Positions 1 through 64,000 of a stretch of 64,000 bases of DNA are shown here, piece by piece. The stretch spans positions 12,480,512 to 12,544,511 of the forward strand of contig CM073330.1 in NCBI GenBank assembly GCA_037043015.1, written 5' to 3'. Within the stretch, counting starts at the first letter, position 1. Each line of letters begins with the position of its first letter. Position numbers and translations under genes: made by a program. The stretch is from Bryum argenteum. Taxonomy: Eukaryota > Streptophyta > Bryopsida > Bryales > Bryaceae. The notes under the pieces were generated by a model that worked only from the letters and a program-made list of their open reading frames with translations, did not search any database and was not told where the DNA came from.

Positions 1-538
1 AAATCCCTGAAAACCCGACTATCACTACTCAGATTTCCTAACTATTTTGATCGACAGCAGAATCCGTGTTTATAATAACTCCGTGACAAGGCTTTCCTAA
101 CGTGTCTTTACGAGCTGACATTGTATAGTCACGCCAGACTTGTTTTACGTCGTGTCTATCTTTAGTCATCTACCCTGCCAACGTGACTATTGAGAGCAAT
201 ATCCCTTTAAATATCTGACTACCTCTAGTCATCACTCTCTCTATATGACTTTACTTAGTCATATACTAACCATTATTAACTCGAATCAGTCCTGTGAGGC
301 CACACATATGACTATCTATAGTCATAGAGACTCGTAGAATTACTACACACAGTCATCTCCACGAAGCATCTGCCTAGATATAGGCATTTAGCATGTCTTA
401 AGAGGTAGTATACGAACTGCCTCTAGAACTTGAGACAGTCGCATCCGCAGCTGGGGTGGCAACCATTGCGAAGCCTTCTATGGCCATGGCAGAATGTTTG
501 CCATTGCGCAGACGCCATTACTGATTATCTGCGGCGAG

Positions 539-3199
539 ATGCAGAAATCCAGCGCCAAGGGTCCTCCTCCCCCGAAACCCGCACCTACACAGGCGCTGAA
601 CGACGCAGCACCGCATCCAGCCCCTTCAAAACGCAAATCGAAGGTACATCTACATGTCTATCTTGCATTCAGTCCACTCCAATTTTTCCAATCTAGAATG
701 TGACTAAGTGTAGTATTCCTTTTACAAAAACCAACTCATGCTAGTCATGCTCTACCAGAAAAGGGTGAAGTCCACAGACCCCATCCACTGGGAGGTGACG
801 CGGAGAAGGCATACAAACTCTCCGAAGACGTTCAAGGTCCCAAAGAGCGGCAGCAAGAAAAAAATTCGTGACGATCCACTTGCTGCAACTAAGAAGATGA
901 GTCGGGCATCATTGTTTTCTGATGACGGGGAGGAGCACAACTGGTTGGAGCCTGTACCACACTTTCCGCCGCCATCGTCATCGAATGTATCCAATCGGTC
1001 TTCATCAGACTCTGACTCTGAAGATGAGGACCCCGACATGGTAGCACTAGCCATTGCGCAGAAGATCAAGAAGCTGAAGGCTAAGCAGAAAGCAGTCCTC
1101 ATCGGTAAGCGACCGAAGGCCAGTTCGCTGGACCGCAAGAAGAGGCGGGCAGCAGAGCGAGCTTCTGAGGAGGAGGCACGCGAACGAGAGGACCATGGTG
1201 GCCGTCGCTACCTAGTGGAGGTGGACATGAGGGGCATGCCTTGCGGTCAGCACCGGAAGAAATGGATGGATTGCCTGCGAGGCCATTCCCAGCATGTGGA
1301 CTTCTCAGTCGACAACTACAACCATCACAGCACCCGGATGCTACTTGCCATTAAGAAGAAGGTGGACTCCACCTTCGATTACGAGGGAGGTCTTGGGTAT
1401 GTCACGGAGGAGTCTTTTCACCAAGTATTGAGGTCTCAATTGAAGACAAAGCGATATGAATTGAAGAAATTATTGCTTAAGGGGACGGGCAAGCCACAGC
1501 ACATAGCTAGTGAGCATTGGGTCAACCTCTCCACGATGATTGCAGAAGAGGGAAAGATCAAGCAAGCGCAGACGCTGAAGGGAAATCGTGCGGCTTTGAA
1601 GAAGGCGGCCTACTCGGCAACTCTGGCTCCCGAATTGACTGACCAGATGGGAAGCATGTGCCGACATCGCTCTTCATCTCCGAAGCACTCAAAGGTGGGG
1701 CAGCAAAGTAACCCCGACATCGAGACACGCATAGAGGGTATGGAGGCGAACCTCAAAATGATCTTAGAACATTTGAAGGTTGCAGGTGTTGCATCTGCAG
1801 CTACTCCACTTCTACAGCAGGGACCGAGTGACATGCACACTCTAGCACCGGACGCAGACAAGGTATCTGCATGACTATTCGTAGTGCTATGGATAGTCAT
1901 CCGTAGTCATCCGTAGTACTAAGTAGTCATAGTCACAGTAGTCTAATCTTACCATTGAATTTTGTCAAGAAGAAGTAACAAAGGTTGGACTTATCTCATG
2001 TTCTTTCTGATTGCCATAACATGGTTCGTGTGCTTGGGCGGTGTGGGGGAATAGGAGCATGTCGCAGGGGAGGACACACAAATGGTAGAAGATATGAACC
2101 GGGCCGACAAGGAGGACGACACCGCCGCACCATGTCCCATGTTGCTGACTACACAACAACCGCAGGAACGAAATAACCATGAGGTATGACTAATCGTAGT
2201 CACACACGCACACTGAATGACAATTTTCAGTCATCAACTTCAAGTAGTATGACTAAATTAGTTTACATGTCCCTCCCCACCTCTTTCATTATCCAACATT
2301 CAATGTGGTTATTTTCCACTGATATGAGCAGGAGTCTGGAGACAGTGACGACGTCCAAGAGACTCAAGGAAGGAAAGGGAAGGAAGTGGTAGCAGACGGC
2401 ACTGCCAATTCCCCGCAGAAGACTCGTCCAGCTGCTGAGAAGAGGAAGAGGGCTACCGAGGTTCAAAAGCTAATCGAAACTAGCGGGGGTGAGCAGAAGT
2501 CAAAGCGTTCAGAGAAAGAGAAGGTAGTTTACACAAGGGCGGAGAAGGCGTCCGCTGCTGCGCAACAGGTGGTGACGACAGAGAAGGGGTCAGATGTTGG
2601 CCCGGGGAAACAGCCACGACAGAAGGGGAGTAAGCCCAAGAGATTCAAGAACCCAGCTATTGTGGCGAAAGACAGTACCGAGGCGGAGATGTGGAAAGTC
2701 CTGCCCCATGACGAGAAGGGCACACTAGTGGTAATGAGGTTTGCATTTGTCAAACGTCATGTGCGGCTCTGGAAAGTCATGGTCTCTAGTCATGTTTTGA
2801 GACGGTCTGACTACCCTCAGTCATGGTCCGTGCTTGTCTAATGGTATGTAATCACGTTTCTATGGAATGCAGGCAGGCGGGCAAAAGGAGGAAGCTCCAT
2901 CACAGCGAGAGAGGATCACCAGAGGCTCTGTTGTAGAAATCAAGGGTGTTGGTGAAGGGGAAGAGGCTACGGTAGTCGGCTTTGGGAAGGTTATTAACCT
3001 GGAAGGATCCAATTTCCATGGTGTGGCTATCCCGGAGGGAATGGCCACCGTGGAGGTGACAAAGAGCAACGACGATGCGTACCTGCTTTGTGAACCGGTG
3101 AATATGGACGACCCTCCAATCACGAATATGGGGCAGGCAGTAAACAACTACGTATTGTGGCCTCTTGAATTCCTCAGCCAAGCTGTCGAACTGGCGTGA
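539..3199 (+). CDS. En/Spm-associated protein (Transposase_24/Ptta-like plus C-terminal DUF8039-like domain), five exons
   Basis: My model joins 539-643, 759-1862, 2055-2183, 2332-2730 and 2873-3199, with GT-AG introns that are all phase 0, giving about 687 aa. The first exon is Pro/Lys rich. Exon 2 has a Ser/Asp/Glu-rich acidic stretch, a basic region, then a segment (about residues 190-310) resembling the Ptta/En-Spm transposase domain (RKKWMDCLRGH, HWVNLSTMIAEEGK). Exon 4 is Lys-rich and probably disordered. The last exon (GVAIPEGMATVEV, VLWPLEF) resembles the C-terminal domain of plant En/Spm proteins annotated as DUF8039. Such proteins are thought to bind element DNA rather than catalyse transposition. 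The third-exon acceptor is weak (2055 or 2058). Exons are nearly free of the TAGTCAT words that fill the introns. Family names are from memory; the exon chain is seen directly. Confidence 0.65.
644..758 (+). other. Intron 1 of the CACTA gene, carrying TAGTCAT words
   Basis: The donor AAG|GTACAT and acceptor ACCAG|AAA keep phase 0. The intron contains TGACTAAGTGTAGTA and CTAGTCATG, members of the element's word family. The other introns (1863-2054, 2184-2331, 2731-2872) also carry the word, for example ATGACTAATCGTAGTCAC at 2186-2203 and TGACTACCCTCAGTCATGG near 2809-2827. Confidence 0.6.
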
Positions 3200-4430
3200 C
3201 GCTCTTATGTACTTCCGTAGAGGCGCATGCGTATATCTAGTCATTTTACCGGACTATTACTAGTTAGACTATAGTCATTCTCTATTCCTCTCTAGTACTG
3301 CATGTAATTGGAAACGGTGACGACATGTAGTCATATATAGCTCTGTATTGGCGAACCATGACTAACCATAGTTAGCATATGTAGGCATATGACAATTTGT
3401 AGTCATATGAAGTAGTTTCGTGTTAGTAGATATCACTATGCTTAGTCAATGTCCACAAACATTTCCACACAAATAATCGTTTTGGTATATTCATTACGCT
3501 GGTACCGTTGTTGAATGCATGACTATTTGTAGTCACTGTATTAAGAGAGAATGACTATACGTAGTCAGGTAGCATGACTGTAAGTAGTTAGTGTTTGTAG
3601 AGATGTTCTGGAAGGCATGACTACTCGTAGTGAGCTTATGTACAGTGTTTAATAACTCTCTGACTACACGTAGTCATCAGCGACATCACTCTCTGTCCAA
3701 AAAGAAAACTTTTAAACTACAGTTGAACCCATCATATGACTAACTGTAGTCAAATTACTAGTTAAGCATCCCGTAGTACTGACTAGCAGTACTTAACTAA
3801 CTGACTATTGAGATGTACATTAAGGACTATCAATAGTCATTGAGGTCATCAAAAACCTCGCCAGGTATTCGTGCAAATTCACCATAGTTCACAAGAAGTT
3901 GACTAACGATTGTCATCCTGAGGACTATGAGTAGTCCTCACATGCGAAGTGAAGACTAGAGTATGTCAGTCACATGACTACCGTTTCAGTGAATACACAC
4001 CGAGGATGACTCCATGTAGTCAGTTGCGTATTATCGTGTGACTATACTGAGTCACACACTGTCAGCATATTATGACTAAGCGTAGTCATACCTCACCTGT
4101 AGCCTATCTGACTACAGACAGTCATATGTCCACGTCACCTCAGATGGTCACTGACGTGGCCATATATCCACGTCATCTCACATGGTCACTGCTGACGTGG
4201 CCATATGACTGTCTATAGTCAGATGACTATGCCACGTCACTCTGCCCGGGCAGCCCCCAAACGAGGTCTCAAAAATTATCCATTGGGAACGAACCTATGG
4301 GAACGCCTGCAGTCATCCAAAAAGGGTGTCCGATCTGACTAGCTACCCGACTACTGGATGACTACATGTAGTGCCGTCAGGTACAGTCAGACGTCGATTT
4401 TGAGTCAGAAATCCCGGTCAGAATTGACAC
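3200..4430. repeat. Subterminal array of ATGACTA-n4-TAGTCAT palindromes
   Basis: This 1.2-kb gene-free stretch holds at least ten copies of an 18-bp inverted repeat with 7-bp arms and a variable 4-bp centre. Examples are at 3519-3536, 3551-3567, 3661-3677, 3736-3752, 4006-4023, 4072-4089 (perfect arms), 4109-4125 and 4205-4222, plus many single half-sites. Another perfect copy lies at 308-325. Arms are conserved while the centre varies, as expected for a dimer-bound site. It probably serves as the binding array for the element's own protein. Confidence 0.7.
4131..4206. repeat. Two tandem CCACGTCA...TGACGTGG hairpin units
   Basis: Two adjacent units of roughly 37-40 bp each begin with CCACGTCA and end with TGACGTGG, followed by CCATAT. 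Each unit can fold into a hairpin with an ACGT core in the stem. They lie just inside the right end of the CACTA element among the TAGTCAT words. Confidence 0.6.
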
Positions 4431-4445
4431 GTTTTTCTAGTAGTG
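4431..4445 (-). repeat. CACTA terminal inverted repeat (right end)
   Basis: On the minus strand this reads CACTACTAGAAAA and continues into CGTGTCAATTCTG. The first 13 bases match the consensus terminus of plant CACTA transposons. The base after the G at 4445 starts the flank (AAA...), which should hold a 3-bp target duplication. Confidence 0.8.
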
Positions 4446-5560
4446 AAAAAAAGAGTAGATACAAAAGAGACTATATAAACATGAACGAACACGACCTTCG
4501 AGGCCAGGAGATAGCTACTTTCGAGGCTACGAGCTAACGACTGTCGAGGCCAGAACTACGCGATAGCGAGTATGCAAGAAAACAAGAGGTACTGCAAGAA
4601 TGCGAGAACGACGAAAACAGGCGGAGCGCAGAAAACAGGGAAGAGGAGGAAAACAATGGGGGCCAAACCCTAGCCCTCCCACACTCCGTTCCCGGCCAAA
4701 TTTAGAGCGGGCTGCCCGCAATATTGCCCGGGCCGCCTTTTGCACTGCCCGTGCCTACCCGTGCCGCCTTTTGCACTGCCCGTGCCTACCCGGGCCGCCT
4801 TACACGCTGCCCCCACCGTATATTGCCTCGGGCAGCAATTTCTTGCCCTTTTCATGTCTGCCCGTCTCTACAATACACTAAATTCAATTATACTTTTCAT
4901 TTACATCTAAATATTTTTTCTAGTTAATATTTTTGAAAAGAAGATAAGTTCATTAAATGCCTATTCTAACACTATATGTATTGTAATCGTAAAATTTTAG
5001 ACTCCACAACACTTTACAGTTTAAAATTTGTGTGTAGTTTTATATTGAAAGAAGATACAAACTTGGAAAAAAATACATTATTCAATTGGCAATACCCAAG
5101 CACTAATTCAACTTTGATTATGTCATATCCAACTTCCCAATTAGTTATCGTTCTCCAATCCAATAAGGTCATCATTCACTCATAAAGGAAGCTGAAAATT
5201 TATCCCCTCTCTATTAATTTCTAAGATGTTGTCAACTCATAAAATTTTATTAATAATATAAACAGCTACAAATTAAAAATATTAGTGGATACCTCTTTAA
5301 TCAAATAGGAAGGTTTGAGAGAACGAATTGGACAATATAAACAAGACTATGAGAGTATATATATAGAAGATATCTTTAACAAACATCATGTATACTATAG
5401 ACATGCACCACACATATCATGGCCATACATCACAAATATCATCGACGTACATCATTCATACCAAAGCCATACATCATACATACCAAAAGATCGTCCAAGA
5501 GTTTTATGTTTGAGAAGTAGATTACTGACTACAAACCTTATATATATCTCTATATACGTA
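4446..5560. other. AT-rich spacer, no gene supported
   Basis: The first 50 bases include CTATATAAAC (near 4471), which looks like a TATA box but leads to no convincing coding region. A roughly 30-bp unit (GCCGCCTTTTGCACTGCCCG followed by TGCCTACCCG) is present twice in tandem at about 4733-4795, with degraded further copies. The rest is AT-rich DNA with short chance reading frames. I see nothing functional in it. Confidence 0.5.
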
Positions 5561-6455
5561 TGTTAATTTAATTATATATTCATGTATATACATATTTGAA
5601 TTCGTAAGCGTATATGAGAGGGCCTCCCTTCTCTAAATTAAGATAGCACAATAAATGCTCAACATATATTCAAATATATGTTAATATTGAACATAATTGA
5701 ATTAAGATTCTAGGAGGTTAACTTATGTACCAATGTCTATGTATATACATACGTACTTATTTTGGTCTTCATATTCAATTTTACTTGTATGTATATCTCC
5801 ATATACATTTATTAATTTAATTATAGATTAACTTATATACATATTTGAATTCGTAAGCGTATATGACTCGGACTCCCTTCACTAAATTAAGATAGCTCAA
5901 TAAATGCTCAACGTATATTCAAATTCATCTTATAACATATTAGCTGATTGAGTTGAAATATTATGTATTTAACATCTATACCCGTATCTATGTACATATA
6001 CGTACTTATTTATCTAAGTTAATATTCATTTCTACTCGGATATATCTACATGTATACCAATTTTAACTCGTATGGTCAATTAATCTCGCTTTCATTGTTC
6101 TATATTAAGATAGTACAATAAATGCTCAATACGTAGTCAAGTTTATCTTATAATCATTCATCATTAACTTCAAATATTATGTATTTAACATCTATACCCG
6201 TATCTATGTACCTATACGTACTTATTTATCTAAGTTAATATTCATTTCTACTCGGGTATATCTGCATGTATACCAATTTTAACTCGTATGGTCATTTAAT
6301 CGCGCTTTCATTGTTCTATATTAAGATAGTACAATAAATGCTCAATACGTAGTCAAGTTTATCTTATAATCATTCATCATTAACTTCAAATATTATGTAT
6401 TTAACATCTATACCCGTATCTATGTACATATATGTACTTATTTATCTATTCATAT
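5560..6455. repeat. 216-bp tandem repeat with older degenerate copies
   Basis: A unit starting GTATTTAACATCTATACCCG begins at 5965, 6181 and 6397, giving a period of exactly 216 bp. The first two copies are nearly identical and the third is truncated. The shared block AAATTAAGATAG...CAATAAATGCTCAA also occurs near 5634 and 5884 in more divergent, longer units. This looks like a local satellite in AT-rich DNA. Confidence 0.75.
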
Positions 6456-6654
6456 ACATTTGTACTTGTATATACATGAATTAAAATAATATGTATTTAT
6501 CATACTACGTATTTAACATATTATGTATTTAATATATTATGTATATATTGATGTATATTTCAATGTATTCATTGATACATTTATCTGTAGGGATTTAATT
6601 CTATGTTAGTATTTTATGTTTTTTTTTTGGTATTTTTTATTAGTAGGGTACCAT

Positions 6655-6708
6655 AAACCCTAAAACCCTAAACCCTAAACCCTAAACCCTAAACCCTAAA
6701 CCCTAAAT
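6655..6708 (-). repeat. Interstitial plant-type telomeric repeat (CCCTAAA)n
   Basis: About seven consecutive CCCTAAA units (one as CCCTAAAA) lie just before element C. On the minus strand this is TTTAGGG, the Arabidopsis-type telomere repeat. It is followed by ordinary sequence, so it is interstitial rather than a chromosome end. Confidence 0.85.
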
Positions 6709-7262
6709 TAAAATTACATACTTACGAATGGGTTTCCCTCCAAAATCAGTTCCCGCCGAAACATCTTTGCCGCCAAATATTTTCAAAATTCAGAATTAAA
6801 AAGTAGATTCCTTTTTCGAAGCCCAATCAAGATAACATGCAGGTGGCGACAAAAAGAGGTCGGCTTTTTGCACGATATGGGGAGTCGAGGATACTCGACC
6901 GATTCAACCGTTGAGGTCGGGTTGGGGTGCTATCGCAATCCCTCATGTTTCATTTCAATTTCTCTCACTCTCGTCCATGCTTTGAAGGTGCGCTTACCAA
7001 GATTTCGTTCCGCTGTCCTTGTTCAAAGTTGCGTGTCAGTTTAGATTGTATTGAGTTTGTGCTGACGGAGTTTAAAGTAGCTTCACATTTTGAGGTTCTA
7101 GTATTGTAGAAGAGGCGCATCCTCTTATACTTTGATTGTGTTTCAGGTTATCGAAGTAGCTCGTGCTGTATTGTTTGTCTCCCGCATACGAATTGCTGAT
7201 TGTTGTGCGTGCTTTTTTCAGTTGCGAGCCCTGGTATTCCTCGCAAAATCTGCAATTCGCAG

Positions 7263-8168
7263 GTGAGCGTTCTTCGGAATTCCTCAGTGTGTCAGCAGTT
7301 ACTGAATTTTGATTTTGAGCTGATTACGAGTTCCGGAAATTCCGCCGGTATTTCCGGGTGAATGTGTTCATCACAGGGCTCAATATTTAAGTCATTTAAC
7401 TCGACTCGAGTTGAAATAATTGTGCCGGTGTATATAGATATGTCCAATTTCAACTCGAGTCGAGTTAAATTATAATTCAGTCCTGATTACGTAATTGCCG
7501 TTTTAGACATATAGGTGGTGATATTCAACTCGAGTCGAGTTGAAATGGCAGTTATCCGGGAGTACTTTCCTGTACGGTACGGATATTCAACTCGGGTCGA
7601 GTTGAATCACGTTCTGGATATTAGACAGATCCTAAGTTCAAAGTTAGATTCAACTCGAATCGAGTTAAATGTGGATAGGAGATACCATCTATATGCCTAA
7701 ATGAATATCATAGAATCCGGTATGCTGTATCAAGGATATTCACATTCAACTCGACTCGAGTTAAAATAGTTATCACAAACTATACAGCTTCATTTCGGTA
7801 GTCTCCTCGAATGTTTTGGTTCCGATATCACATATCGATTCGACATATGGCTCATATACGTAATATTGTTATCTATTGTACAGGATTTAACTCGATCCGA
7901 GTTAAAGCAGCATTAGCACATAGTTTGAGATCTATGTTTTCGTAAAGTAGATTCGCTTCAAATATCTGTGAGTATTCAACTCGATTCGAGTTGAAGTCAT
8001 TGACCTATTAGCTGGCAGAGAAAATAATCCAACATCTTTTCGCAGAGAACATATTCCAACGTGTACATAATTCTATTCGATTTCTGTCATTATAGTATTC
8101 AACTCGAGTCGAGTTGAACCGCCACATATTCTTCTGTTCCTCAAGTCGCTTTCGTGATCAATTTGCAG
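7263..8168 (+). other. Leader intron of element C carrying nine 21-bp palindromes
   Basis: The proposed donor is GCAG|GTGAGCG (7263) and the acceptor is ATTTGCAG|ACT (8168), nine bases before the ATG at 8177. Within it are nine copies of TTCAACTCGA-n-TCGAGTTGAA or close variants at about 7395, 7449, 7524, 7586, 7649, 7745, 7886, 7975 and 8098. Spacing ranges from about 54 to 141 bp. Copies differ mainly in the central base and a C/T change in the arms. The splice sites are inferred from sequence only. Confidence 0.6.
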
Positions 8169-8176
8169 ACTCTACC

Positions 8177-11006
8177 ATGGCTGATCAAGATGTTCAATTG
8201 CTTGGTGATTTCTCCTCTGATGAGGAGGTTGTGGAGCAACCCGAGGTTCCAGAAGACATTCCAATGTGTGAAGGTATCCCTCGGCGTCTTTGGGCTACAA
8301 AGTTCGTTACCCTTTACGGTGACGAGGGTCGCCCTGTAGCGGAGGGCCTTTGTCACAGCATCAGTTACGATCTCGTCCTCGGAAGCAATGGTCCTCTTGG
8401 GCACTCGCGAGTCGCAGTTCAAATATCGAAGACCCTCGATGCCACAGTGGTGCCAGATGAGTGGAGATATTCTGTCAGGGCGTGGCCGATCGATAAAGTC
8501 TTCTATAATGGGGCTAGTCTCAGAGACCATGAGATACGACACGATCATGACTCTCGTGTTGCTCGTCTTGCGAGACCTCAGTCATCTTGTAGCCGGAGTT
8601 ACAACAATACATCTAGGAACCCGCCTCCTGAAACATCCGTCAAGTCCAAAGGCTTATTAACTCAGGAGTCTATTAATTCTGTCTCCAGCAAAGTTTGCTG
8701 CACCAGGAACTGCGTTCAGCCCTTCCCGAGGGAAAAGATCCGATGTTTCCGAGAGCGGATGTATAGTGGTACAACCTACCAATTCAGGTTTCACATGAAG
8801 CTTGACGTTCACAGGCAGGTTCATAGAAATGCTGGCGGGAAGAGGGTAGTTCTTGTTGAGGGAATCGATGTTTGCTTGCTGCGTGGAGACATATTGCTTT
8901 GAGTGTCCGAGGCGACCTTTCATCGGTTTCGAGACGTCGTGGCGATGGCGTCATGGCGCATCCCCATGGAAATTGTCTTTGCTTAAACCGCGCAAGCACA
9001 CGCCGCAGTAATCGCAACCTGCGTTGCATCCTGGAGAACTCTGCGGATCACATGCCGCACCGAACGAGGACACTAAAATCTGGAGAGAAGGTTGTATCCA
9101 TGATTCTTCCCGCTACATGGAAATGGAAGAGTACCATTCCGGAAATCAACGCCGCAAACGAAGGCTTCGGTTTGAAGATGGTCTCACCATCTTCTCTGAG
9201 TAGAATTCGGAAGTTACACTTTCCAGAATTTGATGCGAAGAAACCCGGGGATAACTTTGCTCGGTGCTCCAAATGTGATCGGTTACACAGACTTCGTCGT
9301 GGCTCTATTCCGGGGTCGCAACAAGCACTACTTTGGGCAAAGAAGCTCGAGGTACACTTGGCTGCAGCCCGTGCTCATCGGGAGTTATATTATGCAAACA
9401 GGTATAGATCGAAAACCTACCCGCATGAGTGTTTGACCATTATGCATGACAAAATGGATCATGCGAAGACTGCTTCCCCTGTCTTTTCTCACAAGAGTAA
9501 GGAGCTCGATGGTCTCATGAAGCTACCAGTATCCGTCACAGGAATGATCGCTCATGGCCACGGAGATGTACGCTACGCACATTACGGTCTAGATATTTTC
9601 GCACACGATTCAAATTACACGGTAGGCTCTTTTGCTAAGCTCCTCCGAGATATAGAGTTGCCACCAAAGTATTCTTCGAGGGAGCTTTTTCTTGATCGAG
9701 GTCGGCACCTATCTTTGATGCTGTTCTCCAAGGTGCGGAGACTTGCGTATCGTCACTCCGTCCAGCACCAGCTGTTCCACTTCGAGGGATTTCTCTTCCG
9801 CCAATTCTCAATGTTCAGATGGACAATGCACCAGGGGACAACAAGAATAGATATGTATTCTGTTTTTGGTCTCTCCTTGTCGCGAAGAAGATCTTCCGCG
9901 AGGTATATGTGAATTTCATGTTGGTTGGGCATACCCATGATGACATCGATGCAATGTTTGGAAGGTGGAGCATGCTGTTGAGGAAAGACAATTTCCCCAC
10001 TATTCCGTTACTCATGAAATCTTTCATGGACGTGGAATCTATTCGACCATCCCCACCTTGTTGAAGAGGTGCCGGATTTTAAAGGATTTATCGACGGGTT
10101 TATCGGGGATGGAGGGGAAGCACTTGTTGGTCATACGAAGGCACAACAATTCAAGTTCTTTTTGATTCTACAGTTGTCCCGTGATGAAGTACAAGGCTTC
10201 GTGCAATGAGAAGATTGGTTGCCAAACGATACAACCGGAATTAAGTTGTGGAGAGAAGACTCGGAAGGTCGTTCTTTGTGGCCACGTGGTGATCCAACTC
10301 CTACGACGATCGTGCAATGAGGGGTGTGGAGGACATTGTGAAGGGCATTTCGGATTTATCAAGTCTTTGGAGGCAATGTCTAATGAAGATAGAACTGAGA
10401 GTATAGAAGACGCTATGAACATCTTGTGTTCTATTGGCGCGCCCCGTGAAGGCAAAGATAGAGGTTCCCATTGAACCATCAAATGTTCTTCGGGACGGAT
10501 TTTGGCCATTATCCGGGATAGATGCGACTTTGGAGGACCAATTTGCTGAAGATGGCGAACTTCGTGAGGAGTTTCGAGAAGATGAGGCATTTGTTGGAGA
10601 GATCCGAGATCGCCCTCAACCATCTTTTCGTGTAGCTCGTGATGTTTATGAAGGATACTTTCTTGCTATTCGGCCTCGCAGATGGTGACTCACGACCGGT
10701 GTGGATCGCTCGAGCATGGTAGATCCGAACATAAACCCCGAGCAGCCAAATTGCATCCTTATTCAATTCTTTCGGCCTACATCAAGGGATCCAGATGTGC
10801 AAGAGACCTACAATGGATGGGATTCGGTCAAAGGATTGCGTTGGAAGGTTGACGATACTCAACCTCCTTTGTGGGAGAATACAACTTCATTGATGACTTC
10901 ATGGAAGTCAAAGGTCAAGAAGGATACAACCGAGTGCACTTTAAAAATTCCGGTGGATCAAATTAAAGTCATTCACGATACTATAGTTGAATTTTCTAAT
11001 GCTTGA
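8177..11006 (+). pseudogene. Frameshifted transposon-type gene with VGHTHDDID motif (DUF7869-like)
   Basis: Coding starts at the ATG at 8177 (MADQDVQLLGDFSSDEE, acidic N terminus) and runs to a stop at 8900. It resumes in another frame (8885-9740: MPHRTRTLKSGEKVVSM, NECLTIMHD-like region, HGHGDVRYAHYGLD). It then shifts again for the core at about 9795-10040 (NVQMDNAPGDNKNRYVF, FMLVGHTHDDIDAMFGRWS). Further shifts occur near 10035, 10160-10430 and 10690 before the C terminus ends at 11006. At least five frame changes make it a pseudogene, unless the assembly is poor. The QMDN...DNKNR and GHTHDDID motifs mark a family repeated in plant and algal genomes that I recall as DUF7869; the acidic residues could form a catalytic site, but this is inference. 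Confidence 0.65.
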
Positions 11007-11552
11007 AGGTCTTATATGTATTGCAATCGTATTTGTGTATTGTAACAACTACATAGTCATGGCTTTGTCTTCCGACTTAGAAATAATAATCTTTTGTTTC
11101 AAATTCAAAAGATTATAGGCATTTATAAATATAGAAGATATGTTAGACCAAATGATCTACAAGGATGTGTGGTTTAGGATGTTGGTAGTATCAATGGACT
11201 ATGGACTATTTTCAAGTCACTTAGCTCACTTCGAGCAACACTTTGTTTGTGGTACTGGGTTTCATTTGAAATCCAAAATACATTGTACGCATTTATGAAA
11301 ATATATTTCTATACTATATTATAGTATTGATTTGGTCTTTCCAATTAGTACTTTTGTCGACTGATTTATGTGAAAAAAAAATTATAACATGTATCTAATT
11401 TGTTATAAAAGGTAGTAGTGGTTAGCACCACTGATGTTTGTGTTTGTCATGCATGCCACAATTAAGGGTACGTGGTTGGTTGGTAGCAAATATTTTCCTG
11501 CCCGCTGAAGCTCACTTAGCAGTACCAAGTCATGTGTACATTTTAGCTGCTC
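11007..11552. other. AT-rich spacer after element C
   Basis: No coding region or structured RNA is supported here. The sequence is AT-rich with a few single-base runs. It probably includes the 3' flank of element C, but I could not identify its terminus. Confidence 0.4.
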
Positions 11553-11636
11553 AAACGAGTCCGACCGGAATCGAACTCGGACCACCTACATTGTACATGG
11601 ACTCCTTCTCATCCAACCACTGAGCTCATGACTTGG
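11553..11636 (-). other. tRNA-derived relic with pol III A and B boxes
   Basis: Read on the minus strand, TGAGCTCAGTGG (11617-11628) matches a tRNA A box and GAGTTCGATTCC (11568-11579) matches a B box, with tRNA-like spacing. The acceptor and T stems pair only partly, and I cannot place a proper anticodon stem. The ends carry an inverted copy of ACCAAGTCATG (11523-11534 on the plus strand). It is more likely a tRNA pseudogene or the head of a SINE than a working tRNA. Confidence 0.4.
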
Positions 11637-11860
11637 TGTCCATTTCAAAATAACTCCGGTCTTTATATTAATCAATTCGAAGTCCCGCTTAGGAACGCCA
11701 CGGTGCACAAACTTTCCCCCATATTATACTATAATTTAAATGGAAACTTTAAGATTCTTAACTTTCTAGGTTATTTGTGTACAACAAAACATCATTCTAA
11801 AACCTCTCAATTTCATTTTGAGAGGATTATTAACTCTCAAATTAATGAATATGGTGTTAC

Positions 11861-12631
11861 ATGATGAAGGCTTTGGCTACGGAGATGCAAGAAGCACGGG
11901 CCAGCTTGCATTCAACCCAGAAGGACTGAGACATCGCCACACAGGAGGCTCGAAGTGTGGAGTTATTCCTCCTGGGACTCGAGGGACAACTACGATGCTT
12001 GCAGATGTCTTCATCAGATGATGAAGAACGAGGAGTAATCGACACCAAGGAGTCCATTTTGATGTCAATGAAGACTGAGCAGGAGATGAAGTTGGTGAAT
12101 TGTAAGCGTGATGCCGAGAAGAAGGAAGAAGAGCTTCAAGAACTTCAGGACAGGCTCGCGCTCAAGCAGCCTCAGCTTTCTGCTTTCAGCGAAGAGCAGT
12201 CAAAGTTGCAGAGTGGAAGTCGCCCGTTAGCTATACAACCATGGCCTGTATCATATCCAAAACCGTCCGGGTCTCTCTTAGATAAGAAATATATTTTGGT
12301 TACTCGTTGTAGTTTGTGTACATTTGAGTTTCCTCAGTTTGACGTAGTGATTGCTAGCTGTCAACACCTTTATCACCCATGGTGTGCTCTAGTGGTCTTC
12401 AGCAAAGGAGCTAAGTGTGTGGAACCAAAATGTAATGAGATAGCCGACCCCAAATGGCAGAAGAGTTTTGGATGGGGGTGGACAGCTGAAGACACTGCGG
12501 ACCCGCCAATTGAGACCGTCATCGGCCATGAGTCCCCTGAGCGAAACGAAGGCGAGCCGTCAAGTTTTCGACCAAAAGCGCATGCAGGTACAATGGTTTC
12601 TCGCTTCCATGCCAATGTCTGTGGAAAGTAA
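11861..12631 (+). pseudogene. Coiled-coil plus RING-like protein relic
   Basis: Reading from the ATG at 11861, the frame is open for 256 codons to TAA at 12629 apart from one TGA at 11927-11929. A CGA to TGA change would explain that stop. The N-terminal half is rich in Glu, Lys and Gln (EKKEEELQELQDRLALKQ) and likely a coiled coil. The C-terminal half has CSLC, then SCQHLYHPWC, then CVEPKC, a RING-H2-like zinc pattern with an atypical last pair. A similar coiled-coil plus RING layout occurs in the large ORF at 58831-61164, suggesting a shared type of accessory gene. Function, for example as a ubiquitin ligase, is inferred from the fold only. Confidence 0.5.
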
Positions 12632-13260
12632 TTTATGTGCACCGAGTAGTACCCCTTTTAACTGTTTTACAGCTAATTTGTGTATTCCAGGTACAGTCGA
12701 GGGAAAATGTGTAGTGATAGTAGCAATGAACTTGAACATGTGTAGAAGTGTGTAGAAGTGATTGTACATGATAGTGTAGTTGGATAGTTTAAGTACTTGC
12801 TTGTAGTTTGTAAATACTATAGATACAGTATGGAAAAGAAATGTACATTTGTACTTTGTTTACATACTCTATGTATAGAACTGGTCAACTTTCATATTGT
12901 AAATGTAGTACAATGGTTGAAAAGAGTATACAAGGTAGTTCAAATAAATAACAAGGGTACAACAGGGGATGTGTAAGTATTAGAAATATACTACTGGTAC
13001 AATAGGGGTAGGTTGTAGTATTTGAAGTACAGTGAATGTATATATTGTACAAGAGTGACTTAAATCTTTAGTTTCGGAGTACATTTAGTTTCGGAGTACA
13101 ATTTGCAGCACAGGTTGTATAATTTTACTCATGTTAATGCACTAAATTATTTTGTACTTGTCGGTTGTACAATAATTACTTTTTTACTGTATGAGTGGTA
13201 TGTGCAGACCTTTCACCAAACTTTAAGCTGAATTTACGTGGCATTGGAGTGGGGAGCAAA
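12632..13260. repeat. GTAC-rich intergenic spacer
   Basis: This spacer contains about 15-20 GTAC tetramers, mostly in the contexts TGTAC, AGTAC and GGTAC, where about 2-3 are expected by chance. It separates the RING relic from the SET-type relic. No coding region is supported. Confidence 0.6.
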
Positions 13261-14735
13261 ATGTCTCTTCTGAGAAAGGATTCAGTTGTGCATACTCCTA
13301 CTTCAGCACGAGTTGCAGATGTTGGTTGCAGTTCCAACGAGGAAAGGCGTGAGCCAGAAGTGAAGGGATTTGTAGCACCTTTGCCTCGACCGGCGCGGGC
13401 TACTCACCCTCTCTCCAGAAGCCCATGTGGGACAGGAGCCCCATCGACAAGTACTATTCCTTTTTCATATCAAGGTAAGACAACCGTTTACAATTAGGTG
13501 CTTGATTTTTTGAAGGATCTGAATTGTTTGGATTTTTGACTTGGGTCTTTTTTTTTGTAATGCAAGGCCTTGTAAATGCAATTCCCAATGATGACCCCAG
13601 TTCACCGGATAGAAGGGGTTTGGATTCTTCAAAAAAGGACAAGGATGGTGGGAGCAAAGAAGAAGGAGATACGCCGGAGGACTTGCAATTGCCATTTGTG
13701 TGCGAGCCCATATTGGGAGAAGGTGCGAGCGAAGATACCCCTGTGCTACATGTTGCTGAACATGTGCAGGCCGACAAAGCCCAGCCTGTGCCGTTTGAGG
13801 GGTTGGAAGAAAGTGAGGAAACAATGGCGTTGCCTGAGTCAACACCACCACGTAAGATAGCCTCGACATTTGAGCACAAAGAATCCCCTTCTGATCTCAA
13901 CCTCCTGCATTTGGATCGGGAAGGGTTGTCTACACCTCATGAGAGCCTTGCAGTGGTTGATCGTCCCAAAACGCGCTCGCGGCATCGTAAGTCAGATGAG
14001 GGTGAGCACGGAATTGAAGGGATTGCAACGCCTCTTCCTGCTACCGAGGCAATGAATGTTGATGGTCCAGCAGAACGACGACTTAGCGGTGTTAGGCGAT
14101 CATTGGGCAGTCGAGATGATGCACCAGAGGCCCTTGTCATGGATGTTGACAATACTGGACCAGAAGGGCCTAAGAAGAAGGTTCGGCATATGAATTCACT
14201 AGGCTCCACCTCTGCAGCTACGAGCACGCGTGTCAAACCAAAGGCGGTGGGCAAGAAAAAAGTGGTAAAACAGTGACTTTGCCAAATATTAGTTTCTTGA
14301 ATGTGTTTTGTAGTGTGCGTATCAGCAGTAGTATCATGGTTTTTATTTCGAGAGATACGCATTTTGTAAATGATAGGGCCATTCCTATCTTGCTTTAACT
14401 ATCAATATACATATTGTATGCTTTATGTGGATTTTAAGTTTATGACTTTTGTTTCATGGTTACAGGTTCCATGGTTAGATTTGACTGATATATCTAAGGG
14501 GAAGGAACAACATGCGATACCCGTATTCTGTCCCGTGGCCGGCCCTTGCCCCATGATGGAATTTTCATATGTCACTAAAAGTGCTTTCTCTGAGCATGTA
14601 GTATTAGATGATGGCCTGGAAAGCAGGTGCGCTTGTACTATTCGGAATTGCTTGCTAGAATCAGGTGGTTGTACATGCGGGTGGAAGCATGCTAGGGTGG
14701 ACCAAAATGTACGTCCCGATGGTCAAAAACTGTGA
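13261..14735 (+). pseudogene. Truncated paralogue of the SET methyltransferase (N-terminal region and start of pre-SET)
   Basis: Exons 13261-13474, 13567-14264 and 14466-14735 have GT-AG junctions of phase 1 then phase 0, matching the corresponding exons of the full SET gene at 43217-55692. Exon 2 is acidic and low-complexity and ends in a Lys-rich segment (KPKAVGKKKV) parallel to KPVSKKKG in the full gene. Exon 3 begins VPWLDLTDISKGKEQHAIPV, aligning with [20 protein letters not shown]. It keeps a Cys-rich stretch (CACTIRNCLLESGGCTC) before a TGA. The SET and post-SET parts are missing, so it cannot be a methyltransferase. It might make a short dominant-negative-like protein or be dead. Confidence 0.6.
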
Positions 14736-15599
14736 CTTTTTTTGCTTCAAATCCCATTAAGTACACCTTTTATGGTCTTATTCGCAAATTGGTACTCAAT
14801 AGTAGATAATTGAAGTTATAGACTTATGTAATCAACTAAACAAAATTCTAGATTCATAGTAATTCATATACTTTTGAGCATTTGAAAAATAAAAAAGTAC
14901 TGTCCCAGATACTGCAAATTTCACAAAAGTACTCTAGAATTTATAGTAGAAGTGTAAAAAGTACTCAAATTATTCAAGGATTAGAATAAGCATGATAATT
15001 GCCTTTAAAATTTGTATTCCTACGTCGCTCACGACATTAAGAACATTAAAAAAATCTTGGTCAAAGGTCAGATATTACCAAATAATTTGTACGGTCCATA
15101 TTATATCGAGATTTTAATATTTTTTGAGTTTTTTTTTTTGCGTCCTTCATAGGAAGGGCAGATTTAAAGGAGCCACTTCTTCAAATATCCAGAATAGCGC
15201 GGGAACAATGGAATGTGGATTGTCGTTCAAGAGGTCATCCGGTACACCCCCTGTACGTCATGTACACACAGGGTAGATTATCATGAACTGCCTTTCGAGG
15301 GAATTTCGGAAAAGATGAGGGAGTGCGCTGGATCTCCAGAAATAACGCTGCGTAGCATCAACGTCCGTCAACTTTACAGCATCGAATTAAAGATGCTGTC
15401 TAATTTTGGCTTCCACCCGTTCAAGGTGCGCATTCCCGCTTGTTTTTGGCATCGTCACCTTCCGCGAGAATCGGTAGTATGGACGAGAGAGGTCGTTCCT
15501 CCTGAGCTTGCGTTTTTTGCGTTGTTTCTTGTGCATCAGCTCGTAGACTGAAACGTTGCTCGAATTCCGTATTCTCGCTTGCTTACTCGTTTCATCTTC
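14736..15599. other. AT-rich spacer and putative 5' region of the transposase gene
   Basis: The sequence after the truncated SET gene is AT-rich with scattered AGTACT and GTAC words. Near 15240-15275 there is a cluster (GGTACACCCCCTGTACGTCA) shortly before the transposase start codon. An open frame at 15213-15551 has no recognisable domain and overlaps an antisense frame, so I do not call it a gene. Confidence 0.4.
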
Positions 15600-18500
15600 A
15601 TGGGGAATCACCGTTACGGTCTGCGTACTCGCCATGGCGCGAAGATTGCTGGATGTTAACTGGGGATTTAAGGCAGTATAATAGAGGGGCAGTAAAACTG
15701 TTAAGTTACTGTCCTGTCCTGTAGTAACTCGGTTGGATGAAAACTGCCTGTTTTGGATGAAAACTTCCAGATGGATGAAATCTGGTGGTTGGATGAAGTC
15801 TGGTGGTCGGATGAAAACTGTTGGCAGTTAGGGTTTTGGGAGTGGCGGCTAGGGTTTTGGATGGGGTTGTGGGAGAAGGGGTTGCAAAGCTCATTTTTCT
15901 CTCTGGCTCATGGAGAGAGCTTTTGAGATAGGAAGTTTATGTGTGTAGGATATGATTGCAGGATTGTAGGGAGATGCTGTTAGAGCAGTTTTCAGGACTC
16001 TAAGGGGGAGGGAATCCAGATAGTGAGATCAGTAGGGAGCAGAATCATGTACAGATCTACAATGAGTAAAGAGAAGGAATTGATTACATTGGGTGTAAGT
16101 GTCTGGAATTGCAGTAGGAGGGCTTGAGGAACCAGGTTAGTGGATTCACTTGGTGGTACCAGTAGATCTGGTGTTTAAATGAGTGAGTATTGTAGTTCAG
16201 ACCAAGGAGAGTAGAAAAATGTATCAGATCTAGAGAAATACCATCAGGATTTGAGTAGATCTAAGTTGACAGTTTCAGATCTAGGATCCGGATTTTGGGT
16301 AGTTTCGGGCGATTTCGAGGCGTCTGCAAATTTTTGCGGGAGTTCGAAGAGCGTTAGGGCAAAGATTTATTTTTGAAGGAGTAAGAAAAAGACTCCTTTC
16401 ACATTGGCGACCATGCAACAGTTCAAACCATGTGGCTCTAGCTGCCCACACCAGGGCGATGCAGATCCGTCTTGTTCTAAGGGTGACAGACACACGATGG
16501 CGATCCAGGTGCAGGGGAGCAGATCTACTACTTCCAGGGAGCAGATCTGCACTAGAGCCGTAGGGAATATTCAACGACCAACCTGGAGAGGGCGCATCTA
16601 CGAGCCGAGGCTCTCTCTGCAAAGAATAATCGATAGTCACCCAGACCCAGATCGGGAGGCAGACGGTCTTGACAGGACCAGGAGTACGAAGGACTAGTAC
16701 CAGCGGGACCGAGAGGAGGATCAGGGCGAGATTGTTACCGCCCACGTCACAGGTAACCGGAGACCAGCGAGAACCACAAAGAGCCCATCGGGACCACCGC
16801 CGCACACTCAACGGAGGAGATAGCGGCGAACTAGGAGATCAAGGCAACCGAGGCGTAAGACCGATGCTGACCACGCTAGCCAGGATAAGGGCACCGCCAG
16901 ATTCATAGGAGTGCCGTAGTATTTAAAGTAGTAGAAAATAGGGGAGAGGACTCTCTGTAGTCACCGTAGAAGCGAACCCTTGGTGGAAACATCACCCTCC
17001 ATTGTATTACATTTGTTATCTGATGAATACAAAGGCCACCGAGCCTACACTCTCTCCCATTTCTGTGTCTCCCTCTCACTCGGCATTTCACTTGTGCGGC
17101 TAACAATGACTGCAGGGACGCCATGAATGCCTAACGCCGTCCTCCTTCCCCAAACTTCTACACTGTCACCGAGGACACCGAGACCCCGCGGTAGCTGTAA
17201 GTTCGGTTAGGTCTCCCGTGCTCGACATCCGAGCCTCGCAGGCCATACCCACCACCCAGGCTCCATGTCCACTGTACTTCACCGGTCCCGCTCGTAACCA
17301 GAGGTTCCCCACGGTAACCGGTTCACCTTCTGCCAGCCTCCAAGGCAGCTAACAGTGCTGCCGTTGACTTAGAAAGACTTCCTCACTCCTAGAAAGTCAC
17401 CTCTGTGGCCATTCGCTTACCAAGTTTGCCCGGCCACCCATCTATTCACGTTCTTCTATCAACAGACTCTCGATGAGCTCGTAAAGCATTCCATCCTCGG
17501 TAACCCAGGATAACATTTTGGCGACCATGCTGGGGATGGAATGTTGAGTCATCCCAGAAAACAACTGAAATCATAAACAGACAAGAAACATGCCTCCACG
17601 AAAAGCAACAGAGAAGAATGCAGAACCTGAAGAGGCTGCACCCCAAGATGACCAGGATACCATGAGAGAATTGCTCCAATGGATGAAACAGCAAATGACC
17701 GATTTGGCAGCAAAAAATGATGCTACCAATGCCAAGATCGAATTGCTAAATTCTCACTATCTCCAGGGAATAGGTACGTCTACAACTATCCCAAATCCAC
17801 CTCTAGTCACCATGGCAGGACCATCAGAACTCCCGTCCAACGATCCTATGATGGCTGCGTCAATGACATCCAAAGAACGAGACAGACTCATCAAGTTACC
17901 AAAAATACCTTACCCGGTTTTGATGACTCGGTGACCCAGTTAGCACGTCGTGCGCAGTTTTAAAGTAATAGCACGAACTAACGGCGTTACCAGCACGGAA
18001 GATTTACAGAATATCTTCGGAACCACGCTCCAAGGCAACCACATCAACTGGTATATTGACTTTGAGGCCGAACACTTGTTACCAACGTGGGAAGAAATGG
18101 AACGTAGTTTTCTGCAGAAATTGAGAAAAACTAAAAACAAGCTCGAAATTCTCCGAGCGTTAGGAAACATTCAGCAGGAGAGAAATGAACCCGTTGACAA
18201 ATTCTACGATAGATTCAAACAATTGGCAGACAAACTCAGTCAACGACCCGAGGAAGACTACCTGTGCGAATGGTTCAAGAAAGGATTATTACCGTGGATA
18301 CAAACAAAGGCATTATCATCCGCGGGAGTGAAAACACTACAAGACATACTAGTGCGGCCAATGATATCAGCAGAGAGAGCTCACCGCTATTGATAAATCT
18401 CAAACACCATTGTTACCACTTCCAACAACCCGAGTAACCACCCGCTCAACACTCACCCCATGCGTTACGTGTGGAAAACTTCACGCAGGGCGCTGTTGGT

Positions 18501-21500
18501 TCTCCAATACGACACCGAAATCCGATGATGCCAGGACTACACGACCAAAGCCGCGCCATGTATCCAGAGGAAATCGATGTGGATGCTCTCAACCTGGCCG
18601 AAATGACGGTTGTTGGGAATGTGGATCTCCCCATCACCGACGGGGCCAATGCCCAGTTTTAAAACAACGCTGGGCCAACACTCGCACTGCCTCAGACACC
18701 AAGGCACACCACAGCAACACAGATCCGAGCTCCAGCAATAGGAGAGGAGGAGTCACTCTGACCGAAGTCCACGGTACCAACATCGCCACCATAAGCACTG
18801 CGGCAGTAACAACCAGGTCAAAGGCTACCGTAGACAACCATGTCGTCGAACACCGCAAACCATTTGCGGAACAGCACTGGAAGAGACTACACAATCTACG
18901 AACAGAAATACAAGCCGACTTGGAATCCGCGGTAGTCCCAGACCTACAGCAGATATTAGAAAAGACTGACGTAAAAATCACGTTAGCAGATCTGCTCAAA
19001 ATTAGTCCCGAACTTCAAACATATATACAGAACATTCACAAAACCGCGACCACGACCACGGCAACCGTGGAAATCAATGCAACCACCATCGACACCGAGG
19101 CAGCAGTCATACACATCCAATTGGGACATCATCAATTAAGAAATGTGCTGGTCGACGGGGGTTCCGGGGTTAATGTAATCAGCGATCACCTCAGACAACA
19201 GTTGGGATTACCACGACCAACAACAGCGCAGTTTGTCCTACGAATGGCCAATGATGCCCCGGTGACACCATTAGGAATCCTAGCCACCGTGGCTATCACA
19301 ACTCATGGCATTTCAACACCGGCGACCTTTGTTGTCATCGATATGCCAAATAGCAGCAATTTCCCTATAATATTGGGGCGACCATGGTTACGTGACATGA
19401 ACGCGGTTCATGACTGGGCCAGAAATCAAATCAAGATCCGAAGATATGGGAAAACTATGATAATCCCCGTAGACAGTTGCATTACCAGAGAAAAAATCAA
19501 ACAAATACGGCACCAGGCTGGTACGGCATGGGGTAAAGGACTGACGCATGAACAAGAGGCCCTGGTGTTCCATGCCGACCCTGATCTCATTCCGCTAGCC
19601 GAGATTCACTTGGCCAGCGTGGTTTCCCAGGAAGATACACTTGATATTCCCTCCAGGTTTACCACCGAAGTTGCCGAAGGCGTCGTCATTGACAACACTC
19701 CTGCATCCAAAGCACTAAGTCAGCAAGTGATAACTGGCTGGACACATGGGTCCAAAGAACAAGTACAGCTTGTCAACCTTGGTACCGAACAGGAGCCAAA
19801 AAATGTCAAAATAAACGCAGATGCTCCTAATGACATCAAACGAGCTGCCCATAGCACTCGTTCAAAGAATACCATGATATCTTCGGCGTGGACACATGAA
19901 GACTTGAAGGGGATACCAAGGACGATAGCGGAACACACAATAGATTTGGTACCAAACGCTCATCCAGTCCAACAAACAGAGATACCGAATGAATCCTAAC
20001 TATGCTATCAAGGTCAAGGCAGAATTGGATAAACTGCTTAATGCCAAGTTTATTTCCCCGGTAGACTCGGCACCATGGTTGTCTCCAATGGTAATCATTC
20101 CTAAGAAAAACGGCGCTTTACGAATCTGTGTTGACTTTCGCAAACTCAACGCAGCGACTAAAAAAGACCACTACCCTCTACCTTACATGGAAGAAATCAT
20201 CGATGAAGTGGCAGGACACGAAATGTACTCATTCCTAGACATTATCAAGTAGCAATGGCAGAGCAAGATAAAAACAAAACCGCGTTTTCCACGGAGTGGG
20301 GGCCATATCAATTCGAAAGAATGCCGTTCGGAGCCAAGAATGCGCCTATGACATTCCAACGTGTCATGGAATTAATTTTTCGTCCTTATCTAAAGAAATT
20401 TTTCCGGATTTACCTAGACGACGGCACCGTTTACGGACAAATGCAAGACCATGTTGACCAGCTGAGACAGATATTTCAGGCCTGCAGGGAAAACGGGGTG
20501 AGCCTCAATGCCGACAAATGTATGTTCCTATTTTTTGCAGGAGTCATCTTGGGATATATCGTCTGCAAGTATGGCAAACTCCCGGATCCATCTAAAATAC
20601 AGGACATCCTAGATATGACCCCACCCAGAGACCAAAAAAAGGTGTCCAAAGACTACTTGGCATATCACGGTTCAATCGAATGTACATAGCAAAATTAGCC
20701 TATCTAACGGCACCAATAGCTGCCTTAAATCATCCAGGCTATTCCTATCCACGAGATTGGACTCCGGCAGCACAGGCAGCCTTAGACAAAATTAAGCAGG
20801 CGTACTCGGAGGCACCAATCCTTCTAGCACCCAACCCAAGAAGCCATTCCACGTACACACGACGCCTCCAAAATCGCCGTGGGCGTGATGTTAGCACAAA
20901 ACATCAATGGTAAACACGACCAACCGGTGGCGTCGCTAGCGAGTTACTAAACCAAGCAGAGCGCAATTATTCCACCACGGAAAGAGAAGCGCTAGCCATG
21001 GTGTATGCAGTAAAGAAATTCCGACATTACCTGTTAGGAAATAAATTCCGGTTCATGGTAGACCACCACAGTTTATCCTATCTGGTAAATCAGCCGTTAA
21101 TCACCGGAAGAGTGGCACGATGGATCATGATTCTCATGGAATATGACTTGAGGTAGTTTTGTACTGGAAAACGCCACATTGTAGCAGATTATCTCTCCAG
21201 GGGACACCAACGCTACCAAGAAGGCATAGATGACTCCTTTAACGAGCCTTATATCCAAGTCGCCTCACCGCAACTCCATGTCGGCGGCATCACAGAGGTT
21301 CAAAAAGATTGGAGATATGACATCATGGAATACTTAAAACAAGGAAGTATTCCGGAGGGGTTGACTGGCTCCCAAAAAATCAGCTTCGTGAGAACCACAT
21401 TTCCATACACGCTGATAGACAACCATTTATATCGAAAAGGCACCGATTTAGAGATACGACTCTGTGTGCCCAACAGGGATCAGCATCAAATCATTACCAC

Positions 21501-24500
21501 ACTCCATGCTGGCCCCGCAGGCGGACATCAAGGACCGGAGACCACGGTCCAAAAGATATTAGCAGCCAAGTATTGGTGGCCCACGGTACACAAAGATGTC
21601 AACACCTATGTCAAAAATTGTCACGCGTGCCAGACCGCAGCTACCAATTTCCAGCATCAGGGACGAGTGCCACTAAAATCAATCCCACCACTGGGACCGT
21701 TCCAAAGATGGGGACTCGACTTTGTGGGTCCAATCAAACCGGCAACAAAACAGGGATACAAATACATCTTGGTTGCCACAGATTATACAACCAAATGGGT
21801 AGAGGCGAAACCATTACGCAACAATGCTGCCATGGTCACCGCTACTTTCCTCTACGAGAACGTAATCACTCGTTTCGGGTGCCCTTTGGAAATAGTTTCG
21901 GATCAAGGCACGCATTTCGTCAATGCAGTCATCGAAGACCTTATGGACAACCATCTCATCAAACACAGAACCAGTACAGTCTATTATCCCCAAGGAAATG
22001 GACAAGCAGAATCTACCAACAAAACTATCCTGACAATGTTGCGCAAATTCGTGATCGCCAACCAAGTCGACTGGGATGACTGTTTGCCTGCAGCTTTGTG
22101 GGCCTACAGGGTAGCTACAAAAGCGGCCACCCATTTTAGCCCGTTCGAACTCGTATACGGGACACAGCCATTGTTACCGACAGAGTATATTGTGCCAACC
22201 TTTAAATCCATGCAGCCACGTGATTACCAACCTCACCGTATCCTCGCGACCCATGGACGATTTACACAGCTTGAAGAATTCCGGGAGAAGCTAAACTAAA
22301 TATCCTACGAAGACAAGCATTAAGTGCAAAATATTTCCAAGGCACTAAACCTCCTCGGGTATTTCAAAAAGGTGATCAAGTACTATGGTGCCCAAGAGAC
22401 CCAAAAATCAGGAAAGCCAAATTCGGGACAATTTGGCATGGACCCTACAGGGTGCAGTTAGTGTTACCCAATAACACAGTACTTTTGGTAAATAATGACA
22501 ACTACGACGCCCAGGCCACCATAGTTAACGCGGCAAAATTAAAGAAATATCATTCCAATACTACGAATCACCAAACCAACCATAAGTCCGGGACAATTAC
22601 AAAATTTACTTGTCCTCGGAAGCACAGAACAAACACCAACACAAGACCTCAAAAGCGTCGCAGAGGCCACTGAAAACATGGATATCACGGATGGCAAGGA
22701 TAGCGGGAGGCAAATACCCCAATATTACATGTGAGTCACATACAAGTGGCCTACATAAACGACCAAGACCATCGGTGCCGTCATGCACGATTAGACACCG
22801 CAGCCTTCAAATAAAATAAAATAAGGACCCCATCAGTCACCTACACAGTCATCATGGATATCAAAGGAGCCACTACAACCGCCAAAACGGCTCTTAACCG
22901 ATGGCCACCGACAAAGACTTACTCCCACTCCGCCGACATTAACTCCCACCACCACGGAAGCCACAGACTGCTCAAAATCGGCACCTTGCCCTCACTGCTC
23001 TCTCTCTTTTACACTACCGCGCTGCCTCGCTGCTCACTCTCGCTCCGCGCGCCGCCATCCCTTGTCCCCGCGGCCAATTGCTCCGATTTTCTTGCGTGAC
23101 CTCTCAGTCACACCATCCACGGTTTCCATGGCAGCCGCAACCTCACTCCACGAAGCCGGGCGGAGGCTCCCTTTTTCATGCCGCGACTCCTCCCGGATCG
23201 GGCGCAGCAGAATCGATGGAGTTTGGACACAAAACACGGGGTTGCATCGTTTTTGGGAAGATATGAAAACCTGGAGGCTCAACATCAACCACTGCAAGCA
23301 ATTTGTTGAGACAATGGCGCCTCAGAGCTGTGGAGGCACTTACCCCACCGGTACCGTAGATGGCGTGCAGGTGCAATTTTCCGCGGCTTACCTGTATCAT
23401 CAGTATGGGTGGGACGGCACGGGCTCACACAAATGGACAGAGAATGCGGATTCCCAAGGCCGGACATCGCGCAGAGGTTGCCGGGGTTAGAGCAGAAGAA
23501 CAAGGCAGGCTACGACACTTACACAGTCGGCGCAATGCTGAAGGAGCCATGGTTCGCTCGCATCCGCGGTATCATCAGCCAAATCTATTGCAGGTGCAAT
23601 CGCAACAAAGATTTTTACCAAAGACAATTAGAGTTGTTGTTTCCGGGCCGATCACAGAGCCAAAGTAAACCGGGGATCTTTGTTCAAGACCACCTGCGTG
23701 TTGAATTGCAAAATCACCGTGAGGTACACGGATTACTCAAGCCCCATTGGGCCTTTCCTCTCCACTTACATCCAAATAAGTACCTACGGTACCACAAGGA
23801 GCACAACAGATTACCTCCCATGTCGAGCTTCGTGAAATCCAGCGTCGGAAATTGCCATCGCCACCAAGCCGGTCAAGGACGCCGCGGCACCAAGCGCCAG
23901 CAAAAGGCCACGCACGGAGTACGAGGACACCGGAGTTGACACACAGCAGACATTGGCGGAGCGGCTGACCGACAGTCATGCGGCCATGGCCGCTGTGTGG
24001 AACAACAGGTGCAAAGATTTACAATCGGCGAGAGGGACAAAGGCACCTAAGGGAGGAAAATGACCGATCAAAGAGACCATGCAGATCTGCACACACACAA
24101 TGCGCCAAAAGAACGATGAGTTAGGTCGAAAGCGATGCGAAGGTGGAGGATGCAAACCGCGCGCCCCGGACTTTTCGTAGTCAACTAGCCGCAAAACAAA
24201 TCGATCTACAGGAAGTGACTTCACAGCTTAACGGGGTCGCCAAGGAGAGGGACAACGCAAGGGAGCAGTTGGTGTCATTGACAGCACAGAATGACGAACT
24301 TCGGCAACAATGCCGAAATCTGATAGACACCAATCCCTCCAATCCCGAGGCGCAGAGTTTGGAGGAGCGACGTCAATCTTTAGCCACCGAAGCCGAAAAC
24401 TTTGAGGCAAACAAACAAGCTTGGGTCCATGATGCCGCAGCTGTCTTGGGCGAGATACTTTTCAAAGCCATTCGCCAAAATCCTCCACAGACAGATGACA

Positions 24501-27500
24501 TCGCGGTCGACATGGTGGCAGCTTGTATTGAGGAGACGCTCACCAAATTACAATTGAATGCCGATTACGATGTCGAGTGGCAAGAATCCAGCCACGAGGA
24601 CGCCGGTTTCCCTACGGGCGCCGCGGTTACCGAGGAAGAACAGCCACCACAATAGGTATCAGCCTCACGCAGTTCTCCTGAGTACATGCCCACAGGAGTC
24701 ACAACCGAGGATAGCAAGGGGACGCAGGATCCGTATGAGAGCATCGACGAACCATTACAAGACAGGGTGCATATCCCCGACCACCTCACCGACACGGAGC
24801 AGACGCCTCATCCGTCGCCCACGGCGGCCGATGAACAACTCGCAAACTCCAAATCGCCCGCCTTCACCGTCCCACAACGTCCACGGCACACCTTCCTCAC
24901 CGGTAATCCCTAAAATCCCATTTGCCTCTCATAGACAAAGCTTTAATACGATTATCGACGATAACACTTGGGATGTCGAACTGCGGATGACAAATGATGC
25001 CGATGAGAATACCAAGACGCACATGATGAAGTGCGTATACTTCAACAAACACCCGACCTCGCACGGCGCTTGCGGACCACACAAACTAGCGATGTCCAAT
25101 GCCCGGGTGTAATAAATTGCTCGGGAAAACGGTCCATGACATCCCACGAGCACGCTAATACTATCCGAACCGACGCTTATCGCACAGGGGGCATCGCCGC
25201 GCCATCCGTTCAATGTATAACGACCGCCTCCGCCCGCCGACAACAAAGAAATGCCACGGGAATGCACTCGTCCCGGCAGACGCCCGGCCGATCGACGTGC
25301 CAAACACTAAAGCAATCCGCGGGCCGGATTGCGCTCTCACGAGGAGGGCAAAATGTTACCGCGTCCACAGGGTAACTTCGGAGACCAAGCAGGAACCACA
25401 GCAGCCACTGGACCACCGCCGCACACTCAACGGAGGAGATAGCGGCGAACTAGGAGATCAAGGCAACCGAGGCGGAAGACCGATGCGCCGACCACGCTAG
25501 CCAGGATAAGGGCACCGCCAGATTCATAGGAGTGCCGTAGTATTTAAAGTAGTAGAAAATAGGGGAGAGGACTCTCTGTAGTCACCGTAGAAGCGAACCC
25601 TTGGTGGAAACATCACCCTCCATTGTATTACATTTGTTATCTGATGAATACAAAGGCCACCGAGCCTACACTCTCTCCCATTTCTGTGTCTCCCTCTCAC
25701 TCGGCATTTCACTTGTGCGGCTAACAATGACTGCAGGGACGCCATGAATGCCTAACGCCGTCCTCCTTCCCCAAACTTCTACACTGTCACCGAGGACACC
25801 GAGACCCCGCGTAGTCGTAAGTTCATTAGGTCTCCGTGCTCGACATCCGAGCCTCGCAGGCCATACCCACCACCCAGGCTCCATGTCCACTATACTTCAC
25901 CGGTCCCGCTCGTAACCAGAGGTTCCCCACGGTAACCGGTTCACCTTCTGCCAGCCTCCAAGGCACCTAACAGTGCTGCCGTTGACTTAGAAAGACTTCC
26001 TCACTCCTAGAAAGTCACCTCTGTGGCCATTCGCTTACCAAGTTTGCCCGGCCACCCATCTATTCACGTTCTTCTATCAACAGACTCTCGATGAGCTCGT
26101 AAAGCATTCCATCCTCGGTAACCCAGGATAACAGAGATCCACAGTACCTACCCAAGAGATCACCTGGAAGGGCAGACTCGACTTACTCGAGGGAGCGAGC
26201 ATGACTGAAAGACCACCAAAGAGAAGGACCAGGAGGGAGGAGCAGTAACTGCCCTATCATGGAAGGCGACCACCAAGGGTGGGACAAGGAAGATTTGGCT
26301 AGAAGACAAAGCGGCGAAGGCCGGCGAATCTGAGCTTCGAGGAGCAGCAAAGCAAGCGGTTAAACTGAAACAGACAGGAACATGGGTGGGCAGCCCAGTT
26401 CTGAGGAGAGCATTGCCAAAGGAAAGACCAGGGACTTGATTGACATGGACCTGGTGGGCGAAAATTCAAGCCAGGAGACACTGCTTGGAGTAAGCAGGAG
26501 GATCAGATCAGCTAAGGGCGAACCTAATCCCAGTTTCAAGAACTGGCAAGAAGATGAAGAGATCAGGAAGTATGATGGCACAATGCCATCACCAAGGACC
26601 AGCAGAAGGGAGTTTCCAAGACCAGGAGGAGGAGACGTCCATCACAGTTGGAATCCTCAACTGGAGACAGCAGTAGCATACGACCAGTTTCAAGAGGAGC
26701 AGAGGAGAAACACGAGCCGACCTAATACACCAAGACCAGGATACGAGACACCGAAAACTTGGGGAGGCGCCGAGACACTGAGGACGAAACCGACCAAGTC
26801 GGGAGCGAAGACAGGGCCTCGGAGAGCGTGACAATTCGAGACCCGACCGGACCAAAGAGACAGGACAAAGACCACCGGAAAGCGAGCAGTCCAGTTCGTC
26901 GAGACCCGATTCAAGGACCAGAGCGAGATGAAGAAGAAGAGAAGATAGAAGGCACTGGAGCGATTAAGGCCGACAAAGAGCCATGAGGCAGGCAGAGCAG
27001 GCTAGAAGGGACCAGCAGGCCATGGAAGAGGTGTACAGACACCAGATGAAGGAGCTAGGACAAGCTACCAGGTTCAAGGAAACCATGCAGGCTTGGGAGC
27101 AGAAGAACAAGGAAGAAATACAAATGAAGGAAGCCATGAGGCTATGGCAGGAGACCAAGAGGATAGAGGAGCAGGACCAGGAGAAACAGAGGCAGGAAGC
27201 CCTTAGATCATGGGAGGAGGCTCAAACAAGGGAAGAAATCAAGCAGGCGGCAGAGAAGCAGGAGGCCATGCAGCAGGACTGGCTACGCCAGTAGGCCATG
27301 CGTCTATGGCAGGAGGCCCAGAGACTGGAGGACCAGAAGAAAAGAGAGGAGGAGAGACAAGAAGCAACCCGCCAGTCTACCATGTACAGGTGGCAGGAGG
27401 TATTGAGGGAGGAAAGTCAGAAATTACAGGCCCAACAGAAGGACATGTGGCCAGGATATGAACACTGTGAGGTACCAGGTGGAAGATCTGGTCCAGGAAA

Positions 27501-30500
27501 ATCAGCAGAAGTGATGGGGGTACCAGTACAAGCAACTGCTATACCCCAGGGACCAGCAGAGAGCCATTTCCACCACCAAACAAGACCAGCAGGTCCATCG
27601 GGAGGAGGAAGAGCATCAACAACCTATGTGGACCACCCGGACAAAGCGATCTATACCAAAGCGAGGGCACCCCGATTAGTGTATCGGCCAGGTGGGGGAG
27701 CGAGAGGTGGGAGCAGAGCCACCAATCCAGGGACGGGATTCCAAAGACCAGCAGAAGCAGTTGAAGGAACATCATATGGGTCCAGACCACCAGTGGGGGT
27801 TGGAGTACCGGTGGCAACAACAGCCAAGAGTTATCCAGACCGGCCGGTACCACCGCCTACCCACGGTTGAAGGCCAGTATACCACCGATATACCCACCGT
27901 ATGGAAGGCCAGTATACCACCGATTAAAGGACCAAATGTACCCACCCGATTGGAGGACCAATCGACCAAAGCTTGGAGGACCCGGTATACCCACCACCTC
28001 TGAGGCCAGGCTATCCACCAGCTAAAGAACCAGTATACCCACCAGCTACAGGACCAGTATACCCACCAGTTGGAGGACCAATCGGACTACCAGCATCAGG
28101 ACCAGTAAGTATGGCACATAGGAAGCCACTGCCATACTCTAAGTACAAGGAAGGTACAAATCCTGATGCTCATATTCGCTAGTTTGAGCGCACTTTGTGG
28201 CACAATGGGGAAACTGATGAGCAGGTTATCATTAACCTGATGGGTACCACCTTACTAAATAAGGTCGGGGCCTGGTATGAGAATTTTCTGGAGAGTCACC
28301 TTTACTGCTCATGGGAAGAAGTCAAGGCAGCCTTCAGGAGAAGATACAGGGACCAAACAACCGATGAAGCAGTTTACAGGGAGTTGAAGTCCTTCAAGCA
28401 GGCAGATAGGGAGAAGGTGCAGGATTACTATGACAGGTTTATGACCCTGATCAAGTGTCTGCAATCGACCACGGAGAAGGATTTCGAATTACAAATTTCA
28501 GGGCAGGTTTACTGGAGTACATCAAGATTACAACGAGTATTGCACCAGTCAAGACCCCAGCGAGCCGGTGGATCTTTGCTCTGAGGTGTGAAGAAAACTG
28601 CACCGATTCAAGTGGCAAGCCAACCAAGATTGAAGTCAAGAAAGTGGAGACCACCAGCAAGCCAGCAACTGTGACCAGGAAGGAACCAGGCCAAGATGCT
28701 CCTAGGCGAATCTGTGGCACATGCAAGAAACTGGGCCATGAAGATCGTGATCTTGGGTATAACCCAAAGAAATCGAGGGGGTCCAGGTATGAAGAAAGAA
28801 GGAGAGGAACCAGTAGGGGTGAATGAAGTGTCTGCACCAAAGCCAACAGCCACCTACAACAGTAACTACAACCAGGGGAACCAGCGATCATCTAACACCA
28901 GGGCAGGTAATGGCCAGCAAGGTGGTTTTGGAGACAAGCCTGACTGTTGTTATTTGTGTGGTGGTCCAGGGCATAGGAGCTGGAACTGCCCTCTGAAGGC
29001 CCAGTGGGACCAGTTCCGGACACAAGGGGACCAGGGAACCAAGAAACCGGACCACCAGGTAAACAACGTAGAGATTGAGTTACTGGAGGATCCGGAGGAC
29101 CAAGTAAACGTGGCCAGCATGACCAGGGCTCAGAGGCGGAAGGCAGGATCGCCTCCAGGTGGAAGACCATCAAAGGTACGAGCCAAGGAAGGTCGGGACC
29201 GAGAGAAGACCGGCGGGGAAGAGGAACGACTCAGGAACTCTATGATAGAGACCATGAAGGAAATTCAACTTAAGGAGGAGGAGGAGGCCAGATTAGCAGA
29301 GCAGGCCAAACCAGTTCAACCACCAGAAGATAAGGACACAGTTGAAGGAAATTTACTGGACAATGATTGGGCAGGATTTCCGGATTCTGATGCCCTTGAT
29401 TACAAAATGAAGGCTGAACAACCTGGACCCGCAGTACCGGCAGGGACCAGTACAGAGGGGGATCAGGGGCAATACTACACGAAACTGGTGGGTAGGAAGA
29501 TACTGGACAGTCCAGTTACAGTGTCGTTGGAGCAGTTACTAAAGGTAGCTCCAAACATCACTGATTATGTCAAAGCACACCTGTTCCCGGAATGGGGACC
29601 AGACAAGAATTCTGGACTAGACCAGACACCAGCAGTGAAGCCAAGGACCAGTACCCCAGGTAAGCCGGATTTAATTAGCAGTTTGGCTATAGATGTTGAC
29701 AGGGAACTGCCGGTGTTGACGGTGCAGGTTGGCAACGGGACCCTGGACAATGTATTGTTGGATGGTGGATCTGGTGTCAACCTGATCACTGAAGAGGAGC
29801 GTAAGCGATTGGGATTGAAGAACCCCCAGCCTGCACCCTTCAGATTGAGGATGGCAAACCAGACAGTGGTAGATCCGGTGGGGTTGATTCGAAATGTGAA
29901 GATCCACATTCATGGTATCCCTTACCTTATCACCTTGACTGTAATTAAAAACAAGGAGGTCAATGAGGCATATAGCATGCTGTTAGGTCGTCCTTGGTTA
30001 ATTGATGCTAAAGTAAATCATGACTGGGGTAATAATCTGGTTACAATCAGAGGTAATGGGACAGTAAAAACTGTCTCGATCGATCGAGAGAAGGGGCCTG
30101 GCCAAAATCGCACGAGGTCTTGGTCTGTTATAATTTCACCGAAGGACTAACAGACGAGGAGGAAACAAGATGGTTGGCTACAGAACAGGATCTAATGGCC
30201 ATCGGGACAGTCACTATACCACGACTGGACCAGGACCCGGACCAGTTCAAGGCCAAAGACCAGGACCAGTACAAGGCGAAGGCCAAGCACCCGGACCAGT
30301 TCAAGGCCAAAGACCACGATCAGAGCCAGGACCGGTCAGAGCACCAGGAGGGGGGACCAGGTCGAGCCTATCCAGACCACTTCTACACCTTTGAGGAGGG
30401 GGATATTGAGGTAGATGAGACACCAGCCAGGGAGAAAGTGTTGAAATTAAAGATCGCTGCCTGGACCCTACCAGAGTCGGAGCAGTTAAGAAAGATGAAT

Positions 30501-33500
30501 CTGGGGACAGAGGAGGACCCCCAGTATGTGCGAATTAATGCCCATATCAGTCCAGAGCAGGCCCAGGAAGTAGAGGCCCTGTTCATGGAATACAAGGATG
30601 TATTTGCCTGGACTTACAAGGACCTGAAGGGTATCCCGCCATCAATTGCACAGCACAGGATAGAGTTGGAGAAAGACATACCACCAGCACACCAGGCCAG
30701 ATATCGGATGAATCCGAACTACGCCAGTATTGTGAAGCAGGATCTGGACAAACTGCTCCAGGCCGGGTTCATAGCGCCAGTGGAGGATGCCACCTGGTTA
30801 TCACCTATTGTTATTGTGCCTAAGAAAAATGGAAAATTGAGAATTTGCATTGATTTTCGAAAGTTGAATGCTGCTACTAAAAAGGATCCCTACCCACTGC
30901 CATTTACTGAGGAGGTGTTGGATTCTGTGGCAGGACATGAGCAGTATTCATTTCTGGACGGGTACTCCGGGTACCACCAGATTCAGATAGCACCAGAGGA
31001 CCGGTACAAGACTGCCTTTGTGACAGACTGGGGGGCTTTTGTCTGGGTGGTGATGCCATTCGGGCTGAAGAATGCTCCACCGACCTACCAGAGGGCAGTA
31101 AACCGTACTTTTCGTGATTTTATTGGTGAATTCATGAAACTGTTTTTGGATGATTTCAGTGTTTACAGTGACATAATCAGTCATCTGGTCAAGTTGAGGC
31201 AGTGTTTCCAGAAATGTCGGGAGTATGGCATAAGCCTGAACCCGGAAAAATGTGCTTTACTGGTGTTTTCTGGTATCATCCTGGGCCATATTGTGTCCCA
31301 GGAGGGTAAGTTTCCGGACCCCAAGAAAATTGAGGCCATTGAAAAAATGCCTAGACCCCAGAAACCGGTTGATATTCAGGTTTTTAACGGTTTTGCCCAG
31401 TTTAACAGGTGTTACATCAAGGCCTATGCTCAGATCATGGAGCCCATCACCAGACTGATGAGGAAGACTGAGGACTTTATCTGGTCCCACCAGTGTGAGC
31501 AGGCCTGGTTGAAGATCAAGGAGCAGTACCAGAATGCACCGATTCTTATTGCCCCCAGATGGGACCTAGAGTTTCATGTGCATACTGATGCCTCGAACAT
31601 CGCAGTCGGGGTGATGCTCGCCCAGAACCCAACAGGGAAGTGTGACCAGCCGATTTCTTATGCCAGCAGACTTTTGAATTCTGCTGAGAAAAATTACAGT
31701 ACTACTGAGAGAGAGGCCTTAGCTATGGTTTATGCTCTGAACAAGTATAGACATTATCTGCTGGGCAATAAGTTTGTTTTTTATGTTGACCACATGGCAC
31801 TAGTGTATCTGGTCAACAAACCGCAGGTATCGGGCAGGATTGCGAGGTGGCTGCTGCTGTTTCAGGAGTTTGAGTTCACTGTGGTGTATAAGCCAGGGAA
31901 GAACCATGGAGTAGCAGATGCGCTGTCCAGACTGCCCAATGGAGAACCCGCAACTGGTGTTGAGGACCAGACCAGTGATGCCGGTTTGTTTTATGTGAAG
32001 CCGGAATGGTTAGAGGATGTCAGTTCTTACCTTAAAACTGGTGTTGTACGGCAGGATTTGACCAGGGAGGAGCAGCGGAAACTGATCCTCAAGGCACTGC
32101 CATACATCCGGATCAAAGGGGTACTGCACAAAAGGGGCCAGGATCTGGTCCTCAGGAGGGTACTAGACCCAGTCGAGGCCGAAACAGTGATGAAAGAGAT
32201 GCATTATGGAGTGGCTGGTGGTCATTTTTCACAGGAGATAACCACCAGAAAAATACTAGATGCAGAGGTATGCGGTAATACAAAGATACGAGATGTCTCT
32301 GAGTACTGTAAGGCCTGTGATCGATGTCAAAGGGTTGGAGGCATGGCGAATCCTGGACTGGCCACCCTGGTGACCAGTATGCCAGCAGAGCCATTCATGA
32401 AATGGGGTTGGATTTTATAGGACCAGTCAAGCCTATGGGCGCCTTTGGTCGAATAAATGTACATACTGGTGGCTACAGATTATGCTACCAAGTGGGTGGA
32501 GGCCCGGGCGTTAAGGACGAATTCGGCAGCCGTAACTGCTAAGTTCGTGTATGAGCAGATACTCACTAGGTACGGGTGTCCATTGACACTGGTCAGTGAC
32601 CAAGGCTCACATTTCATCAATGAAGCCATTGAGGACCTGGTGGAGCATTTTCTGCTCCAGCACCGGACTTCTACGACCTACTACCCCCATGGTAATGGTC
32701 AGGCAGAGTCGACCAACAAGGTAATTGGCCAACTGCTCAGCAAACTGGTCAATGAAAAGAGGACAGATTGGGATGAACACCTGCCTACAGTGTTGTTTTC
32801 CTACAGGACTGCTTTCAAGGTGACCACCGGGTATACAACATTTCAACTGGTGTATGGGCTCCATCCATTGATGCCCACGGAATATTTAGTTCCGACCAGG
32901 AGGACCAGTATGGAGACGGATTATACACCAGCCAGGGTACTACAGGCCAGAATAGCAGACTTGGAGCAGATGGATACCGCCAGACAGGATGCACAGGAGC
33001 AGGCAGGGATTCGACAGTGGAACAAGTCACTCTGGAGCCAGCAGCATTACAAGAGGAAGGATTTTCAGATTGGGGACTATGTACTCTGGTACCCCAAGGG
33101 GCACAAGGAGCATGTGGGCAAATTTAAGAGCAGGTGGTTTGGACCTTACAGGGTCCAGTACAGGCTGCCTAACAATACTGCTCTTTTGGTTTCAGTGCAG
33201 AATTTCGAGCCGGACCCGGTGATTGTCAACATCAACAAGTTGAAGCCTTACCGGTTCTATGACCAGGACCAGCTTGTTACCGTAACACCAGGTGATTCGA
33301 CCAAGGGACTGGTCGAACAGCAAAAGGGGGATAGTGTACAAGCGGGCCAGGAAGTGACCAGTTCGGGTGACCAAGCGGGCCAGGAAGGGACCAGTTTGAG
33401 TGACCGGGACAGTACCAGCACCAGACAGAGACATGCACCAGGAACACATGACCAGGACATCAGATGTACCAAGGAACAGGACAGACGTCAAGACCATCAA

Positions 33501-36500
33501 GACAGGACCAGGCAGGACCAGGACAGAACAAATGAAGAGGGGCAAGAAGAAATCCCACAGCAGCAAAACAGGTTGAAAGGGGACCAGGAAGTAGACAAAG
33601 GGGATGAGGGCGAAATTAGTGGAAAAAATAAAGAAAAAAGAGGAAATAATAAAAAAGAAAAAAATAATGAAAAAGAGGAAGCAATCAAAAAAGGAGCAGA
33701 GGAGAAAGAAAGGAAGCAGCCACCAGTACTATGTGGAGTAATGGAGGTCATCCCAGTCCAAGAGCAACACGTGGAAGAGGCTATGTTACAGCTAAGGGGG
33801 CGGCCAATAAAGGAAGAGGATGAAGAAAATTCATCCGTTCAACAGATTTCATCCATCATGGATGAAAAACGGCTACTAACCCTAAAACCTGTTTTCAGTT
33901 ATTGGTGGTGTAGGGTTAACCGAGCCACAAACGAAGTAGAAGGAAGCTGGAGAAGGGTTCGGGTGGGTCAGTCAGGGGCAGAGGAACGAGCACCAAGAGC
34001 CAGCACCCATGGCTCGCTAGAACGAACTGGGGAAAGGGGGCAGCCGGAGCAACCGCAGGGGGATGAAGTACTGGCAGGGATGATACCCGGCCACAACAAA
34101 ACATCCGGCAGGGCGAGAAGAAGACGACCAGAGGAGGGGGACTTACCTTATGGGACCGAAACCCTAGGTCTTTTCGAGAGCAGCAGTGGAAGGTCACAGC
34201 AGCCAAGGTTCGGGAGTAAGAGTGACAGAGAGTTTCGGCCCGGGAGGAGTCGACAGCACCAACTGGCGGCAGGGGGCGCTCAACAAAGAGAAGGCAAAGA
34301 ACTGTGGGCGCCAAAGAAGAACACGGAGCACCGAGAGGCGCTCAACAAGAGGGGAGGCACACCGGGGCGCTCAAAGAAGAAGAGGCAAGATCGGGCGCTC
34401 AGCAGGCAGCAGCAAAGCAGCCGACACACCAAACAAAGAGAGAAAACGAGGGTTTTTAGGGCAAGGGGTTAGCTGAGGCGGAGTCGCGGACCATAGCCAA
34501 CATCGACAGCAGTCGGAGGAGAGAGAGGACACGCGGGGAGGGGCAGGCCGTAGACAACAGCAGTTGATAGACGCCGGAGGAGCAGCAGCCGACGAAGGAG
34601 CAAGGCAGTCAACCGGCGGTGGAGGGCGACCGTTAGCAGCAGGCGGAGGACAGCAATCGTTAGGGGCAGGAAGAAGAGTATTAGGCGCCGGCACACGGCA
34701 TTCGATAGCGGCTGCAGATCAAGAGCAGGAAGGGAGCGGGGCGATTGAGCAAAACGACACCAACCGGGGAGCGAGTCGACACCGACAGAAGAGCAGGACG
34801 ATCAAGGAGCAGTCGGCGGCGAGTGCAGTGCGATGGGCAAAGAAGCGGAAGTCGCACACGTGCGAGCATGCAGCAGCAGAAGGAGACAGAGAGGAACCAC
34901 AACGGTGGGGGGGAGACGATCAGCTAGGGTTTCAAGGCGCGGGTTTTTGGGCAGTTCGCCATAGCCAGGGCCGCAACAGCATTGAAGGACAGAGTGGAGA
35001 GGAGCTTGCAGAGGCAGACCAGACGAGGCCACTGCGATGCTAGCCGGGACCAGGCAAGGATTCGAGGATTGGGAAGCGGAATAATAAAGAAGAATCGCGA
35101 AAGCAAAGAAGTCCGACAATACCACCACCACGAGTAACGGACCAAAACCAGGATAATTCGAGAGCTTTTCAGCTCAGATTGTGGATTGAACCTGGAGCAG
35201 TAAGGGAGGATAGAGGTAGGAGGTGGAGGGATGCGAACCCGGTTGGCGGGGGCCGAACCGGGAAGGAGACTTGACACCAGGGATAGAGGGGAGAGCTCAG
35301 ACTTAACATTCAGAGATTGGGGAAAAGGGAGCCTTTTAGAGGAAGAAGTGCAAGTAAGGAGAAGAACAATACAACAGAAAAAATTAAAAATGAATACAAA
35401 TGAGCTAAGAGAGGGAGCAGGTGAGAACAAAGAACTGGTGTAGGGCCGAGTAACCAAAGAGAACTCTATTCAGTAAGCGAAACCAAAGAATCGAGGGGAT
35501 CTTAGAACATACCTGCAGGGACCAGGCGTAGCGCCACACCAGGGAGAGATGGACCTAGAGCAAACGGAGGGGCAGGAACCTCCACAAACGACACAAAGAG
35601 GGACCAGACCAAAGACTGGGAGAGCGAGGACCAAAGACCAAAGACTAAGGAGCGAGACCAGGGCCAACATCAGGAGAGCGAGGACCAGGACCAGGGAACA
35701 CCACCAAGAGGAAGTTCACCAACCCCATGGCCAGAGTTCCTAGGAGGACCAGGGTTGAGAAGAAGGTAGACAGAGCTATTCAGCTCACCTTTCTTCCCTT
35801 GAAGCATTGGCAGGGATGGAGAGACCTCCCGGGGATAGTGACCGGCGAGCGGTAGGGGTCAGTCTTTTTATGAGTACACCTGGCCTGCACCACGCACAGA
35901 GCTGGTAGCGGATTTTGTGGAGGGGTTCCAGTACACCAAGGGGGAGAAGATTGAGTATTCCATGCCAATTCGGGCCACAGTAAGGGGTATTCCAGTGGAG
36001 ATTACAGCATGGACCATACAACAGGCTTTGGGGATTGAGGGGACCAGGACACTACCGGTTCCGAAGGGCGGTACTGCCTTAGAGAAGAAGCATATGACCA
36101 TGTTTGGGTTGACCAGGGCAGACCACACCACAGATGGAACCAAGATCAGGGGGTTTGATGAACAGTACCAGGAGCGGGTCAAGGCACTGGTGGAGATCAT
36201 GTGTATGAAGAAAACTTCCGAGTATGCCAGCAATGAGCTACTGGAGAACTTGTACGAGGCTGTGAGGAAGGGAGACCACAACTGGGCTCCCCTTATACTT
36301 TCCAAACAGGAGGAGGCTACTTATCCGGATTCACACCACCACCCGAGAGATCAAGGGGGCGAGTTGATGGATGCCCTGCTCCGAAACTGGTTCCCGGATG
36401 ATGAGGAGTATATGGATCCAGCCCCCCAAGAGAACTCTAGTGAGGAGGAAGATGACAGTGCTGGACCACCAGATGCTACACCGGATAGACCAAAGAGGAT

Positions 36501-39500
36501 CGCTACCACCGATATGGCCAAATGGAGAGAGGTTGAGACTCTCGCCGACCGAGCGAGGAGGAGACCAGGCCACTTGATGGAAGCGCCGATCTTCATCTTC
36601 ACCCGGACAGAGGAAGGGCAAGAGAAAGGCTGTAGTATCACCAGGACCAGGGGAGCAGCCGAGCAGGTTCAAGCGGCTGAGGAGGATGGGTAACAATCCC
36701 AGATATCGGGAGACCAGCCCAGATTCCTTGGAGCAAGGTGAGAGGTGTGTCACAACACCAGGAGGAGCAGGAGGACATCGTGGCAGGAGGATGAGGGGCC
36801 AGGTGAGCAGTCCAGTATTGATCTCCAATAGTCCAGAGTTGGTGTTAGTATCAACACCCACCAGGGCGGAGCCGATTTGAGGGGGCCACCTCGGAGCGGC
36901 CTCAAGAGCGGCCTCGGGAGCAAAGACTGTGCACGGAGCGCAGATCCCATAGACCACCAGGATGAGCCAGTTGTGGATTTTCCCACAAGCTCGGGAGGGA
37001 CCAGGATTCAGCCAGGACCAGCAGGGATGGGGGACCAGCAGGATGTCACTAAGGAAGTGGACCAGTTGGTCCAGCAGTTGCAGGTGGCATTGGCCACAGC
37101 ATCTCGGGTGCAGATGTTACAGGGGCAGGAGGACCGGTCTGGACCAACTTACCAAGTGTTGTTGACCACCAGACAGGCCCAGGAGGAGCAGATTCGGCGA
37201 TTGGCTCGATCACCGCAGCAGAGCTCAAAGACTACACCGGTAGTACTCCAAGAGGACCATGATAGGGAGAGGCAGACTTGGGCGGATAAGGGGGTCCAGG
37301 CAGAGGCAGTCAGGGCCCAGAGATTGGAGTTGGAGGCCAGGACCAGTGCCAGGTTCAGGGACTTTGATCGGCTGGCCAAGGAGAACCAAGCGGCTCGAGC
37401 GGGGTGGAGTTGGTCGAGGCGATTCTACCTGTGCTTCTAGGGGTTGACCAGGACATATATGCCGTCTACCACCAAGAAGCGATCTTCGACCGTATTCGAG
37501 CCTACTCAGAGGACCAGGCCAGGTACTCCAGGTATTTGATGAGGTTTGCTGAGGCTTACCCATCTTTCGTGTACTGGTCTGAGGATGACAAGGATGAGGG
37601 GGACCAGGAGATGCCTAATGGGGGGCAGTTTGCGGATGGTGGAGGGGCTTCCAAGAGATGGCACTGGGACCACTTCCGGTATTGGATCTCAGTCAGGAGA
37701 TGGACCAAAGAGTACCGCTCTGCTGCACCACCAGTACCAGCACCACCAGGACCAGAGGCAACACCAGGGGGACCAGCATCGGCAGCAGGAGGGGCGGCAC
37801 CAGTTAGTAGCTAGACAGTAGACATATGACAGGTTACTGGTAGGACCAGTAGGATTTGTTTTATTTTTTTGATACCTTAGTTTTTTTGGTTAACCCCATA
37901 AAACTTAAAACCGAGCATCCGAGGCGGATCTGAGACTAAAAGGGGATAATGTTAATCGGGATTTTAAGGCGATAATAATAGGGCAAAAAACTGTTAAGTT
38001 CTTGTCCCGTCCTGTAGTAACTCGGTTGGATGAAAACTGCCTTTTGGATGAAAACTTCCGAGATGGATGAAATCTGGTGGTTGGATGAAGTCCGGTGGTC
38101 GGATGAAAACTGTTGGCGCTTAGGGTTTTGGGAGTGGCGGCTAGGGTTTTGGATGGGGTTGTGGGAGAAGGGGTTGCAAAGCTCATTTTTCTCTCGGCTC
38201 ATGGAGAGAGCTTTTGAGATAGGAAGTTTATGTGTGTAGGATATGATTGCAGGATTGTAGGGAGATCTTTGTTAGAGCGGTTTTTCGGGGACTCTAAGGG
38301 GAGGGAATCCGGATAGTGAGATCGGTAGGGAGCGAGAATCATGTACGATCTACAATGAGTAAAGAGAAGGAATTGATTACATTGGGTGTAAGTGTCTGGA
38401 ATTGCGAGGGAGGGCTTGAGGAACCCGAGGTTAGTGGATTCACTTGGTGGTACTAGTAGATCTGGTGTTTAAATGAGTGAGTATTGTAGTTCAGACCAAG
38501 GAGAGTAGAAAAATGTATCAGATCTAGAGAAATACCATCAGGATTTGAGTAGATCTAAGTTGACAGTTTCAGATCTAGGATCCGGATTTTGGGTAGTTTC
38601 AGGGCAGTTTCAGGGGCAGTACAGAATTTTTCGCAGGAGTTCAGAAGAGCGTTAGGACAGTATTTATTTTTGAAGGAGTAAGAAAAAGACTCCTTTCACA
38701 CTGGACCGCGGGCACGGAGGGCGGCGCTCCTCAACGAAGCAGCTGCGGCCGTTTTCGGTGAGGCTGCTGCAGCGGCCTCAGACGTAGTTTTCGCTCCTAC
38801 CGAAGCAGAAGTTGCGGCGGACATTGAAGCTGTAAGAGCCATGCGGGAATCAGAACGTACTCGTAAAGCCCAGTGGCGGGCAAAGGTAGCTCACGCAGCT
38901 CGGGAGAGGCAACGCAGACGTAAAAGTATTCAGGGTTCAGTCGAATCAGTTGGTTTACCTGATCGCACAGCTACGAGAATCTCCAGAAGGCTGGCTTTGT
39001 ATATCGCTTCAGAATTGACAGTTTGTGAAACTCCAGACGGTTGTAGAGATATTATGGAGAGATTGTTGAATAACGATATTATCTGGCCTATGCTACCTGA
39101 ATATTATCCTAGGCCTTCCGAGGCAAGATCGATGTTCATGTTTGTAGAGAGCTATAGGAGAGAGTTGCAAGCTGTAAAAGGTGCACAGTCCAAAAAATTT
39201 CTAGCACGGAAAGGGGTGTTGCTTGATGCAGCTGTTAGTGAAGGTATTGAGGGACAACGTGCGCTTGGACGAGTTCTTCAGGTTCATCATCGAAATATAG
39301 GCAATGCTATTGTGAGGAGGGTTGGACTTGATGTTTTGCAGCATTACAACCTTCTGGAGCGAGCAAAGCGTGCAGGTCTGACGGATTATGTAAAAGAAAA
39401 GGTGCGGTTGTGGTGGCACAACCAGTCTAGGGTCTCTCCAAACAAAAAGGATGTTACACGGCGACGGCTTGGGAGGAAGGAGTACATTGTTCATGCTACT

Positions 39501-42500
39501 CATTACATTACTGATACACAGGTGGGTCATTCTTACCAATGTTTGAGTTTTATGGATTTTAGGGTTTCCTTTGTGATTGAGGTTACTGATTGAGGTTTGT
39601 AATAAACTGCTTCAAGGGAAACAACGAAGTGGTTTTAGGGTTTAGGTCCACCTTACAGTAACCGGGCTTCCTCTTTCTTGCATACTCTGTACTCAATGAT
39701 GTTGAGACGGGCCGGCGTAAGTTGAACAGTATGGGTGTTGTACTTTGTCCGTCGTCTGCGAGCTCTTCTTTATCGGGATAGTACTGTCCGTACTAACCAA
39801 GATTTTTAGGATACAGAGTTCATGATATGTAGTACTTAGCAGTTTTTTCATTCTAGTTCAAGTACTAGTTTCGACCAGGGGTACTCTACCTGCATCTTCT
39901 GTGTGTATTGTAGTAGTATTGCCCCTGTAGCACTGGTATAGAATCGAGGTACAGGGTTTTACATTGTACTGTACTTTTCGTACTAATCATCGTAGCTATC
40001 GATACTATGAGTACTTGGCAGATTTCTTCTTAGTACTTATTTGGTGATTTAGTACAGCTTGAACATACTCATGTACCAGGCCTTACTTCCTCTGTCTTCG
40101 TATGGAGTACTCACCAGTAGGAGGTAGAGAAGTTTATAGTACTTTATAGTATCCAGTGTAGAGTATTTGTACCTACGTTCGTAAGGATGCGTATCTTTAG
40201 TACTCAGACGGTCAATACAGAGTATTTTGAACCTATCTGAGTACAACAACCTCACGAAATGGTACAATCACGTTGTACTTCGGTTGTACATGGCTGAGAT
40301 GATTAAGTATTCTCTGTATTATCTATGTCAACATGGTGTACGGTCTCAGTACTCTTCACATTCCGTTTAGTACTTGAACCTGTATGTCGTACCTTTGATG
40401 TACTGAAGCACCCAACGTGGATTGTGTTCAGGCTCAGCTGTTTCAAGGTTTCAAGGAGGCTCATCCAGAATGTCGTATCAAACAACGGGCATTTGAGTAT
40501 CTGAAGCCCTGGTACGTAAAACCGTTGAAAGATCAAAATAGTTGCTGCTGTGTCCATCATGTCGAGATGGACTTGGTGAGGGATGCTCTGAACTCAGTAC
40601 GAAGCGTCTCAACTGCTTTTCATCGTAGATCTGGTTGCACGTGTGAGTGTGACATTTGTGGACATGGTTCTGATGTTTGTTGTGCTGATACTAATGTGTA
40701 CACCCGGCTGAGTGCATTGTGGCTTGCATGTGTTTGTTCCAAGACTGAGTTCGACCGGTGGCACAAATTAGATTGCTTGATGGGCCGGTGCCAAGCATGT
40801 GGAGTACAGAGATTAAAGTTTTGTCCATCGGAGTTATCTATGTCTAATGATGTCCTTGTGAAGTGGAAATGTTTCGATTATGTAACAGTTGGCCGTAATG
40901 AAGAAACAGGCCTAGACAAAAAAAGGATACATCAGGTTTATCGGGAGACCCCTCCTGCTGTTTTAGTAGAGTACTTGAAGAAAAAGGTTCCTAAGTTTAT
41001 TACTCACAATTTTATTGCAAGCTGGCAGGATGGGGAGTGCAGGAAAATGATGGAGAATGTTCCTGATGGTGTCCTCATTTCTCACATTGATTTTGCAGAA
41101 AATTATACATTTGCCATTCAAAATGAGTTCAAAGTATGCATTGGTATAGTACTAGTATTACGATATTAGTTCACATTACTTTGTGTAGAGCACCCCCTAG
41201 TTTTGAAGGTGAAGAGGGAGGTATTAATAAGTATACTCATTACTATATTTCTGATGACAAAAAGCACGATTCCTTGTTTGTTCAGCATTGTATGTTATTG
41301 CATTGGAATTGGCTTCTAACAACAGGATACCGACCACAAGAGCATTGGGTTTACAGTGACGGATGCTCATCCCAGTTCAAAGGCTCGCGAGCAATGTACT
41401 TCGTAGCACGTTATCCAGGTCTTACAGGATGTACGATGAGGTGGAACTATTTTGGTTCAGGCCATGGAAAAGGTGCGTTTTATTTATGATGTCTTTTATA
41501 TGTGTATTGTATAGTGTACTGTGTAGTGTCCTGCGTATTGTGTATACATTGCGTGTACCTAGTGATAAAACCGAAAGTATTGATCTGGAATCGCTTCATG
41601 CATCGTTCTTACAGGCGAGTGGGACGGAGCTGGAGCAGTTGTGAAACGAGCTCTCCGCATGCATCAAATTCAACACCCAGAGGATGAATTATCCAATGCA
41701 GAACATTGTGTTCAATTTCTAAAGTCCCGCTTCTCACATCGTGTTATGAGTTCTTCTGATATCACTAAAGAGGTGCCAATATCAAGAGAATTTTGGCATA
41801 TTGGGGTCGGGGATGTGAATAGAAATAGAGAATGGAGTTGCAGGACAATTCAGGGTTCTATGTCGTTACATAGTATATACGGAAATTCTCTTACTGATCC
41901 AACGCTTCTATTAGTCCGAGAGTTGTCTTGCTTCTGTGCTCCTTGCGTCAATCAGGACTGGCGCAATTGTGAGCAAAAGGCACATGTATCTGATTGGAGA
42001 CTCGTCCGTCTCAGACTATATGACGCGGAAGCCGTACAGGTACAAATTGAAGAACACGATGATCCTGAACAGTGGTTTGAAGAGGGGGCAGATGAGCACG
42101 CTGGTAACGTTGTAGAAGTTGGGGACAACTTCGTAGTCCCCGCTGAGGATGGAAATGAAGAAGGGGTGGAGTATTATATTCTTCAGTGCACAAAGCCAAG
42201 GTTTAGAGTAGAGTCTGATTTTGTATGTCCATGGGGAGGAGAATTCCAAAGGGGTGAGTATGTCATTGCTGGTACTTATTACCAAAAACACGAGTTAGGT
42301 TCAAATACTTACGTGTATCTTGACAATCGCCCCGTTGGACACGTTTATTCTCACCTTGTTAGACTTTCCAAGTTTCCTATGGTACTTGCTCCTCATACCG
42401 TTAAGGGAGGTGATTCAGTCTACAAGATGACTGTGGAGACAGCTGAAAAGATCGAAACCTCGTTGCAACAATGGTGGGGAGCAGATGTCAACGCACTTTG

Positions 42501-42501
42501 A
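15600..42501 (+). CDS. DDE-like transposase of element E, split by LTR element H and carrying one frameshift
   Basis: Exon 1 is 15600-15653 plus 38706-39521. The ATG at 15600 opens [18 protein letters not shown], which continues in frame as [15 protein letters not shown] when H and one CTGGA copy are removed. Exons 2 and 3 are 40432-41472 and 41615-42501, with junction phases 0 and 1. The product would be about 932 aa. N-terminal parts are Ala/Arg-rich. The middle has Cys/His clusters ([16 protein letters not shown]). The core has [11 protein letters not shown], then [18 protein letters not shown] and [16 protein letters not shown], resembling a D...D...E transposase core of a widespread but poorly named family. 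A single missing base near 41128 shifts the frame between NEF and QSMHW. The gene is therefore broken at least twice here. The superfamily is not certain. Confidence 0.6.
15654..16403 (+). repeat. Left LTR of H
   Basis: It begins TGTTAACTGGGG and ends CTCCTTTCACA. Its first 180 bases contain five or six copies of a TGGATGAA word. CAGTATAATAG (near 15674) could be a TATA-like element. It pairs with 37950-38700. Confidence 0.85.
16404..16732 (+). other. H primer-binding site and leader, up to the G insertion
   Basis: TTGGCGACCATGC directly follows the LTR and is shared with the primer site of element G. This suggests the same tRNA primer, possibly tRNA-Arg as in Ogre-like elements (from memory). 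The remainder is untranslated leader, interrupted at 16732 by element G. Confidence 0.6.
16733..17515 (+). repeat. Left LTR of G
   Basis: It pairs with 25354-26133. The first 70 bases differ clearly between the two LTRs, while the remaining 700 are nearly identical. GTATTTAAAG near 16919 is a possible TATA box. Confidence 0.88.
17516..17536 (+). promoter_or_regulatory. Primer-binding site of G
   Basis: TTTTGGCGACCATGCTGGGG begins one base past the LTR. A TGGCGAC...GCTGGGGA primer site is known in Ogre-type plant elements as complementary to tRNA-Arg (from memory). The same core is present after the H LTR. Confidence 0.6.
17590..18393 (+). pseudogene. Gag of element G (frameshifted)
   Basis: The ATG at 17590 ([10 protein letters not shown]) opens an acidic, Gln-rich N terminus followed by a short coiled coil ([19 protein letters not shown]). 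The frame breaks near 17934. It resumes at about 17950-18393 with the conserved gag core ([21 protein letters not shown], then [18 protein letters not shown]), which matches the Retrotrans_gag pattern. The product would form the particle shell in the cytoplasm. Confidence 0.75.
18410..19999 (+). CDS. G zinc knuckle and aspartic protease region
   Basis: An open frame of about 529 codons contains the knuckle [14 protein letters not shown] (C-x2-C-x4-H-x4-C), then a linker, then a retropepsin domain around [12 protein letters not shown] with the flap-side hydrophobic segment [10 protein letters not shown]. The active-site motif is DGGSG rather than the usual DTGA or DSGA; element H has the same form, so this is normal for the pair. 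The frame ends just as RT begins, overlapping the next open frame at 19989. Confidence 0.75.
   Translation: MLPLPTTRVTTRSTLTPCVTCGKLHAGRCWFSNTTPKSDDARTTRPKPRHVSRGNRCGCSQPGRNDGCWECGSPHHRRGQCPVLKQRWANTRTASDTKAHHSNTDPSSSNRRGGVTLTEVHGTNIATISTAAVTTRSKATVDNHVVEHRKPFAEQHWKRLHNLRTEIQADLESAVVPDLQQILEKTDVKITLADLLKISPELQTYIQNIHKTATTTTATVEINATTIDTEAAVIHIQLGHHQLRNVLVDGGSGVNVISDHLRQQLGLPRPTTAQFVLRMANDAPVTPLGILATVAITTHGISTPATFVVIDMPNSSNFPIILGRPWLRDMNAVHDWARNQIKIRRYGKTMIIPVDSCITREKIKQIRHQAGTAWGKGLTHEQEALVFHADPDLIPLAEIHLASVVSQEDTLDIPSRFTTEVAEGVVIDNTPASKALSQQVITGWTHGSKEQVQLVNLGTEQEPKNVKINADAPNDIKRAAHSTRSKNTMISSAWTHEDLKGIPRTIAEHTIDLVPNAHPVQQTEIPNES
19989..20690 (+). pseudogene. G reverse transcriptase (small deletion)
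   Basis: Fingers and palm motifs are clear: [32 protein letters not shown], then FLD. At 20240-20250 roughly 14 bases are missing where element H reads [10 protein letters not shown], giving a stop. The second part (20255-20689) has [15 protein letters not shown] and the catalytic YLDD. The enzyme cannot be made as one chain from this copy. Confidence 0.75.
20691..21300 (+). pseudogene. G RNase H domain remnant
   Basis: Fragments in different frames match the gypsy RNase [22 protein letters not shown], then [19 protein letters not shown] and [14 protein letters not shown]. Frameshifts near 20860 and 20930 and an in-frame TAG near 21156 disrupt it. Confidence 0.65.
21325..22299 (+). CDS. G integrase
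   Basis: The open frame includes the HHCC zinc domain (HAGPAGGHQ ... CHACQ) and the core with [19 protein letters not shown] and [12 protein letters not shown], giving the expected D, D and E positions. It ends in a stop at 22297 while the C-terminal domain continues in another frame ([17 protein letters not shown] region near 22370-22470). It would insert the cDNA into nuclear DNA. The break after the core suggests this copy is inactive. Confidence 0.8.
   Translation: MEYLKQGSIPEGLTGSQKISFVRTTFPYTLIDNHLYRKGTDLEIRLCVPNRDQHQIITTLHAGPAGGHQGPETTVQKILAAKYWWPTVHKDVNTYVKNCHACQTAATNFQHQGRVPLKSIPPLGPFQRWGLDFVGPIKPATKQGYKYILVATDYTTKWVEAKPLRNNAAMVTATFLYENVITRFGCPLEIVSDQGTHFVNAVIEDLMDNHLIKHRTSTVYYPQGNGQAESTNKTILTMLRKFVIANQVDWDDCLPAALWAYRVATKAATHFSPFELVYGTQPLLPTEYIVPTFKSMQPRDYQPHRILATHGRFTQLEEFREKLN
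22854..25116 (+). pseudogene. Extra 3' coding region of G (plant retrotransposon ORF, broken)
   Basis: Between integrase and the right LTR are several frames that are hard to explain as noise. One (about 23062-23490) contains [11 protein letters not shown]...[23 protein letters not shown]. This parallels ADFVEGFQY...[20 protein letters not shown] in the 3' ORF of H and recalls the 'putative plant transposon protein' domain (Pfam PF20167, from memory). A second (24143-24655) is a coiled coil with long heptads ([20 protein letters not shown]). Several frame breaks lie between them. The role of such 3' ORFs in Tat-like elements is unknown. Confidence 0.5.
25341..25353 (+). other. Polypurine tract of G
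   Basis: GAGGAGGGCAAAA lies immediately before the right LTR. Such a purine run primes plus-strand synthesis. Confidence 0.6.
25354..26133 (+). repeat. Right LTR of G
   Basis: Pairs with 16733-17515; see that entry. It is followed by the GAGAT target duplication and the rest of element H. Confidence 0.88.
26382..28584 (+). pseudogene. Gag region of element H (multiple frames)
   Basis: The first open frame starts at the ATG at 26382 ([15 protein letters not shown]). It is followed by Gln/Glu/Arg-rich coiled-coil stretches (26983-27870) and Pro/Tyr-rich repeats such as [10 protein letters not shown] (27973-28180). The gag core follows in a separate frame at 28195-28500 ([37 protein letters not shown]). 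In-frame stops (27292, 28180) and shifts break the chain. GGACCAG words are dense throughout and appear to drive the odd amino-acid composition. Confidence 0.65.
28696..30150 (+). CDS. H zinc knuckle and aspartic protease
   Basis: The open frame carries the knuckle [14 protein letters not shown] and a long charged linker. The retropepsin region has [12 protein letters not shown] and [10 protein letters not shown]. As in element G, the active-site motif is DGGSG. It ends at 30148, overlapping the pol frame that begins near 30120, so a -1 or +1 shift would link them. Confidence 0.75.
   Translation: MLLGESVAHARNWAMKIVILGITQRNRGGPGMKKEGEEPVGVNEVSAPKPTATYNSNYNQGNQRSSNTRAGNGQQGGFGDKPDCCYLCGGPGHRSWNCPLKAQWDQFRTQGDQGTKKPDHQVNNVEIELLEDPEDQVNVASMTRAQRRKAGSPPGGRPSKVRAKEGRDREKTGGEEERLRNSMIETMKEIQLKEEEEARLAEQAKPVQPPEDKDTVEGNLLDNDWAGFPDSDALDYKMKAEQPGPAVPAGTSTEGDQGQYYTKLVGRKILDSPVTVSLEQLLKVAPNITDYVKAHLFPEWGPDKNSGLDQTPAVKPRTSTPGKPDLISSLAIDVDRELPVLTVQVGNGTLDNVLLDGGSGVNLITEEERKRLGLKNPQPAPFRLRMANQTVVDPVGLIRNVKIHIHGIPYLITLTVIKNKEVNEAYSMLLGRPWLIDAKVNHDWGNNLVTIRGNGTVKTVSIDREKGPGQNRTRSWSVIISPKD
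30120..32420 (+). CDS. H pol: reverse transcriptase, RNase H and start of integrase
   Basis: This 766-codon frame is the best preserved retroelement ORF in the window. It opens with a repeated Asp-Gln-Lys segment ([14 protein letters not shown]) created by GGACCAG words. RT motifs follow: [50 protein letters not shown]. The catalytic box is FLDD, not the usual YxDD. RNase H follows ([37 protein letters not shown]), then the HHCC zinc finger (HYGVAGGH ... CKACDRCQ). The frame stops at 32418 at the start of the integrase core through a frameshift. Confidence 0.85.
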   Translation: MVCYNFTEGLTDEEETRWLATEQDLMAIGTVTIPRLDQDPDQFKAKDQDQYKAKAKHPDQFKAKDHDQSQDRSEHQEGGPGRAYPDHFYTFEEGDIEVDETPAREKVLKLKIAAWTLPESEQLRKMNLGTEEDPQYVRINAHISPEQAQEVEALFMEYKDVFAWTYKDLKGIPPSIAQHRIELEKDIPPAHQARYRMNPNYASIVKQDLDKLLQAGFIAPVEDATWLSPIVIVPKKNGKLRICIDFRKLNAATKKDPYPLPFTEEVLDSVAGHEQYSFLDGYSGYHQIQIAPEDRYKTAFVTDWGAFVWVVMPFGLKNAPPTYQRAVNRTFRDFIGEFMKLFLDDFSVYSDIISHLVKLRQCFQKCREYGISLNPEKCALLVFSGIILGHIVSQEGKFPDPKKIEAIEKMPRPQKPVDIQVFNGFAQFNRCYIKAYAQIMEPITRLMRKTEDFIWSHQCEQAWLKIKEQYQNAPILIAPRWDLEFHVHTDASNIAVGVMLAQNPTGKCDQPISYASRLLNSAEKNYSTTEREALAMVYALNKYRHYLLGNKFVFYVDHMALVYLVNKPQVSGRIARWLLLFQEFEFTVVYKPGKNHGVADALSRLPNGEPATGVEDQTSDAGLFYVKPEWLEDVSSYLKTGVVRQDLTREEQRKLILKALPYIRIKGVLHKRGQDLVLRRVLDPVEAETVMKEMHYGVAGGHFSQEITTRKILDAEVCGNTKIRDVSEYCKACDRCQRVGGMANPGLATLVTSMPAEPFMKWGWIL
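32457..34472 (+). CDS. H integrase core with long charged C-terminal extension
   Basis: The frame opens at [15 protein letters not shown] and includes [11 protein letters not shown] and [12 protein letters not shown], the second acidic and Glu positions. The C-terminal [12 protein letters not shown] region follows. The first part of the core ([13 protein letters not shown]) is in a different frame at 32400-32455. After about residue 290 the product becomes Gln/Asp/Arg/Lys-rich with no domain, encoded by GGACCAG-word and purine-rich DNA, and is probably not a true functional extension. Confidence 0.7.
34473..35780 (+). other. H spacer, purine-rich with GGACCAG words
   Basis: Open frames occur on both strands, but all are low-complexity (Arg/Gly/Glu on plus, Pro/Leu/Ser on minus) and lack domains. 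I regard the stretch as an untranslated spacer between integrase and the 3' ORF. Confidence 0.4.
35790..37814 (+). pseudogene. Extra 3' ORF of H (PF20167-like domain plus coiled coil)
   Basis: The main frame is 35917-36693. [17 protein letters not shown] and [20 protein letters not shown] resemble the plant retrotransposon 3' ORF domain (PF20167, from memory) and parallel the region in G. Later frames at 36877-37440 and 37404-37814 overlap and shift. The first includes a coiled-coil-like segment ([16 protein letters not shown]) and the second a Trp/Tyr-containing tail. The gene once probably ran from about 35790 to 37812. Confidence 0.5.
37938..37949 (+). other. Polypurine tract of H
   Basis: AAAAGGGGATAA lies immediately before the right LTR start TGTTAATCGGG. 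Confidence 0.6.
37950..38700 (+). repeat. Right LTR of H
   Basis: Pairs with 15654-16403. Many differences from the left LTR are CG in one copy where the other has CA or lacks a base. It ends CTCCTTTCACA and is followed by CTGGA, the target duplication. Confidence 0.85.
39522..40431 (+). repeat. Transposase intron 1, saturated with GTAC words
   Basis: The donor is CACAG|GTGGGT and the acceptor GTGTTCAG|GCTCAG, phase 0. I count about 28 GTAC tetramers between 39690 and 40410, where about 3 are expected by chance. They often come in close pairs such as GTACTGTCCGTAC and TTGTACTTCGGTTGTAC. The next exon has only about 8 in just over 1 kb. Confidence 0.7.
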
Positions 42502-43216
42502 TTATGTAGAGGACAGGATTTTGAGTACTGGTAGGGGTATGTGGTGTATGTGTTCTGTAGCCGGTGTACAATCTAGGGTACCATGTACTGTACACTCGAG
42601 TACCAATAATTCACATGACAAAGGTATTTTTTTGGTACCTGGATAATACATCCTTCTATTATAATTTCAAACTCTATCTGATTCACTATGTGAAATTTGA
42701 AGAGATGTGAGGCAATACTGAGCGTTGATTTCCTCCCTTATACTGAAATGACATTATGCACTCAGCACAATACCTGAATACTACGCCCGTATCATACTAC
42801 AACACATGACGGGGAATACTAGCAAGCGCTTTTGGTATGTAATGCAATATATGCACAAGGCAAACAATTTTTTATTGCATCAATCATCCTTTCCAGCCAA
42901 CTGTTAAATCAAACTTGGAGAGGGCCGCTATCAAGTGCGTGACCTTCAAGTGCCTGACCTCTGAACCCTTTCATCACATTACCCATAACAATACCTTGTA
43001 CTACACCTGCTTACACAACACTAGCAGCATCCTACCAATTGAATATTTGAATACTACATCCTCATATTGAACAAAGTCAAATGCAATCAGCCACATACAT
43101 CAAGACTGGTATTGTCTATTCGGCAGCCAAAAGTGTTAGAAGTTTCAAAATTACAAAAGTCTGATATTGCCTATTCGAACTACAAGTCTGAAAGTGATAT
43201 AACGCAGCTGACATAG
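42502..43216. other. Convergent intergenic region between transposase and SET genes
   Basis: About 0.7 kb separates the two stop codons. The first 130 bases carry GTAC words (GGTACCATGTACTGTACACT near 42578). The rest is AT-rich and probably holds both 3' ends. No gene is supported. Confidence 0.45.
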
Positions 43217-46200
43217 TCAATCAAGTTTCAGCGCTGTAGAAACTGGGTCCATGGAGCCGTAATATGCCACAAATGGATCCCTGCAGAACTTTGAGCCGCA
43301 AGCGCAACCTCCCACATGTACAGAGTACTCCTCACCATAGTCCTGCAGGGTACACAATTCAACACATCACGCAATTTCATACTTACGCAGTACAATTGAA
43401 TCAATCGAAAGCCAAAAAACCAAGTTGTAATAAATAAGGAACTTACCCAAGTCAGTTCTTCACCGCTTTGTATGTCAGTCTTTGCAAAGTAAGCAACCGT
43501 GAATAAACATGGGTCGCTGATGTCCACCTTCACTGGCATGTCCAAAAGATTTGCATCCTCACACCTGTGATTCAAAAAACGAGCCACATTCCCGAACTTT
43601 AGTCCGTCTATACTTAAAGCTTGGTCGTCGGTGCAGGCAACTTCGGCCCTCCAATCAGCATCAAGACTGCATGTGTATGAATTGCGTTTGTCGTACGGTT
43701 TGTATCTCCTCATAATCTCTGCATTAGAGACTATTTCACCATGGTAGGCCACGACGAACGTTCCCTTTACGATGGGTTCAAGAGACTTAACTCCCCACTG
43801 CCTACAATCACCAGTCCAAAATACTGCTAACTTAGCATTTAGTCCTTTTTGCACTACCCTATTACGACATTTTCGACTACATGGACAAGTTAGATTACAC
43901 TCGAAAATAAAATTGCGCGGAACATGTCCATGGCACCCTACTGGTTTATCCTTAGAATTAGTTGGTACTGGAGATGCAAACTTGTAACAGCCATCGCCTG
44001 GATCACAGTAAATTGGCGCGCATACCTACACAAACAAGAGATTCAAGATAAAATTTTGCCGGTAAAAAGAAGGAAAAACAATACATATGGCAGTAGGTAC
44101 TGTGTTTCCTTCAGAATACGGCAAGCCGGCATGTTACAGTGAAGTTCCCGAAAATGTACCTCACGACCTCCTGTACGCACAATGTCGGTGAGCCGCCCGT
44201 CAGCAGTATAAGGCGCAATGCCACCGTTTTTGGCAATGCAAGAGCAACCTGTAACAGACTCACCACAATCCTCGACAACACACTTACAGGACCTTTCCCG
44301 TTGGTGATCAACCATAGCAGTATCATGCAACACACTTTCCGGCACATACACAAATTCGGTCACATTGGGGTGTCCATCCACAGGCACCTCTATAGGGATT
44401 GCCATGGGCTCCTTCCCCTTAGCAATATCATTCTCATCATACCAAGTGACCTGCGTTGGTCACGATTCAACAAAAATTAATATGTATTGCACAAAAGAAT
44501 AGACAATAAGCAATTTACTTATCGCCAGGTACAGAAGCAAAGAAAATTGCAATGCAAAAAGAAGTTCACATCTCCACAATGCGTTTTTTCTTTACCCCCT
44601 TCTTCTTGCTCACCGGCTTCCGTTGGACTGATGGAGCGGCCTTGCCGATCGGGGATCCATGCACGGCGGCCAAATCCTTCATCTTCGGTGCTGCAGATCC
44701 TCCCACCGCCTCTTCCTGTGAATTGGCCTTCATTTTCTTTGCGTCCTTCGACCCAATATCTTCGCAGGGACCCCGAGACCTTCTACGTGTCTTCGGTACG
44801 CCTGATCCATCAGCATCTGAAGGATCTACGGGTACTTCTGGACCCCTAGCTCGACTTGCCACTGCCCAGCTGTCGCAACCCTTGCTAGCTCTCCTTGGCT
44901 TACACCAACTTTTTCCCAACTCTAGCAAGTGTCACGAGCGCTAACTCTGCACATCCCCCACATGCACAAAGTTAGCTCTCCATACCAACCACCAAGCTCA
45001 CCGCTTGGTTATCAATCCCTCCTACTCATGCAACCGGGACTCAACCCCTTCGTAGGTAGCCAATGGTTAGGTGCGGACTTCCACTTATGTCCAAGGCCCA
45101 ACTTGGTGGCACTCCCATACCACGCGGCCTAACCGCACTTGGTGGTGTCTCCTCACCACCGCCCATGACCACCATGGTGACCCCAAGTGTTAATGGCATA
45201 TTAGTATTTGTTAGTGAATCCGACATATACCAGTCAACCCGACCTGTACTAGTCGACCCGACCTACCAGACGACCCGACCTTTACCGGTCGACCCGACCT
45301 TTACCGGTCGGCCCGACCTACCAGACGACCCGACCTTTACCGGTCGACCCGACCTTTACCGGTCGGCCCGACCGACCAGTCGACCCGACCTACTAGTCGA
45401 CCCGACCTTTACCGGTCGGCCCGACCTACCAGTCGACCCGACCTTTACCGGTCGACCCGACCTACTAGTCGACCCGACCTTTACCGGTCGGCCCGACCTA
45501 CCAGACGACCCGACCTTTACCGGTCGACCCGACCTACCAGTCGACCCGACCTGTACCGGTCGACCCGACTTTTACCGGTCGACCCGACCTACCGGTCGAC
45601 CCGACCTTTACCGGTCGACCCGACCTTTACCGGTCGACCCGACCTTTACCGGTCGACCCGACCTTCCTGTACCGGTCTCGACTAGACTCTATAGCTAGAT
45701 CCAAATTCAGATTCATATCTAGATCCAGATCCAGATCCCGATCCAGATCCAGATCCAGATCTAGATCCAGATCCAGATCCAGATCCAGATCCAGATCCAG
45801 ATCCAGATCCAGATCCAGATCCAGATCCAGATCTAGATCATGGATCTTCCCTTTGTACCTTCTTCTTATAAGTAAAGGCCTTCTTGTGTGATGAAACACA
45901 TTGAGGTTAGGCATGTTTTACAATGTAGTGGCTCTTGTGTCTTGTTTGCCCTACCGGTAGGTAGAGCATGTATTTCCTCATTAACACCAAGGCCACCAAG
46001 TAATTACAACGCCGGCGGTGAGACACCACCCCACATCGGTAGCACTCATGGTCCTCATTTTGCCTATATGAGTCCCCGTGGTGAAGCCCCAACACTAGCT
46101 CCCCCACCGGGACTCACCTTGTCCTTATGAGCCACCGTGATGAAGCCCCAACACTAGCTCCACCCACCGTGCCTCATTTTGCACTTTGAGTCCCCATGGT

Positions 46201-49200
46201 GGAGCCCCAACACTAGCTCCACCCATTGGGACTCACCTTGGCTTGGGAGTCCCCATGGTGAGGCCCCAACACTAGCCACACCACTCGGGACTCCCACCTT
46301 GGTCACCACCAAGGCACCATGGGAGTGGGGAGGGAGACCAGCCCTCCCCATAGTATACTCTGTGGGATTCGGCAGCCCCTGGTCCTAGGTGAAGGGCTGG
46401 ACCCTCACACCTCTAAAGTTTGGAAGACCACCCAATCTCCCAATGCCTTAGCCGCTGGAAGGCCCCGGAGACTTCCCGAACCTTCCAGGGCTCGTATCTA
46501 CCTCGTCCCGCATCCAAACGCGACGAGCGACCACTCTATCGACATCTACTCGTCAAGCAGATGCCGATAGACACCTTCCTTGCCTCATTCCGACAAGTAT
46601 TGAGGGAGTTATGCCCCTCTGAAGATTCGGGAGTCCCGGGCCAGCTTCCCAGTCCAGCACTGTCCCTGGACAGCACTCCCTTTAGTCCCACAATCTTCCA
46701 ACTCCCATAACTTTTAGCTCACACCTCCAACTGAGGTGCTCCTTAGCATCCCGGAATCGTGGCAACATGAGCTTCCATAATCTCATGTCCATTCCCTCGT
46801 GGCTCCTAGTCTCCGTGGGTGAGAGGCGTCTCCAACGCCCGGGGTCCTCTCCCACACTAGGCCCACTTAGGTTCCCTTCACCTTGGCACCCCAAGGCCCG
46901 GGCGTCACTCCGGTGTCCCCCTTGGGCCCTTGGTGTTGCGGGCACTCCTCAAGGAGAGGTGCGCGACACTCACCCCCACCTAATGGAGTCGATGCCCTCA
47001 TCGACTATACTTGTAGTCGGTCACACCAACTCTTGGGTTGCCATCCCCATTGGTGCAAAGATTGTGTTTCACCAGGGCGCGACCCCACAATGCACTCTCA
47101 AACTTTGGCAAAGTCTCAAAGGTGTCGTCACTAGGTGGTCCGTTTAGAACCCCGGACTTCTTCCAAGGCAACTAAACTACTCTAGACCCACCTACTTTGA
47201 GACCCTCTTGGATTGCCCTTACCTTGGCTCTCCAAGTTAGGCTCCACTAGCCTAACACTTCTTCCTTGACTACTAGGCTGGACCTCAATGCTTCCACCAA
47301 GTTGTCTTGGTTGCAAACCCAAGATGGCTTTTACACCACGACTCGATCGCACGGGGTAATGCCAAGTTCGCCCAACTCGGATCCCACTATCTCTTTCGAG
47401 GCATGGGTTCATGACTCCCATGCACTAGCTTGCACTAGTTTGTGGGAGTGGCGCTTTTATGAGCACGCGCCATTACCTTGTCCCCGCCGGACAAGCCCAA
47501 GGCCAAGGGACTTCATGGTTTTATCCACTCTTTCTCCTAGCCTTGGTCCCCATTACTCGGCCTTCCCAACTCGGTTTCACATCTCTATTCCCCCTCTTCC
47601 ACCAACTTAGCACAAGTACAAGACTAGGACTCCATCTCATACTCTTCTCTTTGCACACACCAAAGCCAAACTTTATTGCCAAATCCAAAGAACAAGTACA
47701 AGTGTTGTGGATCTACGCCCAAGCTACAAGTCATCCTCCCCACTACGGAGGTTGATGTCCTCATCAATGCCTACGTTGCTTCTTGTTGGAGCTCCTATTC
47801 TTCTCAAAGTTCTCCACCACCTCCTTAGCATTCACCATGTCCTTTGCCGCCACCCACGTTGCTTCTTTCTCGTGGTATCCTCGCCACTTCACAAGGTATT
47901 CCTTGCTCTTGTTTTTGAGGTTCCTACTCTTGAGGATGGCCTCTACCTCATATTCCAAATGTTGTCCAACCAACTCTGGTGGTGGCCGAATCACTTGCTT
48001 GCGATCCGCCACAAGGTATCCTCCTTGAATGGCTTTAACAATGAAACATGGAATGTTGGATGCACTTTGATCTCGGGTGGTAGCTCCAACTTATACACAT
48101 CTTTGAACACCCGTTCCACAATGGGAAACGGACCCGCAAACTTGGACATGAACTTTGGAGTGAGGCCTTCGGGCATGGTGAAGTTCTTCACATTCAACAA
48201 CACCTTTTGTCCCACCTCATACTCCACTTCACGTCTTCCGGCATTGACTTGCTTCTCATAGCGCCTTCTTGCCTTCTCCAACAACAACTTGGTTTTTTCC
48301 AACATATGCTCCCGCTTCTTGGCCAAGTCTTCACCATCTTGGTTGAACTCTGGTGTTGAATGTGCCCCCTCGAGAGCTAAGTCGGCGAGGTTGGAGTGGC
48401 TCCACTCCATAGGCCACTTTGAAAGGTGACTCCTTAGTCGCCGAGTGTGTGGCCGCATTGTAACTGAACTCCGCCAACCCCACATAGTCTACCCAATCAC
48501 GTTGGTCCGCACTCACAAAGTTCCTCAAGTATTGGTTCAAGACCCCATTCACCCTTTCGGTTTGCCCATCCGTTTGAGGATGAAAGCGAGTGCTAAATGT
48601 CAACTTGGTTCCCACCTTCCTAAAGAAGTGTCTCCAAAATGCACTTGTGAACTTTGGGTCTCGATCGACACAATCACTCTTGGCAACCCGTGATGCTTCC
48701 ACCATGCATCGAGAAAGATCTTGGCGGTCTCAAGCGCGATTCAGGTTCCTCTAGTTGGCACCATATGAGCCAACTTGCTAAACCGATCCACCATCACTAA
48801 GATGGCATCATACCCTTGCGACTCGGGAAGGCTTGTGATGAAGTCCATAGACACACTATGCCAAGGACCCGGCGGAATTGGCAATGGTTGCAACAAGCCC
48901 GCTTGCTTTTGATATGAAGCCGGTTAAGTTGGCACTTCACACAAGTCTTCACAAAGTGGGTTATGTCATCTTTCATCCCCGCCAATAGTACCTCCTTGAC
49001 ACCGTTGCAATGGTAGCCTTTTCTCCCCTATGGCCGGCTATGGGACTATCATGTTCTTCCTTCAAAACCAACAATCTAAGCTTGCCTTGAGGAACATACA
49101 CCCTACTTTGCTTATACTTGAGCAATCCATTCACCAACTTGATCTCCTTGAGCTTCTTGCCCTTCCTAAGATCACCAAGCATTTGTTGTGCCTCGGGGTC

Positions 49201-52200
49201 CTTCATGTACCCCTCTCTTATCCGCCGTTCCCAATTGCCTTCACCCTTATACATGAGCCGCAAGACTTGGGTGGTGCTCATGGCATGAAACTCTTCCTTT
49301 CTACTTAGCGCATCCGCACCACATTGTCACGGCCCGGTTTGTGGATCAAGTCCACATTCATGAGCGCCAAGGTATCATGCCACCTCAATTGTTTGGCACT
49401 CATTTGTGCTTGTGTCTCAAAATACTTCAAAGACACATTATCGGTGTAGACCTTAGTCTTGTGCAACCCCAAGTAATGTTGCCATGTCTTCAAACAATGC
49501 ACCACCGCAAAGAGCTCCTTCTCGTGAGTTGGCCATCTCCTTTGACACCCATCCAACTTCTTGCTCTCATAGGCAATTGGCCTACCATCTTGCATCAAGA
49601 CGCCTCCAATGGCAAAGTCACTTGCATCTGTGTGGACCTCAAAGGGCTTATCAAACTCGGGGAACTTCAACACCGGTGGAGATGACAACTTGTTCTTGAG
49701 TTCCTCAAAGGCTTGGTAGCAAAATTCATCCCATACTTGGTTCACCCCTTTTTCAACAAGTCGGACAAAGGCTTGGCAATCTTAGAGAAGTTGCGTATGA
49801 AGCGGCGATAGTAGTTTGCTAGGCCAAGGAATGACCTAAGTCCCTTTTGTGTAGAAGGCCGCTTCCACTCTTGAATTGCCTTCACCTTCTTCATGTCCGG
49901 CTTGATTCCATCTCCGGTAACCACATGGCCCAAGAACTCCATCTCAAGTTGTGCAAACTCACTCTTTTCCCCATTAGCATAAAGCTTGTTGTCTCTAAGC
50001 TTCATGAGTACGCCTCAAGGTGCCTTGCATGTTCCTCGGCCGTCTTGGAAAACACCAAGATGTCATCGATGTAGACAATCACAAAGTCATCCATTTCCTC
50101 TCGAAAGATGGTGTTCATAAGGGTTGTGAATGTTGAGGGTGCATTGCACAACCCAAAGGGCATCACAAGGAACTCATAAGACCCATACCTTGTGCGGCAC
50201 GCGGTCTTTTCTACATCCGCATCCGCAATGCGGATTTGGTAGTAACCCGACTTCAAGTCTATGCGACTAAAGTACTTAGCTCCCGCCAATCTATCAAAGA
50301 GATCATCAATTCGAGGCAAAGGGTAGTTGTTCTTGATGGTCACCTTATTCAAGGCCCTATAATCAATGCACATCCTAAGCTTGCCATCCTTCTTGTCCAC
50401 AAAGAGGACCGGTGCACCATATGGTGACTTGCTTGGTCTCACATAACCCCTTTCCAACAAGTCGTTTAGTTGCTTCTTTAGCTCCATCAACTCTTTTTGG
50501 TTTAACCGATAAGGTGCCTTAGAAGGTGGCTCGGCTCCGTAGCACCTCGATCTTGTGATCCACTTCTCTTCTTGGGGGTAGCTCTTTGGGTAACTCATTG
50601 GTAAGCACATCCTTGTACTTGGCCAACACCTCTTGAATTTCTTTGGGAAGTGGTTGTTGCACCCCCTTCCCCTCATGCCCAAGTTGCTCTTCACGAGCCA
50701 TCACCACAAATTGATGTTCCAACATTTGGTCTAAAGAGACCAAGTTTAATTTGCCCCCGCTATTGAAGGGCCACGAGAGTTAACTTCAACACTAACTCCT
50801 TGCCATCACGGCGCACCACTAACCGTCTTTGGCTTGCGCCTCACATCCACCGTGTGCGCCTCAAAGAAGGTATCCCCTAAGATGAGGTCTACCTCATCCA
50901 TCTCACATAATGTGAAATTCTCAACAAACTCTAATGTCCCACACTTCAAGGTCACTTGCAACGCCACTTCCTCCGTCTTGTGCGGTTCGCCCTTTGCAAA
51001 ACGCACATTGATGGGCTTGCTTGCCTTTTGCAAAGGGCAAGCCCAACTCCCTTGCTAGTTTGGGACTCATGAAGGAGTGCGTTGCCTCGTATCAACCAAA
51101 CATGAGACATCTTTGTCCTTCACTTGGGCCTCAAGAAACAAGAGGCCCGGCCTTGGCTTGAGGCTACTTGCCTTGGCCACAAAACCTCCTTCTAGTATGC
51201 GGTCTTCAACACAAGCAAGACTTGCAATGGTACTCACCTTCTTGTCGGGGCACTCCGCAATGAAGTGGCCAATCTTACCACAACCATGGCACCTCTTGGC
51301 CTTGGTGTCATCACCTTTGTCTCCCCCTTTAGATGGCTTTCCCCCTTGGTGTTCCCTTTTGTTAGAGGCTCCACCATCCACTTGTCCCTTGTGTTTGTTG
51401 CCAAAGCCAAACTTCTTGCGCTCTTTGCCTCGAGCCGTATTCCTATTTGATCCACTTTGTTGAGAGGGGCCACTTGACTTCCTCTCGGGTCCATCAGCCT
51501 CAATCCTTTCAACAATCTTGATGATGCCTGCCACATCCTCAGGAAGTTTTGGGAACTTGAACAAGGCATCCACCACCCACTTTTGAAGCCCACCCAAAAA
51601 GATGCACTTCTTAGAGAACTCATCCATCTTGGGTGTGACATTCATTTGGGCATTGAAGTCACGCACATAGGCCTTGAGAGACCCAATGTGCCTCATTTGC
51701 ACCAAGTTCATGCCTTCCCTCAACTCCTGGTACTCCGGTGTGAAGCGTTCACTCAACAAGTCTTTGAAGCCACCCCAAGTCAAGTTTGCCACCAACTCCG
51801 GCTCTTGCTCCTTTTTGCTTGTCCACCATTGAAGAGCATGATCCTTGAGAAATGTCACCGCAATGGAAACCTTGTCCTCCTCATCCGGCTTTTGGACATC
51901 ATAGTAGTTATCCATCTCAAGAAGGAATTCCTTCACCTTCCTTGCCTTACCAAGTCCCGAGAAGGTGCTTGGCATGTTTACCTTAGCCAACTTTTTGGTG
52001 GAAGATGAAGGTCGGGACCCTTGCATCATGAGGTGTTCAATCAACCTCTCTTGGCGATCCCTTTCTTCCTTCCCACGCTTGAGCTCTTGATTCACGGAGT
52101 CCATGAACTTAAGCATTCTCATTTGGAAAGCCAATTGAGGATCTTGTTTTTCCACCCTTTAAGACTCTAGGCGTCTCGACCTAGAGCGCTCCTCTTCACC

Positions 52201-55200
52201 CAAGGGCTCCTCTTGAAGTGACAATTCCATTTGCTCATTGCCCTCACTAGTGGCAGCTTGCTCATTGGAGTCATGAGAATGAGCCTCACTTGTAGGATCG
52301 GGGTCTTTGTTCCCCCTCGTGCGTGGCCGCTTGGAAGCTCCAGGCTCATCACCCTCTGTGGTCTTCTTCTTGCCCATTGCTCCCTCACAACTTTGCACTT
52401 GGGTACTAAAAGCCTGCTCTGATACCAAGTGTCGCAACCCTTGCTAGCTCTCCTTGGCTTACACCAACTTTTTCCCAACTCTAGCAAGTGTCACGAGCGC
52501 TAACTCTGCACATCCCCCACATGCACAAAGTTAGCTCTCCATACCAACCACCAAGCTCACCGCTTGGTTATCAATCCCTCCTACTCATGCAACCGGGACT
52601 CAACCCCTTCGTAGGTAGCCAATGGTTAGGTGCGGACTTCCACTTATGTCCAAGGCCCAACTTGGTGGCACTCCCATACCACGCGGCCTAACCGCACTTG
52701 GTGGTGTCTCCTCACCACCGCCCATGACCACCATGGTGACCCCAAGGCCACCAAGTAATTACAACGCCGGCGGTGAGACACCACCCCACATCGGTAGCAC
52801 TCATGGTCCTCATTTTGCCTATATGAGTCCCCGTGGTGAAGCCCCAACACTAGCTCCCCCACCGGGACTCACCTTGTCCTTATGAGCCACCGTGATGAAG
52901 CCCCAACACTAGCTCCACCCACCGTGCCTCATTTTGCACTTTGAGTCCCCATGGTGGAGCCCCAACACTAGCTCCACCCATTGGGACTCACCTTGGCTTG
53001 GGAGTCCCCATGGTGAGGCCCCAACACTAGCCACACCACTCGGGACTCCCACCTTGGTCACCACCAAGGCACCATGGGAGTGGGGAGGGAGACCAGCCCT
53101 CCCCATAGTATACTCTGTGGGATTCGGCAGCCCCCTGGTCCTAGGTGAAGGGCTGGACCCTCACACCTCTAAAGTTTGGAAGACCACCCAATCTCCCAAT
53201 GCCTTAGCCGCTGGAAGGCCCCGGGAGACTTCCCGAACCTTCCAGGGCTCGTATCTACCTCGTCCCGCATCCAAACGCGACGAGCGACCACTCTATCGAC
53301 ATCTACTCGTCAAGCAGATGCCGATAGACACCTTCCTTGCCTCATTCCGACAAGTATTGAGGGAGTTATGCCCCTCTTAAGATTCGGGAGTCCCGGGCCA
53401 GCTTCCCAGTCCAGCACTGTCCCTGGACAGCACTCCCTTTAGTCCCACAATCTTCCAACTCCCATAACTTTTAGCTCACACCTCCAACTGAGGTGCTCCT
53501 TAGCATCCCGGAATCGTGGCAACATGAGCTTCCATAATCTCATGTCCATTCCCTCGTGGCTCCTAGTCTCCGTGGGTGAGAGGCGTCTCCAACGCCCGGG
53601 GTCCTCTCCCACACTAGGCCCACTTAGGTTCCCTTCACCTTGGCACCCCAAGGCCCGGGCGTCACTCCGGTGTCCCCCTTGGGCCCTTGGTGTTGCGGGC
53701 ACTCCTCAAGGAGAGGTGCGCGACACCAGCGTGCCAGGTCTTCGTTGCCCATCTGGGCCGGCTCCCCCACAACATCTGCACTTCCAACAGCCACGATGTG
53801 GTGTTCTTGGTCGACTGGAGTTTCCTGGGTGGCAGTTGGGAAGGGACTGAGGATTGGAGTAGGTGTAGGACATATCTGCTTTGAAGCCTCGGGCACAATC
53901 TTCATCAACGTAGCCCCTGTCGCCCCTACGTTGCGAATAACCAATCTTCCCTGCATAGTCGTTGGCGATGTTGCAGCTCCTGCTGGTAAAACTCCACCCT
54001 CAGCCGGTATCGGTTGTTCTTCGGTTAGCGCCACCACGGGTGGAGCTTCAATCGCTCCAATGCTTGTTGGGGACGATACTCCTCTCACTGCTGGAATAGC
54101 ATGCAGTACTAATTGCGGAGTTGGTTTACGAGAGGTTAATGGCCGAACTGGGGAGCAGATGTTTCCTACAGTAGGTGCATTGTGTGGTACAACATCTACT
54201 TCGGCTAGTCCACTATGCTCACCCATTGGTACAATCGCACTGCCAGGCAGTACAGTCTCATCGGCCATGACTACACGCTCCTCAGACTGGGGCATACACT
54301 CCTCGACCGGGAGTACACTCTCCTCACACTGGGGCATACACTCCTCACCCGGGAGTACCCTCTCCTCACACTGGGGCATACACTCCTCACCCGGGAGTAC
54401 TCTCTCCTCACACTCGGGCATACACTCCTCGACCGGGAGTACCCTCTCCTCACACTCGGGCATACACTCCTGGACCGGGAGTACACTATCTTTACCAAAG
54501 GGTACAACCTCTTCCTCCATCAGTACAGGCACGGGTAGAGTCGGTTGAGTATCGCCTACTATTGGTACACTCTCGGGTACAGCTGATCCAGTGTCGACCA
54601 CCATTGGTACAGTCTCGAGTACATCCGATACGATGTTGTTGACTATGAGTATACTCTCGACTACAGCTGGTTCCGTGTCTTCGACTATGGATACATTCTT
54701 GGTTACACCGGCCTCTATGTCGTCGACTGTGGGTACACTTTCGGTCATACTCGGTTGCATAGCATCCAATATGGATACACTCTCTTCTACTCTCGATACA
54801 CGGCCATCTACAATTGGCAGCACTTCATTAGGGGCCTGGACTTCCTCCTGGGTAGCCTGTACACAGTCATGTACTGCCTCGCTACGCCTTGTAGCCTGAA
54901 TGGACGGCTGGGCTGGTCCCGGATGCGTTGGTTTCACAAAACCATGTGAACTTTGTCGTTGTTTCTGCACTTCACTCCCTCTTAATTTGGCCCCCACCCT
55001 CGGTTTCCAGAAACTGGGGTCGACTTCAATGACCTGGGCCGCATCATCTGCTCCAGCCGAATCGCCACCATCATGATCATTCTCCTCATTAGAGCCATCA
55101 TCTCCGTCTCTCTTAGATGATGCAGTGTCTTCTTCAGACTCCGACTCCTGCTGTGGAATACCCTTCAAGATATCTGCGCAAAATTCAAGGCTTAGCAAAC

Positions 55201-55692
55201 TTTGTCCAATCCAGCTCATATGCGCTTGCAAATAAAACCATCCTGTTATTTGTACTCGACTCAGAATGGCACATGCAACCCAAGCAAACGGAGGAAACAG
55301 ATTGGAATGGAAAATTTGATGTGCTGGCTGCAGTTGGAGCAGTAAACCATAAACTCACCTGCTTGTATAGAAGGGTGGTGGAGTACTGCCCTAGATCTTT
55401 TGGCTGATCTTGGAGTTTGTGCAATCACGGCCGGTGTACATTTCCTGGTCGGTGATGGTGGCGTTACTAACGCCATGTCCTCTGTCTCACCACGAGACAT
55501 CCTTCGCGTAGTTGGAGGAGTGGCCGTTTCTGCTACAGCGGCCGTTTCCACTACTTTTCCAAGGTCCCTTGCATGACTCTTGGTACAGGAACCTGGCTGC
55601 TCCTCACCGAAATCTTCTTCATGTGCATGGCTACTCGTGTCTATCCCCACCGCATGATCCATGTCCTCAGACTCTGCACGCCAAATCAACAT
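43217..55692 (-). CDS. SUV39/SUVR-like SET-domain histone methyltransferase, split by a chromovirus
   Basis: Exons on the minus strand are 55692-55359, 55173-53726 continued as 44865-44596, 44450-44085, 44025-43447 and 43342-43217. All junctions fit (phases 1, 0, 0, 0) and sum to 1,041 codons including the stop. The N-terminal half is acidic and repetitive, with about a dozen 14-aa repeats ([14 protein letters not shown] type). Then come a pre-SET Cys cluster ending [23 protein letters not shown] motifs [30 protein letters not shown] and ELTW-DYGEEY, and post-[15 protein letters not shown] replaces the usual NHSC. No SRA domain is seen. The family methylates histone H3 lysine 9; that activity is inferred. 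The gene is interrupted after codon GCACGCTGG by the chromovirus, so this copy is dead as it stands. Confidence 0.75.
45225..45670. repeat. 19-bp tandem repeat (TACCGGTCGACCCGACCTT)n
   Basis: About two dozen imperfect units of 18-19 bp lie inside the solo LTR. The core includes ACCGGT and GTCGAC palindromes and CGACCCGACC. Confidence 0.85.
45700..45840. repeat. (AGATCC)n hexanucleotide microsatellite
   Basis: About twenty units of AGATCC with occasional AGATCT and GATCCC variants follow the 19-bp repeat within the solo LTR. Confidence 0.9.
46969..47763 (-). other. Chromovirus 3' untranslated region
   Basis: Between the chromodomain stop and the LTR there is no supported coding region. The last bases before the LTR, read on minus, are AGGTGGGGGTGAG, a good polypurine tract. 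Confidence 0.5.
47764..48485 (-). CDS. Chromovirus integrase C terminus and chromodomain
   Basis: The upper frame (48485-47991) has the GPF/Y-like segment [22 protein letters not shown]. The lower frame (48012-47764) encodes the chromodomain: [29 protein letters not shown], ending in a basic tail. Aromatic cage positions fit the pattern (Y in EYEVE, W in VKWRGY). Chromodomains of chromoviruses direct integration to H3K9-methylated chromatin. A short overlap with a frame change joins the two frames. Confidence 0.8.
48331..49281 (-). pseudogene. Chromovirus integrase zinc finger and core (frameshifted)
   Basis: Zinc finger parts lie in 49281-48973 ([12 protein letters not shown]) and 48985-48797 ([11 protein letters not shown]), in different frames. 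The core region is in 48705-48331 ([31 protein letters not shown]). The first catalytic Asp segment near 48840 is split by a frame change. This copy cannot make intact integrase. Confidence 0.75.
49305..50761 (-). pseudogene. Chromovirus reverse transcriptase and RNase H (frameshifted)
   Basis: RT motifs are [55 protein letters not shown] and the catalytic YIDDILVFS (50694-50002). A frame change near 50003 leads to the RT connection segment ([19 protein letters not shown], 50005-49742). Another near 49743 leads to RNase H ([34 protein letters not shown]). The domains are otherwise complete. Confidence 0.82.
50806..52155 (-). pseudogene. Chromovirus gag and protease (frameshifted)
   Basis: The gag frame begins at the ATG at 52155 ([14 protein letters not shown]). 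It has the capsid-like core ([25 protein letters not shown] region) and the zinc knuckle [14 protein letters not shown]. The protease starts with CLVDT, where a 1-base shift at about 51085 gives an early stop; its remainder is in 51033-50806 (DLILGDTFF). Confidence 0.78.
52413..52428 (-). promoter_or_regulatory. Chromovirus primer-binding site (tRNA-iMet type)
   Basis: On the minus strand TTGGTATCAGAGCAGG lies next to the 5' LTR. TGGTATCAGAGC is the common plant site complementary to the 3' end of initiator tRNA-Met. Confidence 0.85.
52430..53725 (-). repeat. 5' LTR of the chromovirus
   Basis: A 1,296-bp LTR without the solo-LTR insertion, showing the empty site (CCCCAAGGCCACC at about 52740). 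Differences from the other LTR that I noticed are two single-base length changes in C or G runs and one substitution (CTCTTAAG versus CTCTGAAG). Confidence 0.9.
54271..54740 (-). repeat. 42-bp coding repeats in the SET gene
   Basis: Consecutive 42-bp units encode 14-aa repeats. One type is [14 protein letters not shown] (about 54271-54490), the other is degenerate ([14 protein letters not shown] type) on to about 54800. The units carry GTAC words at a fixed place (GGGAGTACACTCTCC). The repeats keep the reading frame. Confidence 0.75.
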
Positions 55693-55867
55693 ACAAGCAG
55701 GGTTGTCTTGCTAGACACTGACGGACGTCAGACAGACACGACATGTCAGACAGACATTGAGCCTCAGAATGTCTAATAGAATCTACAGAATCTTTTTTTT
55801 ACCCTGGATTTACCCTGTCCACGTTGCATCCTACGTGGCTGCCACGTGGCATGTACAGCTCAGCAAT

Positions 55868-56210
55868 ACGGTTCGCGACCGCGCCACGTAGGACTGGACC
55901 GGCGGTCGTGTCATCTAGACCGGCGGTCGTGTCATCTAGACCGGCGGTCGCCTTGGCCAGACCGGCGGTCTACTTGGCTGGACCGGCGGTCGCCTTGGCT
56001 GGGCCGGCGGTCGCCTCAGCGACCGACGATCGCCCATGGTCGACCGACGATCGCCCATGGTTGACCGACGATCGCCCATGAGCGACCGACGATCGCCCAT
56101 GAGCGACCGACGATCGCCCATGGCGACCGGCGGTCTCGCTGGACCGGCGGTTTAGCTGGACCGGCGGTCGCCTATTCTGGCCCCTGGACCGGTGGTCGCC
56201 TAGGCTGGCC
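55868..56210. repeat. Word array F1: GACCGGCGGTCG and GACCGACGATCG
   Basis: About fifteen copies in 340 bp, as GACCG-n-CGGTC (5-bp inverted arms, one central base) or the variant GACCGACGATCGCC. Five consecutive GACGATCGCCCATG units form the centre. It lies downstream of the kinase gene and near the 5' end of the SET gene. Confidence 0.8.
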
Positions 56211-56612
56211 TTGCATTGGAGGCTTCCCCCAAGTATAATAAGTCAATTTTTTTATCGCACATTATCCAAAATTCTTCTTTCACGTTTTTAAACGTAGATG
56301 AAGCATTAAGAATTCAAGATGAAACAAATTACAACAACCCACAAACCCCTGCAGGAAAGGCTAACATCTACCATGAGGTTTGAAACTCATGTAACACAAA
56401 ATGTGGTGACATACATACGTGACTAGTGTAAAAAGGGAGCATAATTTTAAGAGTTGCAAAAATCTATTAGAATTGGAACAATATGTCAAAAAGTAGATTG
56501 TATATATTGCAAGTATGAAATGTGAATTACATGGCTACATGAGCACTCAATGACGTGAGATGGTCATCCAAAGGAGTCTATGAATTGCAAGATGATATAC
56601 TGATATTATAAA
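56211..56612. other. AT-rich 3' flank of the kinase gene
   Basis: No gene or repeat is supported. It is AT-rich and follows the kinase stop on the minus strand, so it probably holds its 3' untranslated region. Confidence 0.4.
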
Positions 56613-58159
56613 CTAATAACTGTCCTCTCTAAATACAAGCTCCGGTGGAAGCATATGATATGGTTTTGCCATCAAGCGGTTCACCACCTCCGAACAGGTC
56701 ATTCTCTCATTTAACTCATGCCTGGTCATTGAGAACACCTTCGTTAGGAATGAATCTCGCACCGTCGAATTCGGTAATAATTCTTCGTCGAATTCGTTAT
56801 ACACACCAATCAGCTGGATGAGCTTGCCAACCGCATACGAATCTGATGCTACCGTGGTTGGATGTCGAAGTTCCTGGACGTTCAAATTTGTATCTGAACC
56901 TTCAGGTCCATAAGTATAGAACAACTCGGGCGCCACCCACCATCGACGTGTCATATCTTCTTTCATTTTTTCCGTCTTCTGGTATCCGTAACGTGAAGGC
57001 TGTTGTTCTACTATACGAGATGCCATCCCCCAGTCACACACTCCAATACAAATCTTGGTTCCTCCCATACTTGGGAAGTGCAATAGTATGTTCGAGGGCG
57101 ATAGGTCGTTGTGAAGAACTCCCGTCTTATGCACGAGATTCATGATGTACACTAAACCCCAAGCTAACTTCATCCTGTGCTGACGGAAAAGGGTAATTCT
57201 GAAAGCCTCCTCTTTAGTGAGACTCGGAACTTCCTTCACTTTCGACCAAGAAGATGTTTGTCGCCGACCTTCTCATCCAACTTCAACATCTCGTGTAGTG
57301 ATCCCCATTCCACCAATACGAGTAAGCTTCAATGTCCTTGTATGCAACGCCCAAAACTTGATAATTCCCGGATGATTCAAAGGACATACAAGAGCTTCGC
57401 AGCAGCTCTCTATCCTCCTCTTCTGAAGATTCATATTCTTGGAAAGCTTTGCTGCAAACTCGACATGGTCTGGAACGTGGTCTACTCCAAGTATCTTCAC
57501 CTTCCGCACTAGTCCATGGCCTCCCTCCATATTGCGGCCTGATAGAGCTTCTATCGTAGCGTCTTGAGGAATCCACACCACCCCCGACCCTGTGTCTCGT
57601 TCAAATGTGGCGAGCAAAGCGGTTTTTTCCCATGACTTCCCTCGGGTTTTATTCTTGCTAAGCTTTCCGATTGTGTGTATCCACCAATCCATCTTGCGTT
57701 TGAATTGCTCTTCTTCTTGTGTTAGATGCCTCGTTCCAAATCGCTGCTTCCACAACTCCTTGACATTGAAGATGCATTGTTCAACTGTATTATCCATCCA
57801 CAAGTCGTACTGCGAATGATAATCCACATCTTGGTATTTCTCCGTTTCCTCCATGGCCTTCAAAATTACTGCCGTCAATTTCTTCTTCAGTCTGTCTTTG
57901 CCCGTGCTAACATTCCTGAGGTAGTTGTGCTCTAGGAATTGAGCCTCCGTTTCCTCATACCAATCCATGCATGCTTTTTCCGCAAACTTAGTATAATCTG
58001 TTGTTGGGAATCCGGTCCGTTCTTCTTTCGGTGTCTCCTCTTCCTCTTATGGCCTCCACTTCCACTAGGTTGTTCCCCTCCAACGCCTGGTGCAAATGTT
58101 TCGGGGGCATCCAGATCCCATGCTTTTTGTCCCTTCCCGTGCTTTTTGGATCTAATCAT
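56613..58159 (-). pseudogene. Divergent protein kinase with frameshifts
   Basis: The ATG at 58159 (MIRSKKHGKGQ) opens a basic N terminus. A frame change near 58000 leads to a helical region and the kinase N-lobe: glycine loop GGHGLVRKV, Lys motif FAAKLSK, and NHPGIIKFW after the C helix. A second shift near 57310 and a third near 57242 separate the hinge (EWGSLHEML) from the C-lobe. The C-lobe has HNDLSPSN (for HRDxxxxN), CDWG (for DFG), WWVAPE and DSYAVGKLI. The catalytic Asp, the Asn and the Lys are present. A kinase in a transposon-like unit is unusual. With three shifts this copy is probably inactive, though assembly error is possible. Confidence 0.6.
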
Positions 58160-58351
58160 CGTCGAAAATCTTGAAAAAACCGCCAAAAAATCTCCCCCCT
58201 GCTATCTATGTGCACCAAACCCCAAAAACTCCTCAGACGACCCGGCAAAGGCGCATCATAAAGACGAGCAAGGACACAGGGGCGGAAGAGAATTCGGTAG
58301 CGGTTTTTGGGGAAAAGTAATAACAAACCCCGCGTTGGGGTTTATATATCC

Positions 58352-58680
58352 TTGAGACCGGCGGTCGCCCTACGATCGCCACCGCGGTCGCCCTACGATC
58401 GCCCACGGCGGTCGCCCCAGTCTCATTGCCGCGACAATGACCGGCGGTCGCCCTACGCCCCGCAGATCGCGATACTGGGACGGGCGGTCGCCTCGCGTCC
58501 CATTGCCGCTAATAAACGACCGGCGGTCGCCGCTCGCCCTACGCCCATTGCCGCGAACAGGTGGACCGGCGGTCGCCCTACGCCCCATTGCCGCGATTAG
58601 CCGCACCGGCGTCGCGCTCACACCGACCGGCGGCCGCCACGCAACGCGATACTTATCCGGACCGGCGGTCGCCTTTGATT
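58352..58680. repeat. Word array F2 between divergent kinase and RING genes
   Basis: About ten GACCGGCGGTCGCC words or variants (some with CCCTACGATCGCC) lie between the two divergent start regions (58159 on minus, 58831 on plus). The position fits a shared promoter or control region. Confidence 0.75.
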
Positions 58681-58830
58681 TCTGGTCGCTATCGCGTATA
58701 TATTCCCCCATAGTACCTAAACTTGTTATTTGGGTTTACTGGCCTAGCGCGTTGTCTTACATCCATTGAATTGGCTGCATGCTCGTGCGGGGTAGGTAAT
58801 AACTATTTGCCATTTTTGGCTATTTCATCC

Positions 58831-61164
58831 ATGGCTACTCTCGGCCAACTTCGGAAGGAAGAGAACGACAAGAAGAGGAAGAGGAAGGGCGCTCCACAAC
58901 GGAAAAGATTACACGTGCTTCTAAATCCAAATAAGCTTGCCTTCAGAGGTTGGGAAGATGAACCAGATATGTGGACGATGGCCACTTGCGAATCGTTTAT
59001 TGAATGGTGTCACATTGACAAGAAATTCCCTCTCTCTCGTCACTATTTTCACCGGCGCACGAACAAGGCAAATCTTAAGTTTTGCGAATGCCCAAACTTC
59101 AAGCAACGATGCATTGAGGTTTACCAAGTCCTGTATGGCATGCCATGTGTGGAGCGCAACGAGGTTCCATTGTTTCTTGCTCGTGGAGTATACGCCGAGG
59201 TTGCTCTTGGTAAACGAGTGGATTGGACAACTATCAAAGAGGGGAAGCATGTAACACGACCTTCAACGAGTGACATTCCGATAGGCATTCTAAGATTTCC
59301 TGACGCTCCTAATGGTGGCATGGCGGTGATGAGGTCTATTAGCAAGGCTATGGAAGAGGCAGCCCATCATAGTGCTACTTCGGAAGAGGACGATGACTCG
59401 GATGGTTCGCGGCCTCGTAAGGCGGTGCGTCAAGTTCGACAACCTCTTCCTCCCGCTAGCGTTGTGATTGATGCGGATCATCGTCGTAATTTACCTGGCC
59501 GCGTTCCTGAAATAGGTGGCTCTCGCCCTCCAATAGCAAGTAATCATCCACCCGTAGTGGAGCCCCATGGTACTTGCATCTTACCATTGGAAGAACTTGA
59601 CTCATCTTCTGATCTCAAAGCTCTTCTGAAGAGTAAAGACGACGTCATAGCAAGATTGGAAGCGGATCTCGAAAAAACACGAGCTATGTATGAGGAGAAG
59701 GTGAAAGAAGGGGAGCAGCTTTCCGTGGAATATGCACGCATGCGCGAGAAGATGCAAGAACTATCTCACGCACGTAACATTCGTGGAGACGTAGAGAAAT
59801 CTGACATGGCGAATGTTGATAGAGTTGTCTTCAACCTTACAGAGGACTTGGCATTTGGAGAAATGTCCCCGCAACGCCCTACATTGCATCGTCCTGTGAA
59901 AGCTCAGCCATGTGTTGTTAATATGTCGGGCCTCGAACGAGAAGAAGATGTACAATGTGATTCTCAAGATTCTTTATCTTTACCGCTGTTCCCCCCTATC
60001 CGTAATCCCCCTTTCATGCCGTCTGATGGATACAACTCCTTATTAAAGGAAAAGCTACAACTGCAAGCCCGTTTGGAGCAATTGTCTGCCACTTACTACC
60101 ATTGGAAGGTGGCATGTATACTTTCGGTGGATAGAGGGAAACAAGTTGCAGCGGAGCTCGAGAAGATCAATAAGAATTTTACTAGTGGAGCTGGTCGGCG
60201 AACGTTTGGTATGACCTCGTGGCCGAGTGTGGATACATTGTTTGATAATCTTCCTATGATGGACATCAAGATGCAAGATGACACTTCTACAGAGGTTGTA
60301 GATTGGAGCAAGGCCGGGTGGAATTTCAAACACCACATGTCGGCACATGTTAATGTAGAATCCAAGACATTATTGTGGCCCAACCCTCCGCAGTTTGTAT
60401 TGGATCACTCTACGTGTCCCATATGCCTAAATCCATTTGGACCCGAGGGTGGATGGGCTTTAGGCTCTTGTGTCCATATGTATCATCCGCAGTGTCTTTT
60501 AGTTCATTGTTTGACTCAAAGTCGTTGTGCTATATGCAAAGCGCCTTTTCACGAGCGGTTCTACGAGATGTTCAATCTAAGAACTTATATGCCGCCTTCT
60601 TGGGAACACAATGCTCAGACTACTGACGAGGTTCGATTCTGGGGTAAAGACCTTATTTGGAGTTGGCGTAGAGGTGAACATGATCTCGAGAAGAGTACTC
60701 CTAGCTCCCAATTGAATTGGGAGACTGACCCAAACGAGATTCTAAGAGTTGCTCCAATACTTGCCGGACACGGTCCACAACATGAGGGTAATCGGATGTT
60801 CTTCTTCCAATGCCTTGGAGGCTATTTTGATGTGAGCTCTAATACATTCAAGTGGGGGCCCCATCCAATGGGACATCGATGGAATCAATATGGGAAAAGA
60901 GTAACCGACGGTGAAGGTCGTGCCTCCATGGAAGATTTGGAAGAGTGTCAATATGCTGAGTCTACTTGGGGGCCACGATACCAGTCTCAAGCTCTAGACT
61001 ATTTACTGGATGTACATAGTCCCCTCACAAGAAGGACTTTGCAGGAGTTGAAAGACTCTAGAGTTTTAGATCTGATCTTAAATGCAGATGGTCCATTCAA
61101 TCGAACTCGTGCAAAGCGCAAACTTCTTGTTGGAGAATGCTCCAACCCTCAGCCTAGTGAATGA
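58831..61164 (+). CDS. 777-aa protein with a new N-terminal domain, coiled coil and RING-H2 finger
   Basis: The ATG at 58831 (MATLGQLRKEENDKKRKRKG) opens an intact frame of 777 codons. An N-terminal domain (about residues 30-135) has GWEDEPDMWTMATCESFIEWCHI, FPLSRHYFHRR, CECPNFKQRC and EVPLFLARGVYAEVALGK. It is repeated in the paralogue at 61731-62816. A disordered region with acidic and Arg patches follows. A coiled coil (KDDVIARLEADLEKTRAMYE) comes next. Near residues 525-585 there is a RING-H2 finger (CPICLNPF, SCVHMYHPQC, CAICKAPF). The C-terminal 200 residues are Trp/Tyr-rich and unknown to me. It may act as a DNA-binding or ubiquitin-ligase accessory protein of element F; no function is proven. 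Confidence 0.7.
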   Translation: MATLGQLRKEENDKKRKRKGAPQRKRLHVLLNPNKLAFRGWEDEPDMWTMATCESFIEWCHIDKKFPLSRHYFHRRTNKANLKFCECPNFKQRCIEVYQVLYGMPCVERNEVPLFLARGVYAEVALGKRVDWTTIKEGKHVTRPSTSDIPIGILRFPDAPNGGMAVMRSISKAMEEAAHHSATSEEDDDSDGSRPRKAVRQVRQPLPPASVVIDADHRRNLPGRVPEIGGSRPPIASNHPPVVEPHGTCILPLEELDSSSDLKALLKSKDDVIARLEADLEKTRAMYEEKVKEGEQLSVEYARMREKMQELSHARNIRGDVEKSDMANVDRVVFNLTEDLAFGEMSPQRPTLHRPVKAQPCVVNMSGLEREEDVQCDSQDSLSLPLFPPIRNPPFMPSDGYNSLLKEKLQLQARLEQLSATYYHWKVACILSVDRGKQVAAELEKINKNFTSGAGRRTFGMTSWPSVDTLFDNLPMMDIKMQDDTSTEVVDWSKAGWNFKHHMSAHVNVESKTLLWPNPPQFVLDHSTCPICLNPFGPEGGWALGSCVHMYHPQCLLVHCLTQSRCAICKAPFHERFYEMFNLRTYMPPSWEHNAQTTDEVRFWGKDLIWSWRRGEHDLEKSTPSSQLNWETDPNEILRVAPILAGHGPQHEGNRMFFFQCLGGYFDVSSNTFKWGPHPMGHRWNQYGKRVTDGEGRASMEDLEECQYAESTWGPRYQSQALDYLLDVHSPLTRRTLQELKDSRVLDLILNADGPFNRTRAKRKLLVGECSNPQPSE

Positions 61165-61730
61165 TAATTACGATATTGTGAATCCATACACTCGAGCATA
61201 GCGTATGGTTTTAGCTATATAGGACTATATTCCATTATAGTATTATCGAGTGGTAGCTTTTTGCGCAACAATGTATCTCATTTCCTATTGTACTACTTTT
61301 TGCATCGATTAAATCAATGGTATGTATTTGGTTCGCTCCTTTGCTTGTGGTCTATCGATTGTACTTTGTCAGCTTTTATTGTATCTTACATCTTCATAGT
61401 CCATATAACCCACCCAACCCCTTGTACCAATGCACAAACACGTACTTACGCATGATGAAAGGTAAAAACAAACTTCCATATATAAAAAGTATGCGAAAAA
61501 AGTACATAGAAGAAATTACGTACACTTTCCCTACACCTAAATAACGTAAATCAAATATCGTTCGGTGAATGTTGGGGTTGTAAGTCCATCGCCTCTACGT
61601 TAAGAATCTTCAACTTTTTCCTTGCCCTTTGAAAAAGTGATCGTTGCGGTTCCAAATCAACGCCGATTGCGTTTATGTTGATGTCATCTTTTGCGTTACT
61701 TTTACGATGAGCCCACTCGCCCATGCGTCC
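61165..61730. other. AT-rich spacer between convergent genes
   Basis: It contains no supported gene. It separates the stop of the RING gene (plus) from the stop of the paralogue (minus), so it should hold both 3' ends. Confidence 0.45.
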
Positions 61731-62894
61731 TCAAATCGAGCATTCTCCTCGCCTACACGTAGTTTTTTTTAAGAGTTTTACATTCTGGTCTTCACTCCAT
61801 TTCACCAGGCTCTTTAATTTGTCAACTTCCTCTGGAGTCTTGCCATACTTACCCGCTAATGCCAAATCCCGAATGCTTAGCATCTCTTTATCTACCTCTA
61901 GAGCAATAGATTCTTCAATATCCGTCAACTTATCCCTCCTCTCAGCTAGGACCTCCTCCAGGTAATTATGTTTAGCTGTCCAGAACTCTACGTAGTCTTC
62001 TACGGAAAGGCTGTTTGAATTTTTCTTCTCGAAAAACTTCTCCTTAGCCTCTTTTCGTAGCACAAGCATGGTCTCCATGTCAGCTATGCAGTCTAGAGCT
62101 TTTTCGAAAACCTCCCGACATTCTTCTTGTACATCGTATGGTGTAGAAAGGGCTCTTTCTTTGAGGGCTTCCAATTCCTTTCTATTCTGCAGTACTAAAT
62201 CCAATTCGATGCATGTGACTCTACCTAAATTGTGCACAAGGATCAAAGTATCCATGGCTTCGGATATTCTTCCACCCACTTTTCGGAGTGGATTTACCTC
62301 AAAGGATATTGCTTCAATCCAATGCAGTGGAGGACTAGTTGGTTCATCGAGCTCGTATTCGTGTGTGTGTTCATCCTCCGAGGATTCAGAAGAAGACCTT
62401 GCTGTGTAAAATTCCGCGTCGGCCTTAGGACTCATACGTACCGTTCCAATTCCATCTCCTTCAATAGTCTTTGATGTCTCTCCAACCTCTATTGGTTCGG
62501 TCTTCTCTTGTATATGCAAACGTGGATGCGTCCACCAATGCACCTCCTTCCCGAGAATCATTTCCGCATATGCCATTTGTGCCAAAAAGTAGGGAACCTC
62601 ATATTGAAAAATATGGTTGTTACCGTATATCATATGCCAAGCATAGATGCATCTCGCTTTGAATTCGTAATGATGGCACTCTCGGAGGTTAGCTTCATTC
62701 TTGTGCCGATGAATATTGTGCCAATGTAGAGGAAAGAGCTTGTTGATGTGGCACCACTCCACATATTTCTCACATATGGCAAAAGACCACGGCCCCGTCT
62801 CTTCTTCCCATCCCATCTCTAAACGCTACTATCTTTGGATTCTTCAAGATGTCCCCGCTTCTTCTTCGCAATCCGACCTCGGTCATGGCGCACC
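61731..62894 (-). pseudogene. Truncated paralogue of the 58831-61164 protein (N-terminal domain and coiled coil)
   Basis: The main frame (62816-61731, 361 codons) starts MGWEEETGPWSFAICEKYVEWCHI and aligns with the N-terminal domain of the RING protein: FPLHWHNIHRH, CHHYEFKARC, EVPYFLAQMAYAEMILGK. An acidic linker (SSSESSEDEH) and Glu/Lys-rich coiled-coil stretches follow, with no RING finger. Upstream, ILKNPKIVAFRDG (about 62850-62820) aligns with LLNPNKLAFRG but in another frame, so a shift near 62820 probably cut off the original start (near 62894). It could still give a protein if the ATG at 62816 is used. Confidence 0.6.
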
Positions 62895-63069
62895 ATGGAT
62901 GTGCCCGCTACAACGGGTAGTGCCTCCATAACAAAAAAATTCGTAGAAAAACGCAAAGTCCTCTACGAGCAAGCAAGCAAAGAACTCAAGTCGATACTAG
63001 TCAATGCGCGAAAAGGAGGAACTCGCAAAGTGTGAAAATGGATCGCCTGTCGCGTTCTTAAGCGAGTGC

Positions 63070-63360
63070 TAAGGCGACCGGCGGTCTCACGAAATGTGCA
63101 CCGCCGGCCGCCGGCGGCCCAAATATCGCCCTATCTGGACCGCCCGACGCCTCGGCGACCGACGATCGCCCATGAATCGGACCGGCGGTCGCCCTAGCGA
63201 CCGACGATCGCCTAAAGCCGACCGGGCGGTCGCCCTAGCGACCGACGATCGCTTATCACCGATCGGCGGTCGCCCTAGCGACCGACGATCGCCTAAAGCT
63301 GACCGCCGACGCCCTAGCGACCGACGATCGCCCATCACCGGATCGGCGGTCGCCCTATTT
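63070..63360. repeat. Word array F3: GACCGGCGGTCGCC and GACCGACGATCGCC
   Basis: About a dozen words lie upstream of the paralogue's start. GGCGGTCGCCCTAGCGACCG alternates with GACGATCGCC to give tandem units of about 40 bp. The array continues the pattern of F1 and F2. Confidence 0.8.
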
Positions 63361-64000
63361 CACCTATTTATGTTGAATGCGAGGGCATCGGGTTTCATAG
63401 CACTCCTACGAGGATGAAAATCATGAGATGAGGATGAATATTGGATGGGGAGGAATAAAAGAGCGCTTTAGTTTATAATGTATTAATTTTAAAAATTAGG
63501 AATGTATGCATAGGGTATGAATTTCGGATCGTGGGTCCCATAATTCCCATTTTATGATCATTCAATTCCTAAGAAATGGACAAGAGATGTGTAAATGGAT
63601 AATAATGTATGGGAGGAAGGATGGGGTGAGAGTTTTTCGTCCTCTTTGTAGGCATGAATGGTATATATTATTTTGTATGCTGTATATTTTAAGAAGTCAT
63701 ATCGTGCCTAATCAGTTATAATAATTGATAAAATGTGAAATCATTTAAGAGCATCAGCCTCTTCAATGCATGAAAACACTTTAATGAATCTAACGATTCA
63801 ATACCTACAATCTGAGCATGTAATCCTAGGTAGTCTATTCGTAGCATCTAAATAAGATACCATTTCTGTACAAAACTGCACCTCTTATTTTAACATCACA
63901 TTCAGTAACAATTTCTAGTTTCTTTTTATATCAGTGGAGCCTTTAATATATTATAAGATCTCCGTATATAATATCCGACTGATAGATTATCCTTGCAATG
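63361..64000. other. AT-rich flank
   Basis: The last 640 bases are AT-rich with no supported gene, repeat or terminus. The right end of element F was not identified. Confidence 0.45.

Follow-up and report, generated by a model that had tools for sequence, protein, structure and literature searches.

A probable DNA transposon family of the moss Bryum argenteum with a SET methyltransferase-like gene and a RING-like gene beside its transposase

DNA transposons carrying a SET histone methyltransferase gene have been described in Phytophthora, namely HarbingerS and a SET-carrying MuDR (Kojima & Jurka, Repbase Reports 2014, as cited in PMC12730594), and SET cargo as such is therefore already known. 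The element reported here, from the genome of Bryum argenteum, resembles them in this cargo and is set apart, as far as the available descriptions go, by having no Harbinger or MULE Pfam match, a 4-bp target-site duplication (TSD) and a RING-like third gene. A search of openly licensed papers found no SET-carrying transposon from a moss. The moss element differs from the Phytophthora ones in its TSD, its host and, apparently, its transposase lineage, and has the RING-like gene.

Other associations of this kind are more distant. Several groups of fungal DNA transposons (Dileera, Kyakuja, Zisupton, hAT7, PHISTA, Plavaka and others) carry TET/JBP genes (PMC12730594); by that account they also have a chromatin- or DNA-modifying enzyme as cargo, but the enzyme is a dioxygenase, not a SET protein, and both the host and the transposase lineages are others. 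In SETMAR a SET domain is fused to the Hsmar1 transposase (PMC9062482), so that SET and transposase were joined in evolution there too; as described, however, SETMAR is one host fusion gene, whereas in the moss the two genes are separate and convergent and recur together at many loci, and a SET-transposase fusion was rejected on these grounds. The plant proteins SUVR1 and SUVR4 show Pre-SET and SET domains in the same order as the moss element, but SUVRs are host genes, and the main group of element SETs falls outside them in the tree.

Two nested copies in the window

The window, i.e. the whole stretch of 64,000 bp that was analysed (C10:12480512-12544511), holds two copies of the transposon, A and B, the latter inserted in the Pre-SET exon of the former (Table 1). 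The likeness between the Pre-SET exons of the two copies ends at 14678, exactly where a terminal inverted repeat (TIR) starts. The right end of copy B, with a matching right TIR, lies 14 kb past the window, at C10:12558995 (78484 on the window scale). The next four bases are ATGC, as before the left TIR, and beyond this second ATGC the rest of the Pre-SET exon resumes in the frame of copy A (CAVKNGGRFSYSADGRL...), followed by a SET exon (+) at C10:12559196. Because of the TIRs, the ATGC duplication and the resumed frame, copy B is concluded to have jumped into the SET gene of copy A; a single element with two SET genes was accordingly rejected. Copy B is 63.8 kb long, swollen by nested insertions, and has both TIRs, a TSD and all three genes, the latter in broken form; its RING-like gene (C10:12556342-12556689) is located outside the window. 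No transposase was found for copy A.

The original prediction described one transposon unit, with a DDE-like transposase gene (+) convergent with a full SUV39/SUVR-like SET gene (-) 0.7 kb away and a second, truncated SET-type gene upstream. The convergent arrangement was confirmed, the transposase gene running from 15600 to 42501 and the SET gene from 55692 to 43218. A unit of transposase and SET does recur in the genome; the window, however, contains two nested copies of it, and the third, RING-like gene had been missed. The truncated upstream gene is real (Pre-SET match at 1.5e-5, below the Pfam cut-off; 40% identity over 72 aa to the Pre-SET of copy B) but belongs to the separate copy A. 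As for the full SET gene, its core, which comprises the three last exons, is free of stops and encodes Pre-SET, SET and post-SET in that order, while the gene as a whole is split by a Gypsy element (44871-53725). The DDE-like character of the transposase is supported by the RNase-H/integrase core predicted in a relative; the window gene matches no Pfam family above the cut-off, has a split exon 1 and is broken in frame. An intron at 41134-41188, present in the first exon model, was dropped, and the break near 41130 is taken as a frameshift, because relatives read straight through.

Table 1. Features of copies A and B and of the Gypsy elements nested in copy B, in window positions; C10 coordinates refer to the contig.
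Feature	Position	Strand	Remarks
Copy A RING-like gene exon, C-terminal part	11930..12631	+	RING match 12122-12478 (C10:12492633-12492989); zf-RING_2 0.013, below cut-off
Copy A open frame 5' of Pre-SET, probable SET N-terminal part	13506..14276	+	Assigned by position only; no Pfam match
Copy A Pre-SET exon, first part, cut at 14678 by copy B	14466..14678	+	Resumes in frame after C10:12558995
Copy B TSD ATGC	14675..14678	.	Second ATGC after right TIR, outside window
Copy B left TIR GGGTGGAAGCATGCTAGGGTGGACC...	14679..14709	+	Resembles TIRs of C8-type element
Copy B transposase exon 1, start (MGN...)	15600..15653	+	Interrupted by Gypsy element
Outer nested Gypsy element, not the transposon's	15654..38700	+	LTR pair 92.7% alike, TSD CTGGA
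Inner Gypsy element within outer one	16733..26133	+	LTR pair 96.7% alike, TSD GAGAT
Copy B transposase exon 1, remainder	38701..39521	+	Opens with second TSD copy
Copy B transposase exon: Cys-rich region and first two catalytic Asp	40432..41472	+	Frame broken near 41130
Copy B last transposase exon: third catalytic Asp to C terminus	41615..42501	+	
Copy B SET last exon (DY..., post-SET CxCGSxFCR)	43218..43342	-	
Copy B SET exon: Pre-SET end and SET domain	43447..44025	-	
Copy B Pre-SET exon	44160..44450	-	
Copy B SET gene, 3' part of Gypsy-split exon	44614..44865	-	
Gypsy element nested in SET gene, recent, not the transposon's	44871..53725	-	LTR pieces 99.6-100% alike, TSD CCAGC (+ strand)
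Copy B SET gene, 5' part of split exon: N-terminal region, repetitive	53726..55174	-	
Copy B SET first exon	55359..55692	-	3' boundary uncertain

Ends, target sites and genomic recurrence

A clean copy is located at C8:11269707-11281943. It measures 12,237 bp, is bounded at both ends by perfect 18-bp TIRs, and contains transposase exons (+), SET exons (-) and a RING-like gene (-). Copies on contigs C2 and C3, whose ends match its TIRs, show 97.6-98.0% identity to it in a comparison of 9.9 kb; at the left end the identity is 98% and at the right end 95-97%. When seven other copies were aligned to the left end of this unit, six started at the first base of the TIR or one base earlier and the remaining one extended 19 bases into the flank; the first 18 bases of the element are alike in all seven. 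At the right end the comparison covers two other copies. The TSDs of the C8, C2 and C3 insertions are AATA, TTCT and ATCT, respectively; together with the ATGC of copy B, the duplication is of 4 bp in all four insertions with both ends read.

MuDR elements duplicate 8-9 bp, and Sola elements, which have a transposase of their own, 4 bp, a length that would fit the moss element. For the Harbinger group, TSDs of 0, 2 or 3 bp are given (PMC12730594), and both Harbinger and MuDR were rejected on TSD length. Kolobok, whose TSD is described as TTAA-specific (PMC9587614), was rejected on the four sequences found here.

The C8 unit sits within a dispersed repeat, three relatives of which (L074-L076) are without the insert, although the short stretch adjoining the insertion point differs in them too. 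This location, like that of copy B within the SET gene of another copy, is what would be expected if marks made by the SET protein, or the protein bound to them, steered integration into silent chromatin as a 'safe haven'; in a genome rich in repeats, however, a pair of examples carries little weight, and such targeting is considered rather unlikely.

With up to two mismatches allowed, the TIR pattern was found 343+329 times in the genome, whereas its reversed control matched 14+8 times. Facing TIRs that are neighbours within the first 100 matches listed delimit 14 short, MITE-like units (about 0.8 kb in 12 cases, about 1.4 kb in 2) and 16 long units. All three genes are present in 10 of the long units; five middle-exon transposase places were added to this analysis. 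One of the long units, on C2 (7239842-7251621, 11,780 bp), is the sister of the window copy.

The three genes were searched for over 258.8 Mb in 25 contigs. At least 129 places were found for the last transposase exon, at least 148 for the middle one, at least 148 for the SET exon and at least 150 for the RING-like gene; these counts are lower bounds, only part of the candidates having been scored (129-150 places), one search contributed only 61 places to them, and a copy split by insertions may count as two. Among the 129 last-exon places listed, a convergent SET is found within 3 kb in 93 and within 20 kb in a further 8; one has a SET on the same strand, none a divergent one, and 27 have no SET within 20 kb. 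The chance expectation for a transposase within 4 kb of any SET place is 0.79, with a maximum of 5 in 1000 draws, as computed with four weak SET-exon rows left out and the length of contig 11 assumed to be 7 Mb.

Inclusion of 48 middle-exon places unmatched by the last exon, for which ends were assumed, brings the transposase places listed to 177. Of these, 127 have a convergent SET within 20 kb, and 119 a RING-like gene that lies within 40 kb and shares the strand of SET; 96 have both, in the order transposase, SET, RING in all but one (95). A downstream SET on the wrong strand occurs once. Wrong-strand (6) and upstream (9) RING-like genes count against the proposed unit, and so does the absence of SET from 50 places, 23 with RING only and 27 with neither gene. 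Seen from the RING side, 98 of the 150 places listed are situated 5' of a SET that is their nearest, shares their strand and is no more than 20 kb away; 4 are otherwise placed, and at the other 48 no SET occurs within that distance.

Some adjacency could be produced by a host SET gene family lying beside a common transposon, in which case the transposase insertions would be chance neighbours and no unit would exist. The constant order and strand, the common TIRs and TSDs and the low random expectation all speak against this, and it is refuted by the presence of almost identical units at three sites, each with a TSD of its own; its probability is negligible. Co-mobility of transposase and SET, an inference in the original prediction, gains support from the TIRs, the TSDs, the recurrence of the pair side by side at other loci and the correlated divergence of the two genes (see below). 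The terminal repeats could be defined from several copies, with their 4-bp TSDs and with insertion-free relatives of a site, and the SET gene, far from being single-copy, travels with the transposase. The element is thus very probably a TIR DNA transposon with a DDD transposase, a 4-bp TSD and the TIR GGGTRGAAGCAYRCTARGG, whose usual cargo consists of the transposase, a convergent SUVR/SUV39-like SET gene and, on the strand of the latter, a RING-like gene. The nearly identical copies at different sites suggest that it has been active in transposition.

Relatives and constraint of the encoded proteins

The copy B SET matches the Pfam models SET (PF00856, 7e-14) and Pre-SET (PF05033, 4e-10), while its post-SET was identified by eye in the translation and in the structure alignment. 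The exon-1 boundary is out of phase in the model, and only the last three, insertion-free exons were used in the searches. The nearest solved structures to this core are EHMT1/2, SETMAR and SUV39H2, and the nearest named proteins are the plant SUVRs (SUVR1 and SUVR4, 36-37% identity); seven unnamed proteins are closer (48-78%). Element SETs are mostly 41-58% identical to that of the window, and the motifs NH (45 of 46) and YxG (all 46), which are presumed to hold the catalytic residues, are kept. By domain order and kept active site, the element SET is classified from its sequence as a SUV39/SUVR-class, H3K9-type methyltransferase. In the C8 copy the post-SET stretch seems to change frame, and intactness of its SET is for this reason not claimed.

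Trees and dN/dS values were derived from 53 stretches, taken from the best-scoring places and not at random, with a SET of at least 110 aa in 46, a transposase of at least 150 aa in 47 and both in 40. In a careful tree, from which ATX, Coprinopsis, Tetracentron and one JGI protein were dropped, and which carries a long-branch warning, 43 of the 46 element SETs form one group with five unnamed relatives (98/95), to which none of the four SUVRs and four SUVHs belongs. A clade of element-borne SETs was recovered for this main group. Three C8-type SETs stand apart from it in the best tree, which counts against the proposed explanation; a topology uniting all 46 in a single clade is not rejected (p-AU 0.3). 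A quick tree including the four dropped rows kept the 43 together at 84 and placed the C8 type near the SUVRs.

Where both genes are available (40 copies), the distances between SETs are correlated with those between transposases (Mantel r 0.81, permutation maximum 0.37), and they remain so in the 37 copies left when the C8 type is excluded (r 0.75). The nearest neighbour is the same for both genes in only 17 of the 40, which weighs in the opposite direction.

Median dN/dS is 0.18 for SET (below 1 in 56 of 57 pairs) and 0.19 for the transposase (117 of 117), over non-independent pairs with 0.05<dS<1.2 and at least 100 codons, stop codons being left out. The SET appears to be under purifying selection, held over the family about as firmly as the transposase, and this is the strongest sign that it serves the element. 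In the trio made up of the window copy and two sister copies it is less constrained (0.25-0.36 against 0.05-0.15 for the transposase), which counts against such service and would suit a SET captured once and drifting along unused, as would those listed places with transposase and RING but no SET. The low median and the kept active site, across proteins as divergent as these, oppose a passive passenger, a reading already disfavoured and very improbable.

The window transposase matches no Pfam family above the cut-off (Phage_Orf51 is a weak match below it, E 0.001). Three of four relatives scanned match no family at E up to 1, the sole match of the fourth (P0106) is TEX47 at 0.045, and none of the relatives scanned matches the MULE domain. 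A Ceratodon purpureus transposase, M758_1G230800, shows 40% identity. The predicted structure of a relative from the same genome contains an RNase-H/integrase core, and a DDD RNase-H core, with conserved catalytic residues, is predicted for the transposase. A likeness to NurA, obtained by Foldseek alone (E 9e-4, low probability), was superseded when a second look gave integrase cores. The RING-like matches all fall below the Pfam cut-off, which counts against the assignment; the protein is a putative ubiquitin ligase.

Possible roles of the cargo

A transposon that keeps an H3K9-type methyltransferase raises the question of why a parasite should make a parasite-silencing mark. One answer would be that the SET and RING proteins work in trans and that their target is the chromatin of the element itself. 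The SET protein would methylate H3K9 at the copies of the element, and the RING protein may assist it by acting as a ubiquitin ligase, an idea suggested by SUVR4, which is reportedly linked to ubiquitin. Copies so marked would be held quiet, the host would be spared and the element could persist at high copy number. This self-marking is favoured only tentatively. A trans-acting enzyme would also serve copies lacking SET, and short TIR-bounded units are present, so that self-damping would be hard to keep by selection on single elements.

Plant H3K9 methyltransferases usually promote silencing, and the sequence and active site of the SET are those of H3K9 methyltransferases. Both facts oppose a different answer, in which the SET, with the RING protein, counters host silencing, for example through a methyl state or substrate unused by host readers, in the manner proposed for transposon-borne TET proteins and the Vandal anti-silencing protein. 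The low dN/dS of SET does point to a benefit, and transposon-encoded TET dioxygenases are read in this way by the author of PMC12730594; anti-silencing is possible, if doubtful. It ranks only a little below self-marking and ahead of the steering of integration into silent chromatin. In the boldest reading, the element would belong to an as yet unnamed lineage, of mosses and perhaps wider, that combines a SUVR-like H3K9 methyltransferase and a RING ligase into a silencing control exerted in trans over all copies, short non-coding derivatives included, a proposal that is speculative.

With about a hundred listed three-gene places, defined ends, nearly identical young units and the genetics available in mosses, the question is directly testable. 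Transposons of this kind can also inflate SET-gene counts in genome annotations.

A host SUVH gene of the same genome (L002), contained in one open frame, has its best named match in Ceratodon purpureus (66% identity) and is at most 51% identical to named vascular plants, among the 120 of 848 matches listed.

Derivatives and relatives of the element

Facing TIRs of the element family also bound short units, MITE-like derivatives of the family. Those first 100 TIR matches that were listed yield 12 such units with a length of about 0.8 kb and 2 with a length of about 1.4 kb; an example is included in the table. In one transposase subgroup, composed of L067, L068 and C8:12737311, the RING-like gene is located about 3.7 kb off, and no SET was found between the two genes at these three loci among the SET matches listed. 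A loss of SET in one lineage is possible.

The transposase and SET pair is perhaps also present in another genome, as hinted by the sources of two database proteins: P0032, a relative of the element transposase, and P0136, a relative of the element SET, are each listed from an ENA contig of 213,937 bases.

Most of the listed matches of the repeat flanking the C8 unit, a clean copy of the element, are found in C1, the largest contig and possibly an unusual chromosome.

Another SET family dispersed in the genome

A further dispersed SET family, represented by L087 (C10:12476500-12477060) and L088 (C1:20302000-20302420), was observed at about 20 similar places among the genome matches listed, one member being located 3.6 kb left of the window. 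In this family FINSS replaces FLNHR, and no Pre-SET was seen within the matches, which are about 342 bp each. Only one place among the matches listed lies within 20 kb of a match to the last exon of the element transposase, on the same strand.

Other genes in the window

Additional features and an example short unit
Feature	Position	Strand	Evidence
Transposase-like gene, distinct from the element transposase	window 8096-11006	+	DUF7869, 1e-30, at 9696-10064
Protein kinase-like fragment	window 56613-57272	-	PF00069, 1e-10
Gene with RING-like domain	window 58714-61164	+	Pfam, below cut-off
Gene, N-terminal half related to preceding gene	window 61731-62825	-	
Short facing-TIR unit	C1:1832604-1833427		

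The two genes at the right side of the window with related N-terminal halves, 49% identical over 95 aa, perhaps belong to another mobile or amplified gene family. A tandem array is located at about 55,890-56,130, near the kinase-like fragment.
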